NCBI RefSeq assembly: GCF_015265455.1
Contig: NZ_CP054492.1
Span: forward strand, 2,418,001 to 2,482,000
Length of the DNA: 64,000 nucleotides
Origin: Candidatus Sulfurimonas baltica
GTDB lineage: Bacteria > Campylobacterota > Campylobacteria > Campylobacterales > Sulfurimonadaceae
Reading direction: 5' to 3'
Made by a program: the position numbers and the translations under genes. Within the stretch, counting starts at the first letter, position 1. Each line of letters starts with the position of its first letter. Below, in pieces: positions 1 through 64,000 of this stretch. The notes under the pieces are model-generated. The model saw nothing but the letters and a program-made list of their open reading frames with translations. It was not told where the DNA came from and searched no databases.

Positions 1-1172
1 AATGGAGCTATATATCCCAACTCTGGCATAACATACTCACTAAGTACATACCAACCAGATGATTTTCCAGTTTCAATATCATCATTATTTTCATCAGAAC
101 CCCAAGTTTTAACAACATCATCAAATTTGAAGTACTCGCCTTGAATCATAAAGTTTTTATAGTGAGCAGACATCTCAAGGTTGATAAGTTTATTATTTAA
201 GTCAACCGTTCTAGTGTTCTCATCAGAACCATCAGAAAGTCTTTTTATACCTGTTGCCTTAATGCTAGGAACAGCCCAGTATGCAGCACCAAAAGAGAAG
301 TGTTTACCTACACCAAAGTATGTTTCTGTTTTTGAAGTCTCTTCCCAGCCGTCAAATGGAGATAATAGAATTTTACCACCGTAGAAAAAGCTTTGTTCAG
401 TTATCTCTGATGTTTTTTTACCTTTTGCATCTAACAAAGAGGTTTCTTCTGTTGCATCACCAAAAGCCAATTGGTAGTGAACTTTTTTATTTAAATCTCC
501 ATAAACCTGTGCATTTGTACCACGGCGATTGTGTGAGATAAATTGTGCCGCAGCATCTGCAACTGCAGGGCGGTCATAAGCGATTGTGCGAGCCGATTTT
601 ATAGTTTCAGTACGTGAAACATCGATTTTTGCGCGGAAAAGTTTAAAGTTTACCAAAGACGAACCGAAAGGTTTTTTGATTTGAACATATGCATCACCAA
701 CGTTAAATTCATTCTCACCACTTTGTTGGTAATTTGCTTTATCGTTTCTAACGTCCATTACAAAAGAAGTCCATTTGTTAAAACCAGCTGCAACCTCAAA
801 ACGAACACGACGAAGGTATGCATCATTTATACTTGTGTCAGTTTTTGAAACATCATTATAATCAGTCTCTACATTTTCAAAAGTACCCTGAATACGAACA
901 CCAGCTTTTAGCCACATGTCAGAATTATCATCTGCTACAAACTTCATATTGATATGTGTTTGTTTACCATAAAGAAAATCAGGAGATTTTTCATCTACAA
1001 TAGTTATTTTGCTAACATTTGATTTACTCTCATTAGTCATTTCAAAAGCTTTACGACCCTCAGCAGGTGTAGTAAACAGTTGACCTTTGTCATCTACATA
1101 AAATTGTGCAGCACTTAAGCTAACTGAACCAATTGCTAAAACCGCCATTGTTGAAAGAACTATTTTTTTCAT
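1..1172 (-). CDS. phosphate-selective (OprO/OprP-type) outer-membrane porin, 3' part outside window
   Basis: The frame is open for 390 codons from the ATG at 1172 to the window edge, so the C-terminus is missing. It begins with a signal peptide (MKKIVLSTMAVLAIGSVSLSA, cleaved before AQF). The mature part has the alternating aromatic/charged strands of a 16-stranded porin, including WLKAGVRIQGTFENVETD, a pattern typical of the phosphate-selective porin O/P family. Known members are trimeric outer-membrane anion channels induced by phosphate starvation. A GGGAAA ribosome site precedes the ATG. Context supports phosphate uptake: pstS lies upstream in the same direction, and the promoter carries the same direct-repeat box as pstS and pstC. 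The family is fairly sure; phosphate specificity is inferred from context. Confidence 0.82.
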   Translation of the reverse strand, partial: MKKIVLSTMAVLAIGSVSLSAAQFYVDDKGQLFTTPAEGRKAFEMTNESKSNVSKITIVDEKSPDFLYGKQTHINMKFVADDNSDMWLKAGVRIQGTFENVETDYNDVSKTDTSINDAYLRRVRFEVAAGFNKWTSFVMDVRNDKANYQQSGENEFNVGDAYVQIKKPFGSSLVNFKLFRAKIDVSRTETIKSARTIAYDRPAVADAAAQFISHNRRGTNAQVYGDLNKKVHYQLAFGDATEETSLLDAKGKKTSEITEQSFFYGGKILLSPFDGWEETSKTETYFGVGKHFSFGAAYWAVPSIKATGIKRLSDGSDENTRTVDLNNKLINLEMSAHYKNFMIQGEYFKFDDVVKTWGSDENNDDIETGKSSGWYVLSEYVMPELGYIAP

Positions 1173-1204
1173 TATTTGTATTTCCCTTGTTTTTTGTTGA
1201 TAGA

Positions 1205-1236
1205 ATTATAAAATAGTTTGGTTACATAATGATTAC
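1205..1236 (-). promoter_or_regulatory. putative PHO box and -10 of the porin promoter
   Basis: Read on the minus strand, GTAATC (1231-1236) and GTAACC (1220-1225) are direct repeats with an 11-bp period. Nine bases downstream lies TATAAT (1205-1210), 33 bp upstream of the porin ATG. The pstS and pstC promoters have the same arrangement with the same spacing. The box sits where a -35 element would be, as expected for activation by a PhoB-like regulator. Confidence 0.65.
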
Positions 1237-1290
1237 AGCTATGATACTATAATAAGGTAGTTTTAGAGTAGTGTTTATGAATACATATAA

Positions 1291-1377
1291 AGGAGGATTC
1301 TTGCAATCAGTAGTTACAAGAATCATAGGAGAATACATGTGGTTCTTATAATCAGTAGTTATAAGAACCTTAGGAGA
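1291..1377. repeat. tandem covarying hairpins, possible small RNA
   Basis: Two hairpins lie 45 bp apart, at 1296-1324 and 1341-1369. Each has an 11-bp stem and the identical loop TCAGTAG. The stem sequences differ, but most changes are compensated on the other arm, so pairing is kept. On the plus strand each is preceded by AGGAG (1291 and 1327), and a third AGGAG follows at 1372. This fits a structured RNA with GGA motifs in single-stranded linkers, or a two-copy protein-binding palindrome. A TATAAT at 1248-1253 could be a plus-strand -10. No ORF of useful length overlaps. The remainder of the 341-bp pstS-porin spacer holds the porin promoter and the palindromic repeat listed next. Confidence 0.5.
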
Positions 1378-1396
1378 AGAAAATGAAATTTAACTA

Positions 1397-1508
1397 TTGA
1401 ACCCTCTGAATAATTAGCTATTAGACTCTGGATCAAGTCCAGAGTGACGGAACTATCGTCATTCCAAGCTTGACTTGGAATCTAGTTTATGAATTAATCA
1501 GAGGTCTC
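1397..1508. repeat. MITE-like palindromic repeat, copy A
   Basis: The left arm (1423-1450, ending GAGTGACGG) and right arm (1457-1483, starting CGTCATTCC) are inverted copies of each other. Each arm is itself a small hairpin around ATCAAGT. Outer imperfect inverted repeats with the core CTCTGAWTAA extend to the limits given. A second copy lies at 51654-51806. The element abuts the 3' end of pstS and could act as its terminator. No transposase is encoded. The pattern recalls the dispersed GTCATTCC.../...GGAATGACG repeats of other bacteria. Confidence 0.7.
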
Positions 1509-1513
1509 TATTA

Positions 1514-2518
1514 TTATTTGATATTAGAAGCCCAATACTCCCTAATCATATTTTTTGTATCTTCAGGAAGAGGAATATAACCTAACTTTTTAGCAGATTC
1601 GTCACCATTTTTAAAAGCATAGTCATAAAACTCTATTGTTTTTTTATTCATCTCAGATTTCTCAGTCGCTAGTAAAATAAATGTTGCTGCAACAATAGGG
1701 TAAGAAGTATCGCCTGGTTGTAGAGCTAACATCGCATAGAAGTTATCCTCTTTTGTCCAACTTGCATATTTTGCAGCAGCTTTAAAGTTATCTTCATTTG
1801 CTACAACCCACTTACCACTCGCAGTTTTAAGCACGGCAGCTGATAGCTTATTGCTCTCTTTATACGCATTTTCAATATAACCGATAGAGTAAGGAGTTTG
1901 CTTAATTAAGTTTGCAACGCCCTCGTTACCTTTTCCGCCGATACCAACAGCCCAGTCAATTGCTTTACCAGTTCCATAAGTATCTTTCCAGTTTTTAGAA
2001 CTTCCACTTAGGTAATAAGTAAAGTTAAAAGTAGTTCCTGAACCGTCCGAACGGTGAACAACAGTAATTTTTTGGTTTGGCAGCTTAAGAGCTGTATTGC
2101 TAGCAGCGATTGCGGAATCATTCCACATAGTGATTTTCCCCGCAAAAATATCTGCAACAACTTCATTGCTTAACTTTAATGTCTCATCTGCAATACCATC
2201 AATATTAAATGCTATAACAATAGAACCGATAACTGCCGGAAACTGTAAAAGTTTTGCCTCTGAGAGTTTTTTAGAGTTTAACGGTTTATCAGACGCACCA
2301 AAATCTACAATTCTTTTTGTAATTTGCTTGATTCCGCCACCTGAGCCAATTGACTGGTAGTTTACACTATTTTTTGTATCTTTTTTATAGTTGAAAGCCC
2401 AATCATAATAAAGAGGAGCTGGAAAAGATGCACCTGCACCATTGATTTTATCTGAAGCGAATGACGTACTTACGGAAGCAGCTGCAACAAGTGCAACTAA
2501 AGCTAATTTTTTAAACAT
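1514..2518 (-). CDS. pstS: PstS, periplasmic phosphate-binding protein
   Basis: This is the solute-binding component of the high-affinity phosphate ABC transporter. The 334-residue product starts with a clear signal peptide (MFKKLALVALVAAASVSTSFA, cleaved before SDK). Phosphate-pocket signatures are visible: GAGASFPAPLYYDW near the mature N-terminus, SGGGIKQI, DFGASDKPL and RSDGSGTTFNF. The length is typical. It is separated from pstCAB by ppk2 and transcribed divergently from them, so it has its own promoter. That promoter carries the putative PHO box at 2565-2581. The palindromic repeat just after the stop may end the transcript. Confidence 0.96.
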   Translation of the reverse strand: MFKKLALVALVAAASVSTSFASDKINGAGASFPAPLYYDWAFNYKKDTKNSVNYQSIGSGGGIKQITKRIVDFGASDKPLNSKKLSEAKLLQFPAVIGSIVIAFNIDGIADETLKLSNEVVADIFAGKITMWNDSAIAASNTALKLPNQKITVVHRSDGSGTTFNFTYYLSGSSKNWKDTYGTGKAIDWAVGIGGKGNEGVANLIKQTPYSIGYIENAYKESNKLSAAVLKTASGKWVVANEDNFKAAAKYASWTKEDNFYAMLALQPGDTSYPIVAATFILLATEKSEMNKKTIEFYDYAFKNGDESAKKLGYIPLPEDTKNMIREYWASNIK

Positions 2519-2549
2519 TTTCGTACCTTTTGTTTTATTAAGATACGAA

Positions 2550-2581
2550 ATTATAAATGCGAAAGGTTACATGTAGATTAC
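2550..2581 (-). promoter_or_regulatory. putative PHO box and -10 of the pstS promoter
   Basis: On the minus strand GTAATC (2576-2581) and GTAACC (2565-2570) form an 11-bp direct repeat. Exactly 9 bp later comes TATAAT (2550-2555), about 32 bp upstream of the pstS ATG. The spacing is identical to the porin and pstC promoters. Confidence 0.68.
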
Positions 2582-2588
2582 CAAATTG

Positions 2589-2624
2589 AATAGTTTAAAC
2601 TATTTTTGTAACCTACATGTAATA
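2589..2624. promoter_or_regulatory. 16-bp palindrome and inverted second GTAAYC box in the ppk2-pstS spacer
   Basis: A perfect 16-bp palindrome (AATAGTTTAAACTATT, 2589-2604) is followed by plus-strand GTAACC-TACAT-GTAATA (2608-2624). This is a near copy of the PHO-type box in the opposite orientation to the pstS box. With the box at 2565-2581 it makes an extended inverted repeat that could form a cruciform, a looped regulator site or a ppk2 terminator. Confidence 0.4.
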
Positions 2625-2627
2625 AAC

Positions 2628-3524
2628 TTACTTTTTAAGTGAAAACTTAAACTCTTTTTCCATTGCAATAGCTTCATCTCGACCATAAATTATAATCTCT
2701 TTATCTACTGCAATATTTTTTGCTTTTATTTTATCCGGATAATCGACAAAGTTCAGAATATGTTTTATGCAGTTAATTCTAGCTTTTTTCTTGTCATCAC
2801 TTTTTACAATCGTCCATGGTGCTATTTCTGTATGGGTAGCACTCAGCATCATGAATTTAGCCAAAGAATACTCATCCCATAATTTTTGAGACTCCATATC
2901 AACAGGTGAAAGCTTATATTGCTTCAGAGGGTCTGTCTCTCTAGCTTTAAATCTTTTTGCCTGTTCATCTTTGGATACAGAGAAATAGAATTTAAATATT
3001 TTAATATCTTCATCAACTATCATATCTTCAAATTCAGGTGCATCTTTTAAAAATTTATGATGTTCTCTCTCCGTACAAAACCCCATAACAGGCTCAACCA
3101 TCGAGCGGTTATACCAACTTCTGTCAAAAAGGACTATCTCCCCGGCAGATGGCAGATGTTGCACATATCTTTGAAAGTACCACTGAGAGCGCTCTCTATC
3201 ACTCGGCTTCTCAAGTGCAACCACTCTCGCACCCCTTGGGTTTAGATGCTCAGTGATTCTTTTTATAGTGCCACCTTTGCCCGCTGCATCACGACCCTCA
3301 AAAACCATCAAAACCTTAAGCCCTGTGTCTTTTACGTGATTTTGAAATTTCAAAAGTTCAACTTGTAAAGTAGCCAACTCCTCTTCGTAGGCTATCGTCT
3401 CCTCTTTTTTCCAGATCCGAACTTTTCCGTCTTTGCTTTTTCTTCTATCTTTATCCTCTTTCCTTCTATCTTCGCCCTTTTCTCTTCTCTCTTGCTCTTT
3501 TTTATCTATTTTTTTCTCTTTCAT
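2628..3524 (-). CDS. ppk2: polyphosphate kinase 2 (PPK2 family)
   Basis: PPK2 enzymes transfer phosphate between polyphosphate and nucleoside (di)phosphates. The 298-residue product shows the family's P-loop GRDAAGKGGTIKRI, the lid-like RGARVVALEKPSDRERSQWYFQRYV, the Walker B-like IVLFDRSWYNRS, and PWTIVKSDDKKKARIN near the C-terminus. The first 40 residues are extremely charged (runs of K, E and R) and probably disordered. I chose the ATG at 3524 because AAGGAG lies just upstream; a longer start 18 bp earlier would swallow that ribosome site. Its place between pstS and pstC links polyphosphate storage to phosphate uptake. The direction of the reaction and the preferred nucleotide cannot be read from sequence. 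Confidence 0.93.
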   Translation of the reverse strand: MKEKKIDKKEQERREKGEDRRKEDKDRRKSKDGKVRIWKKEETIAYEEELATLQVELLKFQNHVKDTGLKVLMVFEGRDAAGKGGTIKRITEHLNPRGARVVALEKPSDRERSQWYFQRYVQHLPSAGEIVLFDRSWYNRSMVEPVMGFCTEREHHKFLKDAPEFEDMIVDEDIKIFKFYFSVSKDEQAKRFKARETDPLKQYKLSPVDMESQKLWDEYSLAKFMMLSATHTEIAPWTIVKSDDKKKARINCIKHILNFVDYPDKIKAKNIAVDKEIIIYGRDEAIAMEKEFKFSLKK

Positions 3525-3594
3525 AATCTCTCCTTTTAGCATTCAACAAAAGTATACTACTAAAATTCTTATCAATATCTTCAGCTGTATCTCA

Positions 3595-3626
3595 GTAACC
3601 AATTTGTAATCAAATCTACATAAAAT
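3595..3626 (+). promoter_or_regulatory. putative PHO box and -10 of the pstC operon
   Basis: GTAACC (3595-3600) and GTAATC (3606-3611) are 11 bp apart. Nine bases later lies TAAAAT (3621-3626), a fair -10, 30 bp upstream of the pstC ATG. The ribosome site AGAGGAG follows. Confidence 0.65.
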
Positions 3627-3655
3627 TGCAAACTTTATAAAAGAGGAGCTGATTA

Positions 3656-4513
3656 ATGAGTATTATCATTGATAAATTATTTGCAAATTTAAGTAAATTT
3701 ATCGCAATTACAATATTACTGTTGGTTGCTTGGATTTTTACAGTTTTACTACAAAACTCTATGGCTTCAATCCAAGCATTTGGTTTTGACTTTATAACAG
3801 AGTCTAAATGGGCACCAAATTTAGGGAAGTTTGGTGCACTTCCTGCAATATACGGGTCTGTTGTTTCAACTTTTCTGGCAATGATTTTGGCAGTGCCATT
3901 GGCTATAGGCGTTGCAATATTCTTAAGCGAACTAGCACCTGCTCGTCTTAAATCACCGGTTGGTGTTTCGATAGAACTTTTAGCAGCTATCCCATCTGTT
4001 ATCTACGGTATGTGGGGTCTGTTTTACTTTGTCCCTATTGTACGTGATGTCTTTGGCGGAATTGGTATCAGTATGCTTACAGCCGGAATTGTACTATCCA
4101 TAATGATACTTCCATTTATGGCAGCAGTTACAAGAGATGCAATGAATACAACCCCTGATATTTTAAAAGAGTCAGCGTATGCACTTGGTGGAACAAAATG
4201 GGATGTTATAAAAGATATAATTATCCCTTACGCTAAAGCTGGAATAATCGGCTCGTTTATTTTGGCTCTTGGGCGTGCCATTGGTGAGACTATGGCTGTT
4301 ACTTTTGTAATGGGTAATGTTCATAAAATATCTATGGATTTAACAGCACCTGCCACATCTATTCCAGTAACACTTGCAAACGAATTCACAGAAGCAGATA
4401 CTGAACTTTACTACTCATCACTCTTTGAGCTTTCACTAATGCTACTAGTAATAAGTTTCACGATTATATCTATTGCGAAATTTTACTTTTTACGTAGAAA
4501 AAGGATTGCATAA
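3656..4513 (+). CDS. pstC: PstC, phosphate ABC transporter permease
   Basis: One of the two inner-membrane permease subunits of the Pst phosphate importer. The 285-residue product has about six hydrophobic spans. It carries the permease EAA-type loop ALGGTKWDVIKDIIIPYAKAG followed by LGRAIGETMAVTFVMGN, which is diagnostic of PstC. It is at the short end for the family. The ribosome site AGAGGAG precedes the ATG. The stop codon overlaps the pstA start by one base (TAATG), implying translational coupling. It is first in a pstC-pstA-pstB-phoU array. Confidence 0.96.
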   Translation: MSIIIDKLFANLSKFIAITILLLVAWIFTVLLQNSMASIQAFGFDFITESKWAPNLGKFGALPAIYGSVVSTFLAMILAVPLAIGVAIFLSELAPARLKSPVGVSIELLAAIPSVIYGMWGLFYFVPIVRDVFGGIGISMLTAGIVLSIMILPFMAAVTRDAMNTTPDILKESAYALGGTKWDVIKDIIIPYAKAGIIGSFILALGRAIGETMAVTFVMGNVHKISMDLTAPATSIPVTLANEFTEADTELYYSSLFELSLMLLVISFTIISIAKFYFLRRKRIA

Positions 4514-5355
4514 TGACTCATACTCAAAAAAGAATTCTTACAAATAACATTGTTATGGTTCTTTCCACTATGTCTGCAGTTATTGGGATAGGTTTTTTAT
4601 TTTGGATTTTAGGTGTGTTAGTCTTAAATGGTGTTGATGCACTGAGCTGGAGTATCTTCTCTCATGAGGGAGCACCTCCAGGCTATGAAGAGAGTGGACT
4701 CAAACATGCACTTATTGGTCAACTTATGATTGTTAGTGTTGCAACATTTATTGGTGTTCCTCTTGGGATATTGGCTGGGACATACCTGAGTGAGTATGGC
4801 CAAAAATCAAAACTAGCAGAGACTATTCGTGACATATCTGACATTATGATGTCAGCACCTAGTATTGTAATAGGTGCTTTTGTTTATGCTGTAGTTGTAG
4901 TTCCCATGGGGCACTTTAGTGGTTGGGCCGGTTCAGTTGCGCTTACTATCATAATGCTTCCTATAATTTTAAGAACTACTGATGACATGTTGCAGCTTGT
5001 TCCATCCACACTCAGAGAAGCTGCTTTTGCTTTAGGCGCTCCAAAATACAAAGTAATTATTCAAGTTGTTTATCGCGGGGCAAAAGCTGGAATATTAACA
5101 GGTGTTTTACTTGGTGTTGCAAGGGTTGCAGGTGAGACAGCTCCTCTTTTGTTCACATCATTTAATGATAATTTTTTAAATACAGATATGAGTGAGCCAA
5201 TGGCATCACTTACTGTTACTATGTATAACTATGCAACCAGCCCTTATGAAGATTGGCAAAAACTCGGGTGGGCTGCAGCATTTATTTTATCTATGTTCAT
5301 TTTATCTCTAAATATAATTGGACGACTATTTTTATTAAAGAAAAAAGGGAAATAA
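4513..5355 (+). CDS. pstA: PstA, phosphate ABC transporter permease
   Basis: The second inner-membrane permease of the Pst importer, 280 residues with about six spans. The coupling loop [21 protein letters not shown] and the following [17 protein letters not shown] are characteristic of PstA. An extracytoplasmic loop near residues 45-60 carries [14 protein letters not shown]. Both ends use one-base stop/start overlaps, with pstC before and pstB after, so the three genes are almost certainly one translationally coupled operon. Confidence 0.96.
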
Positions 5356-6140
5356 TGGCAACTATTGTTGATATAACTAAAGAAAAAGCGCTTGAGGTCA
5401 ATAACTTTGAGTTTACTTATGCGGGAGTAGATGAGCCGAGTATAAAGACGCTCTCTATGCCCGTTGCAAAAAATAGCATTACCGCTCTTATTGGACCTTC
5501 AGGATGTGGTAAAACAACACTTCTTAGAAGTTTTAACCGAATGCACGATTTGTATCCAGGCAATAAATACAGTGGGGAAATTTTGTTTAAGAATAAAAAT
5601 ATTCTAACGAAAAATGAGGATTTGATTAACCTGAGAATTCAGATAGGGATGATTTTTCAAAAACCTACAGCTTTTCCTATGAGCATATTTGATAATGTTG
5701 CTTATGGAATGAGACTACAAGGTATAAAAAATAAAACGGAATTAAAAGACAGGGTTGAAAAAGCACTTAAAGATGCAGCAATTTTCAAAGAGGTCAAGGA
5801 TAGACTAAAACACGACGCCAACGGACTCTCAGGAGGACAACAGCAAAGGCTTTGCATTGCTCGTGCTATTGCGGTTGAACCGGAAGTTTTACTCTTTGAT
5901 GAACCTACCTCTGCCCTTGATCCTATCTCCACTGCCGGGATTGAAGAGTTAATAGTTGAGCTAAAACAGAGAGTTTCTATTATTATAGTTACGCACAACA
6001 TGCAACAAGCTGCAAGAGTAAGTGACTATACAGGTTTTATGTATATGGGCGAGCTTATAGAGTTGGGTCTCACAGAAGAACTTTTCGTAACACCAAAAGA
6101 GAAACTTACAGAAGAGTACATAACCGGCAAATTCGGTTGA
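5355..6140 (+). CDS. pstB: PstB, phosphate ABC transporter ATPase
   Basis: The ATP-hydrolysing subunit of the Pst importer. Walker A is GPSGCGKTT, the ABC signature is [14 protein letters not shown], Walker B is [13 protein letters not shown], and the switch histidine is in [16 protein letters not shown]. The start is the ATG that overlaps the pstA stop (TAATG) behind AAAGGGAAA. This gives 261 residues, normal for PstB. A start 102 bp further upstream is possible in the same frame but would read through the end of pstA and add a non-homologous tail. Confidence 0.96.
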
Positions 6141-6300
6141 TAAAAATTGCACTAGTGCAATGGGCCTCCTGCCGAAGGAAACTAAGTGTTAACGTAAGTA
6201 GCGGAATTACTTCCGATACTGTAACAAATAAATGAGAGGTTTCCTTTCATTTTACTAGGTACCCCTCGAGGGTGTGAAATAAAATTAAAGGAATTTATAC
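6141..6300 (+). other. structured pstB-phoU intergenic spacer
   Basis: No ORF is apparent in these 160 bp, but the density of self-complementarity is high. There is the palindrome TTGCACTAGTGCAA, then AAGGAAAC (6175-6182) able to pair with GTTTCCTT (6239-6246). Enclosed between these arms is a local hairpin, AGTAGCGGAA-TTAC-TTCCGATACT. Near the phoU start comes the palindrome CCCTCGAGGG. A poor A-rich ribosome site, AAAGGAATT, precedes phoU. This may be an attenuator, a processing site or a small RNA between the transporter genes and the regulator gene. Confidence 0.4.
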
Positions 6301-6972
6301 ATGTCAACAAAATACAATAATAAAATAGATGAAATCAGAGGTCTAATAGCCACTCTTTTAGAGAGCATTGTCTCAGCAAGCCAAATATCATTAAATTCTT
6401 TTATCCCAATCAGTCAAGATGGCTATAAGTTAGCCCTAGAAAAGCTAAATAATATTGAACTGCAGGGTGATACAATTGATAACGAGATTATAAAAACTTT
6501 TGCCCTGTTTGGTCCAGAAGCTGTAGAGCTACGCTCATTAGTTGCTTATTTAAAAATGACAAACGAAATAGTTCGCATTGGAGAGGGCACAAGAAAATAT
6601 GCACGCAGAATGAGAGAACACTCTCAAAGCGATTGTAATCTAGAGCCTCTAAGTGCAACAATCTCACAACTTCACAAAAGTACAATCAAAGCATTAGAGT
6701 ATATTTTAGAGTGCTTTAAAGATCTTGATACATGTAATATTGAAGATTATTATAGAAAAATAATGGTTGAAGAGAGTAAAAATGATGATATTTTTTCAAT
6801 ATTGGAAAAAGAGATAATGACAATAATCATAGAAGAAAAAGAGCTATCCCAAGAATATGTGAAAGTTTTAGGAACACTTAGAAAATTAGAGCGCTCATGT
6901 GACAGAAGTGTTAATATTGCCAACTTAATGATGTATGCAAAAAAAGGTGGAGAACTTAGTCTTTATAGATAA
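6301..6972 (+). CDS. phoU: PhoU-domain phosphate regulator
   Basis: PhoU proteins are all-helical cytoplasmic proteins that couple Pst transporter activity to the PhoR/PhoB system and limit phosphate uptake. This 223-residue product has two PhoU-like helical repeats. The first includes LEKLNNIELQGDTIDNEIIKT and MTNEIVRIGEGTRKYARRM; the second includes LGTLRKLERSCDRSVNIANLMMY. The motif ERSCDRSVNIA matches the metal-binding E..xDR.xNIA helix of PhoU. It is slightly shorter than the E. coli protein. It follows pstB after a structured spacer and probably belongs to the same transcript. Confidence 0.86.
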   Translation: MSTKYNNKIDEIRGLIATLLESIVSASQISLNSFIPISQDGYKLALEKLNNIELQGDTIDNEIIKTFALFGPEAVELRSLVAYLKMTNEIVRIGEGTRKYARRMREHSQSDCNLEPLSATISQLHKSTIKALEYILECFKDLDTCNIEDYYRKIMVEESKNDDIFSILEKEIMTIIIEEKELSQEYVKVLGTLRKLERSCDRSVNIANLMMYAKKGGELSLYR

Positions 6973-7052
6973 TATAATAACTTTATGAAACAAATTAAGA
7001 TATTGATTAAAATTTAATCAGCTATCCTTATTTTTATTAAATGTTATTAAGA

Positions 7053-7058
7053 TATACT
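7053..7058 (+). promoter_or_regulatory. possible -10 of glnA
   Basis: TATACT lies 30 bp before the glnA ATG, followed by TGCTAGG and the ribosome site TCAGGAG. No convincing -35 or NtrC-type element is visible in the phoU-glnA spacer. Confidence 0.35.
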
Positions 7059-7087
7059 GCTAGGAATATAAATTCAGGAGATAATTA

Positions 7088-8518
7088 ATGGGAAAATTTG
7101 TTAATAATACAGAAGAGTTTTTTGCTTTTTGTGAAGAGAATGATGTTCAGTTCGTAGATTTTAGATTTACAGACATTAAAGGTGCATGGCACCATGTTAC
7201 ATATAGAATGAGTGCTGTAAGTGCTGGACAACTTGAAGGTGGGTTACCATTTGATGGCTCATCGATTGATGCATGGCAACCAATCAATAAATCAGATATG
7301 CTTCTAAAGCCTGATGTTGGTTCTGCATTTTTAGACCCATTTACTGCTGATCCAACTATAATTGTTTTTTGTGATGTTTATGATATTTACAAGCACCAAG
7401 CTTATGAGAGATGTCCTCGTTCAATCGCTAAAGCGGCACTTGTACATGCTGAGTCTTTAGGTATTGCTGATGCTGCTTACTTTGGTCCTGAAAATGAGTT
7501 TTTTATGTTTGACAGTGTGACTTTTGTTGATAATATCAATGAAGCTGGTTATAAAGTAGATAGTGAAGAGGGTGGATGGAATTCAAACAATCCATACCCA
7601 GAAAATTACAATACAGGTCACAGACCAGGGACTAAGGGTGGTTACTTCCCAGTAGCTCCTACTGATAGTGCTGTTGACATTCGTGCTGAAATGATGCAAG
7701 TTTTAGAGCAAGTTGGTCTTGAAGTTATTTTAGGTCACCACGAAGTTGCTCAAGCTCAACATGAGATAGGTATTGTTTTCTCTGACATCATCGGTGCTGC
7801 TGATAATGTTCAAAAGTACAAATACGTTGTAAAAATGGTAGCTCACCTTAATGGCAAAACTGCTACGTTTATGCCTAAACCAATGTTTGGCGATAACGGT
7901 AACGGTATGCACGTTCATCAATCATTATGGAAAGATGGTAAAAACCTTTTCTATAAAGAGGGAAATTATGCAAATATTTCTGAAATGGGTCTTAACTATG
8001 TTGGTGGTATCTTTAAACATGCTCGTTCAGTTGCAGCGTTTACTAACCCAACTACAAACTCATACAAAAGACTATTACCTGGCTTTGAAGCACCAAGCGT
8101 ATTGACTTACTCTTCTCAAAACCGTTCTGCATCTTGTCGTATCCCTTATGGCGCTGGAGAAATGGCAACTCGTGTAGAGATGAGATTCCCAGATTCAACT
8201 GCTTGTCCTTATTTGGCTTTCGCTGTTATGATGATGGCTGGACTTGATGGTATCCAAAACAAAGAGATTCCAATCGGTCCAATGGATGAAGATTTATATG
8301 AGCTTTCTCTTGATGAGATTCGTGAAAAAGGGATTCCTCAAATGCCTCACACACTTCGTGGTTCATTAGAGGCTCTTGTTCGTGACAATGAATTCTTAAA
8401 ACCTGTGTTTACAGATGAGTTCTTAGATGCTTACAGACACTACAGATTTGAGAGAGATGTATGGCCTGATGAAGGTCGTCCAACTGCTTACGAGTTTAAA
8501 ACAACTTACCAGTGTTAA
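7088..8518 (+). CDS. glnA: glutamine synthetase type I
   Basis: Cytoplasmic dodecameric enzyme joining ammonium to glutamate with ATP, the main nitrogen-assimilation step. The 476-residue product shows the family signatures [21 protein letters not shown], the metal-binding [12 protein letters not shown], the ATP-binding [15 protein letters not shown], and the substrate-binding [10 protein letters not shown] and RSASCRIP. The loop equivalent to the adenylylated tyrosine of the beta subtype is [10 protein letters not shown]. The Tyr is present, but the surrounding residues differ from the usual NLYDLP, so adenylylation control is uncertain. It stands alone, with a strong terminator straight after the stop. 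Confidence 0.97.
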
Positions 8519-8522
8519 TCTA

Positions 8523-8566
8523 AAGCGGGGCATTGCCTCGCTTGTCTCTTTTTCTTTTTTCCTTTT
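8523..8566 (+). terminator. rho-independent terminator of glnA
   Basis: AAGCGGGGC-ATT-GCCTCGCTT (8523-8543) forms a 9-bp stem with one G-T pair and is followed by a T-rich tract. It begins 5 bp after the glnA stop. Confidence 0.85.
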
Positions 8567-8591
8567 TAAAATTCAGTTATAATCACATATT

Positions 8592-9545
8592 ATGAAATCA
8601 AACCCTTTTATAAAACCATCAGTTGAAATAAAACGTCGTAAGAATCCGCAAGGTGAATACTCACACCTAAAAACTGCTGAGCTGCTTGACGCAGTTAGAG
8701 AGAGTGCTAACTCTACTTATCGTGCAGACTTAGATATACTCCTAGATATTTTTTTAAAACGATATGATGAACGTCAGCAAGAGTTAGATAATTTAAATAG
8801 TGATTTGGAAGCTCGCATTAAAACAGAAGTTAACATCGGTAAGGCAAACCAAAAACGCTTTGAACAACAAGCAAAAATGGCAGCTATGGGTGAGATGATG
8901 GATGCTGTAGCTCATCAATGGAAACAACCACTAAATGCACTCTCTATGATGTCTGATATGCTGAGAGATGACTTTGAAAGAGGACTTGTTGATAAAGCTT
9001 ATATTGAAGAGATGACAAATGATACACAGATTCAAATAGAACATATGGTTACAACTCTTAAGGAGTTTAGAAACTTTTTTAGACCAAGAGAGGAAAAAGA
9101 GAGCTTTGGAATAAAGCGATGTGTGCAATCTGTAATGCTTCTTGTTAATGATGAATTTTTAATAAACAATATAAATATACATGTAGATAACAATAAAGAG
9201 ATAATTATACATGGAATTGAAAATGAGTTTAAGCACTTAGTTTTAAATATAATTAACAACGCAAAAGATGCTTTTAATGAGCGGAATATTAAACAAAGAG
9301 ATATATTTATATCTTTTTATAAAGAAGATAATTTTATACATGTAGATATTCAAGACAGTGCAGGAGGAATTCCTACAAATGTAATAAATGATATATTTAA
9401 ACCAGAGGTAACTACCAAAAAGAGTGGTAAGGGCACAGGAATAGGTCTTTATATGAGTACACAAATTGCGGAAAAACTTGCTGGTTCACTATCGGTAAAA
9501 AACCTAGAAAAAGGTGCTTGTTTTACACTCAAAATTCCTTTGTAA
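8592..9545 (+). CDS. soluble sensor histidine kinase, orphan
   Basis: A 317-residue kinase without membrane segments, so it senses a cytoplasmic signal or partner. A coiled coil (about residues 55-95) leads into the dimerisation/phosphoacceptor helix MAAMGEMMDAVAHQWKQPLNAL. The AHQWKQPLN box is characteristic of Campylobacterota kinases. The catalytic domain has the N box NIINNAKDA, a G1 box reading DSAGGIP (Ala instead of the usual Gly) and the G2 box GKGTGIGLYM. No response regulator is adjacent. Lying between glnA and leuA suggests, but does not show, a link to nitrogen or amino-acid metabolism. Confidence 0.88.
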   Translation: MKSNPFIKPSVEIKRRKNPQGEYSHLKTAELLDAVRESANSTYRADLDILLDIFLKRYDERQQELDNLNSDLEARIKTEVNIGKANQKRFEQQAKMAAMGEMMDAVAHQWKQPLNALSMMSDMLRDDFERGLVDKAYIEEMTNDTQIQIEHMVTTLKEFRNFFRPREEKESFGIKRCVQSVMLLVNDEFLINNINIHVDNNKEIIIHGIENEFKHLVLNIINNAKDAFNERNIKQRDIFISFYKEDNFIHVDIQDSAGGIPTNVINDIFKPEVTTKKSGKGTGIGLYMSTQIAEKLAGSLSVKNLEKGACFTLKIPL

Positions 9546-9622
9546 CTTCAAATTCGATATAATTTCAAAATAACAACAATATGTAAGAGTGTGTTATTAA
9601 AATTCAAGTTAAAGGTTCAATA

Positions 9623-11281
9623 ATGAATCAAATTCAAGCGGGCAAATACCGCCCATATCCGCAAGTAGATTTGCCAAATAGAAAATGGCCGACTAAAACT
9701 ATAACAAAAGCTCCCGTATGGTGCAGTGTAGACTTACGTGATGGTAATCAAGCACTAAAAAACCCTATGAACATGACTAAAAAACTTGAACTTTTTGCAC
9801 TCTTACTTAAACTCGGTTTCAAAGAAATAGAGGTTGGTTTTCCATCTGCTTCTGCTGTAGAATTTGACTTTTTGAGAAAATTAGTTGATGATAAGCTAAT
9901 TCCTGATGATGTTAAAATTCAGGTTTTAGTTCAAGCTAGAGAGCATTTAATTGCTAAAACTTTTGAGTCCTTAAAAGGTGTTAAAAAAGCAACTGTTCAT
10001 CTTTATAATTCAACTTCTGTAGCGCAGAGAAAAATAGTTTTTGATAAAAGTAAAGAAGAAATTATTGCTCTAGCGCTAGAGGGTGTTGACTTGGTTAAGA
10101 AGTATGAGAAAAACCATGATGGGCAAATATTTTTAGAGTATTCACCTGAGAGTTTTACAGGTACTGAACTTGAATTTGCTGCAGAGATTTCAAATGCTGT
10201 TACTGCTCGCTGGGGAATAAGTGATACAAGAAAAGTTATCATCAACTTACCTGCTACAGTTGAGATGGCGACTCCAAATGTATATGCTGACCAAATTGAG
10301 TGGATGGCAAATCATTTAGATAATCGTGAAAATGTAATTATCTCAACTCATACTCATAACGATAGAGGAACTTCTATAGCTGCCACAGAACTAGCACTTT
10401 TAGCTGGTGCTGATAGAGTTGAAGGAACACTTTTAAGTAATGGCGAGAGAACAGGTAATGTCGACATGATAACACTTGCTCTTAATATGTTAACTCAAGG
10501 TGTTGATCCGCAGCTAAATTTCTCAGATATCAATGAAGTATTAGATGTCGTAGAGAGATGCACAGAGATGGTTACACATGCTCGCCATCCTTATGTGGGA
10601 GAACTAGTTTATACTGCTTTTTCAGGCTCTCATCAAGATGCGATAAATAAAGGTTTCGCTCACAGAAAAACAGCTGATGATAACTTTTGGGAAGTGCCAT
10701 ACCTTCCAATTGACCCAGAGGACGTGGGAAGAACATATGAGTCAATTATCCGTATAAACTCACAATCTGGAAAAGGCGGTGTTGCTTATATCCTAGAAAA
10801 TGACTTTGGCTATCAGCTTCCAAAAGCTATGCATCCAGAAATCGGAAAACTAGTTCAGGCTGTAAGTGATGAAAAAGGTGAAGAGCTTAGTTCAGATGAA
10901 ATTTTGTCAATTTTCAAAGAGAACTACTTTGAGATTAAAGAGCATATATCTTTGGTAGATTTTACTTTGACATCCACAAAAGGAAAATCTACATGTACTC
11001 TTACTTACACTTATTGTGGTGAAGAGATTACAGTAAACGGCGAAGGGAACGGACCTGTTGATGCGTGTAAAGACGCCCTTATGAAGAACTATAAAAACAG
11101 TTTTACAATTCACTCATATTCTGAGCACTCTTGCGGGGATAAAAGCTCTGCAAAAGCAATTGCATATATAGAGATACAAACAGACACAACTCTCTCTTGT
11201 TTTGGTGTTGGTGTCGATAATGACATTACAGTAGCTTCAGTTATGGCACTATTTTGTGCAATTAACAGGGCGTATAATTAA
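9623..11281 (+). CDS. leuA: 2-isopropylmalate synthase (long form)
   Basis: First committed step of leucine synthesis: acetyl-CoA plus 2-oxoisovalerate gives 2-isopropylmalate. The 552-residue length and N-terminus (YRPYPQVDLPNRKWPTK) fit the long LeuA subfamily. The HMGL-like TIM barrel has the catalytic VDLRDGNQALKNPM, the metal-binding STHTHNDRGT and GTLLSNGERTGNVD. The C-terminal LeuA regulatory domain (from about residue 430) contains GNGPVDACKDAL and is the usual leucine feedback site. A ribosome site (AAAGGTTCA) precedes the ATG. It appears monocistronic. Confidence 0.95.
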   Translation: MNQIQAGKYRPYPQVDLPNRKWPTKTITKAPVWCSVDLRDGNQALKNPMNMTKKLELFALLLKLGFKEIEVGFPSASAVEFDFLRKLVDDKLIPDDVKIQVLVQAREHLIAKTFESLKGVKKATVHLYNSTSVAQRKIVFDKSKEEIIALALEGVDLVKKYEKNHDGQIFLEYSPESFTGTELEFAAEISNAVTARWGISDTRKVIINLPATVEMATPNVYADQIEWMANHLDNRENVIISTHTHNDRGTSIAATELALLAGADRVEGTLLSNGERTGNVDMITLALNMLTQGVDPQLNFSDINEVLDVVERCTEMVTHARHPYVGELVYTAFSGSHQDAINKGFAHRKTADDNFWEVPYLPIDPEDVGRTYESIIRINSQSGKGGVAYILENDFGYQLPKAMHPEIGKLVQAVSDEKGEELSSDEILSIFKENYFEIKEHISLVDFTLTSTKGKSTCTLTYTYCGEEITVNGEGNGPVDACKDALMKNYKNSFTIHSYSEHSCGDKSSAKAIAYIEIQTDTTLSCFGVGVDNDITVASVMALFCAINRAYN

Positions 11282-11298
11282 TATATAAAATATTTAAC

Positions 11299-11336
11299 AT
11301 CAGAATATAATTATATTTAATCAGATATAATTATAT
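11299..11336 (+). promoter_or_regulatory. 17-bp direct repeat overlapping the response-regulator promoter
   Basis: ATCAGAATATAATTATAT (11299-11316) and ATCAGATATAATTATAT (11320-11336) repeat with a 21-bp period and end at the ATG. Each contains TATAAT. No Shine-Dalgarno sequence lies between the repeats and the ATG. The second TATAAT would give a nearly leaderless mRNA. The repeat may be an autoregulatory operator. Confidence 0.4.
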
Positions 11337-11969
11337 ATGGATAAAAAAATATTACTTTTAGAAGATGATACTCTTTTAGGTGAGACTCTGCTAGAACTCC
11401 TAAGTGGTGCCGGTTATTCTGTAGTATTAGTCACCTCTGGGGATGCAGCCATAGATGAGAGCTATGATAGTAGTTATGACCTTTATATATTTGATATAAA
11501 CGTGCCTGACATCAATGGTCTTGAGCTTTTGAAGTCGCTCAGGGGTGCGGAGGATAAAACTCCTACTATATTTATAAGTGCTCTAGTTGATATGAGTTCT
11601 ATCTCCAAAGCTTTTGAAGTTGGTGGGGATGATTATATAAAAAAGCCATTTTTCCCAGAGGAACTACTTATAAGAGTGAATGCAAAGCTCTCATCTAAAA
11701 CTTCAAATATAATCTACAATAACTTAGAGTATGATTCTCAAACAAAAACACTTAGAAAAGATGGACATGTAATAGCTCTTGGTGAAGTTCAGGAGAAGCT
11801 GTTTGATCTTTTTATAAATAATATTAATAATGTTCTAGACAAAGATTTACTGATGGAGTGTTTAGAAAGGCCATCACCAACTGCACTAAGAGTAGCGCTT
11901 ACAAAACTAAAACAGACGACAGGACTAAATATAAAAAACCTCCGTTCAATAGGATATATCCTTGAGTAG
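11337..11969 (+). CDS. OmpR/PhoB-type response regulator
   Basis: A 210-residue two-domain regulator. The receiver domain (about residues 1-118) has the acidic pair in LLEDD, the phosphoacceptor Asp in LYIFDINVPDINGLELL, the switch Thr/Ser in TIFISA, and the Lys in DDYIKKPF. The C-terminal winged-helix domain (about 125-210) includes ALGEVQEKLFDLFI and ALRVALTKLKQTTG and ends IRSIGYILE-like, as in OmpR-type DNA-binding domains. It is slightly short for the family. It overlaps the downstream kinase gene by 8 bp, so the two form a two-component pair. The target genes are unknown; the small secreted protein that follows is one candidate. Confidence 0.9.
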   Translation: MDKKILLLEDDTLLGETLLELLSGAGYSVVLVTSGDAAIDESYDSSYDLYIFDINVPDINGLELLKSLRGAEDKTPTIFISALVDMSSISKAFEVGGDDYIKKPFFPEELLIRVNAKLSSKTSNIIYNNLEYDSQTKTLRKDGHVIALGEVQEKLFDLFINNINNVLDKDLLMECLERPSPTALRVALTKLKQTTGLNIKNLRSIGYILE

Positions 11970-13017
11970 AGTAGAACTCGAATCATTTTTAAAGGGTTTT
12001 GTCCTCTTTTTCAGCTCTTTAGGAGTTTTAATAGCTATACTTTTTTATATTAACTATACAAAAGAGATTCAAACTCTTGATGAGAAAATATTTTCTCAGA
12101 TGAGAGTTTGCAGCTTCAATTTGAAATGTGAACAGTTTAAAATAGACTTTATACCACTGCATGAGCAAAGCTTCTATACACTATATAAAGATGATAGCGG
12201 ATTAAGCAGTTATTATCCAATACCAAACTCTAAAAAATATGTAATGTATTTTAATTTCAATGCACAAAATTACAAAACAGAACTTAATAAACTACAAGAT
12301 AGTGCGTTGTGGAATTTTTTCACAATATTGGGCATCATTTTTATTTTATCAATTCTATTTTCTATTTACGCTTTGCATCCGCTTAGAAGTGCTTTGCTTC
12401 TGACTCAAGAGTTTATAAAAGATATTCTCCATGATTTTAACACCCCACTTGCTTCACTTAGACTTAACAGTTCGATGCTTAAACATGAGCTAGGAGATAA
12501 TAAAAAAATAGACAGGATTGAACAGAGTGTTCAAAATATACTAAATCTGCAACAGCATCTCCGTTCATATTTAAATAACCATTTATTAGAAAAAGAGGTG
12601 TTTGAGTTAAGAAGCACTATAAAAACTCATATAGATATGTTAGAAAAAAACTACCCTGATATAAAATTTGAGGTTGATATACAAGATTTAAATATCTCTA
12701 CATGTAAGGATGCATTCATAAGAATAATAGATAATATTTTAACAAATGCAGCTAAGTACAATAAACAAAACGGCTCTGTTAAAATATACTACGACCATAA
12801 AACCAATAATTTGCATATTACAGATACAGGAAAGGGGATAAAAAATCCAAAACGTATGTTTGATAGATTTTATAAAGAGCAAGAGAGAGGGATAGGGATA
12901 GGTCTTCATATAGTCAAAAAACTATGTGATGAGTTGGGAATAAAAATCAACGTTAACAGTGCGCCAAACGAAGGTACAGAGTTTACTCTAAATGTTTCTA
13001 AACTAACACTCGACTAA
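11962..13017 (+). CDS. membrane sensor histidine kinase, partner of the preceding regulator
   Basis: A 351-residue kinase beginning at a TTG inside the end of the regulator gene. One membrane helix (about residues 10-30) and a second (about 115-137) flank a short periplasmic sensor segment of about 85 residues that contains two cysteines (VCSFNLKC). The phosphoacceptor box is DILHDFNTPLASLRLN, the N box NILTNAAKYN, the G1 box TDTGKGI and the G2 box GIGIGLHIV. It is compact and has no HAMP or PAS domain. The overlapping arrangement makes it the cognate kinase of the OmpR-type regulator. Confidence 0.9.
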   Translation: MSRVELESFLKGFVLFFSSLGVLIAILFYINYTKEIQTLDEKIFSQMRVCSFNLKCEQFKIDFIPLHEQSFYTLYKDDSGLSSYYPIPNSKKYVMYFNFNAQNYKTELNKLQDSALWNFFTILGIIFILSILFSIYALHPLRSALLLTQEFIKDILHDFNTPLASLRLNSSMLKHELGDNKKIDRIEQSVQNILNLQQHLRSYLNNHLLEKEVFELRSTIKTHIDMLEKNYPDIKFEVDIQDLNISTCKDAFIRIIDNILTNAAKYNKQNGSVKIYYDHKTNNLHITDTGKGIKNPKRMFDRFYKEQERGIGIGLHIVKKLCDELGIKINVNSAPNEGTEFTLNVSKLTLD

Positions 13018-13061
13018 CACTCATGTGCAATAATTACAACATCAAAACAAAAGGATTAACA

Positions 13062-13448
13062 ATGAAAACTTTATCAATAAGTGCAACTTTACTGTTGCTA
13101 GGAACTTTAACATTAGGTCTCTCGGCTACGGTTGATGAGCAAATTAGAGCAATTGAAGCGGCAACTACTACACAAGATAGAGTGAGACTTGTAAATGAGT
13201 TTAAAACAACTCTGTCAACTATGAGTGAACAAGAGAGAGCGGTGGCTATTGATCAGTTTAGATCTACCATGCAAGCCGATGCAGAGCAGGTTCAAACAAG
13301 AACGCAGACTAGGGAAAGAAATCGTCTTAACCAAATGGATGAGACTCAGGTAATGCAACAGAACCAAATAAGAAATCAGAATCAAGTTGGATCACAATAT
13401 ATGCAACAAAATAGTGGTGGTTCTAGCAAATTTATGAATAAAAGATAG
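13062..13448 (+). CDS. small secreted Q/N-rich protein of unknown function
   Basis: 128 residues from the ATG behind AAGGATTAACA; an ATG-less upstream extension is possible but would lie in front of this ribosome site. The signal peptide is MKTLSISATLLLLGTLTLGLSA. The mature part is predicted helical (VDEQIRAIEAATTTQDRVRLVNEF) with MSEQERAVAIDQFRSTM, then a polar tail rich in Gln, Asn and Arg. It recalls small periplasmic stress proteins controlled by envelope two-component systems, but I cannot assign it to a family. It lies 44 bp after the kinase gene and is probably co-transcribed. Confidence 0.7.
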   Translation: MKTLSISATLLLLGTLTLGLSATVDEQIRAIEAATTTQDRVRLVNEFKTTLSTMSEQERAVAIDQFRSTMQADAEQVQTRTQTRERNRLNQMDETQVMQQNQIRNQNQVGSQYMQQNSGGSSKFMNKR

Positions 13449-13468
13449 GTCTAAAAATAACTAGGAAT

Positions 13469-13489
13469 GTATCGTCATTGTGGCGATAC
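13469..13489 (+). promoter_or_regulatory. hairpin just before a ribosome binding site
   Basis: GTATCGTCA-TTG-TGGCGATAC can form a 9-bp stem (one G-T pair). It ends one base before the strong AGGAGG of the next gene. There is no T tract, so it is more likely a translation or mRNA-stability element than a terminator. Confidence 0.45.
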
Positions 13490-13503
13490 AGGAGGATGCG
13501 TAC

Positions 13504-14316
13504 ATGTACAAAAAAATAACAACTCTTTTAGCGATAACCTCGCTTAGCTTATATGCTTACAGCGATAAAGATATGGATGGCGTTGATGACACATTGGATA
13601 AATGTCCTAACACACACTTCAGTGAATTAGTGGATATGAATGGTTGTACAATTGAAAATTTAGAGGGTGAACACCACTTTGACATAATATATGGTCTTAA
13701 TTTTACCAAAGCTGATTACACAACCACTGAGAAGACAGATACTACCACGCAGGACTTGCAGTTAGATTACTACTATAGAAACTTTTCCCTTCAACTTATT
13801 AGTTCTTACTACGACTACAATAATAAAACATATAATGAGAGTGGTATGAATGATTTATTTATAGGTGCCTACTACAAACTGTCTCCTACGGATGAATTAA
13901 CTCTACGGTTTGGTGTAGGAGTAGCTATGCCAACGTATGATTCGCTACTAAATAATAATAATTCCGACTACACAGCATCTATGAATATTGGATACAAACT
14001 AGAGAGCATAAATTTATTTGCAGGCTACAGCCACACAATGGTAAATGATGATGATGTAGTTGGAGTTGTTTCATATCAAGACACCAACTCATTTACTGTA
14101 GGTGCCGGTTTTTATCCGCTAAAAAATCTATATGTAAGTGGCTCATATAATGATAGTGACAGCATATATAAAGATGTAGAGACTATAAAAAGCCTTTCCC
14201 TTTATGCTTTTTACAATATAGATGCAAATTGGTTTACGAGTTTTAGTTACTCTTATGGACTAAGCGACAGTGCCAGCGATAGCTCTACATCTTTTCGCAT
14301 AGGCTACTACTTTTAA
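13504..14316 (+). CDS. small outer-membrane beta-barrel with a thrombospondin type-3 calcium repeat
   Basis: 270 residues from the ATG preceded by AGGAGGATGCGTAC; an earlier in-frame start lies before that ribosome site and is unlikely. A signal peptide (MYKKITTLLAITSLSLYA) is followed by one Asp-rich calcium-binding repeat, DKDMDGVDDTLDKCPNT, with a second Cys in MNGCTIENL. The rest (about residues 60-270) is a series of amphipathic strands ending in FRIGYYF. The terminal Phe is typical of barrel proteins inserted by BamA. Transport activity is unknown. It is convergent with, and overlaps by 4 bp, the penicillin-binding protein gene. Confidence 0.75.
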   Translation: MYKKITTLLAITSLSLYAYSDKDMDGVDDTLDKCPNTHFSELVDMNGCTIENLEGEHHFDIIYGLNFTKADYTTTEKTDTTTQDLQLDYYYRNFSLQLISSYYDYNNKTYNESGMNDLFIGAYYKLSPTDELTLRFGVGVAMPTYDSLLNNNNSDYTASMNIGYKLESINLFAGYSHTMVNDDDVVGVVSYQDTNSFTVGAGFYPLKNLYVSGSYNDSDSIYKDVETIKSLSLYAFYNIDANWFTSFSYSYGLSDSASDSSTSFRIGYYF

Positions 14317-16313
14317 AACAGCAACACCTCTTCTGCTTTAACCTCCGTCTCTGCGCGAGGCGGTTTTGAGATATCACTGAAATACTCTTTTTTGCCGTTA
14401 ATATCTACCTCCATAACCCCATCTGGCACTTCAAACTTTCTTTGAATTTGCGGATAGAGCTTCAAAACATTCTGATAAAACATTGAAAATGCTGGTCCGG
14501 CTATTTTACCGCCTGTCTCTTTTATATGCATAGGTGTGTTGTCGTCGTTTCCAAACCATACCACTGTTTCAATTGTTGGTGAATAGCCTGCGAACCATCC
14601 ATCCATGTTGTTATTTGTAGTTCCTGTTTTTCCTGCAAGCTCTATTCCGCTTGCTCTTGCTCTTCTTCCTGTCCCTTTTTTTATGACATCCCTTAAGATA
14701 GTTGTCATTATATAGGCCTGTGTAGGCTCCGTAATAAAGCGCGTTTGCTCTTGTTTCTCATAAATCGTAGTTGATTTTTTATCTATATAGCGTATAAGAT
14801 GAGGCTCAACTTGAACACCGGCATTAGCAAAAGATGTATAATATTTTGCCAGCTCAAGAGGTGAGAGAGAGATAGTTCCAAGCGAGATAGACAAATCAGG
14901 AGGAAGGTTTTTTATACCAAATTTTTTAAACTCTCTTAAAAGTTCTCTAAGACCTATATCGTTTACAAGATTGATAGTAGCAAGATTTCTTGAGTGAACA
15001 AGAGCTTCTCTAAGACTTACAAGACCTTTATAGTTCTCTTCATAATTTTGAGGTTGCCACTTTAACTCTTCGCCATTTTTTTCATACGTATATGTTCTGG
15101 CAATATCAACAAGTTCTGTTGCTCCTGAATAGCCTAAATCAATAGCAACCTGATATATAAATGGCTTAAATGCAGAGCCAGGCTGACGGCGACCTTGCGT
15201 TGCACGATTATAAGGAGAAGTTTTATAATCTACACTTCCTACAAGAGCCAATATATCACCCGTTTTAGAGTCAAGTGAGACCAGTGCTCCGTTTAACTGA
15301 GTTGTATTTACGTCAGGGGCAATTTCATAATTTGAATTATTGGCGAGTTTTTTTTCCTCATAAGTCTTGTATTTCTCTATCCTTTTTAGCGACATATCAT
15401 AGGCACTTTTAAGAGACTCAATTGCTACCTCTTGAAGTCGTATATCTATTGTGGTATAAATCTCATAGCCACCTGTTTTTAAATCATTTATCCCTAGATT
15501 TTCCACCCGTCTTGCCACCTCATCCACTATAAAAGGCGCACGGTTTTGTGTCAATGTGTCGTCAAAAACTTCAGGGTTCTCTTCAAGTGAACTATTGTAA
15601 GTTTCATCATCAATCCACCCAAGTACATGCATTCTTGTTATTACACGATTTGCTCTTCCCATGGAAATTTCATAATTTTTTGTAGGGGCATAAGCGCTTG
15701 GTGCCTTTGGTAAACCAACCAATATTGCCATCTCTTTTAATGTTAATTCATCTAGTTTTTTATGAAAATAACCGTCTGCTGCTGTCTTTATACCATAATA
15801 TCCATGACCGAAATATATCTCATTTAAGTAACACTCCAAAATTTTCTCTTTGCTTAGATTCAGCTCGAGCTTAAGAGAGTATATAAGTTCTTTTACTTTT
15901 CTAGATAGCTTTTTTTCTCTTGTTAAAAGTTTGTTTTTTACCAGCTGCTGGGTTATTGTACTTGCCCCTTCAACCATTTTTCCTGCTTTTACATCTTTTA
16001 TTATTGCCCTAAAAATTGCATCCAGATTTACACCTGAATGTTCAAAAAACGTTGTGTCTTCTATTGCAACAAGAGCTTCAATTACTCTAGGAGGAATCTC
16101 TTCAAACGAAGCATAATATCTATGCTCTTTATCAAAAATATTCGCTATCTTGTCTCCATTTTTGTCATAAATCCTTGTTGTGATATCAGGCTTATAGTTT
16201 ACAATTGATGATATATCATAATCTTGACCGACTAAGAAATACCCCAAAATAATAAAAGGGGTTAAAAAGCCAAGCAGCATAAGTGTGAAAATTATATTTT
16301 TAAACAGTTTCAT
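14313..16313 (-). CDS. penicillin-binding protein 1A, bifunctional peptidoglycan synthase
   Basis: A 666-residue class A PBP that polymerises glycan strands and cross-links peptides in the periplasm. One N-terminal membrane anchor is present (about residues 8-28). The GT51 glycosyltransferase domain follows (about 55-230), with EDTTFFEHSGVNLDAI, GASTITQQLVKN and the YLNEIYFGHGYYGI motif. The transpeptidase domain has the nucleophile SAFKPF, the second motif SRN (HSRNLATINLV) and KTGTTNN. It ends soon after the KTG region with a short tail. The start overlaps the stop of the upstream ABC ATPase by 4 bp (ATGA), so the two are translationally coupled. Confidence 0.93.
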   Translation of the reverse strand: MKLFKNIIFTLMLLGFLTPFIILGYFLVGQDYDISSIVNYKPDITTRIYDKNGDKIANIFDKEHRYYASFEEIPPRVIEALVAIEDTTFFEHSGVNLDAIFRAIIKDVKAGKMVEGASTITQQLVKNKLLTREKKLSRKVKELIYSLKLELNLSKEKILECYLNEIYFGHGYYGIKTAADGYFHKKLDELTLKEMAILVGLPKAPSAYAPTKNYEISMGRANRVITRMHVLGWIDDETYNSSLEENPEVFDDTLTQNRAPFIVDEVARRVENLGINDLKTGGYEIYTTIDIRLQEVAIESLKSAYDMSLKRIEKYKTYEEKKLANNSNYEIAPDVNTTQLNGALVSLDSKTGDILALVGSVDYKTSPYNRATQGRRQPGSAFKPFIYQVAIDLGYSGATELVDIARTYTYEKNGEELKWQPQNYEENYKGLVSLREALVHSRNLATINLVNDIGLRELLREFKKFGIKNLPPDLSISLGTISLSPLELAKYYTSFANAGVQVEPHLIRYIDKKSTTIYEKQEQTRFITEPTQAYIMTTILRDVIKKGTGRRARASGIELAGKTGTTNNNMDGWFAGYSPTIETVVWFGNDDNTPMHIKETGGKIAGPAFSMFYQNVLKLYPQIQRKFEVPDGVMEVDINGKKEYFSDISKPPRAETEVKAEEVLLF

Positions 16314-16999
16314 ATTCTAAAATTCCTATTGGCAAAATTTGCCTCTATCAATGTTTTTGTATATTGTGCAGTTGGATTTTTCAAAATACTCTGCATATCT
16401 CCAATCTCTACAACTTTTCCATTTTTTATTACACATATATCCTCACATAAACTTTGTGCGGAGTTCATGTCGTGCGTCACAAAGAGTATCTTGAAGCCGA
16501 ACTCTTTTTGCAGTTTTTTCAATAACTCTAAAATCATAACCCTTGTTTTTGGGTCAAGTGCAGTTGTTGGCTCATCAAGCAGTAGCAACTCAGGTTCAGA
16601 CTCCAGTGCCATAGCAATTATTACACGCTGAAGCTGTCCGCCTGAGAGTTCAGGAGGGAACCTGTGTAAAAGTTCTACGTCCAATCCAACTTGGGCAAAT
16701 AGTTTTTCTGCTTTTTCAAGAGATGTAAAAAACTGTTTATGTATCTTTGTAAGTGGGGAGAGTGCCGTAAACGGGTTTTGAGGTACAAAAGCCAAACTCT
16801 CACCTGCTTTTAATTCAAAGTCACCCTCAAACTTTAGTTCAACTTCCATACTGCTAGGCAACATGCCCAAAAGTGCTTTGAGCGTTAAACTTTTCCCGCT
16901 TCCGCTTTGCCCAACAAGAGCCAAAGAGGATGATATGTTAAAAGATATATCAACTAATGTTTTATCATCTAGGGTTATATGCAGCTTTGAGATATTCAT
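16310..16999 (-). CDS. ABC transporter ATPase, peptide/nickel (OppD/DppD-like) type
   Basis: A short (229-residue) nucleotide-binding subunit. Walker A is GQSGSGKS, the Q loop FVPQNPFTALSP, the signature LSGGQLQR, Walker B LLLLDEPTTALDP, and the H loop is in LFVTHDM. The NPFTALSP stretch and the ending YTKTLIEAN are typical of the oligopeptide/nickel family, but the usual C-terminal extension is absent and no permease or binding-protein gene is nearby. It overlaps both neighbours by 4 bp (bioF-like upstream, PBP downstream). The substrate is unknown. Confidence 0.82.
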   Translation of the reverse strand: MNISKLHITLDDKTLVDISFNISSSLALVGQSGSGKSLTLKALLGMLPSSMEVELKFEGDFELKAGESLAFVPQNPFTALSPLTKIHKQFFTSLEKAEKLFAQVGLDVELLHRFPPELSGGQLQRVIIAMALESEPELLLLDEPTTALDPKTRVMILELLKKLQKEFGFKILFVTHDMNSAQSLCEDICVIKNGKVVEIGDMQSILKNPTAQYTKTLIEANFANRNFRI

Positions 17000-18090
17000 T
17001 TTTTTATTTTAGCTAAATTTATACATAACTCTCTTAACTGCTCGCAACTGTTGCCCAGTCTTGCAATGACTCTTATTATAGCTTTGTCTACCGTTGGCTG
17101 TCTTATACCTCCTACAGCGAATCCTTTACGCTTTAGTTCATCACGTATCTCTATAACCTTTTTGTTATCATCAATAACAATTGGGACAATAAGAGCCTCT
17201 GTTTTTATACCAAGTTCTTCAAATATTATTTCTTTTCTTTGCTCTATTTCACCTTTTAAAAACTCTGTATTTTTCAACATGTAGATTAAAGCGTTGTGCG
17301 CTAAAAGTGTGTCATAAAGAGATAAAGAAGTTGCATATATGATTGGTTTTGCGCGATTTATTAAATACTCTACTATATGCTCTGATGCCAAGATAAATGC
17401 ACCGAAACTTCCATATGCTTTTCCAAGTGTCCCCATCTTTATATAGTTAGGTTTTATATCTACCCCATAATAATCAAAAGCACCCATTAACTTACTGCCG
17501 ATAACTCCGCTGCTATGTGCTTCATCAACTATAAGGAGTGCATCATATCTATCTGCAATCTCAAAAACATCTTTATGTACTATGTCGCCGTCCATTGAGT
17601 ATATACCCTCAACTGCAATTATTTTTCTTTTTGCTGGTGAATCTTTTAGCAAAGCTGCTAGCTCATCCATATTGTTGTGTGTAAAAAACTCTACATGTAG
17701 ATTGTTTAGATTTGATGCCAACACTCCAGAAGCATGATACTTCTCATCCATAAACAGAGTGTCTCCCCTTCTAACTAATGACTCAATCAGAGCTATATTT
17801 GCATTGAATCCACTGCCTAAAATAACTGCATCTTCAAAGCCGTTAGCTTCACACAAAGCAGACTCAAAATCTTTATGAATTTGATGATACCCATTTACTA
17901 AAAGTGACGCTTTGGAACTGTGAAGCGGAAGTTTTGAGAGGGCTTTACATGTAGCATTGTGCAGCTCTTTATTATGGGCTAAACCAAGGTAGTCATTTGA
18001 TGCAAAATCTAAAATAGAATTATCTACCACTTCTCTACTTCTATATCTGCCTGATTTTTTAAGCGCCTTTAGTTCATTATCGTAATACAT
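16996..18090 (-). CDS. bioF: BioF-like alpha-oxoamine synthase (8-amino-7-oxononanoate synthase)
   Basis: A PLP enzyme joining an acyl thioester to an amino acid with loss of CO2; in BioF, pimeloyl-ACP/CoA plus alanine, for biotin synthesis. The family signatures are NDYLGLAHN near the N-terminus, GSGFNANIALIESLV, DEAHSSGVIG and the PLP-lysine segment KMGTLGKAYGSFGAF. I prefer the ATG at 18090 (364 residues, starting MYYDNELKAL). A start 69 bp earlier would add non-homologous residues inside the upstream gene. The ribosome site is weak. No other bio genes are adjacent, so assignment to BioF rather than another oxoamine synthase is probable, not certain. Confidence 0.82.
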   Translation of the reverse strand: MYYDNELKALKKSGRYRSREVVDNSILDFASNDYLGLAHNKELHNATCKALSKLPLHSSKASLLVNGYHQIHKDFESALCEANGFEDAVILGSGFNANIALIESLVRRGDTLFMDEKYHASGVLASNLNNLHVEFFTHNNMDELAALLKDSPAKRKIIAVEGIYSMDGDIVHKDVFEIADRYDALLIVDEAHSSGVIGSKLMGAFDYYGVDIKPNYIKMGTLGKAYGSFGAFILASEHIVEYLINRAKPIIYATSLSLYDTLLAHNALIYMLKNTEFLKGEIEQRKEIIFEELGIKTEALIVPIVIDDNKKVIEIRDELKRKGFAVGGIRQPTVDKAIIRVIARLGNSCEQLRELCINLAKIKK

Positions 18091-18103
18091 TATATTATTT
18101 TCA

Positions 18104-19918
18104 TCAACAGACAACAACCTTGTCTCTCCCTGCCTCTTTTGCTTTGTATAGTGCATCATCTACTCTTTTATATAAAAATTCTGCATCTTCTCCATCTACA
18201 TATTGGGTGACTCCAAAACTCATAGTAATCGGGAGGATTTTATTACTGTTTTTTACCTCTATTCTCAGTTTTTCTGCAATCACCTCTGCATTTTTTTTGT
18301 TTGTATACGGCAGAATAATCATAAACTCCTCACCGCCTATTCTGCAAAAAATATCCACATCTCTAATTAAAGAGGATATTAATTTTGAATACTCTATAAG
18401 CACATTGTCTCCCACTATATGTCCATGGACATCATTTACTTTTTTAAAAAAATCAACATCACACATTATAATAGATAATTGATCTCCATATCTTTTTGAC
18501 TTGGAAATCTCTTCGCTTAGTCGTTGGTTGAAATATCTGCGGTTTTTAATCCCTGTCAACGGATCCGTAACTGTTAAATATTCCAACTCAATTCTATATC
18601 TTTCTTGTTCTGTAATATCTGCAAGTACTACACTGTAATGATTTTCCTCAACCGAAATAAGCGATACAGCTACTGAGAAGTAGTACTCTTTCTCATGGTA
18701 TTTAATTTTTACCTTATTATGCCTAGTCGAATTTTGTTCCAAATAATCAACCCAATGCTGACCGTCCATGCTTTTTTGTACACATCCATCTTCTATGACA
18801 AAAAAATCACATATACAAGCATACTCTCTTTTAAACTCTTTGAGAGATTTATAGCCATCAAAATATTTAAAAAACACTCTGTTGACATCAATTGTTGTGT
18901 TTTTGTCATTTATAACAACAATATTAGTAGATGAATCTATAATGTTTTTATAATATTTTTTTTCTCTTCTATTTGCATAAAAAAGATAACTGCTCACAAT
19001 TATTGCAATACTCATAATGATTATAATTGTAAAAGTAAACCACTTAAACATTAAAAAATCCAAATCCAGGTTTGAAACACTCTCTCTGTTTTTAAACATA
19101 ATATAATAGCCGAGAGACTCCATATTTAGTGTTTTTAACTCATGTGAGACCACCAAATAGTCATCTTCTACTTTGTATGAGTTGTTAAAGTAGTTTTGTA
19201 CACCTTTTTTCTCTAAATATTTTAATATCTCTGAGGGTGCATCAAAATTTGCAACATAATATTCACTATTGATAAATGTTGCTGTAAATGGGTATTTTAA
19301 TTTTTCACTATACCCTTTTTTCAAAACAACAACTGAGTCTGTATCAAACTTCTTTAGCTGCTTTGAAATAGAGTTGAAATGTGATATCACCTCTATTATT
19401 CCAATAAAAACATCATCTTTAAAAAGTGGGATTACTGCTTTTATACTAAGGTCATAAAGCCCTGCGCTACAACCATATGACGGTTTTTTTGATTTTGAAA
19501 CACTCACCAAATCTGGTCTCATGCTAGCAATATTCTCATGCTTTATATTGCTCCAGCTTTTATAGATTGAGTTTAAATCCTTGTCAATAATATGCACCCA
19601 TATGTTTTTATATTGTGTATATTCTCTATAATCAGAAATTAGTTTTTTATAATAATCTTCTTCTATATTTTTGTTAAAAATATCTTGAACTAATTTTTCA
19701 TCATTTGCCAAACTCATAGCCATGGCCAGAGTAGCTTTTTGCTTGGATAAAATCATTGCCGCTACTTCTTCTTGCATCTCATTGGCTAATAATTTATATT
19801 TACTATTTTGCAGATTACTCTTTTTTTCTTCGAGAGACGCATTGTATGCAAATGTAATAAGTATTAAAAGTATAAAACCAACAAACTGATATAAATATAA
19901 CTGATAACGTTTCAACAT
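18104..19918 (-). CDS. membrane-bound diguanylate cyclase with periplasmic sensor
   Basis: A 604-residue protein that probably makes cyclic di-GMP in response to an external signal. The N-terminal helix (about residues 8-26) and a second helix (about 293-315) bracket a periplasmic sensor of about 260 residues with the look of a double-Cache fold. A cytoplasmic PAS-like region follows (about 325-435). The GGDEF domain (about 440-600) has DPLTGIKNRRYFNQRL, the active-site GGEEF (RIGGEEFMIILPY) and, five residues before it, RDVD, the product-inhibition I-site. Both active and inhibitory sites therefore look intact. No EAL domain. Confidence 0.92.
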   Translation of the reverse strand: MLKRYQLYLYQFVGFILLILITFAYNASLEEKKSNLQNSKYKLLANEMQEEVAAMILSKQKATLAMAMSLANDEKLVQDIFNKNIEEDYYKKLISDYREYTQYKNIWVHIIDKDLNSIYKSWSNIKHENIASMRPDLVSVSKSKKPSYGCSAGLYDLSIKAVIPLFKDDVFIGIIEVISHFNSISKQLKKFDTDSVVVLKKGYSEKLKYPFTATFINSEYYVANFDAPSEILKYLEKKGVQNYFNNSYKVEDDYLVVSHELKTLNMESLGYYIMFKNRESVSNLDLDFLMFKWFTFTIIIIMSIAIIVSSYLFYANRREKKYYKNIIDSSTNIVVINDKNTTIDVNRVFFKYFDGYKSLKEFKREYACICDFFVIEDGCVQKSMDGQHWVDYLEQNSTRHNKVKIKYHEKEYYFSVAVSLISVEENHYSVVLADITEQERYRIELEYLTVTDPLTGIKNRRYFNQRLSEEISKSKRYGDQLSIIMCDVDFFKKVNDVHGHIVGDNVLIEYSKLISSLIRDVDIFCRIGGEEFMIILPYTNKKNAEVIAEKLRIEVKNSNKILPITMSFGVTQYVDGEDAEFLYKRVDDALYKAKEAGRDKVVVC

Positions 19919-19963
19919 AAATGTCCTTTTATAAGTACTATCTTATCACTAAATTTGTTGAAT

Positions 19964-20509
19964 TTAGATAAATTTATTTAATAACTCTGTATTCAAACCC
20001 ATAGCAGTACTCTCATATCCTTTAACCTCTGTTATATAAGGTTTACAAAATCCTTCTACCATACATGCACCTGCTTTTCCTCTCCACTCTCCACTTTTTA
20101 GATAATTTTCTAAATCTTCAAGGTTAAACTCACTGAAAATATAATCGGTGGATGAGATATCAACTATTTTAATATTTGGGGACTGGTAAATCATACATGT
20201 AATAATGCTTGTAATATTTCCGCTTTGTGTCATCAGTATATTTCTGGCATCATCAACACATTTTGCCTTGCGCAGTATTTGCCCCTGAGAACTTACTACC
20301 GTGTCGGCTACTAAAAGTGGGTAATCATTAAATCCGAAATATTTGAGGTTAGCTTCATACTTTCCAATGGTGGCGAGGTAAACAAAGTTTTTAGGGGATG
20401 ATGCGATAATACTCTCTTCATCAAAATCAACGCTTTGCTGAATAAACTCTATCCCAGCTTCTTTTAAAAGCTGCGCGCGAGTAGTTGATGATGAAGCAAG
20501 TCTTATCAT
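19964..20509 (-). CDS. maf: Maf-like nucleoside triphosphate pyrophosphatase
   Basis: Maf proteins hydrolyse non-canonical or modified nucleoside triphosphates to monophosphates. The 181-residue product has the N-terminal loop MIRLASSSTTRAQLLKEAGI, a diverged second motif VDFDEESI, the catalytic-region PLLVADTVVS and KAKCVDDARNIL, and the late motif EWRGKAGACMVEG. The start overlaps the stop of the upstream membrane-protein gene by one base (TAATG), so alaS, the membrane gene and maf form a coupled operon. The exact base preference is not predictable. Confidence 0.88.
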   Translation of the reverse strand: MIRLASSSTTRAQLLKEAGIEFIQQSVDFDEESIIASSPKNFVYLATIGKYEANLKYFGFNDYPLLVADTVVSSQGQILRKAKCVDDARNILMTQSGNITSIITCMIYQSPNIKIVDISSTDYIFSEFNLEDLENYLKSGEWRGKAGACMVEGFCKPYITEVKGYESTAMGLNTELLNKFI

Positions 20510-20991
20510 TACAAAGAACTTGAGAAATAAGTTCCTATTAAAATCGCTATAAAGCCTAGTGCAATATTTAGAGGAACCATAAATCTTCCAATAAGACCAA
20601 GTTGGTTTTTAGCACCTACAAAGTCTCCGCTATTCAACAGTTTTTCAGCCTTGTTTCTTCTAAACATCATAATTATCAGGTTTATAAACATGATACTCCA
20701 AATAGTCTCTTTAACATGGACTAAAGGACTAAATGCTGATGAGGAGAGTCCATAGCCTTTGCTCATAAGAACTGCGGTAATTAACAATATGATTACAAAC
20801 GGCAGAACAATACTAAAGAGTCTTTTAAGTGCATGAGCGATTCTCTCTAATCTTTTTTGAGGTGATTCTATCTCCAAAAAGGATTGATGAGCCGCGTAAC
20901 GCATAGCTACCATGCCGCCAACCCAGACTACCGCACTTATTACATGTAAAAAAACTATAGCAACTTTATATTGTAAAAATATATTTTCCAT
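20509..20991 (-). CDS. four-helix membrane protein, CopD-like, unknown role
   Basis: 160 residues with four hydrophobic helices (about 8-30, 57-77, 92-107, 135-155). The first helix contains VAIVFLHVISAVVWVGGMVAM. The helix-embedded His and the VWVGGM motif resemble the CopD/DUF2269 group of integral membrane proteins, some of which bind haem or metal. Basic loop: RRNKAEKL. It is coupled by one-base overlaps between alaS and maf, an arrangement that gives no functional hint. Confidence 0.7.
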   Translation of the reverse strand: MENIFLQYKVAIVFLHVISAVVWVGGMVAMRYAAHQSFLEIESPQKRLERIAHALKRLFSIVLPFVIILLITAVLMSKGYGLSSSAFSPLVHVKETIWSIMFINLIIMMFRRNKAEKLLNSGDFVGAKNQLGLIGRFMVPLNIALGFIAILIGTYFSSSL

Positions 20992-23540
20992 TATAATAGA
21001 ACCTCTTCAATAAATTTTAATGCCTCTGCTTTAGCCTCTTTTACTTTTGTTGCGTCTTTTCCACCGGCTTGAGCGAAATCAGGACGACCACCGCCACCGC
21101 CGCCTAATATTGGAGCGATTTTTTTAATCCAATCTCCTGCTTTAGCCTTTGCATCTTTAACACCTGCAGCGATAAGAACCTTATCCCCTTTTACTTGAAA
21201 CAACATTGCGCAAAGTTTATCATGTTGATTTTTCAACTCGTCTATTTTTTCTTTAATGTCTCCGCTCAGTAACTCTTCAACTACAACAGTAACACCATTT
21301 ATCTCCGTTGCTTTTATCTCAACTTTAGCACTCTTTTGTGCATCTTGCAATTCACTTTTGAGCTCAGCAATATTTGATTTAAGTCTTGCAATACCGGAAA
21401 TAACATCTAAGTTTTTAACCTCTGCTTGAACCTCTTTTAAAAGAGTCCTCTGTTGTGAAAAGTATTGATAAGCTGCATTTCCGCAAACTGCCTCTATACG
21501 GCGAACTCCTGCTGAGACACCAGCCTCTTTTGTAATAATAAACGAGCCAATATTTGCAGAATTCTCTACATGTACCCCGCCGCAAAACTCAACACTTGCG
21601 TCGCCAAAACTAACAACGCGAACTTCATCGCCGTACTTTTCTCCAAACTGAGCTTTAGCACCAGATTTTTTAGCATCTTCAATGCCCATTACTTCTGTTT
21701 TTCCTGTTATGCCGCGAAGAACATCATTGTTAACTCTTCTCTCTATCTCTGCTATCTCTGCATTTGTTAACGCTTTTGGATGTGAGAAATCAAATCTTAG
21801 TTTGTCTGCGTCTACAAGTGAACCTGCTTGGGAAATATGCTCACCTAAGACATCATACAAAACTGCATGAAGAAGGTGTGTAGCGGAGTGATGTTTAATA
21901 ATTTCCGCTCTGCTTATATCTACATGTGAATCTACAATATCACCAACTTTCAACTCTTTTTCTACAGAAATTTGAGACATATTTAGTCCAAAAAATTTCT
22001 TTGTATCAAGAACTTTTGCATAACTCACAAGCTCTCCAATATCGCCGGTTTGTCCACCACTCTCAGCATAAAAAGGTGTAAGATCTAAAAGAACCCAGCC
22101 TTTAGAACCTACACTTAACTTTTCTACATGTTTAAATTTATCATCTAAAAGTGCTAAAACTTCTCCTGAATGTTGTAAAAACTCATATCCGACAAAAGTG
22201 TTCTCATTAAACTTCTCTAAAAGTTCTTTGAAATCTCCATGAACTGCATCATCCCCGCTACCTTTCCAAGCAGCTTTTGCACGAGTTCTCTGCTCTAACA
22301 TCAACTCTTCAAACTTAGCAGAATCAAGTTTTAAATTTTTCTCTTTAAGCATATCTTCTGTTAGGTCAAGCGGGAATCCAAAAGTGTCATAAAGTTTAAA
22401 AGCAACCTCTCCGCTAAAGACACCCTTTGTATTTTCAAGCTCAGCATTAAAAAGTTCGATTCCAGACTCAATTGTTTTGAAAAATCTAGCCTCTTCCAAC
22501 TCTATCTGCTCTTTTACGGCAGGAGCTTTAGGAGATAAATAATCATACTCTGCTCCCATAATCTCTACCACATCATCAACCAGTTTATACATAAACGGCT
22601 CTCTAAAACCAAGCAGATAACCGTGTCTTACAGCACGACGAAGAATACGACGAAGAACATAGCCACGCCCTTCGTTTGAAAAGTTTATACCTTGAGCCAA
22701 AAGAAATAGTGCAGTTCTTATATGGTCTGCTATTACACGGTAAGAAGCACCGGTTGCATACTCATACTCTTTGCCTATTAGTTTTTCTACATGTAGAATA
22801 ATTGGCATAAAAAGTGATGAGTCATAATTGCTTTGTTTCCCCTCTGCAATTGCGACAACACGCTCAAGACCCATACCTGTATCTATTGATGGTTTTGGAA
22901 GTGGTGTCATAGTCCCATCGGCACTTTTTTCATACTGCATAAAAACAAGATTCCAAATCTCTAAAAATCTATCTCCCTCACCGCCCATATAATCCTCTGG
23001 ACCACTAAAGCTTTCTGCGCCTTGGTCAAAAAAGATTTCACTACAAGGTCCACATGGCCCTGTATCTCCCATCTGCCAGAAGTTATCAGCATCACCAAGT
23101 CTCATAATTCTATCTTTATGAACATGCTTCTGCCAAAGGAGTTCAGCTTCATCATCGCTCTCATGAACAGTAACCCAAAGCTTATCTACTGGAAATTTTA
23201 ATACTTCGGTAATAAACTCCCAAGCATAATCAATAGCATCTTCTTTGAAGTAATTACCAAAACTAAAGTTACCGAGCATCTCAAAAAACGTGTGGTGACG
23301 GGCTGTGTGTCCAACATTTTCCAAATCGTTGTGTTTACCGCCTGCACGGATACATGTTTGACAAGAAGTAGCTCTAGGGTTTTGTGGAACCGGTATTTCA
23401 CCTGTAAAAATAGATTTAAAGGGCACCATACCTGCATTGTTAAAAAGAAGTGTTGCGTCATCTGGTACAAGCGGAGAGCTTGCTACTCTATCGTGATTTT
23501 TTTCTTCAAAAAATTTTAAAAATTCTTCTCTAATATTCAT
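20991..23540 (-). CDS. alaS: alanyl-tRNA synthetase
   Basis: Charges tRNA-Ala and edits misacylated Ser/Gly. The 849-residue length is typical. The class II catalytic core lies in the first 250 residues ([53 protein letters not shown]). The editing domain carries the zinc motif HHSATHLLH and, further on, [17 protein letters not shown]. The C-Ala/DHHA1 domain holds the Gly-rich [18 protein letters not shown]. It is the first gene of a coupled minus-strand operon with the membrane protein and maf. Confidence 0.98.
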
Positions 23541-23641
23541 AAATAATTCTCTCGTATAAAATTACGCGATTATACCTAAAAATTGTACTAAAGAAGATAA
23601 AAATACCTGCCTATTTAAGTAAAAAATTTGATAAGTGTAGC

Positions 23642-23647
23642 TATAAT
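23642..23647 (+). promoter_or_regulatory. possible -10 of the Sel1 gene
   Basis: TATAAT lies 48 bp before the TTG start, in the divergent alaS-sel1 spacer. A second candidate, GTAAAAT, lies closer to the gene. No clear -35. Confidence 0.35.
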
Positions 23648-23694
23648 TATTGACTTTCAATAATGGTAAAATAAAACAAAAATCGGAGATAATC

Positions 23695-24417
23695 TTGAAG
23701 AAATTAATATTGGCTACTGCTTTACAATTATCTTTAGCAACAACCGTAGCATTGGCAGCACAACAAACGAATATGAACAACAGAGCGTTTATGTCGGTAA
23801 AAGTTAAAGCGGACAAAGGGGAGGCAAATAGTCAATTTGCTTTGGGTGGCATGTATTTTCAGGGTATTTCAATAGAAAAAGACCATGCTATGGCAGCATC
23901 TTTATATCGAAAAGCTGCAATACAAGGGCATGAAAAAGCTATGTTTAACCTTGCTATGATGTACAAAAAGGGAGATGGCGTAACACAAGATATAAATGAA
24001 GCAATTTCTTTATTTGGTCAAGGGGCTGAAAAAGGGGACCAAAAGTCTGCCATTCACCTTGCTGAGATATACTACAAAGGTGATGGTGTAAAAAAAGATT
24101 TGGATAAGGCTTTTGAATTATATAAACAAGTTGCAGATAAAAAATACCCTATAGCGCAATATCAAGTAGGTTTGATGTACAGAGCCGGTGAAGGTACAAA
24201 AGTTGATTTATCTAAAGCCATCCTTTATCTGAACAAAGCATCTATGCAAAATAGTGAAGCAGCACAATACGTGCTTGGCAAGATGTATTACGAAGGTGAT
24301 GGGGTAAAACAAAACAAAAAAGAAGCTGAGGGCCTACTAAAGAAGGCATATTTAAATGGAAAACATGAAGCAAAGACAATTTTGGATAAAGAAAATTGGA
24401 CTCCAGAAAAAAATTAA
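23695..24417 (+). CDS. secreted Sel1-repeat (SLR) protein
   Basis: The likely start is the TTG at 23695, with CGGAG seven bases upstream. It gives 240 residues and a clean signal peptide (KKLILATALQLSLATTVALA, then AQQ). An ATG 45 bp earlier would bury the signal sequence. The mature protein is made of about five 36-residue Sel1-like repeats, recognisable by ALGGMYFQG, NLAMMYKKGDGV, HLAEIYYKGDGV, QVGLMYRAGEGT and VLGKMYYEGDGV. Such solenoids mediate protein-protein contacts; related Hcp proteins of Helicobacter are secreted. It is followed 9 bp later by the NrfJ-like lipoprotein gene. Confidence 0.85.
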   Translation: MKKLILATALQLSLATTVALAAQQTNMNNRAFMSVKVKADKGEANSQFALGGMYFQGISIEKDHAMAASLYRKAAIQGHEKAMFNLAMMYKKGDGVTQDINEAISLFGQGAEKGDQKSAIHLAEIYYKGDGVKKDLDKAFELYKQVADKKYPIAQYQVGLMYRAGEGTKVDLSKAILYLNKASMQNSEAAQYVLGKMYYEGDGVKQNKKEAEGLLKKAYLNGKHEAKTILDKENWTPEKN

Positions 24418-24426
24418 AGGAAATTT

Positions 24427-25266
24427 ATGAAAAAAATATCTATTGCATTAAGCGTTGCTACACTTCTAATAGTTGGTTGTAGTGATAAGCCAAAAGAGCA
24501 AGAAAAAAGTGCACCGACAGAGACTACTAAAGCAGCTGTAGAGCCTCAATCAATTTATGGAGCATCACCTCAAAAACAAGAGACACCAAGCGATAATGAA
24601 CTTAAACTTGATGCACCACATGTTGCCAAGGTATTAGAAACTGTAGATGGCGGTGGGTACACATACGCTAAAGTTGAAGAAGAGGGTAATATTTACTGGA
24701 TAGCCGGTCCTCAAACAGAAGTAACAGTGGGAAGCAAAATCTCTTTTCTTGAGCAAATGGTTATGAATGATTTTGCTAGTAAAGCATTAAATAAAACATT
24801 TGATACTCTTGTATTTGTTAGTGCGATTGTGTCAACCGACAAATCAGCTAAAAGTGGTGCAGCAGTTGCTACAGCGGCTAAACATACAGATGGAACACAT
24901 ATCGACTGCAACCATGATGATGAACTTAAAAAAGCTCCATCAGAAATCAAGGTATCTAAAAATCCCAATGGATACAGTGTTGAGGATTTATACGCAAAAA
25001 AAGCGGAACTAGCCGCTAAAAGTGTAAAGGTAAATGCTCAAGTCGTTAAAGTTTCCAAAGGGATTATGGGCAAAGATTGGATTCACATCCAAGATGGTTC
25101 AGGCTCAAATGGAACCAATGACATTATTGCCACTTCGAAAAACTCAACTGTAAAAGTTGGAGATGTAGTTACTACTGAAGGAGTTATAAAAACAAATGTT
25201 GATCTCGGTTATGGTTATAAATTTTCTGTAATTATTGAAGATGCAAAATTTACTTCTATAAAATAA
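24427..25266 (+). CDS. NrfJ-like lipoprotein with two OB-like domains
   Basis: 279 residues with lipobox LLIVGC, so it is a lipid-anchored periplasmic or outer-membrane protein. After a low-complexity linker (about residues 20-60), the first domain (about 65-140) reads AKVLETVDGGGYTYAKVEEE and later NKTFDTLVFVSAIV. This pattern is shared with NrfJ-type proteins encoded beside nitrite reductase and other cytochrome operons in Campylobacterota. The second domain (about 195-278) has an OB-fold pattern (VKVNAQVVKVSKGIMGKDW, IHIQDGSG). A His/Cys-bearing stretch, HIDCNHDDE, lies between the two. Biochemical function is unknown. It is probably co-transcribed with the Sel1 gene. Confidence 0.68.
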   Translation: MKKISIALSVATLLIVGCSDKPKEQEKSAPTETTKAAVEPQSIYGASPQKQETPSDNELKLDAPHVAKVLETVDGGGYTYAKVEEEGNIYWIAGPQTEVTVGSKISFLEQMVMNDFASKALNKTFDTLVFVSAIVSTDKSAKSGAAVATAAKHTDGTHIDCNHDDELKKAPSEIKVSKNPNGYSVEDLYAKKAELAAKSVKVNAQVVKVSKGIMGKDWIHIQDGSGSNGTNDIIATSKNSTVKVGDVVTTEGVIKTNVDLGYGYKFSVIIEDAKFTSIK

Positions 25267-25272
25267 ATATAT

Positions 25273-25300
25273 TAATAGCATCTTTTCAAAGATGCTATTA
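25273..25300. terminator. bidirectional terminator hairpin
   Basis: A perfect 13-bp inverted repeat (TAATAGCATCTTT, two-base centre, then its complement) lies between the convergent NrfJ-like and DUF4136 genes, so it can serve both. Confidence 0.75.
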
Positions 25301-25310
25301 GTACCTCTTA

Positions 25311-25892
25311 CTATTTACTCGGAAAATCCTTAAATAACTTTACAATAACCTTGTTTATATAGTTACTCATCTCTTCTTGTGTGTATTCTGCAGATATTTC
25401 GTCTTTAGCTATCCCCTGCCAAACAATTTCCTGCTTCTTAACATCAAAAACCTCTATTATTAGCTTTCCTTCGTCATACTCATAAGTAGTAGTTGAGACT
25501 CTCATATCTCTCTCATATGGAAAATAGCTACGATTAACATCCCTCACCATTGGGTCATTCAAATACCCATAATAATATCTAGGACGGATACTCATACTCT
25601 CATAATTAGTCTCAACCTGACTCTTTGTTTGAACATCAAGATGCACCGTAAAATAAAAGTCTGCATTACTCTTATCTACTCTCGTATAACCTTTTTGAAC
25701 AATATATTCCTCAAGAACTTTGCCTACAATACTTCTTGAAAAATCTCTGTTATCACTCTTCTTAGCATACACAACTGAGAAGTTTGTATTTGATTTAAAA
25801 TCATATTTTGGGTCATAACCGACCTGAACCTGAAGCGTAGAACACCCACTTATAAATAGCGATACGACTATTGCAATTAACCAATTTTTCAT
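25311..25892 (-). CDS. DUF4136-type lipoprotein
   Basis: 193 residues with a lipoprotein signal (MKNWLIAIVVSLFISGC). The mature start VQVGYDPKYDFKSNTNFSVVY matches the N-terminal signature of the DUF4136 family. Later parts, VLEEYIVQKGYTRVDKSNADFYFTVHLD, GKLIIEVFDVKKQEIVWQGIA (seen as separate stretches), and the C-terminal helix also fit. The family is probably envelope-associated and has no established biochemical role. It follows the fused ccsBA gene by 11 bp and is probably its operon partner. Confidence 0.78.
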   Translation of the reverse strand: MKNWLIAIVVSLFISGCSTLQVQVGYDPKYDFKSNTNFSVVYAKKSDNRDFSRSIVGKVLEEYIVQKGYTRVDKSNADFYFTVHLDVQTKSQVETNYESMSIRPRYYYGYLNDPMVRDVNRSYFPYERDMRVSTTTYEYDEGKLIIEVFDVKKQEIVWQGIAKDEISAEYTQEEMSNYINKVIVKLFKDFPSK

Positions 25893-25903
25893 ATACTCTC
25901 CTT

Positions 25904-28900
25904 TTACTGTTTTATCGGTTTTATTTTCACTAACTTATTACGGTTAAATGATGCACTGACAATGAGTATAATTATAACAGATATGACATAATATATCCAC
26001 TCAGGTACTGGAACAGGATCACCAGCAGCATATGAGTGTAATCCTGATAAGTAGTAGTTTACACCAAAGTATGTCATTATAACTGAGGAGTATGCAACTA
26101 CTGAAGCAGCAGTAAACACAAAGTTAGATTTCAGTGCCGGCACAAAACGCATATGTATTACAAATACATATACTAAAATTGTAATCAATGCCCAAGTCTC
26201 TTTTGGATCCCATCCCCAATAGCGACCCCATGACTCATTAGCCCAAACACCGCCTAAAAAGTTTCCTACCGTAAGAAGTGAAAGTCCAACAATCATAGAC
26301 ATCTCGCTAATACGTGTTGCTTCAAATATATTTACACTTATTTGTTCACGCTTATCTTTACTTGAAAGCATAATATAAAAAATCAATACTACAAATCCAA
26401 GTAATGTGCTAAGCCCTAAAAATCCATAACTTGCTGTAATAATAGAAACATGAATTGTCAGCCAGTATGACTTAAGCACGGGAACCAGTGTAGTTATTTG
26501 AGGATTTAGCCAACTTAAATGCGCTACAAACAAAGTAATACCTGCAAATATACCGGTGGTTGCAACCGCCAACTCTGATGAGCGTGCAAATAATATTCCA
26601 GCAAGAATAATAGTCCAAGATATATAAAGCATTGCCTCATAACCATTACTCCATGGAGCATGACCTGCAATATACCATCTTAAACCCAAGTTCATTGTAT
26701 GAATAACAAATGCAACTACAAAAACTCCAAGAACAATCCGTGTAACTACCTCTATATTTATATTTGGCTTTGCAAGGCGTACAAATATCAGCACCAACAA
26801 AATTAAACCCGCAAGGAGATAAATCGGATAAAGCTTATCAAAAATATTCATCTTGTTGTAAAGAAGTTCTGCTTCTATGAGCATTGAATCAGGTATAATT
26901 GAAGGAGAATACTTTTTCTGATACTCTTTAATATCATCAATTGCCTTATTTGCCTCCTCCCATGTACCTCTATTTATACCGTTAACCAACCCCATAGAGT
27001 TATTTCTAAGCAGAGTAAGCACCTCTTTTGAAGCCTCTGGTGGGAAACCTTGAAGAGCCTCCTCCGGATAGTACCATTTGTTAGTTTCATCGCCTTTTAG
27101 CGGAAATACTGTCATAAAGCGACCCGAGTAAATCATATACGCCACATTTACCCTCTCATCAACCTTAATAATCTCTTTATCAAACATATCCCTGATTGCT
27201 GAACGTTTTCGAAGAGCCTCTTCTGCAAGCTCACCTAATTTATATTGACCATTTCTGTCAAAGGCGTCGTTATATGCAAATCTTTTTTTTGATTCATCGA
27301 CACCCAGCAACTTACTGACTTTTGGGTGTGCCACCTTAATCATATCTATCTGCTTCCAAACATCTGGGTTAGATGCCATTCCCAACAGTATCTGGTTATG
27401 TGAAAGTCCAAACATACTATCTTTGGAAGATATTTTATTAAGTAGCTCTATTGCAAAAGAGTCAATCGGTTTAATTCTGCCGTCACGACTTTGAACAAGC
27501 AAAGTTCCATAGTGCTCTGCATGCTCTGCATCAATATTTTTAACCTGTTCTATCAGCTCAGTTGATGCGGTAAGCGTCTGTGCGTTAAACAGTGAAAAAA
27601 ACATTAATAAAGCAGCGGTAACGCCCGCTTTGTATTCATATTTGGTTCTTGCAAGTTTTCCGAAACGGCCGTTTGGATTAAAAAAATTAAGAAACAGCCC
27701 TATTGCTAAAAGTGTATAGCCAAAATAAGTTGGCCATTTTCCAGGGTCATGATTTACCGACAAAATTGTCCCTTTTTCATCTTTGTCGTAAGATGATTGA
27801 AAAAATAAATAACCGCCATAATCAAGAACATTGTTCATATAGATTCTGTGCTCCTGTCTTACAAGATTTTGCTTGTCTATCAAAGTCACATGACTCTCGT
27901 ATGATGAGGGACTCATTGAACCTGGATATTTTATTAACATAAAATCTCTAAGTCTAAGCGAGAATGGCAACTCTATAATTTTTGAACCCCATTCTAACGC
28001 TATTTCAGTATCTGCAATTTTAATATTTTCAGTATACCCTTTAAATCGCTTTCCGCTTCCCATAAGAGCAACCTCTTTATGAATTCCATCATATTCCACA
28101 TCTACAACTAGAGCAGAAAGTGAGTCAAATTTCATATTCATACTTGCTGTTGACTTGTATGTATCTTCATCTATAACAGTTACTTTACCTTTGGCTAAAA
28201 CTGCTTTTGATACAAGCTGAATACCATTGATGTTATAAAGTTTTTTTGCTTCAAAAGGGTACTCTCTGCCAACATTATAAAGACCTTCTGAGCGGTCTGC
28301 CATCTTCATCCAATTTATTTGCACGTTTGAGACAAAAGATATATTCCCATTATTGTTTATAAGGCGCAAGATTGGTTTAGCCTCTCCTGTTGGCTCTTTA
28401 TCAAAATATATAGCTAAAGGACCTAAATCTATAAAATCACCGCTTTTTAAGAAAAACTTTTCAGGACCCTGCGGTGTTGTGATAACGAAAGAGACTATCG
28501 GTACTCCATTTTCATCCTCAACTGCTGTTTTTACGGCTTTATCTATAAACTTTTTATATTTAACCGTGATATCTTTGCCATCAACATCCAAAGTTGTTTT
28601 AAACTCTCTGCCGCCAAGTGCGGAGATATAGACTATCTCCTCTTCATAATATTTTTTATCATTTTTAGTTGCACCTACCTGTAAAAATGCATCAGATGAC
28701 AACATGCGATGTTCGGTCGCTCCCTCTCTTATATGCATAACACCTTCATACCCGTAGTAACGGGTAATTCCAGAGCCTAGTAAAACAAACAAAAAAGCAA
28801 TATGAAATATAAAAGTGGGAATTTTTTTCTTTGTGTACATTTTATATTTGAAAATATTTCCAATTATACTAATGCCTAAAAGTACCTGCACTGCTTCAAA

Positions 28901-29056
28901 CCAGCATGTGCTATAAACTAACGCCCATGAAGTGTTTATTCCGTGGTCATTTTCTATAAACGTTGCTATTCCACTTGCTGCTGCAAACAAAAAAATTAAA
29001 AGCAGCATTAGTTTCATTGAGATTAAAATAGAGTATATTTTTTTGATAAGTGTCAT
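25904..29056 (-). CDS. ccsBA: fused cytochrome c haem lyase CcsBA (system II)
   Basis: A 1050-residue inner-membrane protein that moves haem to the periplasm and attaches it to apocytochrome c Cys-X2-Cys-His sites. The ResB/CcsB part (about residues 1-475) has N-terminal helices, a large periplasmic region (FIENDHGINTSWALVYSTCWFE near the start) and a closing helix near 450. A periplasmic linker follows (about 500-735, with SRDGRIKPIDSFAIELLNK). The CcsA part (about 735-1045) has multiple helices and the haem-binding WWD motif WGRYWGWDPKETWALI. It looks like the general-purpose lyase. A second, split pair (36237-34903 and 37849-36230) lies upstream in the same direction. Confidence 0.94.
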   Translation of the reverse strand: MTLIKKIYSILISMKLMLLLIFLFAAASGIATFIENDHGINTSWALVYSTCWFEAVQVLLGISIIGNIFKYKMYTKKKIPTFIFHIAFLFVLLGSGITRYYGYEGVMHIREGATEHRMLSSDAFLQVGATKNDKKYYEEEIVYISALGGREFKTTLDVDGKDITVKYKKFIDKAVKTAVEDENGVPIVSFVITTPQGPEKFFLKSGDFIDLGPLAIYFDKEPTGEAKPILRLINNNGNISFVSNVQINWMKMADRSEGLYNVGREYPFEAKKLYNINGIQLVSKAVLAKGKVTVIDEDTYKSTASMNMKFDSLSALVVDVEYDGIHKEVALMGSGKRFKGYTENIKIADTEIALEWGSKIIELPFSLRLRDFMLIKYPGSMSPSSYESHVTLIDKQNLVRQEHRIYMNNVLDYGGYLFFQSSYDKDEKGTILSVNHDPGKWPTYFGYTLLAIGLFLNFFNPNGRFGKLARTKYEYKAGVTAALLMFFSLFNAQTLTASTELIEQVKNIDAEHAEHYGTLLVQSRDGRIKPIDSFAIELLNKISSKDSMFGLSHNQILLGMASNPDVWKQIDMIKVAHPKVSKLLGVDESKKRFAYNDAFDRNGQYKLGELAEEALRKRSAIRDMFDKEIIKVDERVNVAYMIYSGRFMTVFPLKGDETNKWYYPEEALQGFPPEASKEVLTLLRNNSMGLVNGINRGTWEEANKAIDDIKEYQKKYSPSIIPDSMLIEAELLYNKMNIFDKLYPIYLLAGLILLVLIFVRLAKPNINIEVVTRIVLGVFVVAFVIHTMNLGLRWYIAGHAPWSNGYEAMLYISWTIILAGILFARSSELAVATTGIFAGITLFVAHLSWLNPQITTLVPVLKSYWLTIHVSIITASYGFLGLSTLLGFVVLIFYIMLSSKDKREQISVNIFEATRISEMSMIVGLSLLTVGNFLGGVWANESWGRYWGWDPKETWALITILVYVFVIHMRFVPALKSNFVFTAASVVAYSSVIMTYFGVNYYLSGLHSYAAGDPVPVPEWIYYVISVIIILIVSASFNRNKLVKIKPIKQ

Positions 29057-29143
29057 GTTTTTCCTTGTATTATCCTGCCTAAGTCTATAGTATAATTACT
29101 AACAAAGGCTAAACTATAAAGATGAAAAATATGGTGCGTGGGA

Positions 29144-29163
29144 GTAACGGAGAGTTCCGTTAC
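29144..29163 (-). terminator. hairpin at the end of the protease gene
   Basis: GTAACGGA-GAGT-TCCGTTAC has an 8-bp stem that includes the stop codon of the protease. On the minus strand it is followed, after a short gap, by ATATTTTTC. It probably separates the protease transcript from ccsBA. Confidence 0.55.
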
Positions 29164-32100
29164 TTATTTCTAACACATCTAGCGATGCCTTTCCCAGATA
29201 TTTTATTTCTTGTACCTGGATTTCCAGAATAAAAATCAATATATTTTGCATAACCTGCTCGATCAGCAGATGTACTACTCCAATAAATATTCATCTCTAC
29301 CGTCTGAAATATAGGGTCAATAAAAGCAGTTGTTCCTTCAACCCCTACACTTGTATCGACTATACTCGATAATTCACCAATAGTTGGAAGTCTCCAATCT
29401 GTATATGTAGCTAAACTTTTAGCGGCACAATAATCAACAGCAGTTTGCCAACCTACTGTTGCACTATTACCATCATCTTGCCACATTAGAGAATCTGAAT
29501 TCATTGTAATAGTTCCTACTGCTTCTGATTGATCAACACCAGCTTCACTTCCTCCCGTACTTCTAACACATCTTACATAATCACTATTCCCTTTTCCATA
29601 ATGATTAACTGCACCATTGTTAAATCTAACGTCCAATGCTCTGTTTGAATTACCATCATATGTCTCAGAACTCCAAAAATATCCACTAACTGTATTATTA
29701 AATACACCTATATTTTCACTTATATCATCAGCTAGTTTTTTCAACTCATTTACATCTGGAAGATACCAATCATCATATCCTCCAAGAGTGCTATCTTCAC
29801 AATAAGTTTTTGCGGCACTCCATGTTCTTGTTGTAAGGACCTCTGCATCGTCTTGCCATATTTGTCCTTTTTCAGTTAATACAACTACTTTCTTTGCATC
29901 ATCTCTAAAAGTATCAGCGCTTGCATCTGCTATAGTTGTAAAACTCATACTGTAATCTGATCCCTTAGCTCCATTTACAGCACCAGAAACAGCACCATCT
30001 ACCACCAATGTATATGTTTCACCAGCATCCAAGTCGCTATCTGGCTCAAAAGTAGCTGTAAAACCATCATAGGACACACTTCCTACAACGCTAATATTTG
30101 AAGAATTTTTTAAAATAATACCTGAAACATTCATACCACCTGACATAACTTCACTAAATCTAATTGCTACTGATGTATCTTCAAGTATACCTATTCCACC
30201 TGCTTCTGGCACTGTATAACAGATTGTTAGTGGATTAGTTTGTGCACATGTTGCTAAAGCAGTTGTAAATGTTGTAACTGATTGAGAGCCTAAGTTGTTT
30301 CCTACTAAATCTGTTACAGCAGTTGACACTGTAACAGAATAAGTTTCAGCTATTTCATAAGTAGAATCTGGTGAAAATGTTGCAACATTTCCACTTAGTG
30401 AAACTGTACCAGAGACAACAGCATTTGCTGAATCTTTTACGACAATATTTGATGTATTTATTGTACCTGCTGCCATATCCTCACTAAATGTCACTACGAC
30501 ATTGGCATTAAGAGAAACATCTATGGCTGTGTCACTTGGAGATATAGAACTTATAGTAGGAGGTACTGTCTCTGCATCTTCGGTTGTAAAACTAAATACA
30601 TGATTTGAGTTCAATGCATTACCTGATACATCTTGTACTCCTGTGCTTACTGTAACTGTATAAGATGTACTATAAGCCAAGTTTGAACTTGGGTTGAAAG
30701 TCAATGTTGTGCCATTGTCAGTTACAGTTCCTGTAACACCACCACTTACAGTAACATTTGATGTATTTAGCGTTGATGAATTCATAGGTTCACTAAAAGT
30801 AACTGTAATATTAGAGCCTATTGCTACACCTGAACTTCCATTTGATGGTGTTTTTGAGCTTACTGTTGGTTTTGTTATATCAGGTGCTTCTGTAGTAAAA
30901 GAAAACACATGATTAGATGCCAAGTTATTTCCTGCTACATCAGTTACACCAGTACCTACTGTAACAGTATATGTAGTGTTTGTAACTAAGTTGGATGTAG
31001 GGTTAAAAGTAACTGTTGTGCCATTATCACTAAAAGCTCCTGCGGCTGCAGGACTTATAGTTATATTTGTACCATTAAGGGTAGCTGAGTCCATTGCTTC
31101 ATTAAATGTTACTGTTACATTTGAACCAATAGAAATATCTGCTGCTGAATCAGCAGGTGAGTTACTACTTACTGTTGGTGCTTCTGCATCTGCTGAAGCA
31201 GTTGTAAAACTAATAGTCTGCTCAGATGCCATAGCATTTCCTAATGTATCTGTTACCGATGTAGATACAACTAAGTCATAACTTGTTTCAGGATCTAAAT
31301 CTGCAGTTGGGTTAAATGTAGCTGTGGTTCCGTTGTCGGTAACTGTACCTGATACTGCAGAACCTCCTCCAGTACTTGTATTTAATGACTGATTTGTTGC
31401 TTTTGAATTGTCATAGTTATTATATAGTCTTGCAGCGGATATCCCTCCATTATATGGAACAACATCTGGATAACTACCAGCTAAACTACCATTATCGTTC
31501 CCAATATATCCATCATTTGTACCTGACCATGTAGTCCAATCCCCACCTGAAGTATTAGATCCTATTAGAACAGCCTCACCTGTACTATTTTCTTGGAACC
31601 AGACTGTTGCAGTATCTGTAGAAGTACTAAAAGCCACAAATACTGTACCACTTTTATTTGCAAATGTAGATGCTGGTTCTGTAACTATTGCAAATGTATT
31701 TGCTGTTGCACCCGTACCAGCTCTAGCTATAAAATTTCCTCCACTAAAACCGATAAATGAACCAGAACCTGTTCCACCGTGTTCCATTAGTGCTCCTAAA
31801 GGAGAAGCTGGAAAAGTTGCATCAATTGCCCAAAAAACATCAGGTGCTCTATTGCTAAAACCATCATTTACATCATTTACAGCAACAGAGGTAGGACTTG
31901 CTGGGTTATATGCAGCATAAGTTTTTAAAAGTGTTACCACTCCATCTTCAGGATCACTCCACACTGTTCCACCAACTGAACTAAGTGTAATATTATTGGT
32001 TAAAGTTGAACTGTCCATTGTTTCTGAGAATGTTACATTTGGACTTACACTAACGGCTACCGATGTTGCGTTATGAAGAGGCGAGCTAGTACTTATAGTA

Positions 32101-34427
32101 GGAGCTGTTTTATCAAATGTTACAGAAGTTCCAGTAGTTATTGTGCTCACTGGAGTTGCATCGTTTAATGCTACATCAAACGCTGTAATAGAAAAAGCTA
32201 TTGCACCTTCAGTTTGGCCTGAAGTCATAGTGTATGTTGCTGTATATGTAGTACCAGCTGTATTAATAATTGCTGCACTTTGTCCAGCTATAGTCGCTGT
32301 TGTTGAAGTAACATTTAAAGGTTCGTTCGCTGTAAAGGTAACAATTACATTATCACCTGGAATTGCTTTTGTAGAATCTGCACCATTGTTTGAGGAAATA
32401 GACACAGAAGTTAAGTTTGGAGGAGTTGTATCAGAAGGGGCGGCAGTTGTAAATGTAACTGATCTTGATGCAATACTATCCCCACCTCCATTATTCATAC
32501 CTGTCCAATTTACTGTATAATCTGTACCTGCATCTAGTGGAGATGATGGTATACAAGTACCATCCCTTCCTGATGAAGTACAACTAAGTGTTCGTCCACC
32601 TGCAGGTGATAGAGTAACACTTGACATAGAATTTTGATTTATAGACTCACCTGATTGAATTCTAATAGTTAGCTGCACATCAACACTTATGTCTATATTT
32701 CCATCTGCTGGATATGTATTTGAAACACTAAGTGTTTTTCTATACTCAACATCAACAGATACTCTATCAGGGTCAGCATTTGTAACTTCAGCATCTTCCA
32801 CTACAATTTCTGCCGCAGTAGGTACACTATCTATATTTTGAAGCGCATTATATGCATTTATTTTACCATAAGCGTATTGACTGTTCCATCCATTTTCATT
32901 GTAAGCAACACCACCGATTTTATCGGCACTGTTTATAAGTATATATCTAATTTGAGCAGGGCTCAGATCTGGTTGTTCACTAAGTAGTAATGCTACAACA
33001 CCTGATACAATTGGTGCAGATGCAGATGTTCCTTTTAAAAATGTATAATTTTTGTTAACTATCCCTAAATCACTACCATTTCTACCAGTATATCCCATCT
33101 CATCTGTTGTTACGATACCTACATTATCTCCAGAAGGAGCCAAGATATCTATGCTTTTTCCATAGTTAGAGTTTTGAGTTTTATTGTTTGTTTCACTACT
33201 TGCACCAACACCTATAACCCATGGAAGTTCAGACTCATCACTAATCCCTTGAGTATCCAAATCTTTACCTGAGTTACCAGAAGCAAATACAACAGTTATG
33301 CCATCATCATAAAGCTCTTTTATCTTCGCACTTACAGATTCAGAAACACTCTCTGTACCCCAACTACAACTAACTACATGTGCGCCATGTGTTCTAGCAT
33401 ATTCAAAAGCATCTATAAGGGTTAAATCACTATTATTTTCACCTTCGCCTATCGATATAAGAAGAAGTTTTGCGTCAGGTGCAACACCGACAACACCTTT
33501 GTCGTTTGCAGATGCACCTACAATCCCAGAAACTGCTGTTCCATGAGCAGAAGTTAATGTACTGTCAAAAACTATACTTGAGCCTGTCTTTGCGTTATAA
33601 GTAGCTACTATATTGTCTTTTAGATCTTCATGTGTTGCGTTAAAACTATCATCAATCACTGCAACTAAAACACCTTGACCTCTTGTGATTTCCCAAGCAG
33701 ATTTAATATTTGCAGAAGCACTGCTATCTATACCATTTGAAGTAGTAAAATCGTTATTTTTATCTTCAATATGCCATGCATATTTGTAATACTCATCTGC
33801 AATCACTTGACCTACTGTAGATATACCAGCAGTAACAAAGGCTTGAATTTCATCAAAAGTAAATAATGAAGTTTCCTCTTCTACTATTTGCGTTGCATTA
33901 CTATCAACATCCGCTGGTACAATTCCGCCAGCTATGATAATAGCTTCATTCATTGCAGTTCTTGCCTCAGTTTCACTAACTAAAACAATGCTAAGGGCAT
34001 CTTGTATTGTTGTGCTAAAATCAACATGTGAAAAATCTGTATCTACAGGAATATTTGCTTCTAAAGCAGTATCTATCACTATACTACCTGCTACACTACC
34101 TGTATCTACAGACTGAAGAAGTCTTGCAAGATTAATTGCAGCAACATTATCACTAGGAAATAAAGTATAAGGTGTAATCGCTGTTGTTTGTGCAGATGAT
34201 GTACCGATTTCAACTGAACCAATAAAAAAAGTTACACTATCTCCAATGATACATGTATATTCACCATTAGAGTTTGTTTCACCTGTTGCTCCAGATGAAC
34301 ATGTATAACTCAAACCTTGAACTGGAGCATCAATAAACTGACCTGTAACAGTGCCTGAACCATCACCTTCACCACAGCCAGTTAACGAAAAAAGTATTAA
34401 AAAAGATATTATTATTGAGCGTATCAT
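29160..34427 (-). CDS. giant subtilisin-like lipoprotein protease with Ig-like and Lcl/DUF1566 domains
   Basis: 1755 residues with lipobox SLTGC (Cys 18), so it is lipid-anchored in the envelope. The S8 peptidase domain (about residues 245-535) has the full triad: Asp259 (VAVIDDSFN), His295 (AHGTAVSG) and Ser468 (GTSASAP), with oxyanion Asn385 (ASGNSG). Then come about eight Ig-like/SbsA-type repeats marked by NVTVTFNEAM, TVTDNGTT and VFSFTTE. They are interrupted near 870-1015 by a non-repeat, lectin-like insert. At the C-terminus are two Lcl/DUF1566 domains (DDWYLPDVNELKKL and TDWRLPTIGELSSI, each with YFWSSETY or IYWSSTSA). No propeptide precedes the catalytic domain; one is encoded by the gene just upstream (4-bp overlap). 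Downstream of the cytochrome cluster, it may process or release a cytochrome, as OzpA does for OmcZ in Geobacter (analogy). Confidence 0.9.
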   Translation of the reverse strand: MIRSIIISFLILFSLTGCGEGDGSGTVTGQFIDAPVQGLSYTCSSGATGETNSNGEYTCIIGDSVTFFIGSVEIGTSSAQTTAITPYTLFPSDNVAAINLARLLQSVDTGSVAGSIVIDTALEANIPVDTDFSHVDFSTTIQDALSIVLVSETEARTAMNEAIIIAGGIVPADVDSNATQIVEEETSLFTFDEIQAFVTAGISTVGQVIADEYYKYAWHIEDKNNDFTTSNGIDSSASANIKSAWEITRGQGVLVAVIDDSFNATHEDLKDNIVATYNAKTGSSIVFDSTLTSAHGTAVSGIVGASANDKGVVGVAPDAKLLLISIGEGENNSDLTLIDAFEYARTHGAHVVSCSWGTESVSESVSAKIKELYDDGITVVFASGNSGKDLDTQGISDESELPWVIGVGASSETNNKTQNSNYGKSIDILAPSGDNVGIVTTDEMGYTGRNGSDLGIVNKNYTFLKGTSASAPIVSGVVALLLSEQPDLSPAQIRYILINSADKIGGVAYNENGWNSQYAYGKINAYNALQNIDSVPTAAEIVVEDAEVTNADPDRVSVDVEYRKTLSVSNTYPADGNIDISVDVQLTIRIQSGESINQNSMSSVTLSPAGGRTLSCTSSGRDGTCIPSSPLDAGTDYTVNWTGMNNGGGDSIASRSVTFTTAAPSDTTPPNLTSVSISSNNGADSTKAIPGDNVIVTFTANEPLNVTSTTATIAGQSAAIINTAGTTYTATYTMTSGQTEGAIAFSITAFDVALNDATPVSTITTGTSVTFDKTAPTISTSSPLHNATSVAVSVSPNVTFSETMDSSTLTNNITLSSVGGTVWSDPEDGVVTLLKTYAAYNPASPTSVAVNDVNDGFSNRAPDVFWAIDATFPASPLGALMEHGGTGSGSFIGFSGGNFIARAGTGATANTFAIVTEPASTFANKSGTVFVAFSTSTDTATVWFQENSTGEAVLIGSNTSGGDWTTWSGTNDGYIGNDNGSLAGSYPDVVPYNGGISAARLYNNYDNSKATNQSLNTSTGGGSAVSGTVTDNGTTATFNPTADLDPETSYDLVVSTSVTDTLGNAMASEQTISFTTASADAEAPTVSSNSPADSAADISIGSNVTVTFNEAMDSATLNGTNITISPAAAGAFSDNGTTVTFNPTSNLVTNTTYTVTVGTGVTDVAGNNLASNHVFSFTTEAPDITKPTVSSKTPSNGSSGVAIGSNITVTFSEPMNSSTLNTSNVTVSGGVTGTVTDNGTTLTFNPSSNLAYSTSYTVTVSTGVQDVSGNALNSNHVFSFTTEDAETVPPTISSISPSDTAIDVSLNANVVVTFSEDMAAGTINTSNIVVKDSANAVVSGTVSLSGNVATFSPDSTYEIAETYSVTVSTAVTDLVGNNLGSQSVTTFTTALATCAQTNPLTICYTVPEAGGIGILEDTSVAIRFSEVMSGGMNVSGIILKNSSNISVVGSVSYDGFTATFEPDSDLDAGETYTLVVDGAVSGAVNGAKGSDYSMSFTTIADASADTFRDDAKKVVVLTEKGQIWQDDAEVLTTRTWSAAKTYCEDSTLGGYDDWYLPDVNELKKLADDISENIGVFNNTVSGYFWSSETYDGNSNRALDVRFNNGAVNHYGKGNSDYVRCVRSTGGSEAGVDQSEAVGTITMNSDSLMWQDDGNSATVGWQTAVDYCAAKSLATYTDWRLPTIGELSSIVDTSVGVEGTTAFIDPIFQTVEMNIYWSSTSADRAGYAKYIDFYSGNPGTRNKISGKGIARCVRNK

Positions 34428-34813
34428 CTTGCTCTCCTTTGCTTAATAAAGTTTGGTTGAGCAAAAACTGTGTCGCAATCTTCATGAAGCAGAGCTGCTG
34501 TTTCAAAAATATTTTCACCACCAATTACTCTTAGCAGATACAAATCACCACTCAACTTTCTCAAAATCTCAACATTATATTTGGACAAGAGAGAGTGCAT
34601 GTCAGAATGAGGGGCTAACTGCAAAATGATTTTGTCATCTATACCTACAACACTAGAATCGATTGTTTTTTTATAATAAACTACACTGCCTTGTGACTTG
34701 GCACTAACAGCTACTTCCTCAACAAAAACTTTTTTTCCAGCATCATAATAATATAACGATGAAGCACCTAACGACGAAAGAACAAAAATTAAAATAATTA
34801 AAACTTTACTCAT
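34424..34813 (-). CDS. stand-alone subtilase propeptide-like protein
   Basis: 129 residues from the second Met; the longer frame would start before the GGGGG-containing ribosome region. The signal peptide is MSKVLIILIFVLSSLGASS. The second half (HSLLSKYNVEILRKLSGDLYLL, then AALLHEDCDTVFAQPNFI, read in pieces) matches the pattern of N-terminal prodomains of fervidolysin-like subtilases, which end in an ...V.FAQPN motif just before the catalytic domain. In those enzymes the prodomain is the first part of the protease itself. Here it is a separate exported protein whose stop overlaps the protease start (ATGA). It could act in trans as a folding chaperone and inhibitor. Confidence 0.72.
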   Translation of the reverse strand: MSKVLIILIFVLSSLGASSLYYYDAGKKVFVEEVAVSAKSQGSVVYYKKTIDSSVVGIDDKIILQLAPHSDMHSLLSKYNVEILRKLSGDLYLLRVIGGENIFETAALLHEDCDTVFAQPNFIKQRRAR

Positions 34814-34846
34814 AATAGAACCCCCATGTTTTAACAATATGCAACA

Positions 34847-34875
34847 ATGATACCATATATTTCATAAATAATCAA
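34847..34875 (-). promoter_or_regulatory. sigma-70 promoter of the propeptide-protease operon
   Basis: On the minus strand TTGATT (34870-34875) and TATCAT (34847-34852) are separated by 17 bp, a near-ideal spacing. The -10 is 34 bp upstream of the propeptide ATG. Confidence 0.55.
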
Positions 34876-34902
34876 TATTAGTTGCTATGGTTAATTAAAA
34901 AA

Positions 34903-36237
34903 TTATTTTATTACTTTTCTAAAGAGGTTTAACAGTAAGCCAAGAGTAAGTAAAACGTAACCCAAATAAATCCAAAAAATTCCAGGATTATAATTAACCA
35001 TAAAAATAGTGCTGTCATTATTCTCAAATTTTGTCTGAAAAAATCTATATCCTTTATATGTAAACGGTTCGTTTACGCTAAGCTTTGCCTTTATATTTTT
35101 ACTGCCGTCTATTATCTCAATATCACTAAAGTAGTTCTCTACATTTCTAGAACCAGGGTAACGCTTAACCTCAAAGTCATGCAAATAAACTTCAAAAGGG
35201 AGTGTAGTTATTTTTTTGCCCCAGCGAATATCTACTTTTGTATTTTCATCAAGCCATATCTCTTTTTTATATCCACTAAAATATTTATCTTTTTGTATCA
35301 AGACAATTTCTATTTTCATGTCATCATACTCTACATTTGCAAGCATTACTGTGTTTGTATTTTTAGATTTTTCCTCTTGAGGTACGGCTACTATACTGCC
35401 TATTGTAGTTGCTTCGCTTGCCAATATACCAATTTCGTCAGTCATATAGTATAAAATCCCTTGTGAGAAATCATGTATGCTACTTGTGTTGTACTCCTCG
35501 CCAAAGTTTGACTTAATAAGTAAATTTGATTTGAAATGTTGTGATTTACCCTCATTTGCTTCTATTTTAAAGTAAGGCTTTGTTTTGTCTTTTGGTTCCA
35601 TATTAAAAAGCAATTCAAAATCATCAAACTGTATGGCTCCCAAATCTTCAAGATAATACTTTTCTCTTTTAATGTTATCTCTTATGATTTCAAATGCCAT
35701 TGCACCTCTTTTTATCCCTTGATTCCATTTTTGCCTGAGAACTTCAACCTTAGCATTATCTAAATAGTATCCGCTTTTTATCTTAAACTCTCTGCCGTCT
35801 AAATCAAAAACACCATCAAATGCACCATCTTTACCATCTTGAAAATACTCTTTTGTTTCTCCATCTTTAGTTACATGTAGACTCATAAAGTAATCACCAG
35901 AGAGCATTACATTTCTGCTCATACCTTTTGTAAGATACAAGTCCTCTTTATAGCCGTAGTTTTTAGATAAAAAAGCGCCTACTAAAATAATCAAAAAAGA
36001 GATGTGAAATAAAAACAATCCAAGTTTTTTAAACTGGTACATCTTTGCTCTAAAAATAGCTACTAATAAAAACAGAGCTAAAATACCCTGTAAAGTCCAA
36101 AACCATAAAGTATCATAAACATACTCTCTTGCCACGCCATGCGAAGATGTATTTTCAATAAAAGTTCCAGTAGCAATAGACAAAGCATAAATAGCCACAA
36201 AAACAAGTGCAACCTTCATGGAAAACAACCTATACAT
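34903..36237 (-). CDS. ccsB: ResB/CcsB subunit of a second cytochrome c haem lyase
   Basis: 444 residues starting at the ATG preceded by AAGGATAGAAAA and overlapping the ccsA stop by 8 bp. Four membrane helices are evident: near residues 7-27, 50-68 and 75-93, and a last one near 417-437. The large periplasmic domain sits between the third and fourth. It aligns by eye with the first half of the fused CcsBA: TFIENTSSHGVAREYVYDTLWFW, LFHISFLIILVGAFLSKNYGYK, YPGSRNVENYFSD and VNEPFTYKGYRFFQTKFEN all have counterparts there. With the adjacent CcsA it reconstitutes a complete system II lyase, presumably dedicated to the multihaem cytochromes of this cluster. Confidence 0.88.
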   Translation of the reverse strand: MYRLFSMKVALVFVAIYALSIATGTFIENTSSHGVAREYVYDTLWFWTLQGILALFLLVAIFRAKMYQFKKLGLFLFHISFLIILVGAFLSKNYGYKEDLYLTKGMSRNVMLSGDYFMSLHVTKDGETKEYFQDGKDGAFDGVFDLDGREFKIKSGYYLDNAKVEVLRQKWNQGIKRGAMAFEIIRDNIKREKYYLEDLGAIQFDDFELLFNMEPKDKTKPYFKIEANEGKSQHFKSNLLIKSNFGEEYNTSSIHDFSQGILYYMTDEIGILASEATTIGSIVAVPQEEKSKNTNTVMLANVEYDDMKIEIVLIQKDKYFSGYKKEIWLDENTKVDIRWGKKITTLPFEVYLHDFEVKRYPGSRNVENYFSDIEIIDGSKNIKAKLSVNEPFTYKGYRFFQTKFENNDSTIFMVNYNPGIFWIYLGYVLLTLGLLLNLFRKVIK

Positions 36238-37849
36238 TTTTTCTATCCTTATATGAAACAACTATTAAGATAAGCACACTTAAAGCACCTACATAAGCAT
36301 ACCAAGGGACACTAGAGCCACTATCACTTGCAAATACATGTATAGCATCAAAAAAGTAGTTTACACCAAAGTATGTCATCAAAATAGTAAAAAAACCTAA
36401 AACCGACATAACAGAAAACATATACACAACACTCTCTTTCACAACAGATCTAAAATGAAGTATTAACATATAAACTAACACCGAGATTAACGACCAAGCC
36501 TCTTTAGGATCCCAAGCCCAAACTCTTCCCCACAACTCATTTGCCCATACGCTTCCAAGTAGTGTACCAATAGCCAAAAGAGAGAGACCAAAAATCATAG
36601 ATGCTTCATTTGTTTTATATGATTCTTTGATTTTCTTAACTACATGTAGATTATTTTTAGAGAATTTAAAAAGCACAAGAGTTATAAACCCAAGCAAAAA
36701 ACTTAGAGTTAAAAACGCATATGAGGCACTAATGATTGCTACATGTATAACAAGCCAAATAGATTGAAAACTAGAAGTAACTGTTGTAATTCTTGGGTCA
36801 ATCCAGCTAAGATGTGCAGCAAAAAGCATAACACCAGCCATAAAAGTAGTTACTCCAAGGGCAAAGGTGGATTTTTTGTTAAAGATAAGTCCTACAAGTA
36901 AAATTGCCCAAGCTATTAAAACCATAGATTCGTAAGAGTTTGTCCATGGGGCATGAGTGCTTATATACCATCTAAGTCCAAGATTGAAACTGTATAAAGC
37001 AAATAGTCCATATAGTAGAAAATCAGCACTTTTTTCAATCAACATGTAGTTCTTTTCTCTAAGTACTTTTATGAAGCTAAGCACTAATAATAAAAGTCCA
37101 ACTATAATATAAAATGGGTAAACTCTCTCAAATATCAATATCTTGTTATAAAAAAGTTCAGCGTCCACTTTTTCTTTAGTTAGTAAAACATTTGAACCAT
37201 GAAGTTTTTGAAATTCAGCTATTTTTTTCACCATATCTTTTGCTAAATCTACATCACCAGATATTAATGCTTTTTTATTTAAAACCAAGATTTTTTTAAC
37301 ATCAAACTTTTGTGAACCTGTAAATTTTTCTTCATAAGTTTTTGGAGATAACCAACTTTTAGCTTCATCACCTGCTAAGGGAAAAACCTTTAAGTACCCT
37401 TGTGAGTAAACAAACTCTGCTACTTTGAGCTTTTCATCTAGTTTTAACAGCTCTTTTTCATAAGCAGTTCTACCGCTTGCCTCTTTTTTATTTACTTGTG
37501 CAACTTCAAGCATTAAAGTATAATTACCGTCTTTATAAAAGTCGTTAAAACTCTGCACTTTTGAATTGTACTCAAGCATAGGAACTTTTTTCCAAAACTC
37601 TGGTGCAAAAGTCATTCCAAGAACTACTTGATTATGATTAAGCCCAAACAACTCTTTTTTTCTTGTCAGTTTATTTAAAACATCCATATTTAGAGTGTCA
37701 AGAGGTTTCATGCGACCATCACCACTTTGAACATTCAAACGAGAAAAAGCCTCTGTGTAACTCTTGTCTAACTTGTATTTAATAACATCATCTTTTATAG
37801 AAGAAAAAAGTAGGGTTGTAAAAATTAAAAAAATTAAAAAAAATCGCAT
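36230..37849 (-). CDS. ccsA: CcsA subunit of a second cytochrome c haem lyase
   Basis: 539 residues, homologous to the second half of the fused CcsBA. A signal-like N-terminal segment (MRFFLIFLIFTTLLFSS) leads into a periplasmic linker domain (about residues 20-235; GDGRMKPLDTLNMDVLNKL corresponds to GRIKPIDSFAIELLNK in the fusion). The integral-membrane CcsA domain has the haem-handling motif WGRVWAWDPKEAWSLI. Compared with the fused copy, Tyr and Gly of the motif are replaced (RYWGWD to RVWAWD). The first codon directly follows the stop of the upstream gene, and its end overlaps ccsB. The pair probably serves the neighbouring cytochromes. Confidence 0.9.
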   Translation of the reverse strand: MRFFLIFLIFTTLLFSSIKDDVIKYKLDKSYTEAFSRLNVQSGDGRMKPLDTLNMDVLNKLTRKKELFGLNHNQVVLGMTFAPEFWKKVPMLEYNSKVQSFNDFYKDGNYTLMLEVAQVNKKEASGRTAYEKELLKLDEKLKVAEFVYSQGYLKVFPLAGDEAKSWLSPKTYEEKFTGSQKFDVKKILVLNKKALISGDVDLAKDMVKKIAEFQKLHGSNVLLTKEKVDAELFYNKILIFERVYPFYIIVGLLLLVLSFIKVLREKNYMLIEKSADFLLYGLFALYSFNLGLRWYISTHAPWTNSYESMVLIAWAILLVGLIFNKKSTFALGVTTFMAGVMLFAAHLSWIDPRITTVTSSFQSIWLVIHVAIISASYAFLTLSFLLGFITLVLFKFSKNNLHVVKKIKESYKTNEASMIFGLSLLAIGTLLGSVWANELWGRVWAWDPKEAWSLISVLVYMLILHFRSVVKESVVYMFSVMSVLGFFTILMTYFGVNYFFDAIHVFASDSGSSVPWYAYVGALSVLILIVVSYKDRKNV

Positions 37850-38314
37850 CTAGTTGTCCTCTATAGGTGTGTTAACCTCTTTTAATATTTTTATATGATT
37901 TATCTTCCAAGTGCCATCTTCTAACTGTATAAAAAAGTATCTCAAATCATAGTCAGTTTTGACAGGCCCTGATGAAACTTTTTTTCTATATATATCTATA
38001 TATCTATATTTCCATTTCTCGTGTGTGTCGAGTGTAGCAGTTATGCCGTCTTGATTGAACTCACCAAATTTTATACCCAAAAGAAGTGCATCCATAAAAA
38101 GATAGTTGTCTTGGTAAGACTCCAACCAAATCAAAGTCTTATAATATATTGCTTGTGTAAGATACTCTTGGAGATGGTCAAATTTCTTTTTTTTAGCAGC
38201 TAAGAGAACTCCATGGTTGTAGCCAACAACGAGCTCTCTAAAAGGCTTATTGTCTACTTCACTGGCTAAAAGAGTAAATGATAAAAATATATAAAATATA
38301 AAATATTTAATCAT
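37850..38314 (-). CDS. periplasmic protein, possible NTF2-like fold
   Basis: 154 residues with a signal peptide (MIKYFIFYIFLSFTLLAS). The mature part begins with helices, followed by strands WKYRYIDIYRKKVSSG, DLRYFFIQLEDGTWKINHIKI. The ending (long strands with a W-K-I pattern after a helical start) resembles small NTF2-like domains, but I cannot place it in a named family. It lies between the 11-haem cytochrome and ccsA with no gap to ccsA, so it is part of the same operon and perhaps an assembly factor. Confidence 0.6.
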   Translation of the reverse strand: MIKYFIFYIFLSFTLLASEVDNKPFRELVVGYNHGVLLAAKKKKFDHLQEYLTQAIYYKTLIWLESYQDNYLFMDALLLGIKFGEFNQDGITATLDTHEKWKYRYIDIYRKKVSSGPVKTDYDLRYFFIQLEDGTWKINHIKILKEVNTPIEDN

Positions 38315-38326
38315 AGCTCTTAAATC

Positions 38327-40501
38327 TTACCAGTTTAATGGTGCTGAATCACCACCACTTGAAAGCCCATCATGTTTACCAGAACAACCACCTACTGTTC
38401 TAACATCACCAAATCCAGCTGTACCAGATGCAGGTTTTCTAAACCGTACAGGCCCCGCAGTATTTCCACCATAGTTATAAGGAGCTGGAAAAGTAGCATA
38501 TACAAACAATCTAGATACTGGTGAACCATGAGGTATAGCTACATGACATCTAACACAAGGAGAGTTTGACATCTCAGATTTATCTTGGTCGGTATGCCCG
38601 ACACCAGCGGCACCTGTTTCATGACAGTTTTTACATAATATGTCCAAGTCGCCAGTGCCTGTTGTTGCTGGTTGTCTATATAGAGTTCCATCACTATTTG
38701 CAGGCCAGAATTTACCTACACCTTTTAGCATAAATTTATAACTAGAACCATGAGGTCCTTTTGGATCAGTTTCTGGTTCATTATCTGCTCCATGGCAATC
38801 GCTACAATACATAGTCTGATCTCCAACATTTGTTTTCCATGGATCTTTCATTTGACTAGCTGTATAAGCTTTTGGTGCATAACTTCCTGTTCTGTCATTT
38901 AATGCTACATTAACAGGATGTCCAGAGCGGTTGTTTGGATTAAACTCCCAAGCCACATCTGTAAACTGCACAGATCCGTCACTTCGTGTTAAATATGCTG
39001 AGTGGGCTGGACTATCGACTAGCGTATCTCCATTATCATTATCCGCTCCCATTCCCCAGTATGAATGACACTTGAAACATATTTCATATTCGTATGTTGC
39101 AGTTTCTAGTGTAGTAAATTCTACCGGCTGAAGCCACCTACCTGGCCAACTGCTTGGTTTTACTCCGCTTGCACCTTTTAATGGACTGGTTGTATACGAA
39201 GCAGATACAATCTTATTTGTGTCAGCACCTGGTGTGTCAGGATACCATTTACCAGCCGTTTGCGTAGCTGGTTTACGAGAAATCTTTTGAACTTGATGTT
39301 GGTTATGACAATCCATACACTCTACATGCTCAGAAGTAGCCCAGTCTATACCACTTGTAGGTCCTCTATCATTTGTTGTTCCCTCACCATAAACATAGTC
39401 TAAATTTGTATGGTTAGTATTTCCAGCGATATTAAGAAGGGTAGGCCCATGACCATAGGTCCTAGTCATAACAGTCTCTATATCTTTCCCCCCTGTCTCA
39501 TGGTTTGTTCCATGGCATGGAGCCGTACTAACAGTATCTGAAGCACCTTGAAAACATGTTTGTTCCTGCACTTGTCTTGTTAAATATTCACTTCCTGAAT
39601 TATGAGGAGTATGACAATTTGCACATTTCATATCTGAGACTTTTGTAGCAGCTCCAGCTGAAAACTTATCATTTACTGCCGTGTTACTATATGTTGCATT
39701 CATGACATCATGTGTACTTCCCTCAAAATTATCTTTTATATGGCATGACTGACATGTAGCTGCAATATTTTGAGCATGTGTTCCAACATCTACTCTTAAA
39801 AATTTTTCATTTTCTTTATGTGGATCATGACATGATATACATTCAACAAATTTTTTACCGTCATGTGCTGGGTATGTACGAAGCACTATTGATGAATTTG
39901 CTTCTGGGTCTGTTACTAGTTCATTTCCCCTTGAGCTACTACTATTATGGTCTACACCTGGCACTGGCATAGTCATTGGCTCCCCGTACGATATTGCTAC
40001 TGGGTGATGATTACTCAAATCTGTACCTATAAAAGCACTACTTGTACTTTGCATAGTTCCATCACCAGCTACACCACTCATAGCTATGTCACTACCATCA
40101 CCCTTACCGCTGCCTGGAGCATTTGAAATAGCTCCAATTGCTACGGTTCCATCATGACAACTAAGACATTGTCTAGAGATTGTTCCTGGTTCTCCTGCTG
40201 CACTTCCCAACTCTGTTGGTGTAGGATATCCAGTTCTCTTTAAATAATCACTATCATACATTGTGTAAGCACTAACTGGCATACTTCTGTTCCATAGTGG
40301 AGCTGCAACAGTATCTGCCTCGTGAGGAGTGTGACAAAAAACACAAATTTGCGTTTCGACTGTAGCCTTAACAATAGTATTGTTGCCATCTACTACATTG
40401 TTAGTAACAGATAGATTATGCTTCGTATTAACAATTCCGGCGAATAGAGTAATAGAGGTGAAAAATGTTACTCCAAATATAAATAATTTAATAAGTTTCA
40501 T
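38327..40501 (-). CDS. large multihaem cytochrome c, ten CXXCH plus one CX12CH
   Basis: 724 residues with a signal peptide (MKLIKLFIFGVTFFTSITLFAG). Canonical haem sites are CVFCH, CLSCH, CISCH, CQSCH, CANCH, CMDCH, CFKCH, CSDCH, CKNCH and CVRCH. Between the fifth and sixth lies CFQGASDTVSTAPCH, a CX12CH spacing, where one haem would be expected from the pattern. The N-terminal third (CVFCHTPHEA...APLWN, CLSCHDG, NAPGSG, DLSNHHP, CISCHDPH) is shared with the 4-haem cytochrome of this cluster. A final Cys-Ser-Gly-Lys-His lacks the second Cys and is not a haem site. It is probably a surface or periplasmic electron carrier and the most likely terminal component of the conduit. Confidence 0.9.
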   Translation of the reverse strand: MKLIKLFIFGVTFFTSITLFAGIVNTKHNLSVTNNVVDGNNTIVKATVETQICVFCHTPHEADTVAAPLWNRSMPVSAYTMYDSDYLKRTGYPTPTELGSAAGEPGTISRQCLSCHDGTVAIGAISNAPGSGKGDGSDIAMSGVAGDGTMQSTSSAFIGTDLSNHHPVAISYGEPMTMPVPGVDHNSSSSRGNELVTDPEANSSIVLRTYPAHDGKKFVECISCHDPHKENEKFLRVDVGTHAQNIAATCQSCHIKDNFEGSTHDVMNATYSNTAVNDKFSAGAATKVSDMKCANCHTPHNSGSEYLTRQVQEQTCFQGASDTVSTAPCHGTNHETGGKDIETVMTRTYGHGPTLLNIAGNTNHTNLDYVYGEGTTNDRGPTSGIDWATSEHVECMDCHNQHQVQKISRKPATQTAGKWYPDTPGADTNKIVSASYTTSPLKGASGVKPSSWPGRWLQPVEFTTLETATYEYEICFKCHSYWGMGADNDNGDTLVDSPAHSAYLTRSDGSVQFTDVAWEFNPNNRSGHPVNVALNDRTGSYAPKAYTASQMKDPWKTNVGDQTMYCSDCHGADNEPETDPKGPHGSSYKFMLKGVGKFWPANSDGTLYRQPATTGTGDLDILCKNCHETGAAGVGHTDQDKSEMSNSPCVRCHVAIPHGSPVSRLFVYATFPAPYNYGGNTAGPVRFRKPASGTAGFGDVRTVGGCSGKHDGLSSGGDSAPLNW

Positions 40502-40512
40502 CTTTAACCTCT

Positions 40513-41511
40513 CTATTTGGATACATTCAAACGTTTAAACATTTGAACTCTTTTATTTTTTGTATCGCTAATGTATATTTTATCATTTTTTGAGATAGAT
40601 ATACCAATAGGCATATTAAACTCACCGCTTCTACTTCCATAACTACCAAAAACCATTAACAACTCACCTTTTTGATTAAAGACCTGTATTGCGTTGTATA
40701 GGGTATCACTTACATAAATATTTCCACTGCTGTCAACAGAAATACCTCTAGGACTAGTAAAACTCCCTATTTGTCTGCCTATATGACCAAAAGAATTAAT
40801 ATATTTTCCATCTTTATCTAAAATTTGCACACGGTGATTCATCGAATCTGTAATATAAATTTTGCCATCTTTATCTACATCAATATAAGTAGGCCTGTTA
40901 AATTCTGCCTCTCTATTTCCAAAACGTCCAATAGAAAACAAAAACTTACCATCAAGGCTGGTTACATGCACTTGACTAGAAACTGCATCTACAATATACA
41001 AACGTTTATTATCAGGGCTTACGGCAAGTCCAACAGGTCTTTTAATTCTAATATTTTCTATTATATAGTCAAAATCCCCATCTTTTTCAAAAACATATAT
41101 TTTCGCACGAATCGAATCTGACACATATATCTTTCCCTCTTTATCTGAAATCACATCTACCGGATAAGCGAAAGCTTGATTGCTAGAACCTTCTAATGTG
41201 AGAACTTCATTTTCTTCTGTGTCAAAAATATAAACTTGTTTTTTATCAACATCTGATATGTAAAGTCTATTTCCAGATACATGTATTCCAAAAGGAAAAG
41301 ATATTGTTATGTCTTCCTCTCCCAAAACAAAATCACTAAGTTTTGCAAAAAAACCTTTTTTTATGCCTATGTCTGTTGCTGTTTTAAATGAAGAAAGATA
41401 CTCTAAACGAGCTTTATCAGGCTCTTGTGGCCAATAAAGTCTTTCCGTATCTTTTGCATTTAGATTCACACTTGCTATTAACAATAATAGTATATATAAA
41501 GTTGTTTTCAT
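40513..41511 (-). CDS. secreted NHL-repeat beta-propeller
   Basis: 332 residues with a signal peptide (MKTTLYILLLLIASVNLNA). The mature part starts TERLYWPQEPDKARLEYLSSF and contains about six NHL blades. Typical repeats are FPFGIHVSGNRLYISDVDKK, RPTYIDVDKDGKIYITDSMN and SPRGISVDSSGNIYVSDTLY. Such propellers usually mediate protein contacts. It is a paralogue of the NHL lipoprotein 3 kb upstream: both share the opening W/Y-P-x-x-P-x-x-x-R-x-x-Y. NHL proteins recur in multihaem-cytochrome loci of metal-reducing bacteria. Gaps to its neighbours are about 12 bp. Confidence 0.86.
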   Translation of the reverse strand: MKTTLYILLLLIASVNLNAKDTERLYWPQEPDKARLEYLSSFKTATDIGIKKGFFAKLSDFVLGEEDITISFPFGIHVSGNRLYISDVDKKQVYIFDTEENEVLTLEGSSNQAFAYPVDVISDKEGKIYVSDSIRAKIYVFEKDGDFDYIIENIRIKRPVGLAVSPDNKRLYIVDAVSSQVHVTSLDGKFLFSIGRFGNREAEFNRPTYIDVDKDGKIYITDSMNHRVQILDKDGKYINSFGHIGRQIGSFTSPRGISVDSSGNIYVSDTLYNAIQVFNQKGELLMVFGSYGSRSGEFNMPIGISISKNDKIYISDTKNKRVQMFKRLNVSK

Positions 41512-41523
41512 TATTATAATCCT

Positions 41524-43272
41524 TTAAAATCTTCTAGTAAACTTTGCTTGAAAAGTCTCTTTGGTACTGTTTACGGCTTCCCTATAACTATGCACTAATG
41601 ATATACTTGAAAGCCCTATGTTATACCCTAAACTTGAATTTAATCCATATGTTAAACTACTAGCTTTAAAGTCTTGATTTAGATTTGCATTTGTTGAAAA
41701 ATTCAATCTCGTAAAAAAGCGATATTTAAATCCTAAACTTGCACTAGATATTATCTGTTCTATAATTATTTTATCATTTATTGTTTTTGTATACCTAGCT
41801 ATAAAACTACTATCTAGTCTTCCTTTTAAGCCTACTCTTCTTGAATAGTTCAATCTCAAATCGTCGCTATAATTTAAGATTGTTTGAGTTTTTGATGATG
41901 CGTAGCTAATTTTCATATTATTATAAAAAAGCCATAAGCGAGACGATAAAGAAGAATTTAAAATATATGTATCAGTACCTTGAGAATCTGAACCTCTTGA
42001 TCCTGCATATCCTCCACCAACGTTTAATGATGAATTTATAGAAGGCAGTTTTTCAGATAAAGATATATTTGCATTGGCGTTAAAATTTGTATTTGTTTCT
42101 GTTTCTGTTTCTATTTTATTTATTTCTTTTAGAGATCTGGATCTATTATTTTGATTCATAATAACTGCTGCTGAACCTCCATAAGTAAGACTTCTTTGTG
42201 GTGACAACTTTTTAGTATGCTTGTATGTTGAATTTAGTTTTATATTGCTTGTTTCAGAGCTAAAGTCATCACTATCTAAATAAAAATAACTTATATTTTG
42301 AGATATTGAAAAGTCATTATTTGGTCTATATACAAAATTTTGATTAATATTAAGAGTGTCTGTAATATACATTGTTTCTGTGCTAGAGCTATTGCTATCC
42401 ATTCTAGAATAAAAATCTACACGATTAAAATTCATTAAAATAGTTCCCTGATATTTTGCTTGTGGATTCCAAGTTAAGTTAATATTTCCACCCATTGTAG
42501 TTGTATCTGTAATGCCATCATTTTCAAAAACATAATTGTTATACATAAAATCAGAGTCCAAAACAATATCTTTGTCGATTTTAAACTTATGAGTAAATTT
42601 AACTGAATTGTCTTCATCGTTTCTTTGCATAACATCGCCAGTAGTAGTGTTTTTTTTATTTTTATACTTTAATCTAAAAATATGTCTTCCCGTAAGATAA
42701 GAAACTCCTGTATTATAGCTATTTGATGTTTCAGTGGAAAAATTTGCATTAGAAGCAAGATTGCTAGAACTAACTACATTCTTATCAGCCCCATAAGTAA
42801 AACCTAGCTTATTCAACCGTACTGAACCTGAAATTCCATAATTTTTTGATTCTGCCAAAATATAAGTTACTATATCGTCATTAATGATAGTGCTTGGACT
42901 ATTTCTTGCATTATAAAACATAGTCATAGGAAATTTCGTACTTTTAAAAACATTGGTAGTAATTCCATAGTCTAAAGCTTCACTTTTTGCTTTGTTACTA
43001 TTCCCATTAATATCTTGTGTCATATCTGAGTAACGAAGACTACCAAAAAGTTTATAATCCAAAAGTTTTGGATTATAAATATTTCCATCATAATTTAAAT
43101 TATATTCTTGTATTAAATTTTGCCTATTCAACAAAGTATCGAAAGTATCTAGACTTTCTTCCTCATAGTTAAGCCCGATGCTTCCTCTCATGCCTCTATC
43201 TGGATAGCTTTTAGCATTAAGGGGTGTTATAACCATTATGCACAAAAGAATACAGATAAGACGTTTCTTCAT
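41524..43272 (-). CDS. outer-membrane beta-barrel of the cytochrome cluster
   Basis: 582 residues, with a signal peptide (MKKRLICILLCIMVITPLNA). The rest is a long series of alternating hydrophobic/polar strands separated by Asn/Ser-rich turns (for example YKLFGSLRYSDMTQDINGN and RHIFRLKYKNKKNTT), ending in QAKFTRRF. The terminal Phe is the Bam insertion signature. Strand count is roughly 22-26, similar in size to barrels that house multihaem cytochromes (MtrB/PioB/OmbB types), although I see no diagnostic N-terminal CXXC of MtrB. Being flanked by PPIase, NHL and cytochrome genes, it is a good candidate for the pore of a porin-cytochrome conduit. Confidence 0.8.
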   Translation of the reverse strand: MKKRLICILLCIMVITPLNAKSYPDRGMRGSIGLNYEEESLDTFDTLLNRQNLIQEYNLNYDGNIYNPKLLDYKLFGSLRYSDMTQDINGNSNKAKSEALDYGITTNVFKSTKFPMTMFYNARNSPSTIINDDIVTYILAESKNYGISGSVRLNKLGFTYGADKNVVSSSNLASNANFSTETSNSYNTGVSYLTGRHIFRLKYKNKKNTTTGDVMQRNDEDNSVKFTHKFKIDKDIVLDSDFMYNNYVFENDGITDTTTMGGNINLTWNPQAKYQGTILMNFNRVDFYSRMDSNSSSTETMYITDTLNINQNFVYRPNNDFSISQNISYFYLDSDDFSSETSNIKLNSTYKHTKKLSPQRSLTYGGSAAVIMNQNNRSRSLKEINKIETETETNTNFNANANISLSEKLPSINSSLNVGGGYAGSRGSDSQGTDTYILNSSLSSRLWLFYNNMKISYASSKTQTILNYSDDLRLNYSRRVGLKGRLDSSFIARYTKTINDKIIIEQIISSASLGFKYRFFTRLNFSTNANLNQDFKASSLTYGLNSSLGYNIGLSSISLVHSYREAVNSTKETFQAKFTRRF

Positions 43273-43282
43273 CTAAATATAT

Positions 43283-44236
43283 TTACCTTATAATTTTTGA
43301 TTTTAATTTCAAGCGTTCAAGCAAATCTGTTCTTTTTTTATCTTCAAATTTTACTTTCAAATCTCTTCTCAAGCCATCTTTTATTTTATTAAACGAAAGT
43401 TGCTTGCTCTCTTTCATATCTTCAATTTTCACAATATAAAAGCCAATGTCCATCTCTATAATTTCACTAATTTCACCTTTTTTTAGCTTAAAGGATTTTT
43501 CTTCTACATATGGTTCCAATAATCCTTTATGTATAAAACCCATATCGCCACCTTTGATTCTACTCATTGCGTTTGAATATTTAGCAGCTATATCTCCAAA
43601 ATCTGCACCATCTTGAATTTTTTTCATGGCCTCTTTTGCTTTTAACCTTGCATCTTCTTTCCCATTTTTAGCACTTGGATTATTTCTAATATATATAAGA
43701 CGAACTCTTCTTTTTTCTGGTTCTTTAAACTTATACATATTTTTTTCATAATACTTTTTCAAATCTTCGTTAGTGATTGTTTTTTTTATTTTTTCTTTGT
43801 AAAGGTTATCTAATGTAATATCTTTTTTAATAGCTAGCTTTAGTGTTTCAAAAGAAACTCCATTTTTTTTAAATCCTTCTATTAAAAATCTTCTTGTATC
43901 TTTTACTCCCTTTACTTTGTTTTTGATAGTCCTTTCCATCTTCATAAGTTGGTTTTCTACGTCTTCTTTTGTTGCACCTAGATTTTCAGATAGAGCATAG
44001 TTATACAACAAAGCTCTATCTATAAGTGTTTTCATAGCTTTAATTTTTAAATCTTTAACTTTTTCATCAGTAACATTGGAATGTAAGAAGCTTTTTGGCA
44101 TAAGCTTGTTTACTTCTCTTTGCAAATCATCTTCTGAAATTGAAATGCCATCTACAACAGCAACCGACGCCTCTGGTAACAAAGGACTCTTTGCAAAAAG
44201 AGCTAAACTTAATGTTAGTAACAATATTATTTTCAT
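43283..44236 (-). CDS. periplasmic SurA/PpiC-type peptidyl-prolyl isomerase
   Basis: 317 residues with a signal peptide (MKIILLLTLSLALFA). An N-terminal SurA-like helical chaperone region (about residues 20-170) is followed by one parvulin domain (about 178-270). It shows RRVRLIYIRNNPSA, ADFGDIAAKYSNAMSRIKGGDMGFI, SFKLKKGEISEIIEMDIGFYIVKIE. A C-terminal helix closes the fold. Its job is probably folding or delivery of the barrel and cytochromes encoded beside it. Its end is 10 bp from the barrel gene, and its start overlaps the NHL lipoprotein stop by 4 bp. Confidence 0.9.
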   Translation of the reverse strand: MKIILLLTLSLALFAKSPLLPEASVAVVDGISISEDDLQREVNKLMPKSFLHSNVTDEKVKDLKIKAMKTLIDRALLYNYALSENLGATKEDVENQLMKMERTIKNKVKGVKDTRRFLIEGFKKNGVSFETLKLAIKKDITLDNLYKEKIKKTITNEDLKKYYEKNMYKFKEPEKRRVRLIYIRNNPSAKNGKEDARLKAKEAMKKIQDGADFGDIAAKYSNAMSRIKGGDMGFIHKGLLEPYVEEKSFKLKKGEISEIIEMDIGFYIVKIEDMKESKQLSFNKIKDGLRRDLKVKFEDKKRTDLLERLKLKSKIIR

Positions 44237-45375
44237 TTATTTTCCGCCTCATTGTAAAGCTCTTTTTCAAGCTCTTTTTTAATTCTCATCTCTTCTTTAT
44301 TTATTTTACCATTAAGTCCTGACAATTCTTTATATTTTTCAGGATTACTTAACTTCCACTTTTCACTTAAATACTGAAATGTTTGAATTCTTCCGGTGAA
44401 ACCATCTGCTATAATTATCTTGTCATTCTCATCTATATAGAGTCCAGATATAAGTCTAAATGTTCCAGGTTTAACATATCCAGCACCACCAAAGTAAAGT
44501 AATAATGTTCCTTTATCATCAAAGACCTGTACATTATTAAAAGCAGAATCAGTAACATATATATGTCCTTCGCTATCAACTCCTATACCTTTTGGTCTTG
44601 TAAATTCGCCCGGCCTAGTACCAACTTTTCCAAATGTACGAATAAATTTTCCATCTTTATCAAAAATCTGAACACGAAAATTTTGAGTGTCTGAAACAAT
44701 TAGATTATTATTTCTACTATCAATCGCTACATTAGTAGGAAAATTAAATTCACCATCTGCATGTCCACGTTTTCCAATCTCTAACAACATCTTTTTCGTT
44801 TCTATATCAAAAACTTTTATTTTATGACCCTTAGTATCTGCCACATACAAACGATTTAGCTTTTTATCTATAGCAATTCCCGTTGGTTGTGCAAATTCTA
44901 ACCTACTTCCAATAGCAGTGAGTAGTTTTCCTTTTTCGTTATATACCATTACAGCTTTTCTACGAGTATCACTTATATATGCAAATCCCTTAGAATCAAA
45001 AGCAATTCCAACAGGTCCACTCAATCCATCACCAATAAAAGAAACATCTTTAGTTTTTTCATCAATAACAAAAATCATCTTAGTTGCTGTATCTACAGCA
45101 TACAGTTTACCGTTATCTATAGTTACTCCATAAGGCTTAACAATTAATGGGTTTTTGCTTTTATTTTCTATTGATTCCCCTAAAATTATATCTAAAGTAT
45201 TCAATTCAACTTTTTCGTTGTTCTCTCCTCTGTAAGTTTCAAGATACTGTATCCTTGGCTCATCTGGAAAAGATGGGTAAACTATGTTTACTTTCTCAAC
45301 TTTAACTTCTTTACTAAAGCACCCTTGAAACAATATAGATACTACAATAAAAGAAAATATAAAAAATATTCTCAT
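44233..45375 (-). CDS. NHL-repeat lipoprotein
   Basis: 380 residues with lipobox SILFQGC. After a short linker (IVYPSFPDEPRIQYLETYRG) come about six NHL blades, for example KPYGVTIDNGKLYAVDTATK, QPTGIAIDKKLNRLYVADTK, FPTNVAIDSRNNNLIVSDTQ and RPKGIGVDSEGHIYVTDSAF. A charged helical C-terminus rich in Glu and Lys follows. It is paralogous to the soluble NHL protein downstream. The lipid anchor suggests a scaffold on the periplasmic or outer face of the outer membrane. It is second in the 45970-34903 operon. Confidence 0.86.
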   Translation of the reverse strand: MRIFFIFSFIVVSILFQGCFSKEVKVEKVNIVYPSFPDEPRIQYLETYRGENNEKVELNTLDIILGESIENKSKNPLIVKPYGVTIDNGKLYAVDTATKMIFVIDEKTKDVSFIGDGLSGPVGIAFDSKGFAYISDTRRKAVMVYNEKGKLLTAIGSRLEFAQPTGIAIDKKLNRLYVADTKGHKIKVFDIETKKMLLEIGKRGHADGEFNFPTNVAIDSRNNNLIVSDTQNFRVQIFDKDGKFIRTFGKVGTRPGEFTRPKGIGVDSEGHIYVTDSAFNNVQVFDDKGTLLLYFGGAGYVKPGTFRLISGLYIDENDKIIIADGFTGRIQTFQYLSEKWKLSNPEKYKELSGLNGKINKEEMRIKKELEKELYNEAENK

Positions 45376-45385
45376 AATCTATTCC

Positions 45386-45970
45386 TTATTTTTGATTTGT
45401 TTTACAAACTTTTTTTATTTTATAAAAAAGAGTGACATCACTCCATGTTTTACCTAAATGCTTATCGAAGCACTCTTTACTAAATGATGAAAATAGGTCT
45501 TTTGCATCAAAATCAAGAATATTTATATTTCCTGAAGCAGACAATGAGTTTCTCATTATATAATATTTCATATTTATTATTTTTTCAACACCATTCATAC
45601 CTATTTTTACAGAGAGAGTACCCTCTCTTGAATTACGCATCTTTACATCTAATATTTCAGCACTTATTTCATCACCTTTAAGCTTGTCAAAGAAAAACAA
45701 ACTCAATGTTTCATCCATAGCACCATCAGATGACTTTACACTTTTTTTATCAACAATTAAAGTTGCACCTACCAATAGCGCTTTAAGAGTATTTCCTTCT
45801 TTAGCAGCAGGTTTATACTCAAAACTAGTAAAAGTGGCATTCATGGGAACTTTATAAATTGTTTTATATCCAGAAAACGAAAACTCTATCTCATCCAACT
45901 GTGTTAACTTACAAACTTTTGCATTCAATAAAGAAATACCCAACAATATTATTAAAATAATTTTTTTCAT
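45386..45970 (-). CDS. periplasmic YceI-like protein
   Basis: 194 residues with a signal peptide (MKKIILIILLGISLLNA). The mature part, EIEFSFSGYKTIYKVPMNATFTSF followed by strands and DETLSLFFFDKLKGDEISAEI (read in two pieces), suggests the lipocalin-like barrel of YceI proteins, which bind isoprenoid or other hydrophobic ligands. The similarity is weak. One Cys lies near each end (VCKLTQ and KVCKTNQ), able to form a disulphide. It is the first gene of the operon that leads into the NHL lipoprotein, isomerase and barrel, with its own -10 upstream. Confidence 0.55.
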   Translation of the reverse strand: MKKIILIILLGISLLNAKVCKLTQLDEIEFSFSGYKTIYKVPMNATFTSFEYKPAAKEGNTLKALLVGATLIVDKKSVKSSDGAMDETLSLFFFDKLKGDEISAEILDVKMRNSREGTLSVKIGMNGVEKIINMKYYIMRNSLSASGNINILDFDAKDLFSSFSKECFDKHLGKTWSDVTLFYKIKKVCKTNQK

Positions 45971-45988
45971 AAAAATCCTTACATATAT

Positions 45989-45994
45989 ATTATA
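45989..45994 (-). promoter_or_regulatory. -10 of the barrel/NHL operon
   Basis: TATAAT on the minus strand, 19 bp upstream of the ATG of the YceI-like gene. AAGGATTTTT is the ribosome site. The upstream stretch is strongly A/T-biased and has no clear -35. Confidence 0.4.
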
Positions 45995-46076
45995 TCTTTA
46001 ATATATAAACAAAAGAAAAAAATTTAAAAAAAATAAAGCTTTAAGAAAAAATGCAGAAATTATATGGAGAAGGTTT

Positions 46077-46102
46077 GTAGTAGGTGGATAACCACCTACT
46101 AC
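46077..46102 (-). terminator. perfect hairpin after the 4-haem cytochrome gene
   Basis: GTAGTAGGTGG-ATAA-CCACCTACTAC has an 11-bp perfect stem, 26 bp past the stop. It lacks an immediate T tract on the minus strand, so it may stabilise the upstream mRNA end as much as terminate. It marks the boundary between the cytochrome operon and the barrel operon. Confidence 0.6.
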
Positions 46103-46127
46103 TTTAAAGTAACATCTATTTTAGATA

Positions 46128-46907
46128 TTATTTAGCATGACAACCAAAACAAAGTTCACTTCTCTCATTTGTATGACGAAGGTAATTAACTTGTATATTA
46201 GTTGCTGACTGAGCAACACCAGTAGCATTATGCGGGTCATGACAAGAAACACATTCTACGTTACCGCCACGTAATAGGGCAGAAACTAGTTGACTTCCAC
46301 TTGGAGTTACCCATGATTCATTATTTTCACCATCATCTAAAGTATCAGTAGTTTCTCTAAGGCTTGCTCTACCAGGTGTATATACTATAGATATAGGGTG
46401 ATCATTTGAAAGATCAACAGCAGTTGCACCAGAAGCTGCAGAAACACCCATAGTTCCACCAATATTACCACCATATGGAGTTCCTAAGATATTAACAATA
46501 TTCTGTGAACCAGCTATTGGTTGCATACCAGAACCAGGAGCATTTGCAATAGAATCTACAGCAGAAATACCATCGTGACAACTTAAACAAACCAATGATG
46601 CGCTAGCAATTGTTGTATTTGCCTCTGTTCCACCAACTGTCGTTCCATACGTAGTATAAACTTGAGTTTCATTCGAGTCAGACTTATTCCATAAAGGTGC
46701 GCCTGCAAAAGAAATATTTGCAGCGTGAGGCGTGTGACAATATACACAAACTTCACCATTATCATCATCACCTAGTCTAGCACTTAAATTATGTGGACTT
46801 GTAGAGTCAGTAATTGAAACCCCACCATAATTACCACCAGAAACACCAGCAAAAGTTACAGATGAAACCAACAATGAAGCTAATAACAATCTTAATTTAG
46901 TATTCAA
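46128..46907 (-). CDS. 4-haem cytochrome c, paralogue of part of the large cytochrome
   Basis: 259 residues when started at the TTG at 46907, which has GGAGA five bases upstream; a start 24 bp earlier would place that ribosome site inside the gene. The signal peptide is MNTKLRLLLASLLVSSVTFA. Haem sites: CVYCH, CLSCH, CVSCH and CFGCH. The whole protein parallels the N-terminal third of the 724-residue cytochrome (CHTPHAAN, APLWN, CLSCHDG, NAPGSG, DLSNDHP, CVSCHDPHN). It is probably a periplasmic or secreted electron carrier. A separate promoter candidate lies upstream. Confidence 0.88.
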   Translation of the reverse strand: MNTKLRLLLASLLVSSVTFAGVSGGNYGGVSITDSTSPHNLSARLGDDDNGEVCVYCHTPHAANISFAGAPLWNKSDSNETQVYTTYGTTVGGTEANTTIASASLVCLSCHDGISAVDSIANAPGSGMQPIAGSQNIVNILGTPYGGNIGGTMGVSAASGATAVDLSNDHPISIVYTPGRASLRETTDTLDDGENNESWVTPSGSQLVSALLRGGNVECVSCHDPHNATGVAQSATNIQVNYLRHTNERSELCFGCHAK

Positions 46908-47012
46908 TATCTCTCCTTTTAAAATATACAAAGCTTAAACACCTATATATTTCTATTTGATATATCAGATCATAACATATAAACTTAATAAATGAAACAT
47001 ACTATAACTACA

Positions 47013-47042
47013 ATTATAATTTTAGTTTTAATTAAGTTACAA
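47013..47042 (-). promoter_or_regulatory. possible promoter of the 4-haem cytochrome gene
   Basis: On the minus strand TTGTAA (47037-47042) and TATAAT (47013-47018) are 18 bp apart. A leader of about 100 bases would follow, containing the partly symmetric CTGATATATCAAA. A small GTTAC-AAAAA-GTAAC hairpin (47036-47050) overlaps the -35 and may end the upstream 8-haem transcript. Confidence 0.35.
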
Positions 47043-47065
47043 AAAGTAACGTTATTGCTTTATGT

Positions 47066-48088
47066 TTACTTTTTATGGCATCTTTTACATACATTAAAAG
47101 GATGAGAGCCTTTCATTCTAAGTAGGTATATTCCTGTGGAGCCATGTGGATTGTGACAACTTGTACAAACAAATTCTCTTCCTGGTCGAGCTGGATCAGC
47201 TCTGTCTTTAGTTGGGTGTGCCCCTTTGTTTCTTGCAAAAACAAAACCTGAAACTATATGGTTACCTGGGATTGCTTTTTCTGTATGACATGTAGTACAT
47301 AAGTTCCAAATCTTTTTACGAAGAAAAAATTCATTTTCTGAACCATGTGGATTGTGGCATCTTTTACATCTTCCATCATTAACAGGGCCATGACCATATC
47401 TGCTCGCCATCCAGTCTTCAACACTCTCGTGACAATAAGCACATCTAGTATAGATAGGATCTGGAGCCAAGTACTTTGATAAACCCTCATCATCTACGTT
47501 ATATTCTCCACCATTACCAGTATGACAAACGTTACAAAGCCAGTTCGCTGCTGGTGCGTGAGAATTACTTGTATTTAGTTTAGCATTATGACATTTATAA
47601 CATGTAGTTTCAGAGACATCATCAAAAGGCTCATCTTCATGGGGGATATTGTTTGTCATATCATGACATGACTTACACTTATCCTCTTCCTCTTGGGAGT
47701 GAAAATATCTTTTATCATATTGTTCTGAATCGTAAACATCTACGCCTGGCAAAACATCGTTATAAAAATAAGATTCTCTTTTGTCAGTACTAAGAAGTTT
47801 CCCATCTTTATATGCTTCTACTATGATTTCATTTCTTGCAGGATGAAGTTCAATCGTTTTACAATATGTAGCTTTTTGTGATGTCACATCTAATGTAGTA
47901 TTTATATCACCTTGACGTATAACTATAGTATCAACTTTTTTATAATCAGCATCTATTACAAAAGTGCTATCTTTACCCTCGTAACGCACATAATCATATG
48001 GTTTTAAAATTTCTATTGAAGATGTCTCTTCTGCATTGCCGCTTAAAGCGACAAAGAGAAGGATAAAAAAGAGGTATATTGTTTTCAA
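47066..48088 (-). CDS. 8-haem cytochrome c with N-terminal Ig-like region
   Basis: 340 residues with a signal peptide (MKTIYLFFILLFVALSGNA). Residues 20-120 form a haem-free beta-rich region (IEILKPYDYVRYEGKDSTFV), possibly an Ig/cadherin-like module. Eight haem sites follow: CKSCH, CYKCH, CNVCH, CAYCH, CKRCH, CTTCH, CTSCH and CKRCH. The CHNPHGS repeats are of the doubled-CXXCH type. Eight haems packed in about 210 residues give a compact wire-like domain. It is 8 bp downstream of the 12-haem gene and in the same operon. Confidence 0.9.
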   Translation of the reverse strand: MKTIYLFFILLFVALSGNAEETSSIEILKPYDYVRYEGKDSTFVIDADYKKVDTIVIRQGDINTTLDVTSQKATYCKTIELHPARNEIIVEAYKDGKLLSTDKRESYFYNDVLPGVDVYDSEQYDKRYFHSQEEEDKCKSCHDMTNNIPHEDEPFDDVSETTCYKCHNAKLNTSNSHAPAANWLCNVCHTGNGGEYNVDDEGLSKYLAPDPIYTRCAYCHESVEDWMASRYGHGPVNDGRCKRCHNPHGSENEFFLRKKIWNLCTTCHTEKAIPGNHIVSGFVFARNKGAHPTKDRADPARPGREFVCTSCHNPHGSTGIYLLRMKGSHPFNVCKRCHKK

Positions 48089-48096
48089 AACTTGAT

Positions 48097-49332
48097 TTAC
48101 TTCAAGTTGACTTTTGGAGTCTCTCTATCGTAATGGCGACGAGCATGACAAGCTGGCGCACACGAACCACCATTTTCAGTTTCTATATAACGAATAGGGA
48201 AGTTTATTCTTCCAAACTGTGTTTTCTTTCTTAAGTGGTGAGGGTACTCTTTTGTTCCATGAAAATCATGACAAGCGCGACAAGAACGACCTTTAATTTT
48301 ATTTACATGTACAAAGTGTATATTTTTATCTCCATTTCTAAAATTAGTTGCTTCTATAGTAAACTCAGCTTTAATTTTATCTGGCTCGTGACACTGAAAA
48401 CAGATGTAATTTTTTTCGTCAAAACTTTCATAAAAAGTTCTAGGAAATGGTTTTTTTAACATTCTTAAATTGTTTGAGCCATGAGGATTATGACATGCTG
48501 CACAATCACCCCAAAGAATTGGACCATGCCAATCTGGGTTGTCTTCAAGATGCTTTGCAATATTTTGAAGCTTGTAGCCTGTCTCATCAGTTGTTAAAGA
48601 TTCATTGTGACAAGTAAGACATAACTCTTTTGCCGTATCTTTTATAATAAATTTTGGATGCTCAGAGCCGTGAGGGTCATGACACTCAAGACATTTTCTT
48701 GGTCTGTCAATTGCTCCATGCTTATCTGTAACTTCTGCTATCCAAACTTTTTTATCAACATGACACATAAGACATATATCTTTTTTGCGATCGGCTTTTA
48801 ATTGATAAAGATTATCTTCAGTATGAGGATCATGACAGTTTGTACATTGGTCTTTTACTGGTGGGTGAATATATGTAGTATTGTGTAAAAACTTATCTTT
48901 TGCCTCGTGACATGATGTACAAAGTTCATTAATACTTGATCTTACTAAAAGTTTTGCATTTGGCGATTCATGTGGATTATGACATGCCGTACAAGCACCT
49001 GCTCCAACTGGTCCGTGAATGAAATTTTTAGTATCTTTTGGTTCATGACATTGGTAACATAATTCTGGAGTATCAAGCTTTAAATCTTCTCCATCTTCAG
49101 GATCAGACCCCTCATGACAAACAGTACAATCTCCCCACTCATAAGGTGGGTGAACAACTTTTTTATCTGCTAAAAGTGCAGTTCCATAAAACTTTTCTTT
49201 CTCAGTTAAAGCCACTTCTTCTGTTGTAGCATTTACCATATCAGCAGATAAATCTTCAGCTGCAAATACATTTGTACATGTAAGCAATAAAGAGATTGCG
49301 ATACTTCCTATATAAAAACGATTGTTTTTCAT
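48097..49332 (-). CDS. 12-haem cytochrome c, eleven CXXCH plus one CX3CH
   Basis: 411 residues with a signal peptide ending in TNVFA, then AEDLS. Eleven canonical sites: CTVCH, CYQCH, CTACH, CTSCH, CTNCH, CLMCH, CLECH, CLTCH, CAACH, CFQCH and CRACH. The last site near the C-terminus is CAPACH, a CX3CH spacing. Repeats CHNPHGS/CHDPHGS are of the doubled-CXXCH type. Haem density (one per about 34 residues) is like that of the MtrA/DmsE periplasmic cytochromes that plug into outer-membrane barrels, though it is longer. It overlaps nothing and lies 3 bp from the monohaem gene upstream. Confidence 0.9.
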   Translation of the reverse strand: MKNNRFYIGSIAISLLLTCTNVFAAEDLSADMVNATTEEVALTEKEKFYGTALLADKKVVHPPYEWGDCTVCHEGSDPEDGEDLKLDTPELCYQCHEPKDTKNFIHGPVGAGACTACHNPHESPNAKLLVRSSINELCTSCHEAKDKFLHNTTYIHPPVKDQCTNCHDPHTEDNLYQLKADRKKDICLMCHVDKKVWIAEVTDKHGAIDRPRKCLECHDPHGSEHPKFIIKDTAKELCLTCHNESLTTDETGYKLQNIAKHLEDNPDWHGPILWGDCAACHNPHGSNNLRMLKKPFPRTFYESFDEKNYICFQCHEPDKIKAEFTIEATNFRNGDKNIHFVHVNKIKGRSCRACHDFHGTKEYPHHLRKKTQFGRINFPIRYIETENGGSCAPACHARRHYDRETPKVNLK

Positions 49333-49335
49333 GTT

Positions 49336-49701
49336 CTACCTTTGTCTTGGTCTATCAGCAGCTGAAATAAGATATGTTGCTAATGCTTTCATCTTTTCTT
49401 CTGAGAGTGTTTTAATTTTTGCTAACTGTGGATTCATAACAGGTGCACGATCTGGATATACGATAGGTGTTCCTTGTGAACTCAGATAAGGCACTAAAGA
49501 GCTCTCTTTACCTGTGTAAGACTCTGCTATTTTACGAACTGATGGTCCTATAAGTTCCTTATCTAGCTTATGACAAAGAGTACAGCCTTTTGACTCAAAG
49601 ATTGCTTTGCCTTTTGCTTTCATAACATCATCTAAATCTTCTGCCATAACATTAGAGAAAAATAATATGCTAAAAGATAAGCCTAATATAAATTTTTTCA
49701 T
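49336..49701 (-). CDS. monohaem class I cytochrome c
   Basis: 121 residues with a signal peptide (MKKFILGLSFSILFFSNVMA). It has one haem site, SKGCTLCHKLDKELIGPS. The candidate axial Met is in APVMNPQLAKI, followed by the closing helix LSEEKMKALATYLIS. This is the c5/c551 type of small soluble periplasmic carrier. As the first gene of the cytochrome operon, it could pass electrons from the quinol or thiosulphate-oxidising side to the multihaem proteins. Confidence 0.9.
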   Translation of the reverse strand: MKKFILGLSFSILFFSNVMAEDLDDVMKAKGKAIFESKGCTLCHKLDKELIGPSVRKIAESYTGKESSLVPYLSSQGTPIVYPDRAPVMNPQLAKIKTLSEEKMKALATYLISAADRPRQR

Positions 49702-49733
49702 TTAAAAACCTTTTTTAAAGTAATAGTGCGCCG

Positions 49734-49739
49734 ATTGTA
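49734..49739 (-). promoter_or_regulatory. possible -10 of the cytochrome operon
   Basis: TACAAT on the minus strand, 32 bp before the ATG of the monohaem cytochrome, preceded by GTTATGG. No clear -35. Confidence 0.35.
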
Positions 49740-49757
49740 CCATAACTTTTTTTAAAT

Positions 49758-50201
49758 TTATATATTTAGGTATTCATCTTTTATATTTATATCTGCATAT
49801 GTTACTAAAAATATTTCCGCTGCTATGCCATTTCCATATTTAATAATTTCTTTCTCACAATTTAAAATAGGGGTTGTTCCAAAGCCGCAACTTGGGCTTT
49901 TTGATTTGAGTACTATTACATCTACATGTAGATTTTGTTTTACAAATGTATTTATCTCGTCTTCTAAAAGTTGTGTCACATCTTTGTTGGTTTCATCTGT
50001 AATAATTCTGTTTTTTCCATCTACATGTATTACATTTATTCTCTCTCTTGGAGTTCCAAAAAGAGGTGCTTCTGGACAAAAAGGTATGATTTCATAATCT
50101 TTGAAAGCTTCTAGGACTTCATTTACTTTTTTTGTTTTACCATCATAGCGACAATTTTGGCCAAGTAAACAAGCAGAGATGATGACCTTTTTACTACACA
50201 C
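49758..50201 (-). CDS. DUF523 family protein
   Basis: 147 residues from a GTG that lies 1 bp after the stop of the aldehyde dehydrogenase gene. Family landmarks are VIISACLLGQNCRYDGKTK at the N-terminus, IPFCPEAPLFGTPRERI, and KSKSPSCGFG. The conserved Cys residues (CLLGQNCRYDG, FCPE, PSCG) suggest metal or cluster binding, but the function of DUF523 is not established. It is co-transcribed with the upstream dehydrogenase. Confidence 0.85.
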   Translation of the reverse strand: MCSKKVIISACLLGQNCRYDGKTKKVNEVLEAFKDYEIIPFCPEAPLFGTPRERINVIHVDGKNRIITDETNKDVTQLLEDEINTFVKQNLHVDVIVLKSKSPSCGFGTTPILNCEKEIIKYGNGIAAEIFLVTYADINIKDEYLNI

Positions 50202-50202
50202 T

Positions 50203-51618
50203 CTAACATATCACTACTGATTTGATTTCCGTCATCTCTTCAATAGCAAACTTAGGACCTTCACGCCCTACTCCACTAAGTTTTACACCGCCATAAGGCT
50301 GTATATCAAAACGAAGAGTTGGCATATCGTTTATAACTATTCCACCAGCATCCAACTCTGATATAGCACGCTGAGTAAGTTTTAAGTCATTTGTAAATAC
50401 TGAAAACTGAAGTCCGTAAGGAGAGTTGTTCATACGAGGAATGGCATCATCAAACGAATCAACTTTTATAAGAGAAACAATAGGGGCAAAAACCTCTTCA
50501 CAAACTATTGCCATATCATCTCTAACGTCAGCCATTACACAAGGGTAAAACATTCTCCCATCGTGTCTTGGAGTAAGAAGTGCTTTTGCACCCTCTTCTA
50601 TAGCACTCTCTACCCAACCCATAGCACGAACGCAAGAATCATTATCTATAAGAGGACCCATAAAAGTATCATCTTCATAAGGTGAGCCAACTACGAGTTT
50701 TTTAGTTTCCTCTGCCATTTTATTTGCAAAATCATCATAAATATCGCCGTTTACATAAATCCTCTGCAAAGATATACAAACTTGTCCAGAGTTTACAAAA
50801 GCGCCTAATGCACAACGATTAGCCGCTAAATCTAAATCAGCACTTTTATCTATGTAGGTTGCCGCATTTCCGCCAAGTTCTAAAGATACTTTTTTAATGC
50901 CAGCATTTTTAGTGATAATATTTCCAACAGGAACAGAACCTGTAAAACTGATAACACGTGGAATATCACTCGTTATCAAAGCACCCCCAACCTCTGCATC
51001 GCCGTAAACTACACTTAAAGCATCTTTGATAGCAAACTCACTCTCAATAAATAGTTTCGCAAATTTATATGCCGTCAAAGGAGCTTCTGGTGTTGGCTTT
51101 AAAACAACACAGTTTCCTGCAACCAAAGCAGGAGCTAGTTTATGAGCAACAAGATTTAGAGGAAAATTAAATGGAGTGATTGCCACAACAACACCGGCAG
51201 GCTCACGAGTGAAAAATGCAGTTGTTTTTTTGCCACTGGCCATTGCATCAGTATTGATTGTTTCACCGTGCATTGTTCGCATAGTCTCAGCTGACAAAGT
51301 TACTGTTTCAATACATCTATCCACCTCAACTCTTGCAAAAGATATTGGCTTACCAACTTCATCGGTTATTGTTTTTGCAATATCCTCTTTTTGCTCTTTA
51401 AGCTTTTTTGCCACATCTAAGAGCCAGTTACATCTTTGAGAGAGGGTTGATTGTTTAGCATACTTTGTTGCGTCTTGCGCAATTTGCAATGCTTTTAAAG
51501 CATCTTTCTCATCACAAACAGGAGCATAAGAAACAACCTCTCCACTAAATGGACTTCTTCTTTCACTGTAATTATCTACTCTAGCTTCAACTGAGCCAAA
51601 AAATATTTTTGCTTTCAT
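50203..51618 (-). CDS. NAD(P)-dependent aldehyde dehydrogenase
   Basis: A 471-residue member of the ALDH superfamily, which oxidises aldehydes to acids. Seen: the cofactor-binding TPFNFPLNLVAHKLAPALVAGN and KPTPEAPLTA, FTGSVPVGN, the general-base Glu in VSLELGGNAA, the nucleophile Cys in NSGQVCISLQRIYV, and EEVFAPIVSL. The pattern is closest to lactaldehyde/glyceraldehyde-3-phosphate-type (GapN-like) enzymes; the substrate is uncertain. The stop is followed at once by the DUF523 gene. Confidence 0.92.
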   Translation of the reverse strand: MKAKIFFGSVEARVDNYSERRSPFSGEVVSYAPVCDEKDALKALQIAQDATKYAKQSTLSQRCNWLLDVAKKLKEQKEDIAKTITDEVGKPISFARVEVDRCIETVTLSAETMRTMHGETINTDAMASGKKTTAFFTREPAGVVVAITPFNFPLNLVAHKLAPALVAGNCVVLKPTPEAPLTAYKFAKLFIESEFAIKDALSVVYGDAEVGGALITSDIPRVISFTGSVPVGNIITKNAGIKKVSLELGGNAATYIDKSADLDLAANRCALGAFVNSGQVCISLQRIYVNGDIYDDFANKMAEETKKLVVGSPYEDDTFMGPLIDNDSCVRAMGWVESAIEEGAKALLTPRHDGRMFYPCVMADVRDDMAIVCEEVFAPIVSLIKVDSFDDAIPRMNNSPYGLQFSVFTNDLKLTQRAISELDAGGIVINDMPTLRFDIQPYGGVKLSGVGREGPKFAIEEMTEIKSVVIC

Positions 51619-51653
51619 TAAATTTCCTCTGAAAAAAGTTTTTATATCTATAA

Positions 51654-51806
51654 CTGAATACTCAACTAATTAACTAGACCCTGAATCAAGTTCAGGGTGA
51701 CGGAGGTGCCCATCACTCCAAGATAAAGTGTCATCACTCCGAGACAAGAAGTCGTCATTCCAAACTTGATTTGGAATCTAACATATTCTTTAATCAGAGA
51801 ATTCAA
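51654..51806. repeat. MITE-like palindromic repeat, copy B
   Basis: Inverted arms at 51676-51703 (ending GGGTGACGG) and 51753-51779 (starting CGTCATTCC) match those of the element at 1397-1508. Between them is an additional degenerate tandem of TCATCACTCC-type units, so this copy is about 40 bp longer. The outer ends again carry CTCTGATTAA-like sequence. It occupies most of the spacer between the divergent aldehyde dehydrogenase and small-protein genes. Confidence 0.7.
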
Positions 51807-51856
51807 TTATTTAGAAAATTATATCATTAAAGTAGCAAACTTATTTTATTTTATGC

Positions 51857-51882
51857 TATTATATTAACAGATAAACAGGAGG
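51857..51882 (+). promoter_or_regulatory. -10 and strong ribosome site of the 74-residue gene
   Basis: TATTAT at 51857-51862 is followed by AGGAGG (51877-51882), six bases before the ATG. The strong ribosome site is good evidence that the small ORF is real. Confidence 0.5.
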
Positions 51883-51887
51883 ACGTC

Positions 51888-52112
51888 ATGGAAGTTACTC
51901 GTTATATATTTCAGTCACCTTATTCTAGCCAAGTGCAAGTTGGAAGAGCTGATACTGTTTCTGTTGGCAGTAAAAGTACAGCAGACAGTAATTCAGGGCT
52001 TGATAGTGCCATAAACCAAACGGTTTCAAGTGCAGAAAATTTTAAAGCCACCCAAGTAAAAGATGTTGAACCTACGGTTAGCACAAACAAGACTTTGGAT
52101 ATTTACGCTTAA
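51888..52112 (+). CDS. small protein of unknown function
   Basis: 74 residues without signal peptide or membrane helix, rich in Ser, Thr and Val (TVSVGSKSTADSNSGLDSA), and probably largely disordered except for the opening EVTRYIFQSPYSSQVQV. An excellent ribosome site and the close coupling (11 bp) to the thioredoxin-like gene argue for a real gene. I do not recognise a family. Confidence 0.6.
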   Translation: MEVTRYIFQSPYSSQVQVGRADTVSVGSKSTADSNSGLDSAINQTVSSAENFKATQVKDVEPTVSTNKTLDIYA

Positions 52113-52123
52113 AAAAGAGAATA

Positions 52124-52513
52124 ATGAAGATTTTTATAATAATTTCAATGTTAGTCTCGGCTCTTTTTAGTGCCGAACTTGAGTGGTTACATGATTATGA
52201 TGTCGCCTTGTCAGAAGCGAAAAAAGCTCACAAAGGTGTTTACCTTTTTATTGGTGCGGATGTGTGCAAATGGTGTGACAGATTTAAAGAGATGACTCTC
52301 TCAGACAAAAGTGTAATAGAGAGGCTGAAAAAAGATTATATACTTTTATATATGTCAAGAGATAGGCATAAAGTACCAAAAAAATTTAAAGTCAGAGGTG
52401 TCCCAAGGCATTACTTTCTAACAGAGCGTGGTGAAATAGTACATACCGCTCAAGGGAGCAGAGAGATTGACGGTTTTTATGATTTAATTGAAGAAGCTGA
52501 TTTAGCAAAATAG
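52124..52513 (+). CDS. periplasmic thioredoxin-fold protein
   Basis: 129 residues with a signal peptide (MKIFIIISMLVSALFSA). The thioredoxin-like (DUF255/Thioredoxin_7) domain has the redox motif CKWC (IGADVCKWCDRFKEMT) and a cis-Pro equivalent in KVRGVPRHYFL. Its length is normal for the single-domain SoxW-like group. It may reduce disulphides, for example keeping haem-binding Cys pairs reduced, but this is conjecture. It ends 1 bp from the convergent yraN. Confidence 0.85.
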   Translation: MKIFIIISMLVSALFSAELEWLHDYDVALSEAKKAHKGVYLFIGADVCKWCDRFKEMTLSDKSVIERLKKDYILLYMSRDRHKVPKKFKVRGVPRHYFLTERGEIVHTAQGSREIDGFYDLIEEADLAK

Positions 52514-52514
52514 A

Positions 52515-52844
52515 CTAAAGTGTAATGTTCTCCAAAAACTCTATATTTTTAGGCGTTACGACAATCGCATCAAAAACAAAATTTACATCTAGAGAGTTTT
52601 TTTTCATATATACATGTGCCGTTTTTATGATTTTTGATAATTTTTTTTGGGTTATATTTTGAATGGCACTCTCATAGTCAACTCCACTTTTCACCTCTAT
52701 AAAATGGACAACTTCATCTTTTACTGCAATAATATCTATCTCGCCAAAGCGAGAGTAAAAGTTTCTCTGGGCTACAAAAAATCCATTCTCTATTAAAAAT
52801 TTTACAGCCCTCTCTTCAGCTAAATCTCCCTTAAACCTGCTCAT
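52515..52844 (-). CDS. yraN: YraN/UPF0102 family protein
   Basis: 109 residues. The nuclease-like core shows GDLAEERAVKFLIENGFFV, RNFYSRFGEIDIIAV and VHFIEVKSG. The D...E.K pattern is of the PD-(D/E)XK fold. Its cellular role is poorly defined. It is 3 bp downstream of the formate dehydrogenase-like gene. Confidence 0.92.
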   Translation of the reverse strand: MSRFKGDLAEERAVKFLIENGFFVAQRNFYSRFGEIDIIAVKDEVVHFIEVKSGVDYESAIQNITQKKLSKIIKTAHVYMKKNSLDVNFVFDAIVVTPKNIEFLENITL

Positions 52845-52847
52845 CTT

Positions 52848-54911
52848 TTAGCAGTTTATTACTTCTACTTTTATAGATTTAAAAGCAGCAGTCAAAATAA
52901 GTTCATCGCACTTATCTCCAAATAGATTATTTATCTTGGAACCTGCATGATGAAAAGTTGAAAAAAGTGTTTTTGGTTGTACTTTATTTGTTAACTTTAC
53001 AAGGAGTGGCGAAGTTTGACCAAACTCTGTTTTTAAAATAACTCTTTCACTTAAAAAGTCTGGGGCATCGTCTTCATTCACTAAAAGAATATCTTCATCA
53101 TAACGCTTCATTAAACTTGGTGTCTGTTTTGTTTGCGCGGCATTATTGTAGTGAGCGATTGTTCTCCCTGTTGTTAAATGATAACCTGTTAGCTTTTTAG
53201 CCAATATCTCTTCTATCATTCCGCGAAGTTTATATTGATGATAATGAAATTCTCCCAGCCCATCATCAGTTCTAAAATCTAGTTGATGAAGTATCGGTGT
53301 ATCTTCTGTATGAACAGGCCACTGTAGTCCACGCTTTCGGTGTCGCTCTAGTCTGCTATACGAAGCTCCACTAAAACGACGATATGCAACCTCTCTTACT
53401 TCATCCCAAATCTCATTTGAGTTTTTATAACCATAATCTCCCCCCATTTTATTATCAAGAAGTTTTATTACTTCCCAATCATCAGGCAGGTCTGATTTTA
53501 CAAGCGGTTGAGAAAGATGCAGACGACGCATTGCATTTACATAAACACCTGTTTTTTCATAGGCAGATTTTACACCTATTACTATATCTGCTCTTGATGT
53601 TATATCTGTCATAAAGAGTTCTTGAACCATAACAAACTCTAAGTTATCCATAGCTCTATTTAGTTTATTTAAATTTGGATGTATATGAGTTAAATCTTCA
53701 CCCATGTTTAAAACAGCTTTTAAGCGACCATCTAACATCTCATCAACTAACTGAGGAGTCATAAGACCAACTTCTTTTGGCTCTTGGTAATCAGGATCAT
53801 AATTTGGAAGCATTCCCATATCACAAGCACCTTGAACATTGTTTTGACCACGAAGAGGCATAAGTCCAGCTCCGCTTTTTCCTACATTTCCTGTCATAAG
53901 AGCAAGATGTACAATAGCCATAACTGCGTAAGAACCATCTAGATGTTCTGTAACTCCTAGTCCCCAAAATATCATAGATTGTTTTAGTGCGTATTCACGA
54001 GCTACTTTTGGAATCATCTTACTTAGATATTCATAACCTTCAATATTTTCAAAATATTTAGGATTTGCATATGGGTCATTTAAAATCTTCTCTTTAAACT
54101 CTGCGAAACCTTTGGTTCTGTCAGCAATGAAACTCTCAGCATAAAGCTCTTCATCCATAATTACATAAGCTATCATATTTAAAACAAGTAGATTTGCTTC
54201 ATGTGGTATTATCGCTTTATATTTTGAAAATCTATGCAGTTTAATTTCACGAACGTCAAAAACAGCTAAGTTGTCATGTTTTTGAGCTACTTCAACTATA
54301 CGGTTTGAGATAATTGGGTGAGCTTCTGTTGTGTTTGAGCCAATTACTATCATAAATTCGGCATTGTATATATCATTATACGGGTTTGTTGCCGCACCTT
54401 CACCAATAGTTTTTTTCATTCCAGTAAGACTTGGAGCGTGACAAACTCTTGCGCAATTATCTACATGTGGAGATTTTATAGTGTGGCGGGTAAATTTTTG
54501 AAAAAGGTAAACACTCTCGCAAGAGGTTCTAGCACCACCGATTGAGGCAATGCTTCTGTCGCCATAGTTTTTTCTAATCTCTTGAAGTTTTAGACTTGCT
54601 GCAGTTGTTGCAGAATCCAAATCAGTCTCATACCAGATATCGTCAAAATCAACTAATGATGAAGAGATGGCCTCTTTTATTGTTGGGTTTTTATCAAGAA
54701 AAGTTTTTCTTACTCTTGGTATTTTAAGTCTATCCTGTGAATCAACAAAATCAAAGCCATACTTACCTTTAATGCAAAGTTTTCCTTGTGAAACAACTCC
54801 ATCAGGGTGTGCAAAAATCTTCTGAATTTTATTATCTTTAACCTCGGCAGCTATATCACAGCCAACCCCACAATAAGTACAAACACTATCTATTGTTTCA
54901 ACATTTTCCAT
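52848..54911 (-). CDS. molybdopterin oxidoreductase, Cys-type formate dehydrogenase alpha subunit
   Basis: 687 residues. The N-terminal 4Fe-4S motif is CTYCGVGCDI with a further Cys in GKLCIKGKYG. The catalytic region NCARVCHAPSLTG has Cys where selenoprotein formate dehydrogenases have selenocysteine. The Mo-cofactor contacts include GSNTTEAHPI, GVTEHLDG and MPLRGQNNVQGACDMG, and a C-terminal molybdopterin-binding domain is present (TGRTIAHYNNAAQT). No signal peptide, so it is cytoplasmic. No partner subunits lie alongside; yraN and an SDR flank it. Formate dehydrogenase is the best call, with an assimilatory nitrate reductase-like role as the alternative. Confidence 0.85.
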   Translation of the reverse strand: MENVETIDSVCTYCGVGCDIAAEVKDNKIQKIFAHPDGVVSQGKLCIKGKYGFDFVDSQDRLKIPRVRKTFLDKNPTIKEAISSSLVDFDDIWYETDLDSATTAASLKLQEIRKNYGDRSIASIGGARTSCESVYLFQKFTRHTIKSPHVDNCARVCHAPSLTGMKKTIGEGAATNPYNDIYNAEFMIVIGSNTTEAHPIISNRIVEVAQKHDNLAVFDVREIKLHRFSKYKAIIPHEANLLVLNMIAYVIMDEELYAESFIADRTKGFAEFKEKILNDPYANPKYFENIEGYEYLSKMIPKVAREYALKQSMIFWGLGVTEHLDGSYAVMAIVHLALMTGNVGKSGAGLMPLRGQNNVQGACDMGMLPNYDPDYQEPKEVGLMTPQLVDEMLDGRLKAVLNMGEDLTHIHPNLNKLNRAMDNLEFVMVQELFMTDITSRADIVIGVKSAYEKTGVYVNAMRRLHLSQPLVKSDLPDDWEVIKLLDNKMGGDYGYKNSNEIWDEVREVAYRRFSGASYSRLERHRKRGLQWPVHTEDTPILHQLDFRTDDGLGEFHYHQYKLRGMIEEILAKKLTGYHLTTGRTIAHYNNAAQTKQTPSLMKRYDEDILLVNEDDAPDFLSERVILKTEFGQTSPLLVKLTNKVQPKTLFSTFHHAGSKINNLFGDKCDELILTAAFKSIKVEVINC

Positions 54912-54926
54912 AAGAACTTCCCAACT

Positions 54927-55658
54927 TTAGTTGATGAAGTTTACAATTTTATCTCTTAAAAACTGCGGAAGTAAATTTAAAAGTTTGATAATTAAATAAA
55001 ACCTAAGAGGAAAAGGATAAAACCTTTTATTCTTTTGGATAGCTCTGTAAATTACCATAGCACCATCTTTGGTGCTCAGTAAAAATGGCATTTTAAATTT
55101 ATTTTTGTCCGTTAGCTCACTTTGTATAAAACCCGGCAGTATATTTATAACTTTTATTCCATCTTTTTTATACTTATATCTAATAGACTCAGCATAAGCA
55201 TTCAGTGCTCTTTTGGATGAGCTGTATGCTTTTGAACTCGGCATGGCAATAAGTGAGGCTAGTGACGAGATAAATACAATTTTGCCACTTTTTTGTGTTA
55301 TAAAACAAGGAAGTAAAATCTCTAAAATCGCATGGTTGGCAAGCAAATTTACATCAAAAAGTTTTTTAAAATCCTCAAATGGGGTTATCTCCAAAGAGTG
55401 CCCTATTGATACTCCAGCGTTTAAGATTACCATATCAACGGTACCGATAAGTTTGATTTTTTTTTGTAGTGTTTGGAAGTCGGAAATATCTACTGCAACT
55501 ATCTCAATTTTTTTTACATGTGGAGCTAACTCCTCTTGGAGTTTTTTCAGACGCTCTTCTCTTCGTGCTAGTAAAATTAGCTCATTGTTTTTAGTGGCAT
55601 AGAGTCGTGCCAACTCTTCACCTATCCCGCTGCTTGCACCTGTTATTAAGATTTTCAA
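54927..55658 (-). CDS. short-chain dehydrogenase/reductase
   Basis: 243 residues with a classical SDR Rossmann fold: TGASSGIGEELARLYA, the NAG motif LNAGVSIGHSL, the catalytic Ser in FISSLAS and YxxxK in AYSSSKRALNAY. The C-terminal FYPFPLRFYLIIKLLNLLPQF is hydrophobic and may contact membrane. The substrate is unknown. It lies 12 bp after hom in the same direction. Confidence 0.9.
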   Translation of the reverse strand: MKILITGASSGIGEELARLYATKNNELILLARREERLKKLQEELAPHVKKIEIVAVDISDFQTLQKKIKLIGTVDMVILNAGVSIGHSLEITPFEDFKKLFDVNLLANHAILEILLPCFITQKSGKIVFISSLASLIAMPSSKAYSSSKRALNAYAESIRYKYKKDGIKVINILPGFIQSELTDKNKFKMPFLLSTKDGAMVIYRAIQKNKRFYPFPLRFYLIIKLLNLLPQFLRDKIVNFIN

Positions 55659-55670
55659 ATGTTTAAAAAC

Positions 55671-56930
55671 CTATAAAATCCTAATCATAACGGGTTTAGT
55701 GTTTACAAACTCTAATGCTTCAATCTCTTTTATCATAGCTTGAATATCTTTCTCAAGAGCTACATGTGTAGCAATAAGAAGGTTTGCAGAGTTTTGTAAA
55801 GCTGGGCGCTGAAGCATGGTCTCTACTGAGATATTATTATCTTCAAAAACTTTTGTTATTTTTGCTAAAACACCAGTTTTGTCTGATACATTTATACGAA
55901 GGTAGTATTTTGACTCTATATTTTGTTTTGCTTTTAGAGTAAGTTTCCCCTCCATAGGTCTGTCAAAACCTAACATTGGTCTAGATTTTCCACTTCTTGC
56001 AATGTCTATTATATTTGCGACAACAGCAGATGCAGTAGCATCCCCACCGGCACCTGGACCATAGTATAGTGTCTCACCAACTTTATCCCCCACTACAGAG
56101 ATTCCATTCATAACACCATCTATTTTTGCTATCATCTCCTCTTGTCTAATCAGTGCAGCATGAACTCTCAGCTCAACTTCATTGCCGTCTTTTTTAGCAA
56201 TACCGAGAAGTTTTATAGCATAGCCGAACTCTTTTGCAAAGGTTATATCATCTTGAGTGACGTTTTGTATCCCTTCAATTAAGATATCTTCAGGTTTAGC
56301 ATCAATTCCATAAGCGATACTTGCCAAGATTAAAAGTTTATGTGCAGCATCAAACCCGCCAACATCAAAAGTAGGGTCTGCCTCTGCATAACCTAATTCC
56401 TGAGACTCTTTTAAGATGGCATCATATGCCACGCCCTCGTTTGTCATCTTAGTCATCATATAGTTACATGTACCGTTCATAATCCCAACAATTGATTCGA
56501 TATGGTTTGCAGATAGTCCGTCACGAAGGGCGTTGATAATAGGAATACCGCCTGCTACACTGGCCTCATACTCAAACGCTATATCATTGGCCAAACTTTG
56601 AAGTTCATAACGGTGATATGCCAAGAGTGCTTTGTTAGCAGTTACAACAGCTTTACCGCTTTTAAGTGCTTTTTTTACAACCTCAAATGCTTCTTCGACT
56701 CCGCCCATAAGTTCTACTACAACATCTATCTCACTATCGTTAAGTATATCATCAACATTGTCGGTTAAAGTAATATCTAAACCTCTCTCTTTGTTTAGAT
56801 TTTTAACTACTCCACTTTTAACTACTATATCTACACCCGCACGAGCAGAAATAACATCAGCATTGTCTTTTAGTATTTGGACTACGCTTGCTCCAACAGT
56901 TCCAACACCTATTATTCCTACTTTTATCAT
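55671..56930 (-). CDS. hom: homoserine dehydrogenase
   Basis: Reduces aspartate semialdehyde to homoserine on the way to threonine and methionine. 419 residues from the ATG giving MIKVGIIGVGTVGASVV; a TTG 21 bp earlier is possible but overlaps the upstream gene. NAD(P)-binding GVGTVG, then VVTANKALLA, the catalytic-domain signature YEASVAGGIPIINALRDGL, MNGTCNYMMTKM and EADPTFDVGGFDAAHKL are seen. A C-terminal ACT domain (YYLRINVSDKTGVLAKITKVF) suggests feedback control by threonine. It lies one base from the end of the aminotransferase gene. Confidence 0.96.
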   Translation of the reverse strand: MIKVGIIGVGTVGASVVQILKDNADVISARAGVDIVVKSGVVKNLNKERGLDITLTDNVDDILNDSEIDVVVELMGGVEEAFEVVKKALKSGKAVVTANKALLAYHRYELQSLANDIAFEYEASVAGGIPIINALRDGLSANHIESIVGIMNGTCNYMMTKMTNEGVAYDAILKESQELGYAEADPTFDVGGFDAAHKLLILASIAYGIDAKPEDILIEGIQNVTQDDITFAKEFGYAIKLLGIAKKDGNEVELRVHAALIRQEEMIAKIDGVMNGISVVGDKVGETLYYGPGAGGDATASAVVANIIDIARSGKSRPMLGFDRPMEGKLTLKAKQNIESKYYLRINVSDKTGVLAKITKVFEDNNISVETMLQRPALQNSANLLIATHVALEKDIQAMIKEIEALEFVNTKPVMIRIL

Positions 56931-56931
56931 A

Positions 56932-58152
56932 CTATTTTTTTTCCTCTTCAAACTGTTTTAAAAACTCTTTGATATTTCTTGCTGCTTGACGGATGCGGTT
57001 GTCATTTTCTATCAGGGCTATGCGAACATACCCCTCGCCGTAAGCACCAAAACCAATTCCTGGAGCAACTGCAACGCCAGCTTCTACTAGAAGTCTTTTT
57101 GAGAACTCTAAAGATCCTAAGTGCTCCACGCATGCTGGAAGTTTTGCCCAAACAAACATACTCGATTGATTTTTATTTATTTTCCAGCCTGCTCTATCAA
57201 ACGCTTCTAAAAGCACATCTTGACGATGCTCATACTTATCTGTTATATCTTGGACACACTGCTGATCTCCGTTAAGAGCTATCGTTGCCGCAACTTGGAT
57301 AGGTGTAAACATTCCATAATCCAACCAAGATTTAATCTTTTGAAGTGCTCCTATTAGCTTTGCATTTCCTACAAAGAAACCAACTCTCCAACCAGCCATA
57401 TTATAAGACTTTGAAAGAGTAAAAGACTCAACTGCAACATCTTTGGCTCCAGGCACACTCATAATTGACGGAGTCTTATAATCTCCAAATGTGATATCTC
57501 CATACGCTATATCAGAGATAATATAAAATCTTTTCTCTTTTGCCATGGCAACCAGTCTCACATAAAACTCATGCGTGACCGTTACAGTTGTTGGGTTATG
57601 GGGAAAGTTAACTAAAACATATTTTGGGTGTGGTGAAGTCTCTTTAAAAACTCTGTCTAAGTCTTCAAAAAACTTATCTTCATCCAAACAGTAGTGCTCG
57701 TCAAACTCTATCCCGAATTTTACAACATTTCCTCCCGCTAATATAAAAGAGTATTCATGTATAGGGTATGTCGGATCAGGGACAACAGCCGTATCCCCAG
57801 GATTTGTTATTGCGTATGCTAGATGTGCATAGCCCTCTTTTGAACCCATGGTCGCAACACACTCTGTCATCGGGTCCAAATCGCAATCGAATCTTCTTTT
57901 ATACCAATCAGAGATTGCTATCAGAAGTTTAGGAATACCTTTTGATGTCGAATAACCATGAGTCTTAGTTTTTTGGGCAGATTCTATTAGTTTTTCTCTA
58001 ATATGCTCCGGTGTATCGCCATCTGGATTACCCATAGAAAAATCTATCACATCAGCACCCGCTCTACGCTCAGCCATCTTAAGTTCATTTACCTCAGCAA
58101 AGACATACTTTGGTAGTCTTTTCATCTTGTCAAACTGTATTTCATCAAACAT
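56932..58152 (-). CDS. class I PLP aminotransferase (AlaC/aspartate aminotransferase-like)
   Basis: 406 residues from the ATG behind AGGAAATTTTG. It shows RLPKYVFAEVNELKMAERR, DFSMGNPDGDTPEHI, the substrate-binding GYSTSKGIP, NFPHNPTT, the PLP aspartate region ISDIAYGDITFG and the PLP-lysine SFTLSKSYNMAGWRVGF. The N-terminus and GNPDGDTP are typical of the AlaC/Campylobacterota aspartate or LL-DAP aminotransferase group. Adjacent to hom, it may supply aspartate for the aspartate-family pathway; exact specificity is uncertain. Confidence 0.9.
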   Translation of the reverse strand: MFDEIQFDKMKRLPKYVFAEVNELKMAERRAGADVIDFSMGNPDGDTPEHIREKLIESAQKTKTHGYSTSKGIPKLLIAISDWYKRRFDCDLDPMTECVATMGSKEGYAHLAYAITNPGDTAVVPDPTYPIHEYSFILAGGNVVKFGIEFDEHYCLDEDKFFEDLDRVFKETSPHPKYVLVNFPHNPTTVTVTHEFYVRLVAMAKEKRFYIISDIAYGDITFGDYKTPSIMSVPGAKDVAVESFTLSKSYNMAGWRVGFFVGNAKLIGALQKIKSWLDYGMFTPIQVAATIALNGDQQCVQDITDKYEHRQDVLLEAFDRAGWKINKNQSSMFVWAKLPACVEHLGSLEFSKRLLVEAGVAVAPGIGFGAYGEGYVRIALIENDNRIRQAARNIKEFLKQFEEEKK

Positions 58153-58221
58153 CAAAATTTCCTGTAAAAATATTAATGGTATTTTAGCTAAAAATGTTTA
58201 CAAAATGATAATAAACTTTTT

Positions 58222-59100
58222 TTACTGCTTAGGAAGTGTTTCTCTTGTGCCAATTGGTGTTAATATCAAAGCATCTTTTATGTTTTTTAGAGTATATATA
58301 TCAGAAATTTTTATATAGTATGTATTCTCTTTCATGTCCAAAGTAATTCTAGCCCTTTTTGCATCTTTTTTAATGACTCTTAATAACTTTAGTGATTTAT
58401 CGTAATAAGCAATATATGGATACCAGTTATTTCTACGTGAGCTGGAGATTCTTAATTTTTTAATCTTTGACACATCCAGCCAATATGAGTAAAGAGATCT
58501 CTTTAGCTCCAGCTCTTCACCCTCTTCAAGAATTTTTGTATCTAGCTTGGCTTTTTGCATATCAACAATATAAGTCCAATCCGTTTCAGACTCTTTTATA
58601 ACATCTATTATTTCACAACCGCTTTTTTTTAACTCTTGAGATAATATAAGAGGATCTGCTGCATATTCTGATGTCAAACTTATCTGCCATGTAAACTCAG
58701 ATATTTTTAAATTAGACTCTTTGGTTACATACTTGTAATAGCCTATATTTTGAAGTGAGTCACTCATAATCTTAACAAAAAACAGAGGAGGACCGTCTGT
58801 TTTAAAGCTTATATTGATTTCGCGGGGTTCCTTAAAAAAGAGATTTAAAACACCGTTTTCCTTAAGGGTTTGTATAACCTTAACAGAATCAACTCTCCCG
58901 TCACTTATGTAGTAATCTTTTTTTGGAGAAAAAATAATATCTATATATGCCTTATCTTTTTTAAATGCAGCTTCACCAATAAAAGATTTAATCTTCTCTG
59001 TTAAAAGATTTTCAGAGTTTAATGAATCTTTATGGATATTTTTAGTCTCAGCAGCAGAAAAAGAGAAAAGAAGGGCAAGTAGTAAAAATACTTTTACCAT
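58222..59100 (-). CDS. periplasmic protein of unknown function
   Basis: 292 residues with a signal peptide (MVKVFLLLALLFSFSAAE). The mature part is alpha/beta with several repeated-looking strands (INISFKTDGPPLFFVKIMSD, ITLDMKENTYYIKISDIY). I do not recognise a family. It overlaps the end of the RodZ-like gene by 7 bp, so the two are probably made together, suggesting a role in the cell envelope. Confidence 0.65.
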   Translation of the reverse strand: MVKVFLLLALLFSFSAAETKNIHKDSLNSENLLTEKIKSFIGEAAFKKDKAYIDIIFSPKKDYYISDGRVDSVKVIQTLKENGVLNLFFKEPREINISFKTDGPPLFFVKIMSDSLQNIGYYKYVTKESNLKISEFTWQISLTSEYAADPLILSQELKKSGCEIIDVIKESETDWTYIVDMQKAKLDTKILEEGEELELKRSLYSYWLDVSKIKKLRISSSRRNNWYPYIAYYDKSLKLLRVIKKDAKRARITLDMKENTYYIKISDIYTLKNIKDALILTPIGTRETLPKQ

Positions 59101-59882
59101 ATATTTCCTCTATTTAAATTTCTAAACTCTTCAAAATTTAACTCTTTTAGTTCAGCATCTTTATATAAAAATCTTACAGTCTTTGGATTTTTATACTCTT
59201 TTACAACTCCATTGATTTCAATATTTATATGTCCATGCCCAAATGCCAAAAGCCAATCTTTACTTGGATCGAGACTAAACTCATCGGAAAATGTTGTTTG
59301 ATATTTTTTATATGTGATTAAATCGATATAGCCTAGCCAAACCTTAGTTCTTGGAAAAATTTTAAAAGAGAGTGCCTCGCTTTTAGAATCCTCTACCACA
59401 GTTTCTTCTTTGATTACTTCCACTTTCTCTATTTCGGAACTATTCTCATCTTTTATATCATTTGCAATATTACTTTTTGCACTATCAATTACACTATTGT
59501 CAACAGTTGTATTTTTTGACACTTCTTTATTTATTGATTTTATATTTAAAAGAGCAAACACAACAAAAATTGCTAATGCAACTCCAATATATATAGGAGC
59601 CAAATTTCTTTTTTGATTAGAAAAGAGAGAAACTTTAGTACGGTTTTCTTCGTTTATTGGGGGTGTATTATCATTAAAATATTCTACTGCTCTACTTTTA
59701 AGCTCACTTAAATCAATAGAATATTCACGTTCCAAAATAGATATAAAACCAAACAGCTGCACTCTGGTCATACCTTCAAAGCTCTCATGCAAAATAGCTT
59801 GTACATATTCTCTGGAAATATGGGTAGCTTCATGTATTTTTTGGGCACCAATTTCTTTTAATGCGTCATACCCACCTTTCAT
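59094..59882 (-). CDS. RodZ-like membrane protein with N-terminal HTH-like domain
   Basis: 262 residues. An N-terminal helical HTH-like region (about 1-75; GAQKIHEATHISREYVQAIL) is followed by one membrane helix (about 95-112; PIYIGVALAIFVVFALLNI). An acidic Ser-rich linker (about 120-170) leads to a C-terminal beta domain (KVWLGYIDLITYKKYQTTF, KDWLLAFGHGHINIEING). This layout matches RodZ/DUF4115 proteins of the cell-shape machinery. Sequence similarity is weak. It overlaps rlmB by 4 bp and the following periplasmic gene by 7 bp. Confidence 0.6.
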   Translation of the reverse strand: MKGGYDALKEIGAQKIHEATHISREYVQAILHESFEGMTRVQLFGFISILEREYSIDLSELKSRAVEYFNDNTPPINEENRTKVSLFSNQKRNLAPIYIGVALAIFVVFALLNIKSINKEVSKNTTVDNSVIDSAKSNIANDIKDENSSEIEKVEVIKEETVVEDSKSEALSFKIFPRTKVWLGYIDLITYKKYQTTFSDEFSLDPSKDWLLAFGHGHINIEINGVVKEYKNPKTVRFLYKDAELKELNFEEFRNLNRGNIW

Positions 59883-60559
59883 ATTCTCATCCTATCCATT
59901 AAAATAGCTCCAGCCACACTAACATTCAAAGAATCAAATTCATGTGACATTTTTATACTTACCACTTCATCTAATTTTGAGATGACTCTATCAGTAAGTC
60001 CTTCACCCTCACTTCCTAAAAATAGTGCTCTTCTACGCTTCAGTTTTATATCTCTTATATCTGATCCACCCATATCAGCACCATAAGTAGTAAAACCAGA
60101 TGTTTTAAGATCATTCATAACATTATGAACATTTGTTTCTATCGCAAAAGGGATATCAAACAGAGCGCCAGTACTTGTTCTAAGTATTGCTTCAAATGGG
60201 AGTTTTTTAACCCCACAAGCAATAATGCTGTCTGCACCCAAAGCGTAAGCACTTCTAACAATTGCACCTATGTTTCCAATATCTGTCAAACCAGATAAAA
60301 CAAGTACAAATTCGTGATTTAAAAATGTTTTATAATCTTTAAGTTCATACTCGTCTACCTCCGCGAGAATTCCTTGATGAGAAGCATTTTTACACATTTT
60401 ACCCGCAGCATCTGCAGGTATTCTTTTTATCTCAAAACCCATTCTCATAAGTTTTGAGTACTCTTTTTTATCCATCTCTTTAGCAAGATATAAAGTCCTG
60501 ATTTTTTCAGGATGCTTATTGATAATATAATTGATTGGTTGTTTTGCATAAATTAACAT
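59879..60559 (-). CDS. rlmB: RlmB-type 23S rRNA 2'-O-methyltransferase
   Basis: A 226-residue SpoU/TrmH-family methyltransferase. The short N-terminal substrate-binding part contains the NHASHQGI-like KNASHQGILAEVDEY. The knotted catalytic domain has LTDIGNIGAIVRSAYALGAD, the SAM-pocket FLGSEGEGLT and a final motif SLNVSVAGAILM. Expected target: G2251 of 23S rRNA. Stop and RodZ-like start overlap (ATGA). Confidence 0.9.
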   Translation of the reverse strand: MLIYAKQPINYIINKHPEKIRTLYLAKEMDKKEYSKLMRMGFEIKRIPADAAGKMCKNASHQGILAEVDEYELKDYKTFLNHEFVLVLSGLTDIGNIGAIVRSAYALGADSIIACGVKKLPFEAILRTSTGALFDIPFAIETNVHNVMNDLKTSGFTTYGADMGGSDIRDIKLKRRRALFLGSEGEGLTDRVISKLDEVVSIKMSHEFDSLNVSVAGAILMDRMRI

Positions 60560-60639
60560 AAAGACATTCTATCTAAAATAAATTAAAAAAAAGTTTTATA
60601 TAGTTTTTTATTACAAAAGTGAGCATTTGGCATTGAATA

Positions 60640-61455
60640 TTATATATTTAGCAGTCTTTGATAACAGGCTTTTGTATTTTCACCTGTTATTTTGCTAATG
60701 AGTTTTGCCTGAATTTTTTTAGGTATATCGAGTTCTAAAATATCATTTTGACTTATCGCACTGCTATTATGTGCAGCACCAGCTTCAATCACAACAACCC
60801 ATTCACCACGAATATTGCCATTAAGCTTCGAGAGGCACTCATCCGCAGTCCCAAAATAGTAGTTTTGAAATTTTTTTGTTAGCTCTTTTGCTAAAAATAT
60901 TTTTCTTGAAGGCTCTTCAGCCGCAAGTTCTTTTAAAAATTTCTCTAATCTATGTGGTGATTCGTAAACAATTGTTGTAAATCCACTATTTAAAGCGCCT
61001 TGTAGTGAAGAAGCTCTGTCTTGGCCCTTATGAGGTAAAAATCCCCAAAACAGCATTTGAGTTTCAACAAAGCCACTTGCTACAAAGGCTGTTAGAATGG
61101 CATTAGCACCTGGAAGCACATCATACTCCACTCCATTTATTTGGCAATATCTCACCAATGCTTGTCCGGGATCACTTATACCAGGCATTCCTGCATCGCT
61201 TACATAAACTACATTGACATCAAAAAATGATGTCTCTATTTTTTCAATAAAATCTTTTTCGTTGTGAGAATGAAGTGAGATAAAATTTTGGTTTTCTTTA
61301 AAAGAAGTATTATATCGCTCTTTTAAAATATGGATGAGTTTTTTGGTAACGCGTGTGTCTTCACACAATAGTGTATCGGCATCTCTCAGGGCCTCTATGG
61401 CTCTAAGAGAGATATCACCTATGTTTCCAATCGGTGTGGGTACTAGTTTTAACAT
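60640..61455 (-). CDS. rsmI: 16S rRNA C1402 2'-O-methyltransferase RsmI
   Basis: A 271-residue tetrapyrrole methylase-fold enzyme. It begins MLKLVPTPIGNIGDISLRA; then CEDTRVTKKLI, SDAGMPGISDPGQALVRYC, LPGANAILTAFVASGF and FYG-like FWGFLPHKGQ, and YESPHRLEKFLKEL are all diagnostic of RsmI. It methylates the ribose of C1402 in 16S rRNA using SAM. Downstream of rpmE in the same direction. Confidence 0.94.
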   Translation of the reverse strand: MLKLVPTPIGNIGDISLRAIEALRDADTLLCEDTRVTKKLIHILKERYNTSFKENQNFISLHSHNEKDFIEKIETSFFDVNVVYVSDAGMPGISDPGQALVRYCQINGVEYDVLPGANAILTAFVASGFVETQMLFWGFLPHKGQDRASSLQGALNSGFTTIVYESPHRLEKFLKELAAEEPSRKIFLAKELTKKFQNYYFGTADECLSKLNGNIRGEWVVVIEAGAAHNSSAISQNDILELDIPKKIQAKLISKITGENTKACYQRLLNI

Positions 61456-61461
61456 TTCTCA

Positions 61462-61487
61462 TATAATCTGAAAAAGTCCAGATTATA
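61462..61487 (-). promoter_or_regulatory. hairpin directly before rsmI
   Basis: TATAATCTG and its complement CAGATTATA flank an 8-base loop, ending 7 bp before the rsmI ATG. On the minus strand the loop reads GACTTTTT. It could control rsmI translation or end the rpmE transcript. Confidence 0.45.
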
Positions 61488-61540
61488 CTCAGTCACTAAA
61501 GTTTCGCCTTCAGCGAGAAAAGTCATAGTAGTGTCTTAAA

Positions 61541-61741
61541 TTAGTTTTTAGCGTAACGCTTGTTAAATTTCTCAATTCTACCAGCAGTATCTACCATTCT
61601 CTCAGAACCTGTAAAAAACGGGTGACACTCGTTACAAATATCAATACGTAATTCATCGTTTTTACTTTTTGTTTCAAAGCTGTTTCCACATGCACAAGTT
61701 ACGGCACAAGTTACTAATTTAGGGTGAAGATCTTTTTTCAT
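61541..61741 (-). CDS. rpmE: ribosomal protein bL31, zinc form
   Basis: 66 residues, beginning [25 protein letters not shown]. Cys16, Cys18, Cys36 and Cys39 (CAC, then CNEC) match the four zinc ligands of the C+ form of bL31. An additional Cys12 is present. The C-terminal [21 protein letters not shown] is typical. The 5' leader holds two hairpins. Confidence 0.96.
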
Positions 61742-61754
61742 GTTTTGCCTTTTT

Positions 61755-61811
61755 GATATTCGGTAATTTGCGAATATCTATATATTTTTTTAATCCGTAT
61801 GGGTGCGGATT
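61755..61811 (-). promoter_or_regulatory. two hairpins in the rpmE leader
   Basis: GATATTCG/CGAATATC (61755-61778, 8-bp stem) lies 14 bp before the ATG. AATCCG/CGGATT (61792-61811, 6-bp stem) is next to it, flanked by a T tract on the plus strand. Other bacterial groups have ribosomal leader RNAs that control L31; whether this is one is untested. Confidence 0.4.
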
Positions 61812-61847
61812 TTTTCAAGTGGAATTGTACCTAAAATTATCTTAAAC

Positions 61848-62531
61848 TTACAGCAGTATCTTGCTGACCACTGCCATAACAGCACTTTCAGAGCGTAGAA
61901 TCATTGGTGTAGATAGTCTAAAATTATCTTGTTTGCTTAGAAACTCTTTTTCTTGCGCTGAAAAACCACCTTCACAACCAATTAGAACTGTATCAAATTC
62001 AGCACCGCCATTTAAAATATTATCGCAAAAGTCAAAAACCTTTGTCTGTGGAAATTCATCTATAAAATCTTTTATATTTTTATATGTATCAAACTCTATA
62101 TAAGAGCTTCTTCCACTTTGTTGCATAGATGCTTCTGTAATCCTCTCAAACCTCTTAAAATCAAGTTTGAAATTTTTTTGACTTCTTGCACACGATATAA
62201 AAGAGATTTTTTCTACACCTATTTCACATAATGATGGAAGTACTTTTTCTATTGAATTTGCATCAATAATGCACCAGGCTACATGTAGAGACTTTTCACT
62301 TTTTATCTCTTTAAGTTCAGAGCAGACAAGAGAGAGTTCCAACACTTTTGGCTCTACATGTAGAACTCTGTACGTGTGCAAATTTTTAGTATCAGTTCGT
62401 GAGCGAAAACTTAGTTCATCACCTTCACAATGGCGTCTAACTTTAACTAAATATTTGTAAAGCTCCCCTTTTACATGTAAGGATTCCTTACCTGCATCAT
62501 CGTTAAAAATATAGGTCAAAGCCACATCCAA
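61848..62531 (-). CDS. rsmE: 16S rRNA U1498 N3-methyltransferase RsmE
   Basis: A 227-residue SPOUT-fold enzyme. N-terminal PUA-like part (HVKGELYKYLVKVRRHCEGDELSFRSR, read in pieces), then KVLELSLVCSEL, LCEIGVEKISFI, RITEASMQQSGRSS, the SAM-binding IGCEGGFSAQEKEFL and LRSESAVMAVVSKIL. The start is uncertain: a TTG gives the length stated; a later in-frame TTG at 62519 (giving MTYIFNDDAG) fits the family N-terminus better. It overlaps the end of the upstream membrane-protein gene. Confidence 0.92.
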   Translation of the reverse strand: MDVALTYIFNDDAGKESLHVKGELYKYLVKVRRHCEGDELSFRSRTDTKNLHTYRVLHVEPKVLELSLVCSELKEIKSEKSLHVAWCIIDANSIEKVLPSLCEIGVEKISFISCARSQKNFKLDFKRFERITEASMQQSGRSSYIEFDTYKNIKDFIDEFPQTKVFDFCDNILNGGAEFDTVLIGCEGGFSAQEKEFLSKQDNFRLSTPMILRSESAVMAVVSKILL

Positions 62532-62923
62532 AAAGAGATACTTAAGGTTACTAACACTTCAAGCATTAAAATTTTAAGCGCAAAAGTTTTATACACACTT
62601 AGAGCATTTTGCTCTTTTTTGTTCAAATATTTCAATCTTGATGAGCGTTTTACCTCCAAGACTATTATAGCTACTGCAAAAATTATCATAGCAATATTTG
62701 CTAAAGTGAACTCAAGATGTTTAGCGGCCATCATAACAATGCCTGTAAAAATAATTACACCAATTGCTATTGAACCTATTGGCATAAATAGCCTCATAAA
62801 TCTTCTATATTTAGTTATATCTTTTGCACGCAAAAGCATAAAAACATTGATTAAAATCACACCCAAAACAGACATAACACCGTAGTTATGTGTTACAATA
62901 CTCATATCATACATTTCATTCAT
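62516..62923 (-). CDS. four-helix membrane protein, unknown function
   Basis: 135 residues with four hydrophobic helices (about 14-32, 45-68, 74-92, 111-133) and a basic loop (EVKRSSRLKYLNKKEQN). No motif allowing assignment to a named family. It is divergent from moeA and overlaps rsmE by 16 bp, so it is translationally linked with rsmE. Confidence 0.65.
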   Translation of the reverse strand: MNEMYDMSIVTHNYGVMSVLGVILINVFMLLRAKDITKYRRFMRLFMPIGSIAIGVIIFTGIVMMAAKHLEFTLANIAMIIFAVAIIVLEVKRSSRLKYLNKKEQNALSVYKTFALKILMLEVLVTLSISFWMWL

Positions 62924-62970
62924 AGTGGAATTTTACTATAATTATTATAATTTTTACTAAAAGGCGGGCA

Positions 62971-64000
62971 ATGGCTGTAACTATCGAAGAAGCGTTAGAA
63001 CTTATCTATAAAAACTCACCAGAAAAATCATTAAAAATATTGCCACTTGAACAACTACTAGGTTATGTTTTATGTGAAGATATAGTCGCAAAACACAACC
63101 TTCCTCCATACGACAACTCAGCGATGGACGGCTACGCTGTAAAAGTTGAAGATGGCGGCAAATTAGTAAAAGTCACTCATACTGTTTTTGCAGGCGATAG
63201 CTCAAAAGAGGTTCTTGAGTGTGGTTTTGCTATTAAAATTATGACGGGTGCGAAAATCCCATTTGGGACAGAGTGTATAGTTCCAATTGAGGATGTAAAT
63301 TTAGTAAGCTCTAATGAATCTAGTAAAGGTGCAGAAGTTAGTATAACCTTGCCGCATAACCTACAAAAAAATAAACATATTCGATTTTGCGGTGAAGATA
63401 TTAAAAGTGGGGATAAGCTTCTGCATAAAGGGCAAAGAGTTCATGCTCACCACATAACTTTACTGGCATCACAGGGTATTAGCCATGTCAGGGTTTACAA
63501 AAAACCTAAAGTAGCTATTTTTGCTTCGGGAAATGAGCTGAAAATGCACTTTGAAAATGTTCACTCACACCAGCTGTACAACACAAACAGCCCGACTTTT
63601 TATTCACGCGCACTTGAGCTTGGTTGTGAAGTTGAGTTTATAGGAACTGCACATGACTCGCTTGAGGATATCCATCTTCACATAAAAAGCGCACTTGACT
63701 GTGACCTAATCGTTACATCTGGTGGAGTTAGTGTAGGAGATGCGGACTTTACAAAAGAGGCTTTTGGAGCATTTGGCTATGAGATATTTTTTGATAAGGT
63801 GGAGATAAAGCCTGGAAAACCAACAACTTTCGGTAAAATTGGAAATACCTGCGTGTTAAATCTCCCTGGAAACCCATTAGCTGCAGCGCTGAACTTTGAA
63901 CTCTTTGGACAGAGTATTATATTGGCGCTAAGCGGTGATGAGTCTAAATATTTAAGCACGATAGATACAAAAATGGCAACTGATTACAGATTAAAAGCTG
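62971..64000 (+). CDS. moeA: molybdopterin molybdenumtransferase MoeA, 3' end outside window
   Basis: The frame is open for 343 codons from the ATG (ribosome site AAGGCGGGC) to the window edge. Clear MoeA signatures: LPPYDNSAMDGYAV, IMTGAKIPFGTECIVPIED, RFCGEDIKSGD, FASGNEL, TSGGVSVGDADF, KPGKPTTFGK, NLPGNPLAAALNF. MoeA inserts molybdate into adenylylated molybdopterin; the formate dehydrogenase-like molybdoenzyme 8 kb away needs the product. About 50-60 residues are missing at the C-terminus. Confidence 0.96.
   Translation, partial: MAVTIEEALELIYKNSPEKSLKILPLEQLLGYVLCEDIVAKHNLPPYDNSAMDGYAVKVEDGGKLVKVTHTVFAGDSSKEVLECGFAIKIMTGAKIPFGTECIVPIEDVNLVSSNESSKGAEVSITLPHNLQKNKHIRFCGEDIKSGDKLLHKGQRVHAHHITLLASQGISHVRVYKKPKVAIFASGNELKMHFENVHSHQLYNTNSPTFYSRALELGCEVEFIGTAHDSLEDIHLHIKSALDCDLIVTSGGVSVGDADFTKEAFGAFGYEIFFDKVEIKPGKPTTFGKIGNTCVLNLPGNPLAAALNFELFGQSIILALSGDESKYLSTIDTKMATDYRLKA

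Follow-up and report, generated by a model that had tools for sequence, protein, structure and literature searches.

A Uet-like gene cluster in a Sulfurimonas genome: a candidate outer-membrane electron conduit with a putative OmcE-type cytochrome wire

Described systems and the composition of the cluster

Undecahaem electron transfer (Uet) is described for the cathode-oxidising Tenderiales and also occurs in some Gallionella (Eddie 2022, as described in PMC10734462). According to passages of PMC10734462, its inventory comprises a tetrahaem cytochrome, a PPIase, a barrel, two NHL proteins, an undecahaem cytochrome and three trihaem cytochromes, UetDEG. OmcE nanowires, such as that of Geobacter sulfurreducens (7TFS), have a literature of their own, and the locus described here joins the two by homology. 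Among the literature matches listed, no passage deals with Campylobacterota proteins of the OmcE or Uet kind, and the passages found on Sulfurimonas give no explanation of the electron route to solid manganese oxide. For a Sulfurimonas of cable-bacteria sediment, a passage of PMC11748539 reports no complete porin-cytochrome set, with a porin perhaps undetected.

Our analysis concerns the window, a 64,000-nucleotide stretch of the host genome (G000), that of a marine Sulfurimonas which oxidises sulfur. A program-made list of its open reading frames contains thirteen in succession on the minus strand between positions 34903 and 49701 (Table 1), and a haem-motif script finds 1, 12, 8, 4 and 10 CXXCH-type sites in the five cytochromes encoded there. 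A preliminary description had read these genes, with their mono-, 12-, 8-, 4- and 10/11-haem cytochromes, as an island for electron transfer across the outer membrane of a Campylobacterota bacterium, and this remains the predicted role. The large barrel is borne out by a 28-strand AlphaFold2 model, the two NHL propellers by NHL matches (one with a lipobox-like start, judged by eye), and the SurA/PpiC isomerase and dedicated CcsA/CcsB haem lyase by Pfam domains. The gene order is found again in other contigs and is thus not due to chance. The thirteen genes stand as described, but the left limit does not: the unit extends beyond 34903 to a second haem lyase at 25904-29056. This lyase was absent from the preliminary description, as were the OmcE homology, the Uet resemblance and the CX12CH motif.

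Table 1. Features of the cluster and of its leftward extension, in window coordinates.
Feature	Position	Strand	Evidence or remark
Monohaem cytochrome c (C1), candidate periplasmic relay	49336..49701	-	PF00034 E 2.3e-8, one CXXCH
12-haem cytochrome, candidate periplasmic relay	48097..49332	-	11 CXXCH + 1 CX3CH
8-haem cytochrome with non-haem N-terminal part	47066..48088	-	partial match to 6r2q_A, E 1.1e-11
4-haem OmcE-family cytochrome, proposed nanowire subunit	46128..46931	-	7tfs_A homology, 4 CXXCH
RNA hairpin, 11 bp stem and 4-nt loop	46077..46102	-	directly 3' of the 4-haem gene
194-aa protein, signal-like N-terminus	45386..45970	-	no known family
NHL propeller NHL1, probable lipoprotein	44233..45375	-	NHL E 7.1e-33, lipobox-like N-terminus
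PpiC/SurA-type isomerase	43283..44236	-	PF13616 E 2.3e-20
Outer-membrane beta-barrel, 28 strands predicted	41524..43272	-	AlphaFold2 model m5ccc5e39d39c
NHL propeller NHL2	40513..41511	-	NHL E 1.9e-32
Undecahaem cytochrome, UetJ-like	38327..40501	-	10 CXXCH + CX12CH
154-aa protein (p154), signal-like N-terminus	37850..38314	-	found again in related clusters, no family
CcsA-type half of split haem lyase	36230..37849	-	PF01578 E 1.8e-34
ResB-type half of split haem lyase	34903..36261	-	PF05140 E 4.3e-24
137-aa secreted protein	34424..34837	-	no Pfam match
1755-aa protein, lipobox-like start (by eye)	29160..34427	-	subtilase, Ig-like domains, two Lcl_C stretches
Fused CcsBA, second haem lyase	25904..29056	-	TIGR03144 match

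Compared by published inventory, not by Uet sequences, the cluster resembles Uet in combining undecahaem and tetrahaem cytochromes, a PPIase, a barrel and two NHL proteins. It differs in lacking the trihaem UetDEG, in having 12-, 8- and 1-haem cytochromes together with two haem lyases, and in its eleventh haem site, which is CX12CH instead of CXXCH. Since the haem-motif script finds no 3-haem gene among the thirteen, we call the cluster Uet-like and do not class it as Uet. Three loci elsewhere (L024, L043 and L065) carry a 3-haem gene in a second cluster adjoining the island. No inner-membrane quinol oxidase was recognised within the cluster. PF09698 has no match in the host genome, a result that carries no information because the control genomes have none either, and matches to sigma-70-type promoters are at chance level (71 versus a shuffle mean of 70.9).

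Wolinella has dedicated CcsBA haem lyases for unusual haem motifs, such as the CX15CH of MccA. The extra lyases of the cluster likewise adjoin a cytochrome in which one haem motif is expanded, but most haem motifs of the cluster are ordinary, and any specificity of the lyases is a guess. The fused CcsBA is 66-73% identical to the CcsBA closing the Sulfurimonas-type clusters L053, L039, L037, L097 and L040, and 46-47% identical to the lone, housekeeping CcsBA found in each of two genomes of the genus that have no island. CcsB-type genes number three in G000 and three in a second island-bearing genome, G307; 11 of 12 other genomes examined have one, and the twelfth has none. Between this lyase and the thirteen genes, the 1755-aa protein (PF00082, E 2.5e-47; PF13205; PF07603) has a 1473-aa counterpart at the same position in G307, and its position suggests that it belongs to the unit. 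By eye, its 137-aa neighbour could possibly be a propeptide or inhibitor of it. The 194-aa protein within the cluster occurs, among the sources searched, only in G000 and G307, and finds no match among solved structures even at E 1.

A candidate wire subunit and its putative base

The 4-haem protein aligns with OmcE (7tfs_A) over residues 12-267, nearly its full length (E 2.6e-17), and also matches 9yuq_N (E 2.4e-14). The four distal histidines of OmcE are kept at matching alignment columns (47, 69, 178 and 234), where His occupies 16, 15, 17 and 17 of 17 rows, the OmcE row included. A comparison of the alignment A1 profile with solved structures was set aside as circular for 7tfs and 9yuq, both of which lie inside A1. 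The 4-haem protein and OmcE share only 32% identity; OmcE polymerises, as the 4-haem protein may do. The 69-base stretch after the 4-haem gene that holds the hairpin has an MFE of -22.6 kcal/mol (z -6.07). A strong hairpin is present in 24 of 36 gaps 3' of a 4-haem gene, in 15 of 140 gaps after ten other gene types (pooled) and in 1 of 18 gaps preceding a 4-haem gene; in the other 12 of the 36, it is missing or under threshold. The hairpin fits what might be found for a subunit made in excess.

About one third of the undecahaem protein, at its N-terminus, is an OmcE-like 4-haem domain (residues 20-240 versus 7tfs_A, E 1.7e-21), followed by a 7-haem remainder. The expanded CX12CH (C316-H330), added to the ten CXXCH motifs, brings the count to 11 haem sites. 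It is kept among 79 aligned relatives, with Cys316 in 74 and Cys329 and His330 in 73. The same alignment keeps 13 non-motif histidines in at least 71 of the 79 (28, 60, 166, 228, 264, 300, 351, 364, 392, 402, 528, 584 and 658), and H710 in 70. With 13 kept histidines for eleven haem sites there is a surplus, from which H28, for example, might be given over to the first 4-haem subunit, although this surplus is less telling once all histidines are counted. As a query, the undecahaem protein has no match among 72,556 plasmid records.

We propose that the cluster probably encodes a Uet-like electron conduit in the outer membrane and, together with it, a cytochrome wire of the OmcE type. Quinol-derived electrons would pass through the periplasmic monohaem, 8-haem and 12-haem cytochromes and reach the undecahaem protein; the 7-haem part of this protein would sit in or at the 28-strand barrel. 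Its OmcE-like N-terminal domain would lie outside and may act as a base to which 4-haem subunits would add head to tail, and the wire would lead to an acceptor that is solid and, most probably, manganese oxide. The isomerase may fold the barrel or its clients, NHL1 and NHL2 may keep the complex at the membrane, and the two dedicated lyases would attach haem, one of them perhaps at CX12CH. The proposal in full, namely that 4-haem subunits polymerise onto an undecahaem base made of OmcE-like domain and barrel-embedded conduit, that CX12CH has its own lyase, that the hairpin drives subunit excess and that the system serves MnO2 respiration, is tentative, and all its parts together are rather doubtful. 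If the base reading is true, it would show how an OmcE-type nanowire connects to the cell.

The 4-haem protein might instead stay monomeric, at the surface or in the periplasm, and exchange electrons with the undecahaem protein in a porin-cytochrome conduit that has no wire, as proposed for the Uet tetrahaem. The gene set is that of Uet, and the passages describing Uet mention no filament; moreover, some loci carry additional 4-haem paralogues among their core genes, which are not obviously all wire subunits. We consider this arrangement unlikely, however, given homology to the polymerising OmcE with an identical set of histidines and a 4-haem gene that has a hairpin on its 3' side and a long gap on its 5' side.

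The barrel and the conserved gene core

The 582-aa barrel protein has no match in Pfam or NCBIfam, MtrB and MtrC families included. Its AlphaFold2 model, computed from 37 sequences (pLDDT 90.2, pTM 0.71), is a 28-stranded beta-barrel with 6r2q chain B of the Mtr complex, presumably MtrB, as the top Foldseek match (E 8.9e-10, TM 0.45). The alignment to this chain covers 427 residues with a Z of 17.8 and an rmsd of 10.0; other large barrels come close behind, the next row reaching 16.8. This model supersedes one from 6 sequences (pLDDT 69.1), for which structural matches did not discriminate. The 12-haem protein, which has the highest median conservation of 11 cluster genes compared, partially matches 6r2q_A over residues 113-227 (E 2.9e-16), a chain that we take to be MtrA although the structure file labels it otherwise. 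In these matches of the barrel and, partially, of the 12-haem protein, the cluster resembles MtrCAB, MtoAB and PioAB. Unlike in that type, the 12-haem protein misses the curated cut-off of the DmsE family TIGR03508 (122.9 versus 192.2 bits), and what recurs next to the barrel is the undecahaem protein carrying the OmcE-like domain.

Relatives of the undecahaem protein are encoded in 359 stretches of one genome collection, a number at odds with the rarity first claimed for such systems. Among 42 barrel-holding sources, 26 have a six-gene core in the order 4-haem, NHL1, isomerase, barrel, NHL2 and undecahaem, all on one strand (21 Campylobacterota, 4 Nitrospirota and 1 Aquificota); the loci compared were found via the undecahaem protein. 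The earlier idea of barrel and 12-haem protein as partners is not supported: a 12-haem relative is missing from 10 of the 26, some of these loci being incomplete. The isomerase profile is without a match in 8 of the 42 loci, some of which end at a contig end. The lipobox-like N-terminus of NHL1 recurs, by eye, in most of the NHL1 relatives compared. In Pseudomonadota, profile searches find the undecahaem protein in six contigs and NHL2 in five; L101, L103, L105, L109 and L110, partly incomplete, match both of these profiles and neither the barrel nor the 4-haem profile. If the wire-bearing conduit is correct, nanowire systems would be encoded by the Uet-like clusters of all three phyla, Campylobacterota, Nitrospirota and Aquificota, and more organisms would be expected to make cytochrome wires.

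Barrel, isomerase and lipoprotein also look like an export kit, and the 4-haem, NHL1, isomerase and barrel genes diverge jointly between G000 and G307. Both observations would suit a secretion apparatus for OmcE-like proteins, formed by barrel and isomerase, with electrons crossing the outer membrane elsewhere. In all 26 ordered sources, however, the undecahaem gene follows the barrel and NHL2 (again in loci found through the undecahaem protein), and no other conduit is recognised in the cluster, which makes a secretion role improbable.

Sulfurimonas and manganese oxide

Of 135 genomes of the genus, 15 match the undecahaem protein over a long stretch, but only 2 of the 12 single-contig ones, G000 and G307, carry the island. 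No other genome of the 12 has both nif and an Ech-sized hydrogenase; nif was scored by curated cut-off (23 of 135 genomes), as nifH at E 0.001 matched all 135. Passages of the literature give nif and an Ech-type hydrogenase as markers of S. marisnigri and S. baltica, which the title of Henkel 2021 terms manganese oxide reducing. The markers suggest that the two single-contig carriers are these MnO2 reducers, and the link to manganese oxide raised in the preliminary description is accordingly plausible. Alanyl-tRNA synthetase is 96% identical between G000 and G307; the two are close relatives, so the association of island and phenotype counts once. A passage mentions undecahaem cytochromes in a manganese-reducing Dechloromonas, too. 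For MnO2 reduction by Sulfurimonas, the cluster supplies candidates for the porin, the wire and its base.

Electrons could also flow inward, from a mineral, a cathode or a partner cell, the direction proposed for Uet of Tenderiales and of iron oxidisers; PMC10734462 describes Uet for Tenderiales that oxidise cathodes and places it in Gallionella, and sequence cannot tell the direction. We think uptake improbable, since both probable carriers belong to MnO2-reducing species, whose names are deduced from the markers, and S. marisnigri is reported to use soluble or elemental sulfur species as electron donors. Many multihaem proteins in Campylobacterota are periplasmic, but a purely periplasmic respiratory chain with a soluble acceptor is very improbable in view of the large barrel, the lipoprotein-like propeller and the OmcE homology.

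Between G000 and G307, the barrels are only 30% identical. The two genomes nonetheless pair (support 100/99) in a tree built from NHL1, the isomerase and the 4-haem protein, with a path of 1.22 between them versus 0.11 in the tree of the 12-haem protein, 8-haem protein and p154. Block replacement was rejected as an explanation for the divergent core, because the core tree still pairs both genomes; the core may have diverged fast or been exchanged with a relative outside the sample. Locus L039 changes place between the two cluster-gene trees.

Island composition and haem lyases

The preliminary description placed 13 consecutive minus-strand genes at 34903-49701, and reading of the ORFs bears this out. 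Domain searches and haem-motif counts agree with its mono-, 12-, 8-, 4- and 10/11-haem cytochromes, and the two NHL proteins, the PpiC/SurA-type isomerase and the CcsA/ResB pair were likewise recovered by domain searches. The genome (G000) is a single contig of 2,737,757 bases.

The 582-aa protein matched no known family in domain searches. Its model, built on 37 aligned sequences (the window's own, five from genome stretches and the 31 of 480-700 aa from loci found by the undecahaem scan), is a confident 28-stranded barrel. The top match of this model is chain B of the Mtr complex (6r2q), which we take to be MtrB, both in Foldseek (E 8.9e-10, TM 0.45) and in VIA-align (Z 17.8, rmsd 10.0, 427 aligned; the second row, at 16.8, is a near tie).

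Three CcsB-type genes occur in G000 and three in G307, a close Sulfurimonas genome with the same island; 11 of the other 12 genomes examined have one, and the twelfth has none. The split and fused lyase arrangement of the window recurs in the contig stretch L034, and the undecahaem protein of L034 forms a group with its G000 and G307 counterparts (SH-aLRT 97, quick tree). Between the two lyases lie a subtilase with Ig-like and Lcl_C domains and a small secreted protein. In Geobacter, the protease OzpA processes OmcZ, and by analogy the subtilase brings OzpA to mind.

Features in the window discussed in the text
Feature	Coordinates	Strand	Remark
Fused haem lyase	25904-29056	-	one of three CcsB-type genes of G000
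Subtilase and small secreted protein	29160-34837		
Split haem lyase	34903-37849	-	one of three CcsB-type genes of G000
p154	37850-38314	-	154 aa
Undecahaem protein	38327-40501	-	
NHL2	40513-41511	-	
Barrel	41524-43272	-	582 aa
NHL1	44233-45375	-	
p194	45386-45970	-	194 aa
4-haem protein	46128-46931	-	
C1	49336-49701	-	monohaem

An OmcE-like cytochrome and a probable Uet-like conduit

A search of solved structures with the 4-haem protein finds 7tfs (E 2.6e-17) and 9yuq (E 2.4e-14). The undecahaem protein matches the same two structures over residues 20-240 (7tfs, E 1.7e-21) and 15-255 (9yuq, E 9.3e-14). A passage of PMC12954529 identifies 7TFS as the nanowire cytochrome OmcE, in which the interfacial haem is ligated by histidines from two subunits. 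Sequence identity with OmcE amounts to 32%. Four histidines outside the haem motifs are present in 16, 15, 17 and 17 of 17 aligned rows; the exceptions are a truncated copy and a row in which Gln takes the place of His. A second OmcE-like gene lies outside the window in G000 (L032:8991-9470) and in G307 (L128:8097-8804), with matching neighbours; the G000 copy is truncated, with three haem motifs, and the G307 copy has four.

The eleventh haem site was examined in the 79 of 85 undecahaem relatives longer than 560 aa. Cys316 is present in 74 of these, and Cys329 and His330 each in 73. The spacing is CX12CH in all 10 Aquificota rows, the single Nitrospinota row, 29 of 30 Campylobacterota locus rows (CX13CH in the remaining one) and five of five further Campylobacterota genomes. 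It is CXXCH in all six Pseudomonadota rows and three rows without a phylum, and CX4CH in all three Ignavibacteriota rows; Bacteroidota (5 rows) and Nitrospirota (15 rows) show no single spacing. Five rows (four Nitrospirota, one Deferribacterota) have Gly at 316, where the alignment is doubtful. One and the same haem site thus carries motifs of differing length, and the window's protein is, judged by its sequence, an undecahaem cytochrome. An extra C-terminal haem motif is complete in many relatives and incomplete in the window's protein.

The Uet system, as listed in part of PMC10734462, comprises undecahaem UetJ, extracellular tetrahaem UetA, trihaems UetDEG, isomerase UetB, NHL proteins UetHI and barrel UetC. 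Every listed component except the trihaems is present in the window, together with haem lyases and cytochromes of 12, 8 and one haem; we therefore call the system Uet-like. Undecahaem cytochromes are also noted, in a passage of PMC13264449, in Tenderiales and a manganese-reducing Dechloromonas. The best fit to these results is an OmcE-type wire carried by a Uet-like conduit, with function, direction and acceptor inferred. A tentative and rather doubtful elaboration is that the undecahaem protein would form the base of the wire, with 4-haem subunits polymerising onto the outer-membrane complex.

Distribution of the cluster and a recurrent hairpin

When genome contigs were scanned with the alignment of undecahaem proteins, 359 of 397 pattern matches proved to be relatives. 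The distribution rests on the best 80 of these 359 (79 loci), joined by six more genomes to give 85 sources. The undecahaem protein is in every source because the loci were found through it. Within this set, the barrel is present in 42 of 85 and all six core genes (4-haem, NHL1, isomerase, barrel, NHL2 and undecahaem) in 28; in 26 they share one order and one strand (21 Campylobacterota, 4 Nitrospirota, 1 Aquificota). On the DNA at hand, with many contigs short, a 12-haem relative is present in 16 of these 26, and the isomerase profile found no match in eight of the 42 barrel-bearing sources. Bin names may in part be misassigned, since the tree places L060 among Aquificota despite its Bacteroidota label. 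The 4-haem protein was matched in 6 of 298 Campylobacterota genomes drawn, G000 included, and the undecahaem protein in 19 of 135 genomes of the genus (15 at E <1e-100, the other four weak or partial).

Beside the islands of L024 (5366-10387), L043 and L065 is a second cytochrome cluster, which encodes an 11-motif protein, a 3-haem protein and a pair with 7/8 haems, joined in L024 and L065 by a 4-haem protein. Clusters of other Campylobacterota families (L022:6604-9558, L023:3212-6148, L028:9497-12436) enclose a trio of ~374, 218 and 390 aa, whose sizes hint at an ABC-type exporter; the trio is absent at the corresponding place in the window.

Hairpins were defined as perfect stems, G-T allowed, in which pairs plus half the G-C pairs reach at least 12. 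Gaps of at least 50 bases were scored, with one 4-haem gene per source, that nearest the profile. A hairpin follows the 4-haem gene in 24 of 36 gaps, the preceding 8-haem gene in 1 of 18, and ten other gene types, pooled, in 15 of 140. The 69-base stretch in the window scores -22.6 kcal/mol (z -6.07). A T-rich tail accompanies 9 of the 24 hairpins; the window's has none.

Carriers in the genus and divergence of the core module

Among 12 single-contig genomes of the genus, only G000 and G307 carry the island. For the Sulfurimonas isolated before, passages of PMC12029903 and PMC12403661 report nif only from S. marisnigri, S. lithotrophica, S. baltica and S. marina, although one in PMC12029903 omits S. 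marisnigri from those with complete nif clusters; they describe Ech as typical of the pelagic S. gotlandica, S. marisnigri and S. baltica. They also report nif in new mangrove strains, five of them with Ech; GC is 40-58% in those of PMC12403661, and those of PMC12029903 have 2.28 Mb with 36.1% GC and 2.49 Mb with 57.3% GC. By contrast, GC is 34.8% in the window and 31.9-35.5% in four G307 stretches; G000 has 2.74 Mb and G307 2.49 Mb. In the 12 genomes, nifH is above cut-off in G000, G306 and G307, and a PF00346 protein of 362-364 aa, the size expected of EchE, is in G000, G307, G303, G414 and G309; only G000 and G307 have both. Their alanyl-tRNA synthetases are 96% identical (next best 87%, 27 genomes compared). 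These markers suggest that G000 and G307 are the pair of manganese-oxide reducers S. baltica and S. marisnigri. Because the two are close kin, the link with MnO2 reduction counts once.

Identity between G000 and G307 is high for C1 (89%), the 12-haem (95%) and 8-haem (85%) proteins, p154 (92%), CcsA (87%) and ResB (84%), and low for the undecahaem protein (69%), NHL2 (63%), the 4-haem protein (60%), NHL1 (59%), the isomerase (41%), p194 (37%) and the barrel (30%). Among the 25 pairs listed of 153, a single further one matches this closeness for the 12-haem protein: L061-L084 (93%), with 91% in the barrel and 85% in the isomerase, but only 55% in the 4-haem protein. For L040-L097, the 12-haem, 8-haem and p154 values are 84, 69 and 71%, and those of the 4-haem protein, NHL1 and isomerase 85, 78 and 74%. 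GC in the window is lowest at 40-46 kb (0.29-0.30 versus 0.348 overall). In the G000-G307 pair, the core module thus either undergoes fast divergence or has been exchanged. In L039, the NHL1, isomerase and 4-haem genes fall outside the group that holds its 12-haem, 8-haem and p154 genes, a discordance that suggests module exchange. The p194 gene, between the 4-haem and NHL1 genes, occurs among the sources searched only in G000 and G307.
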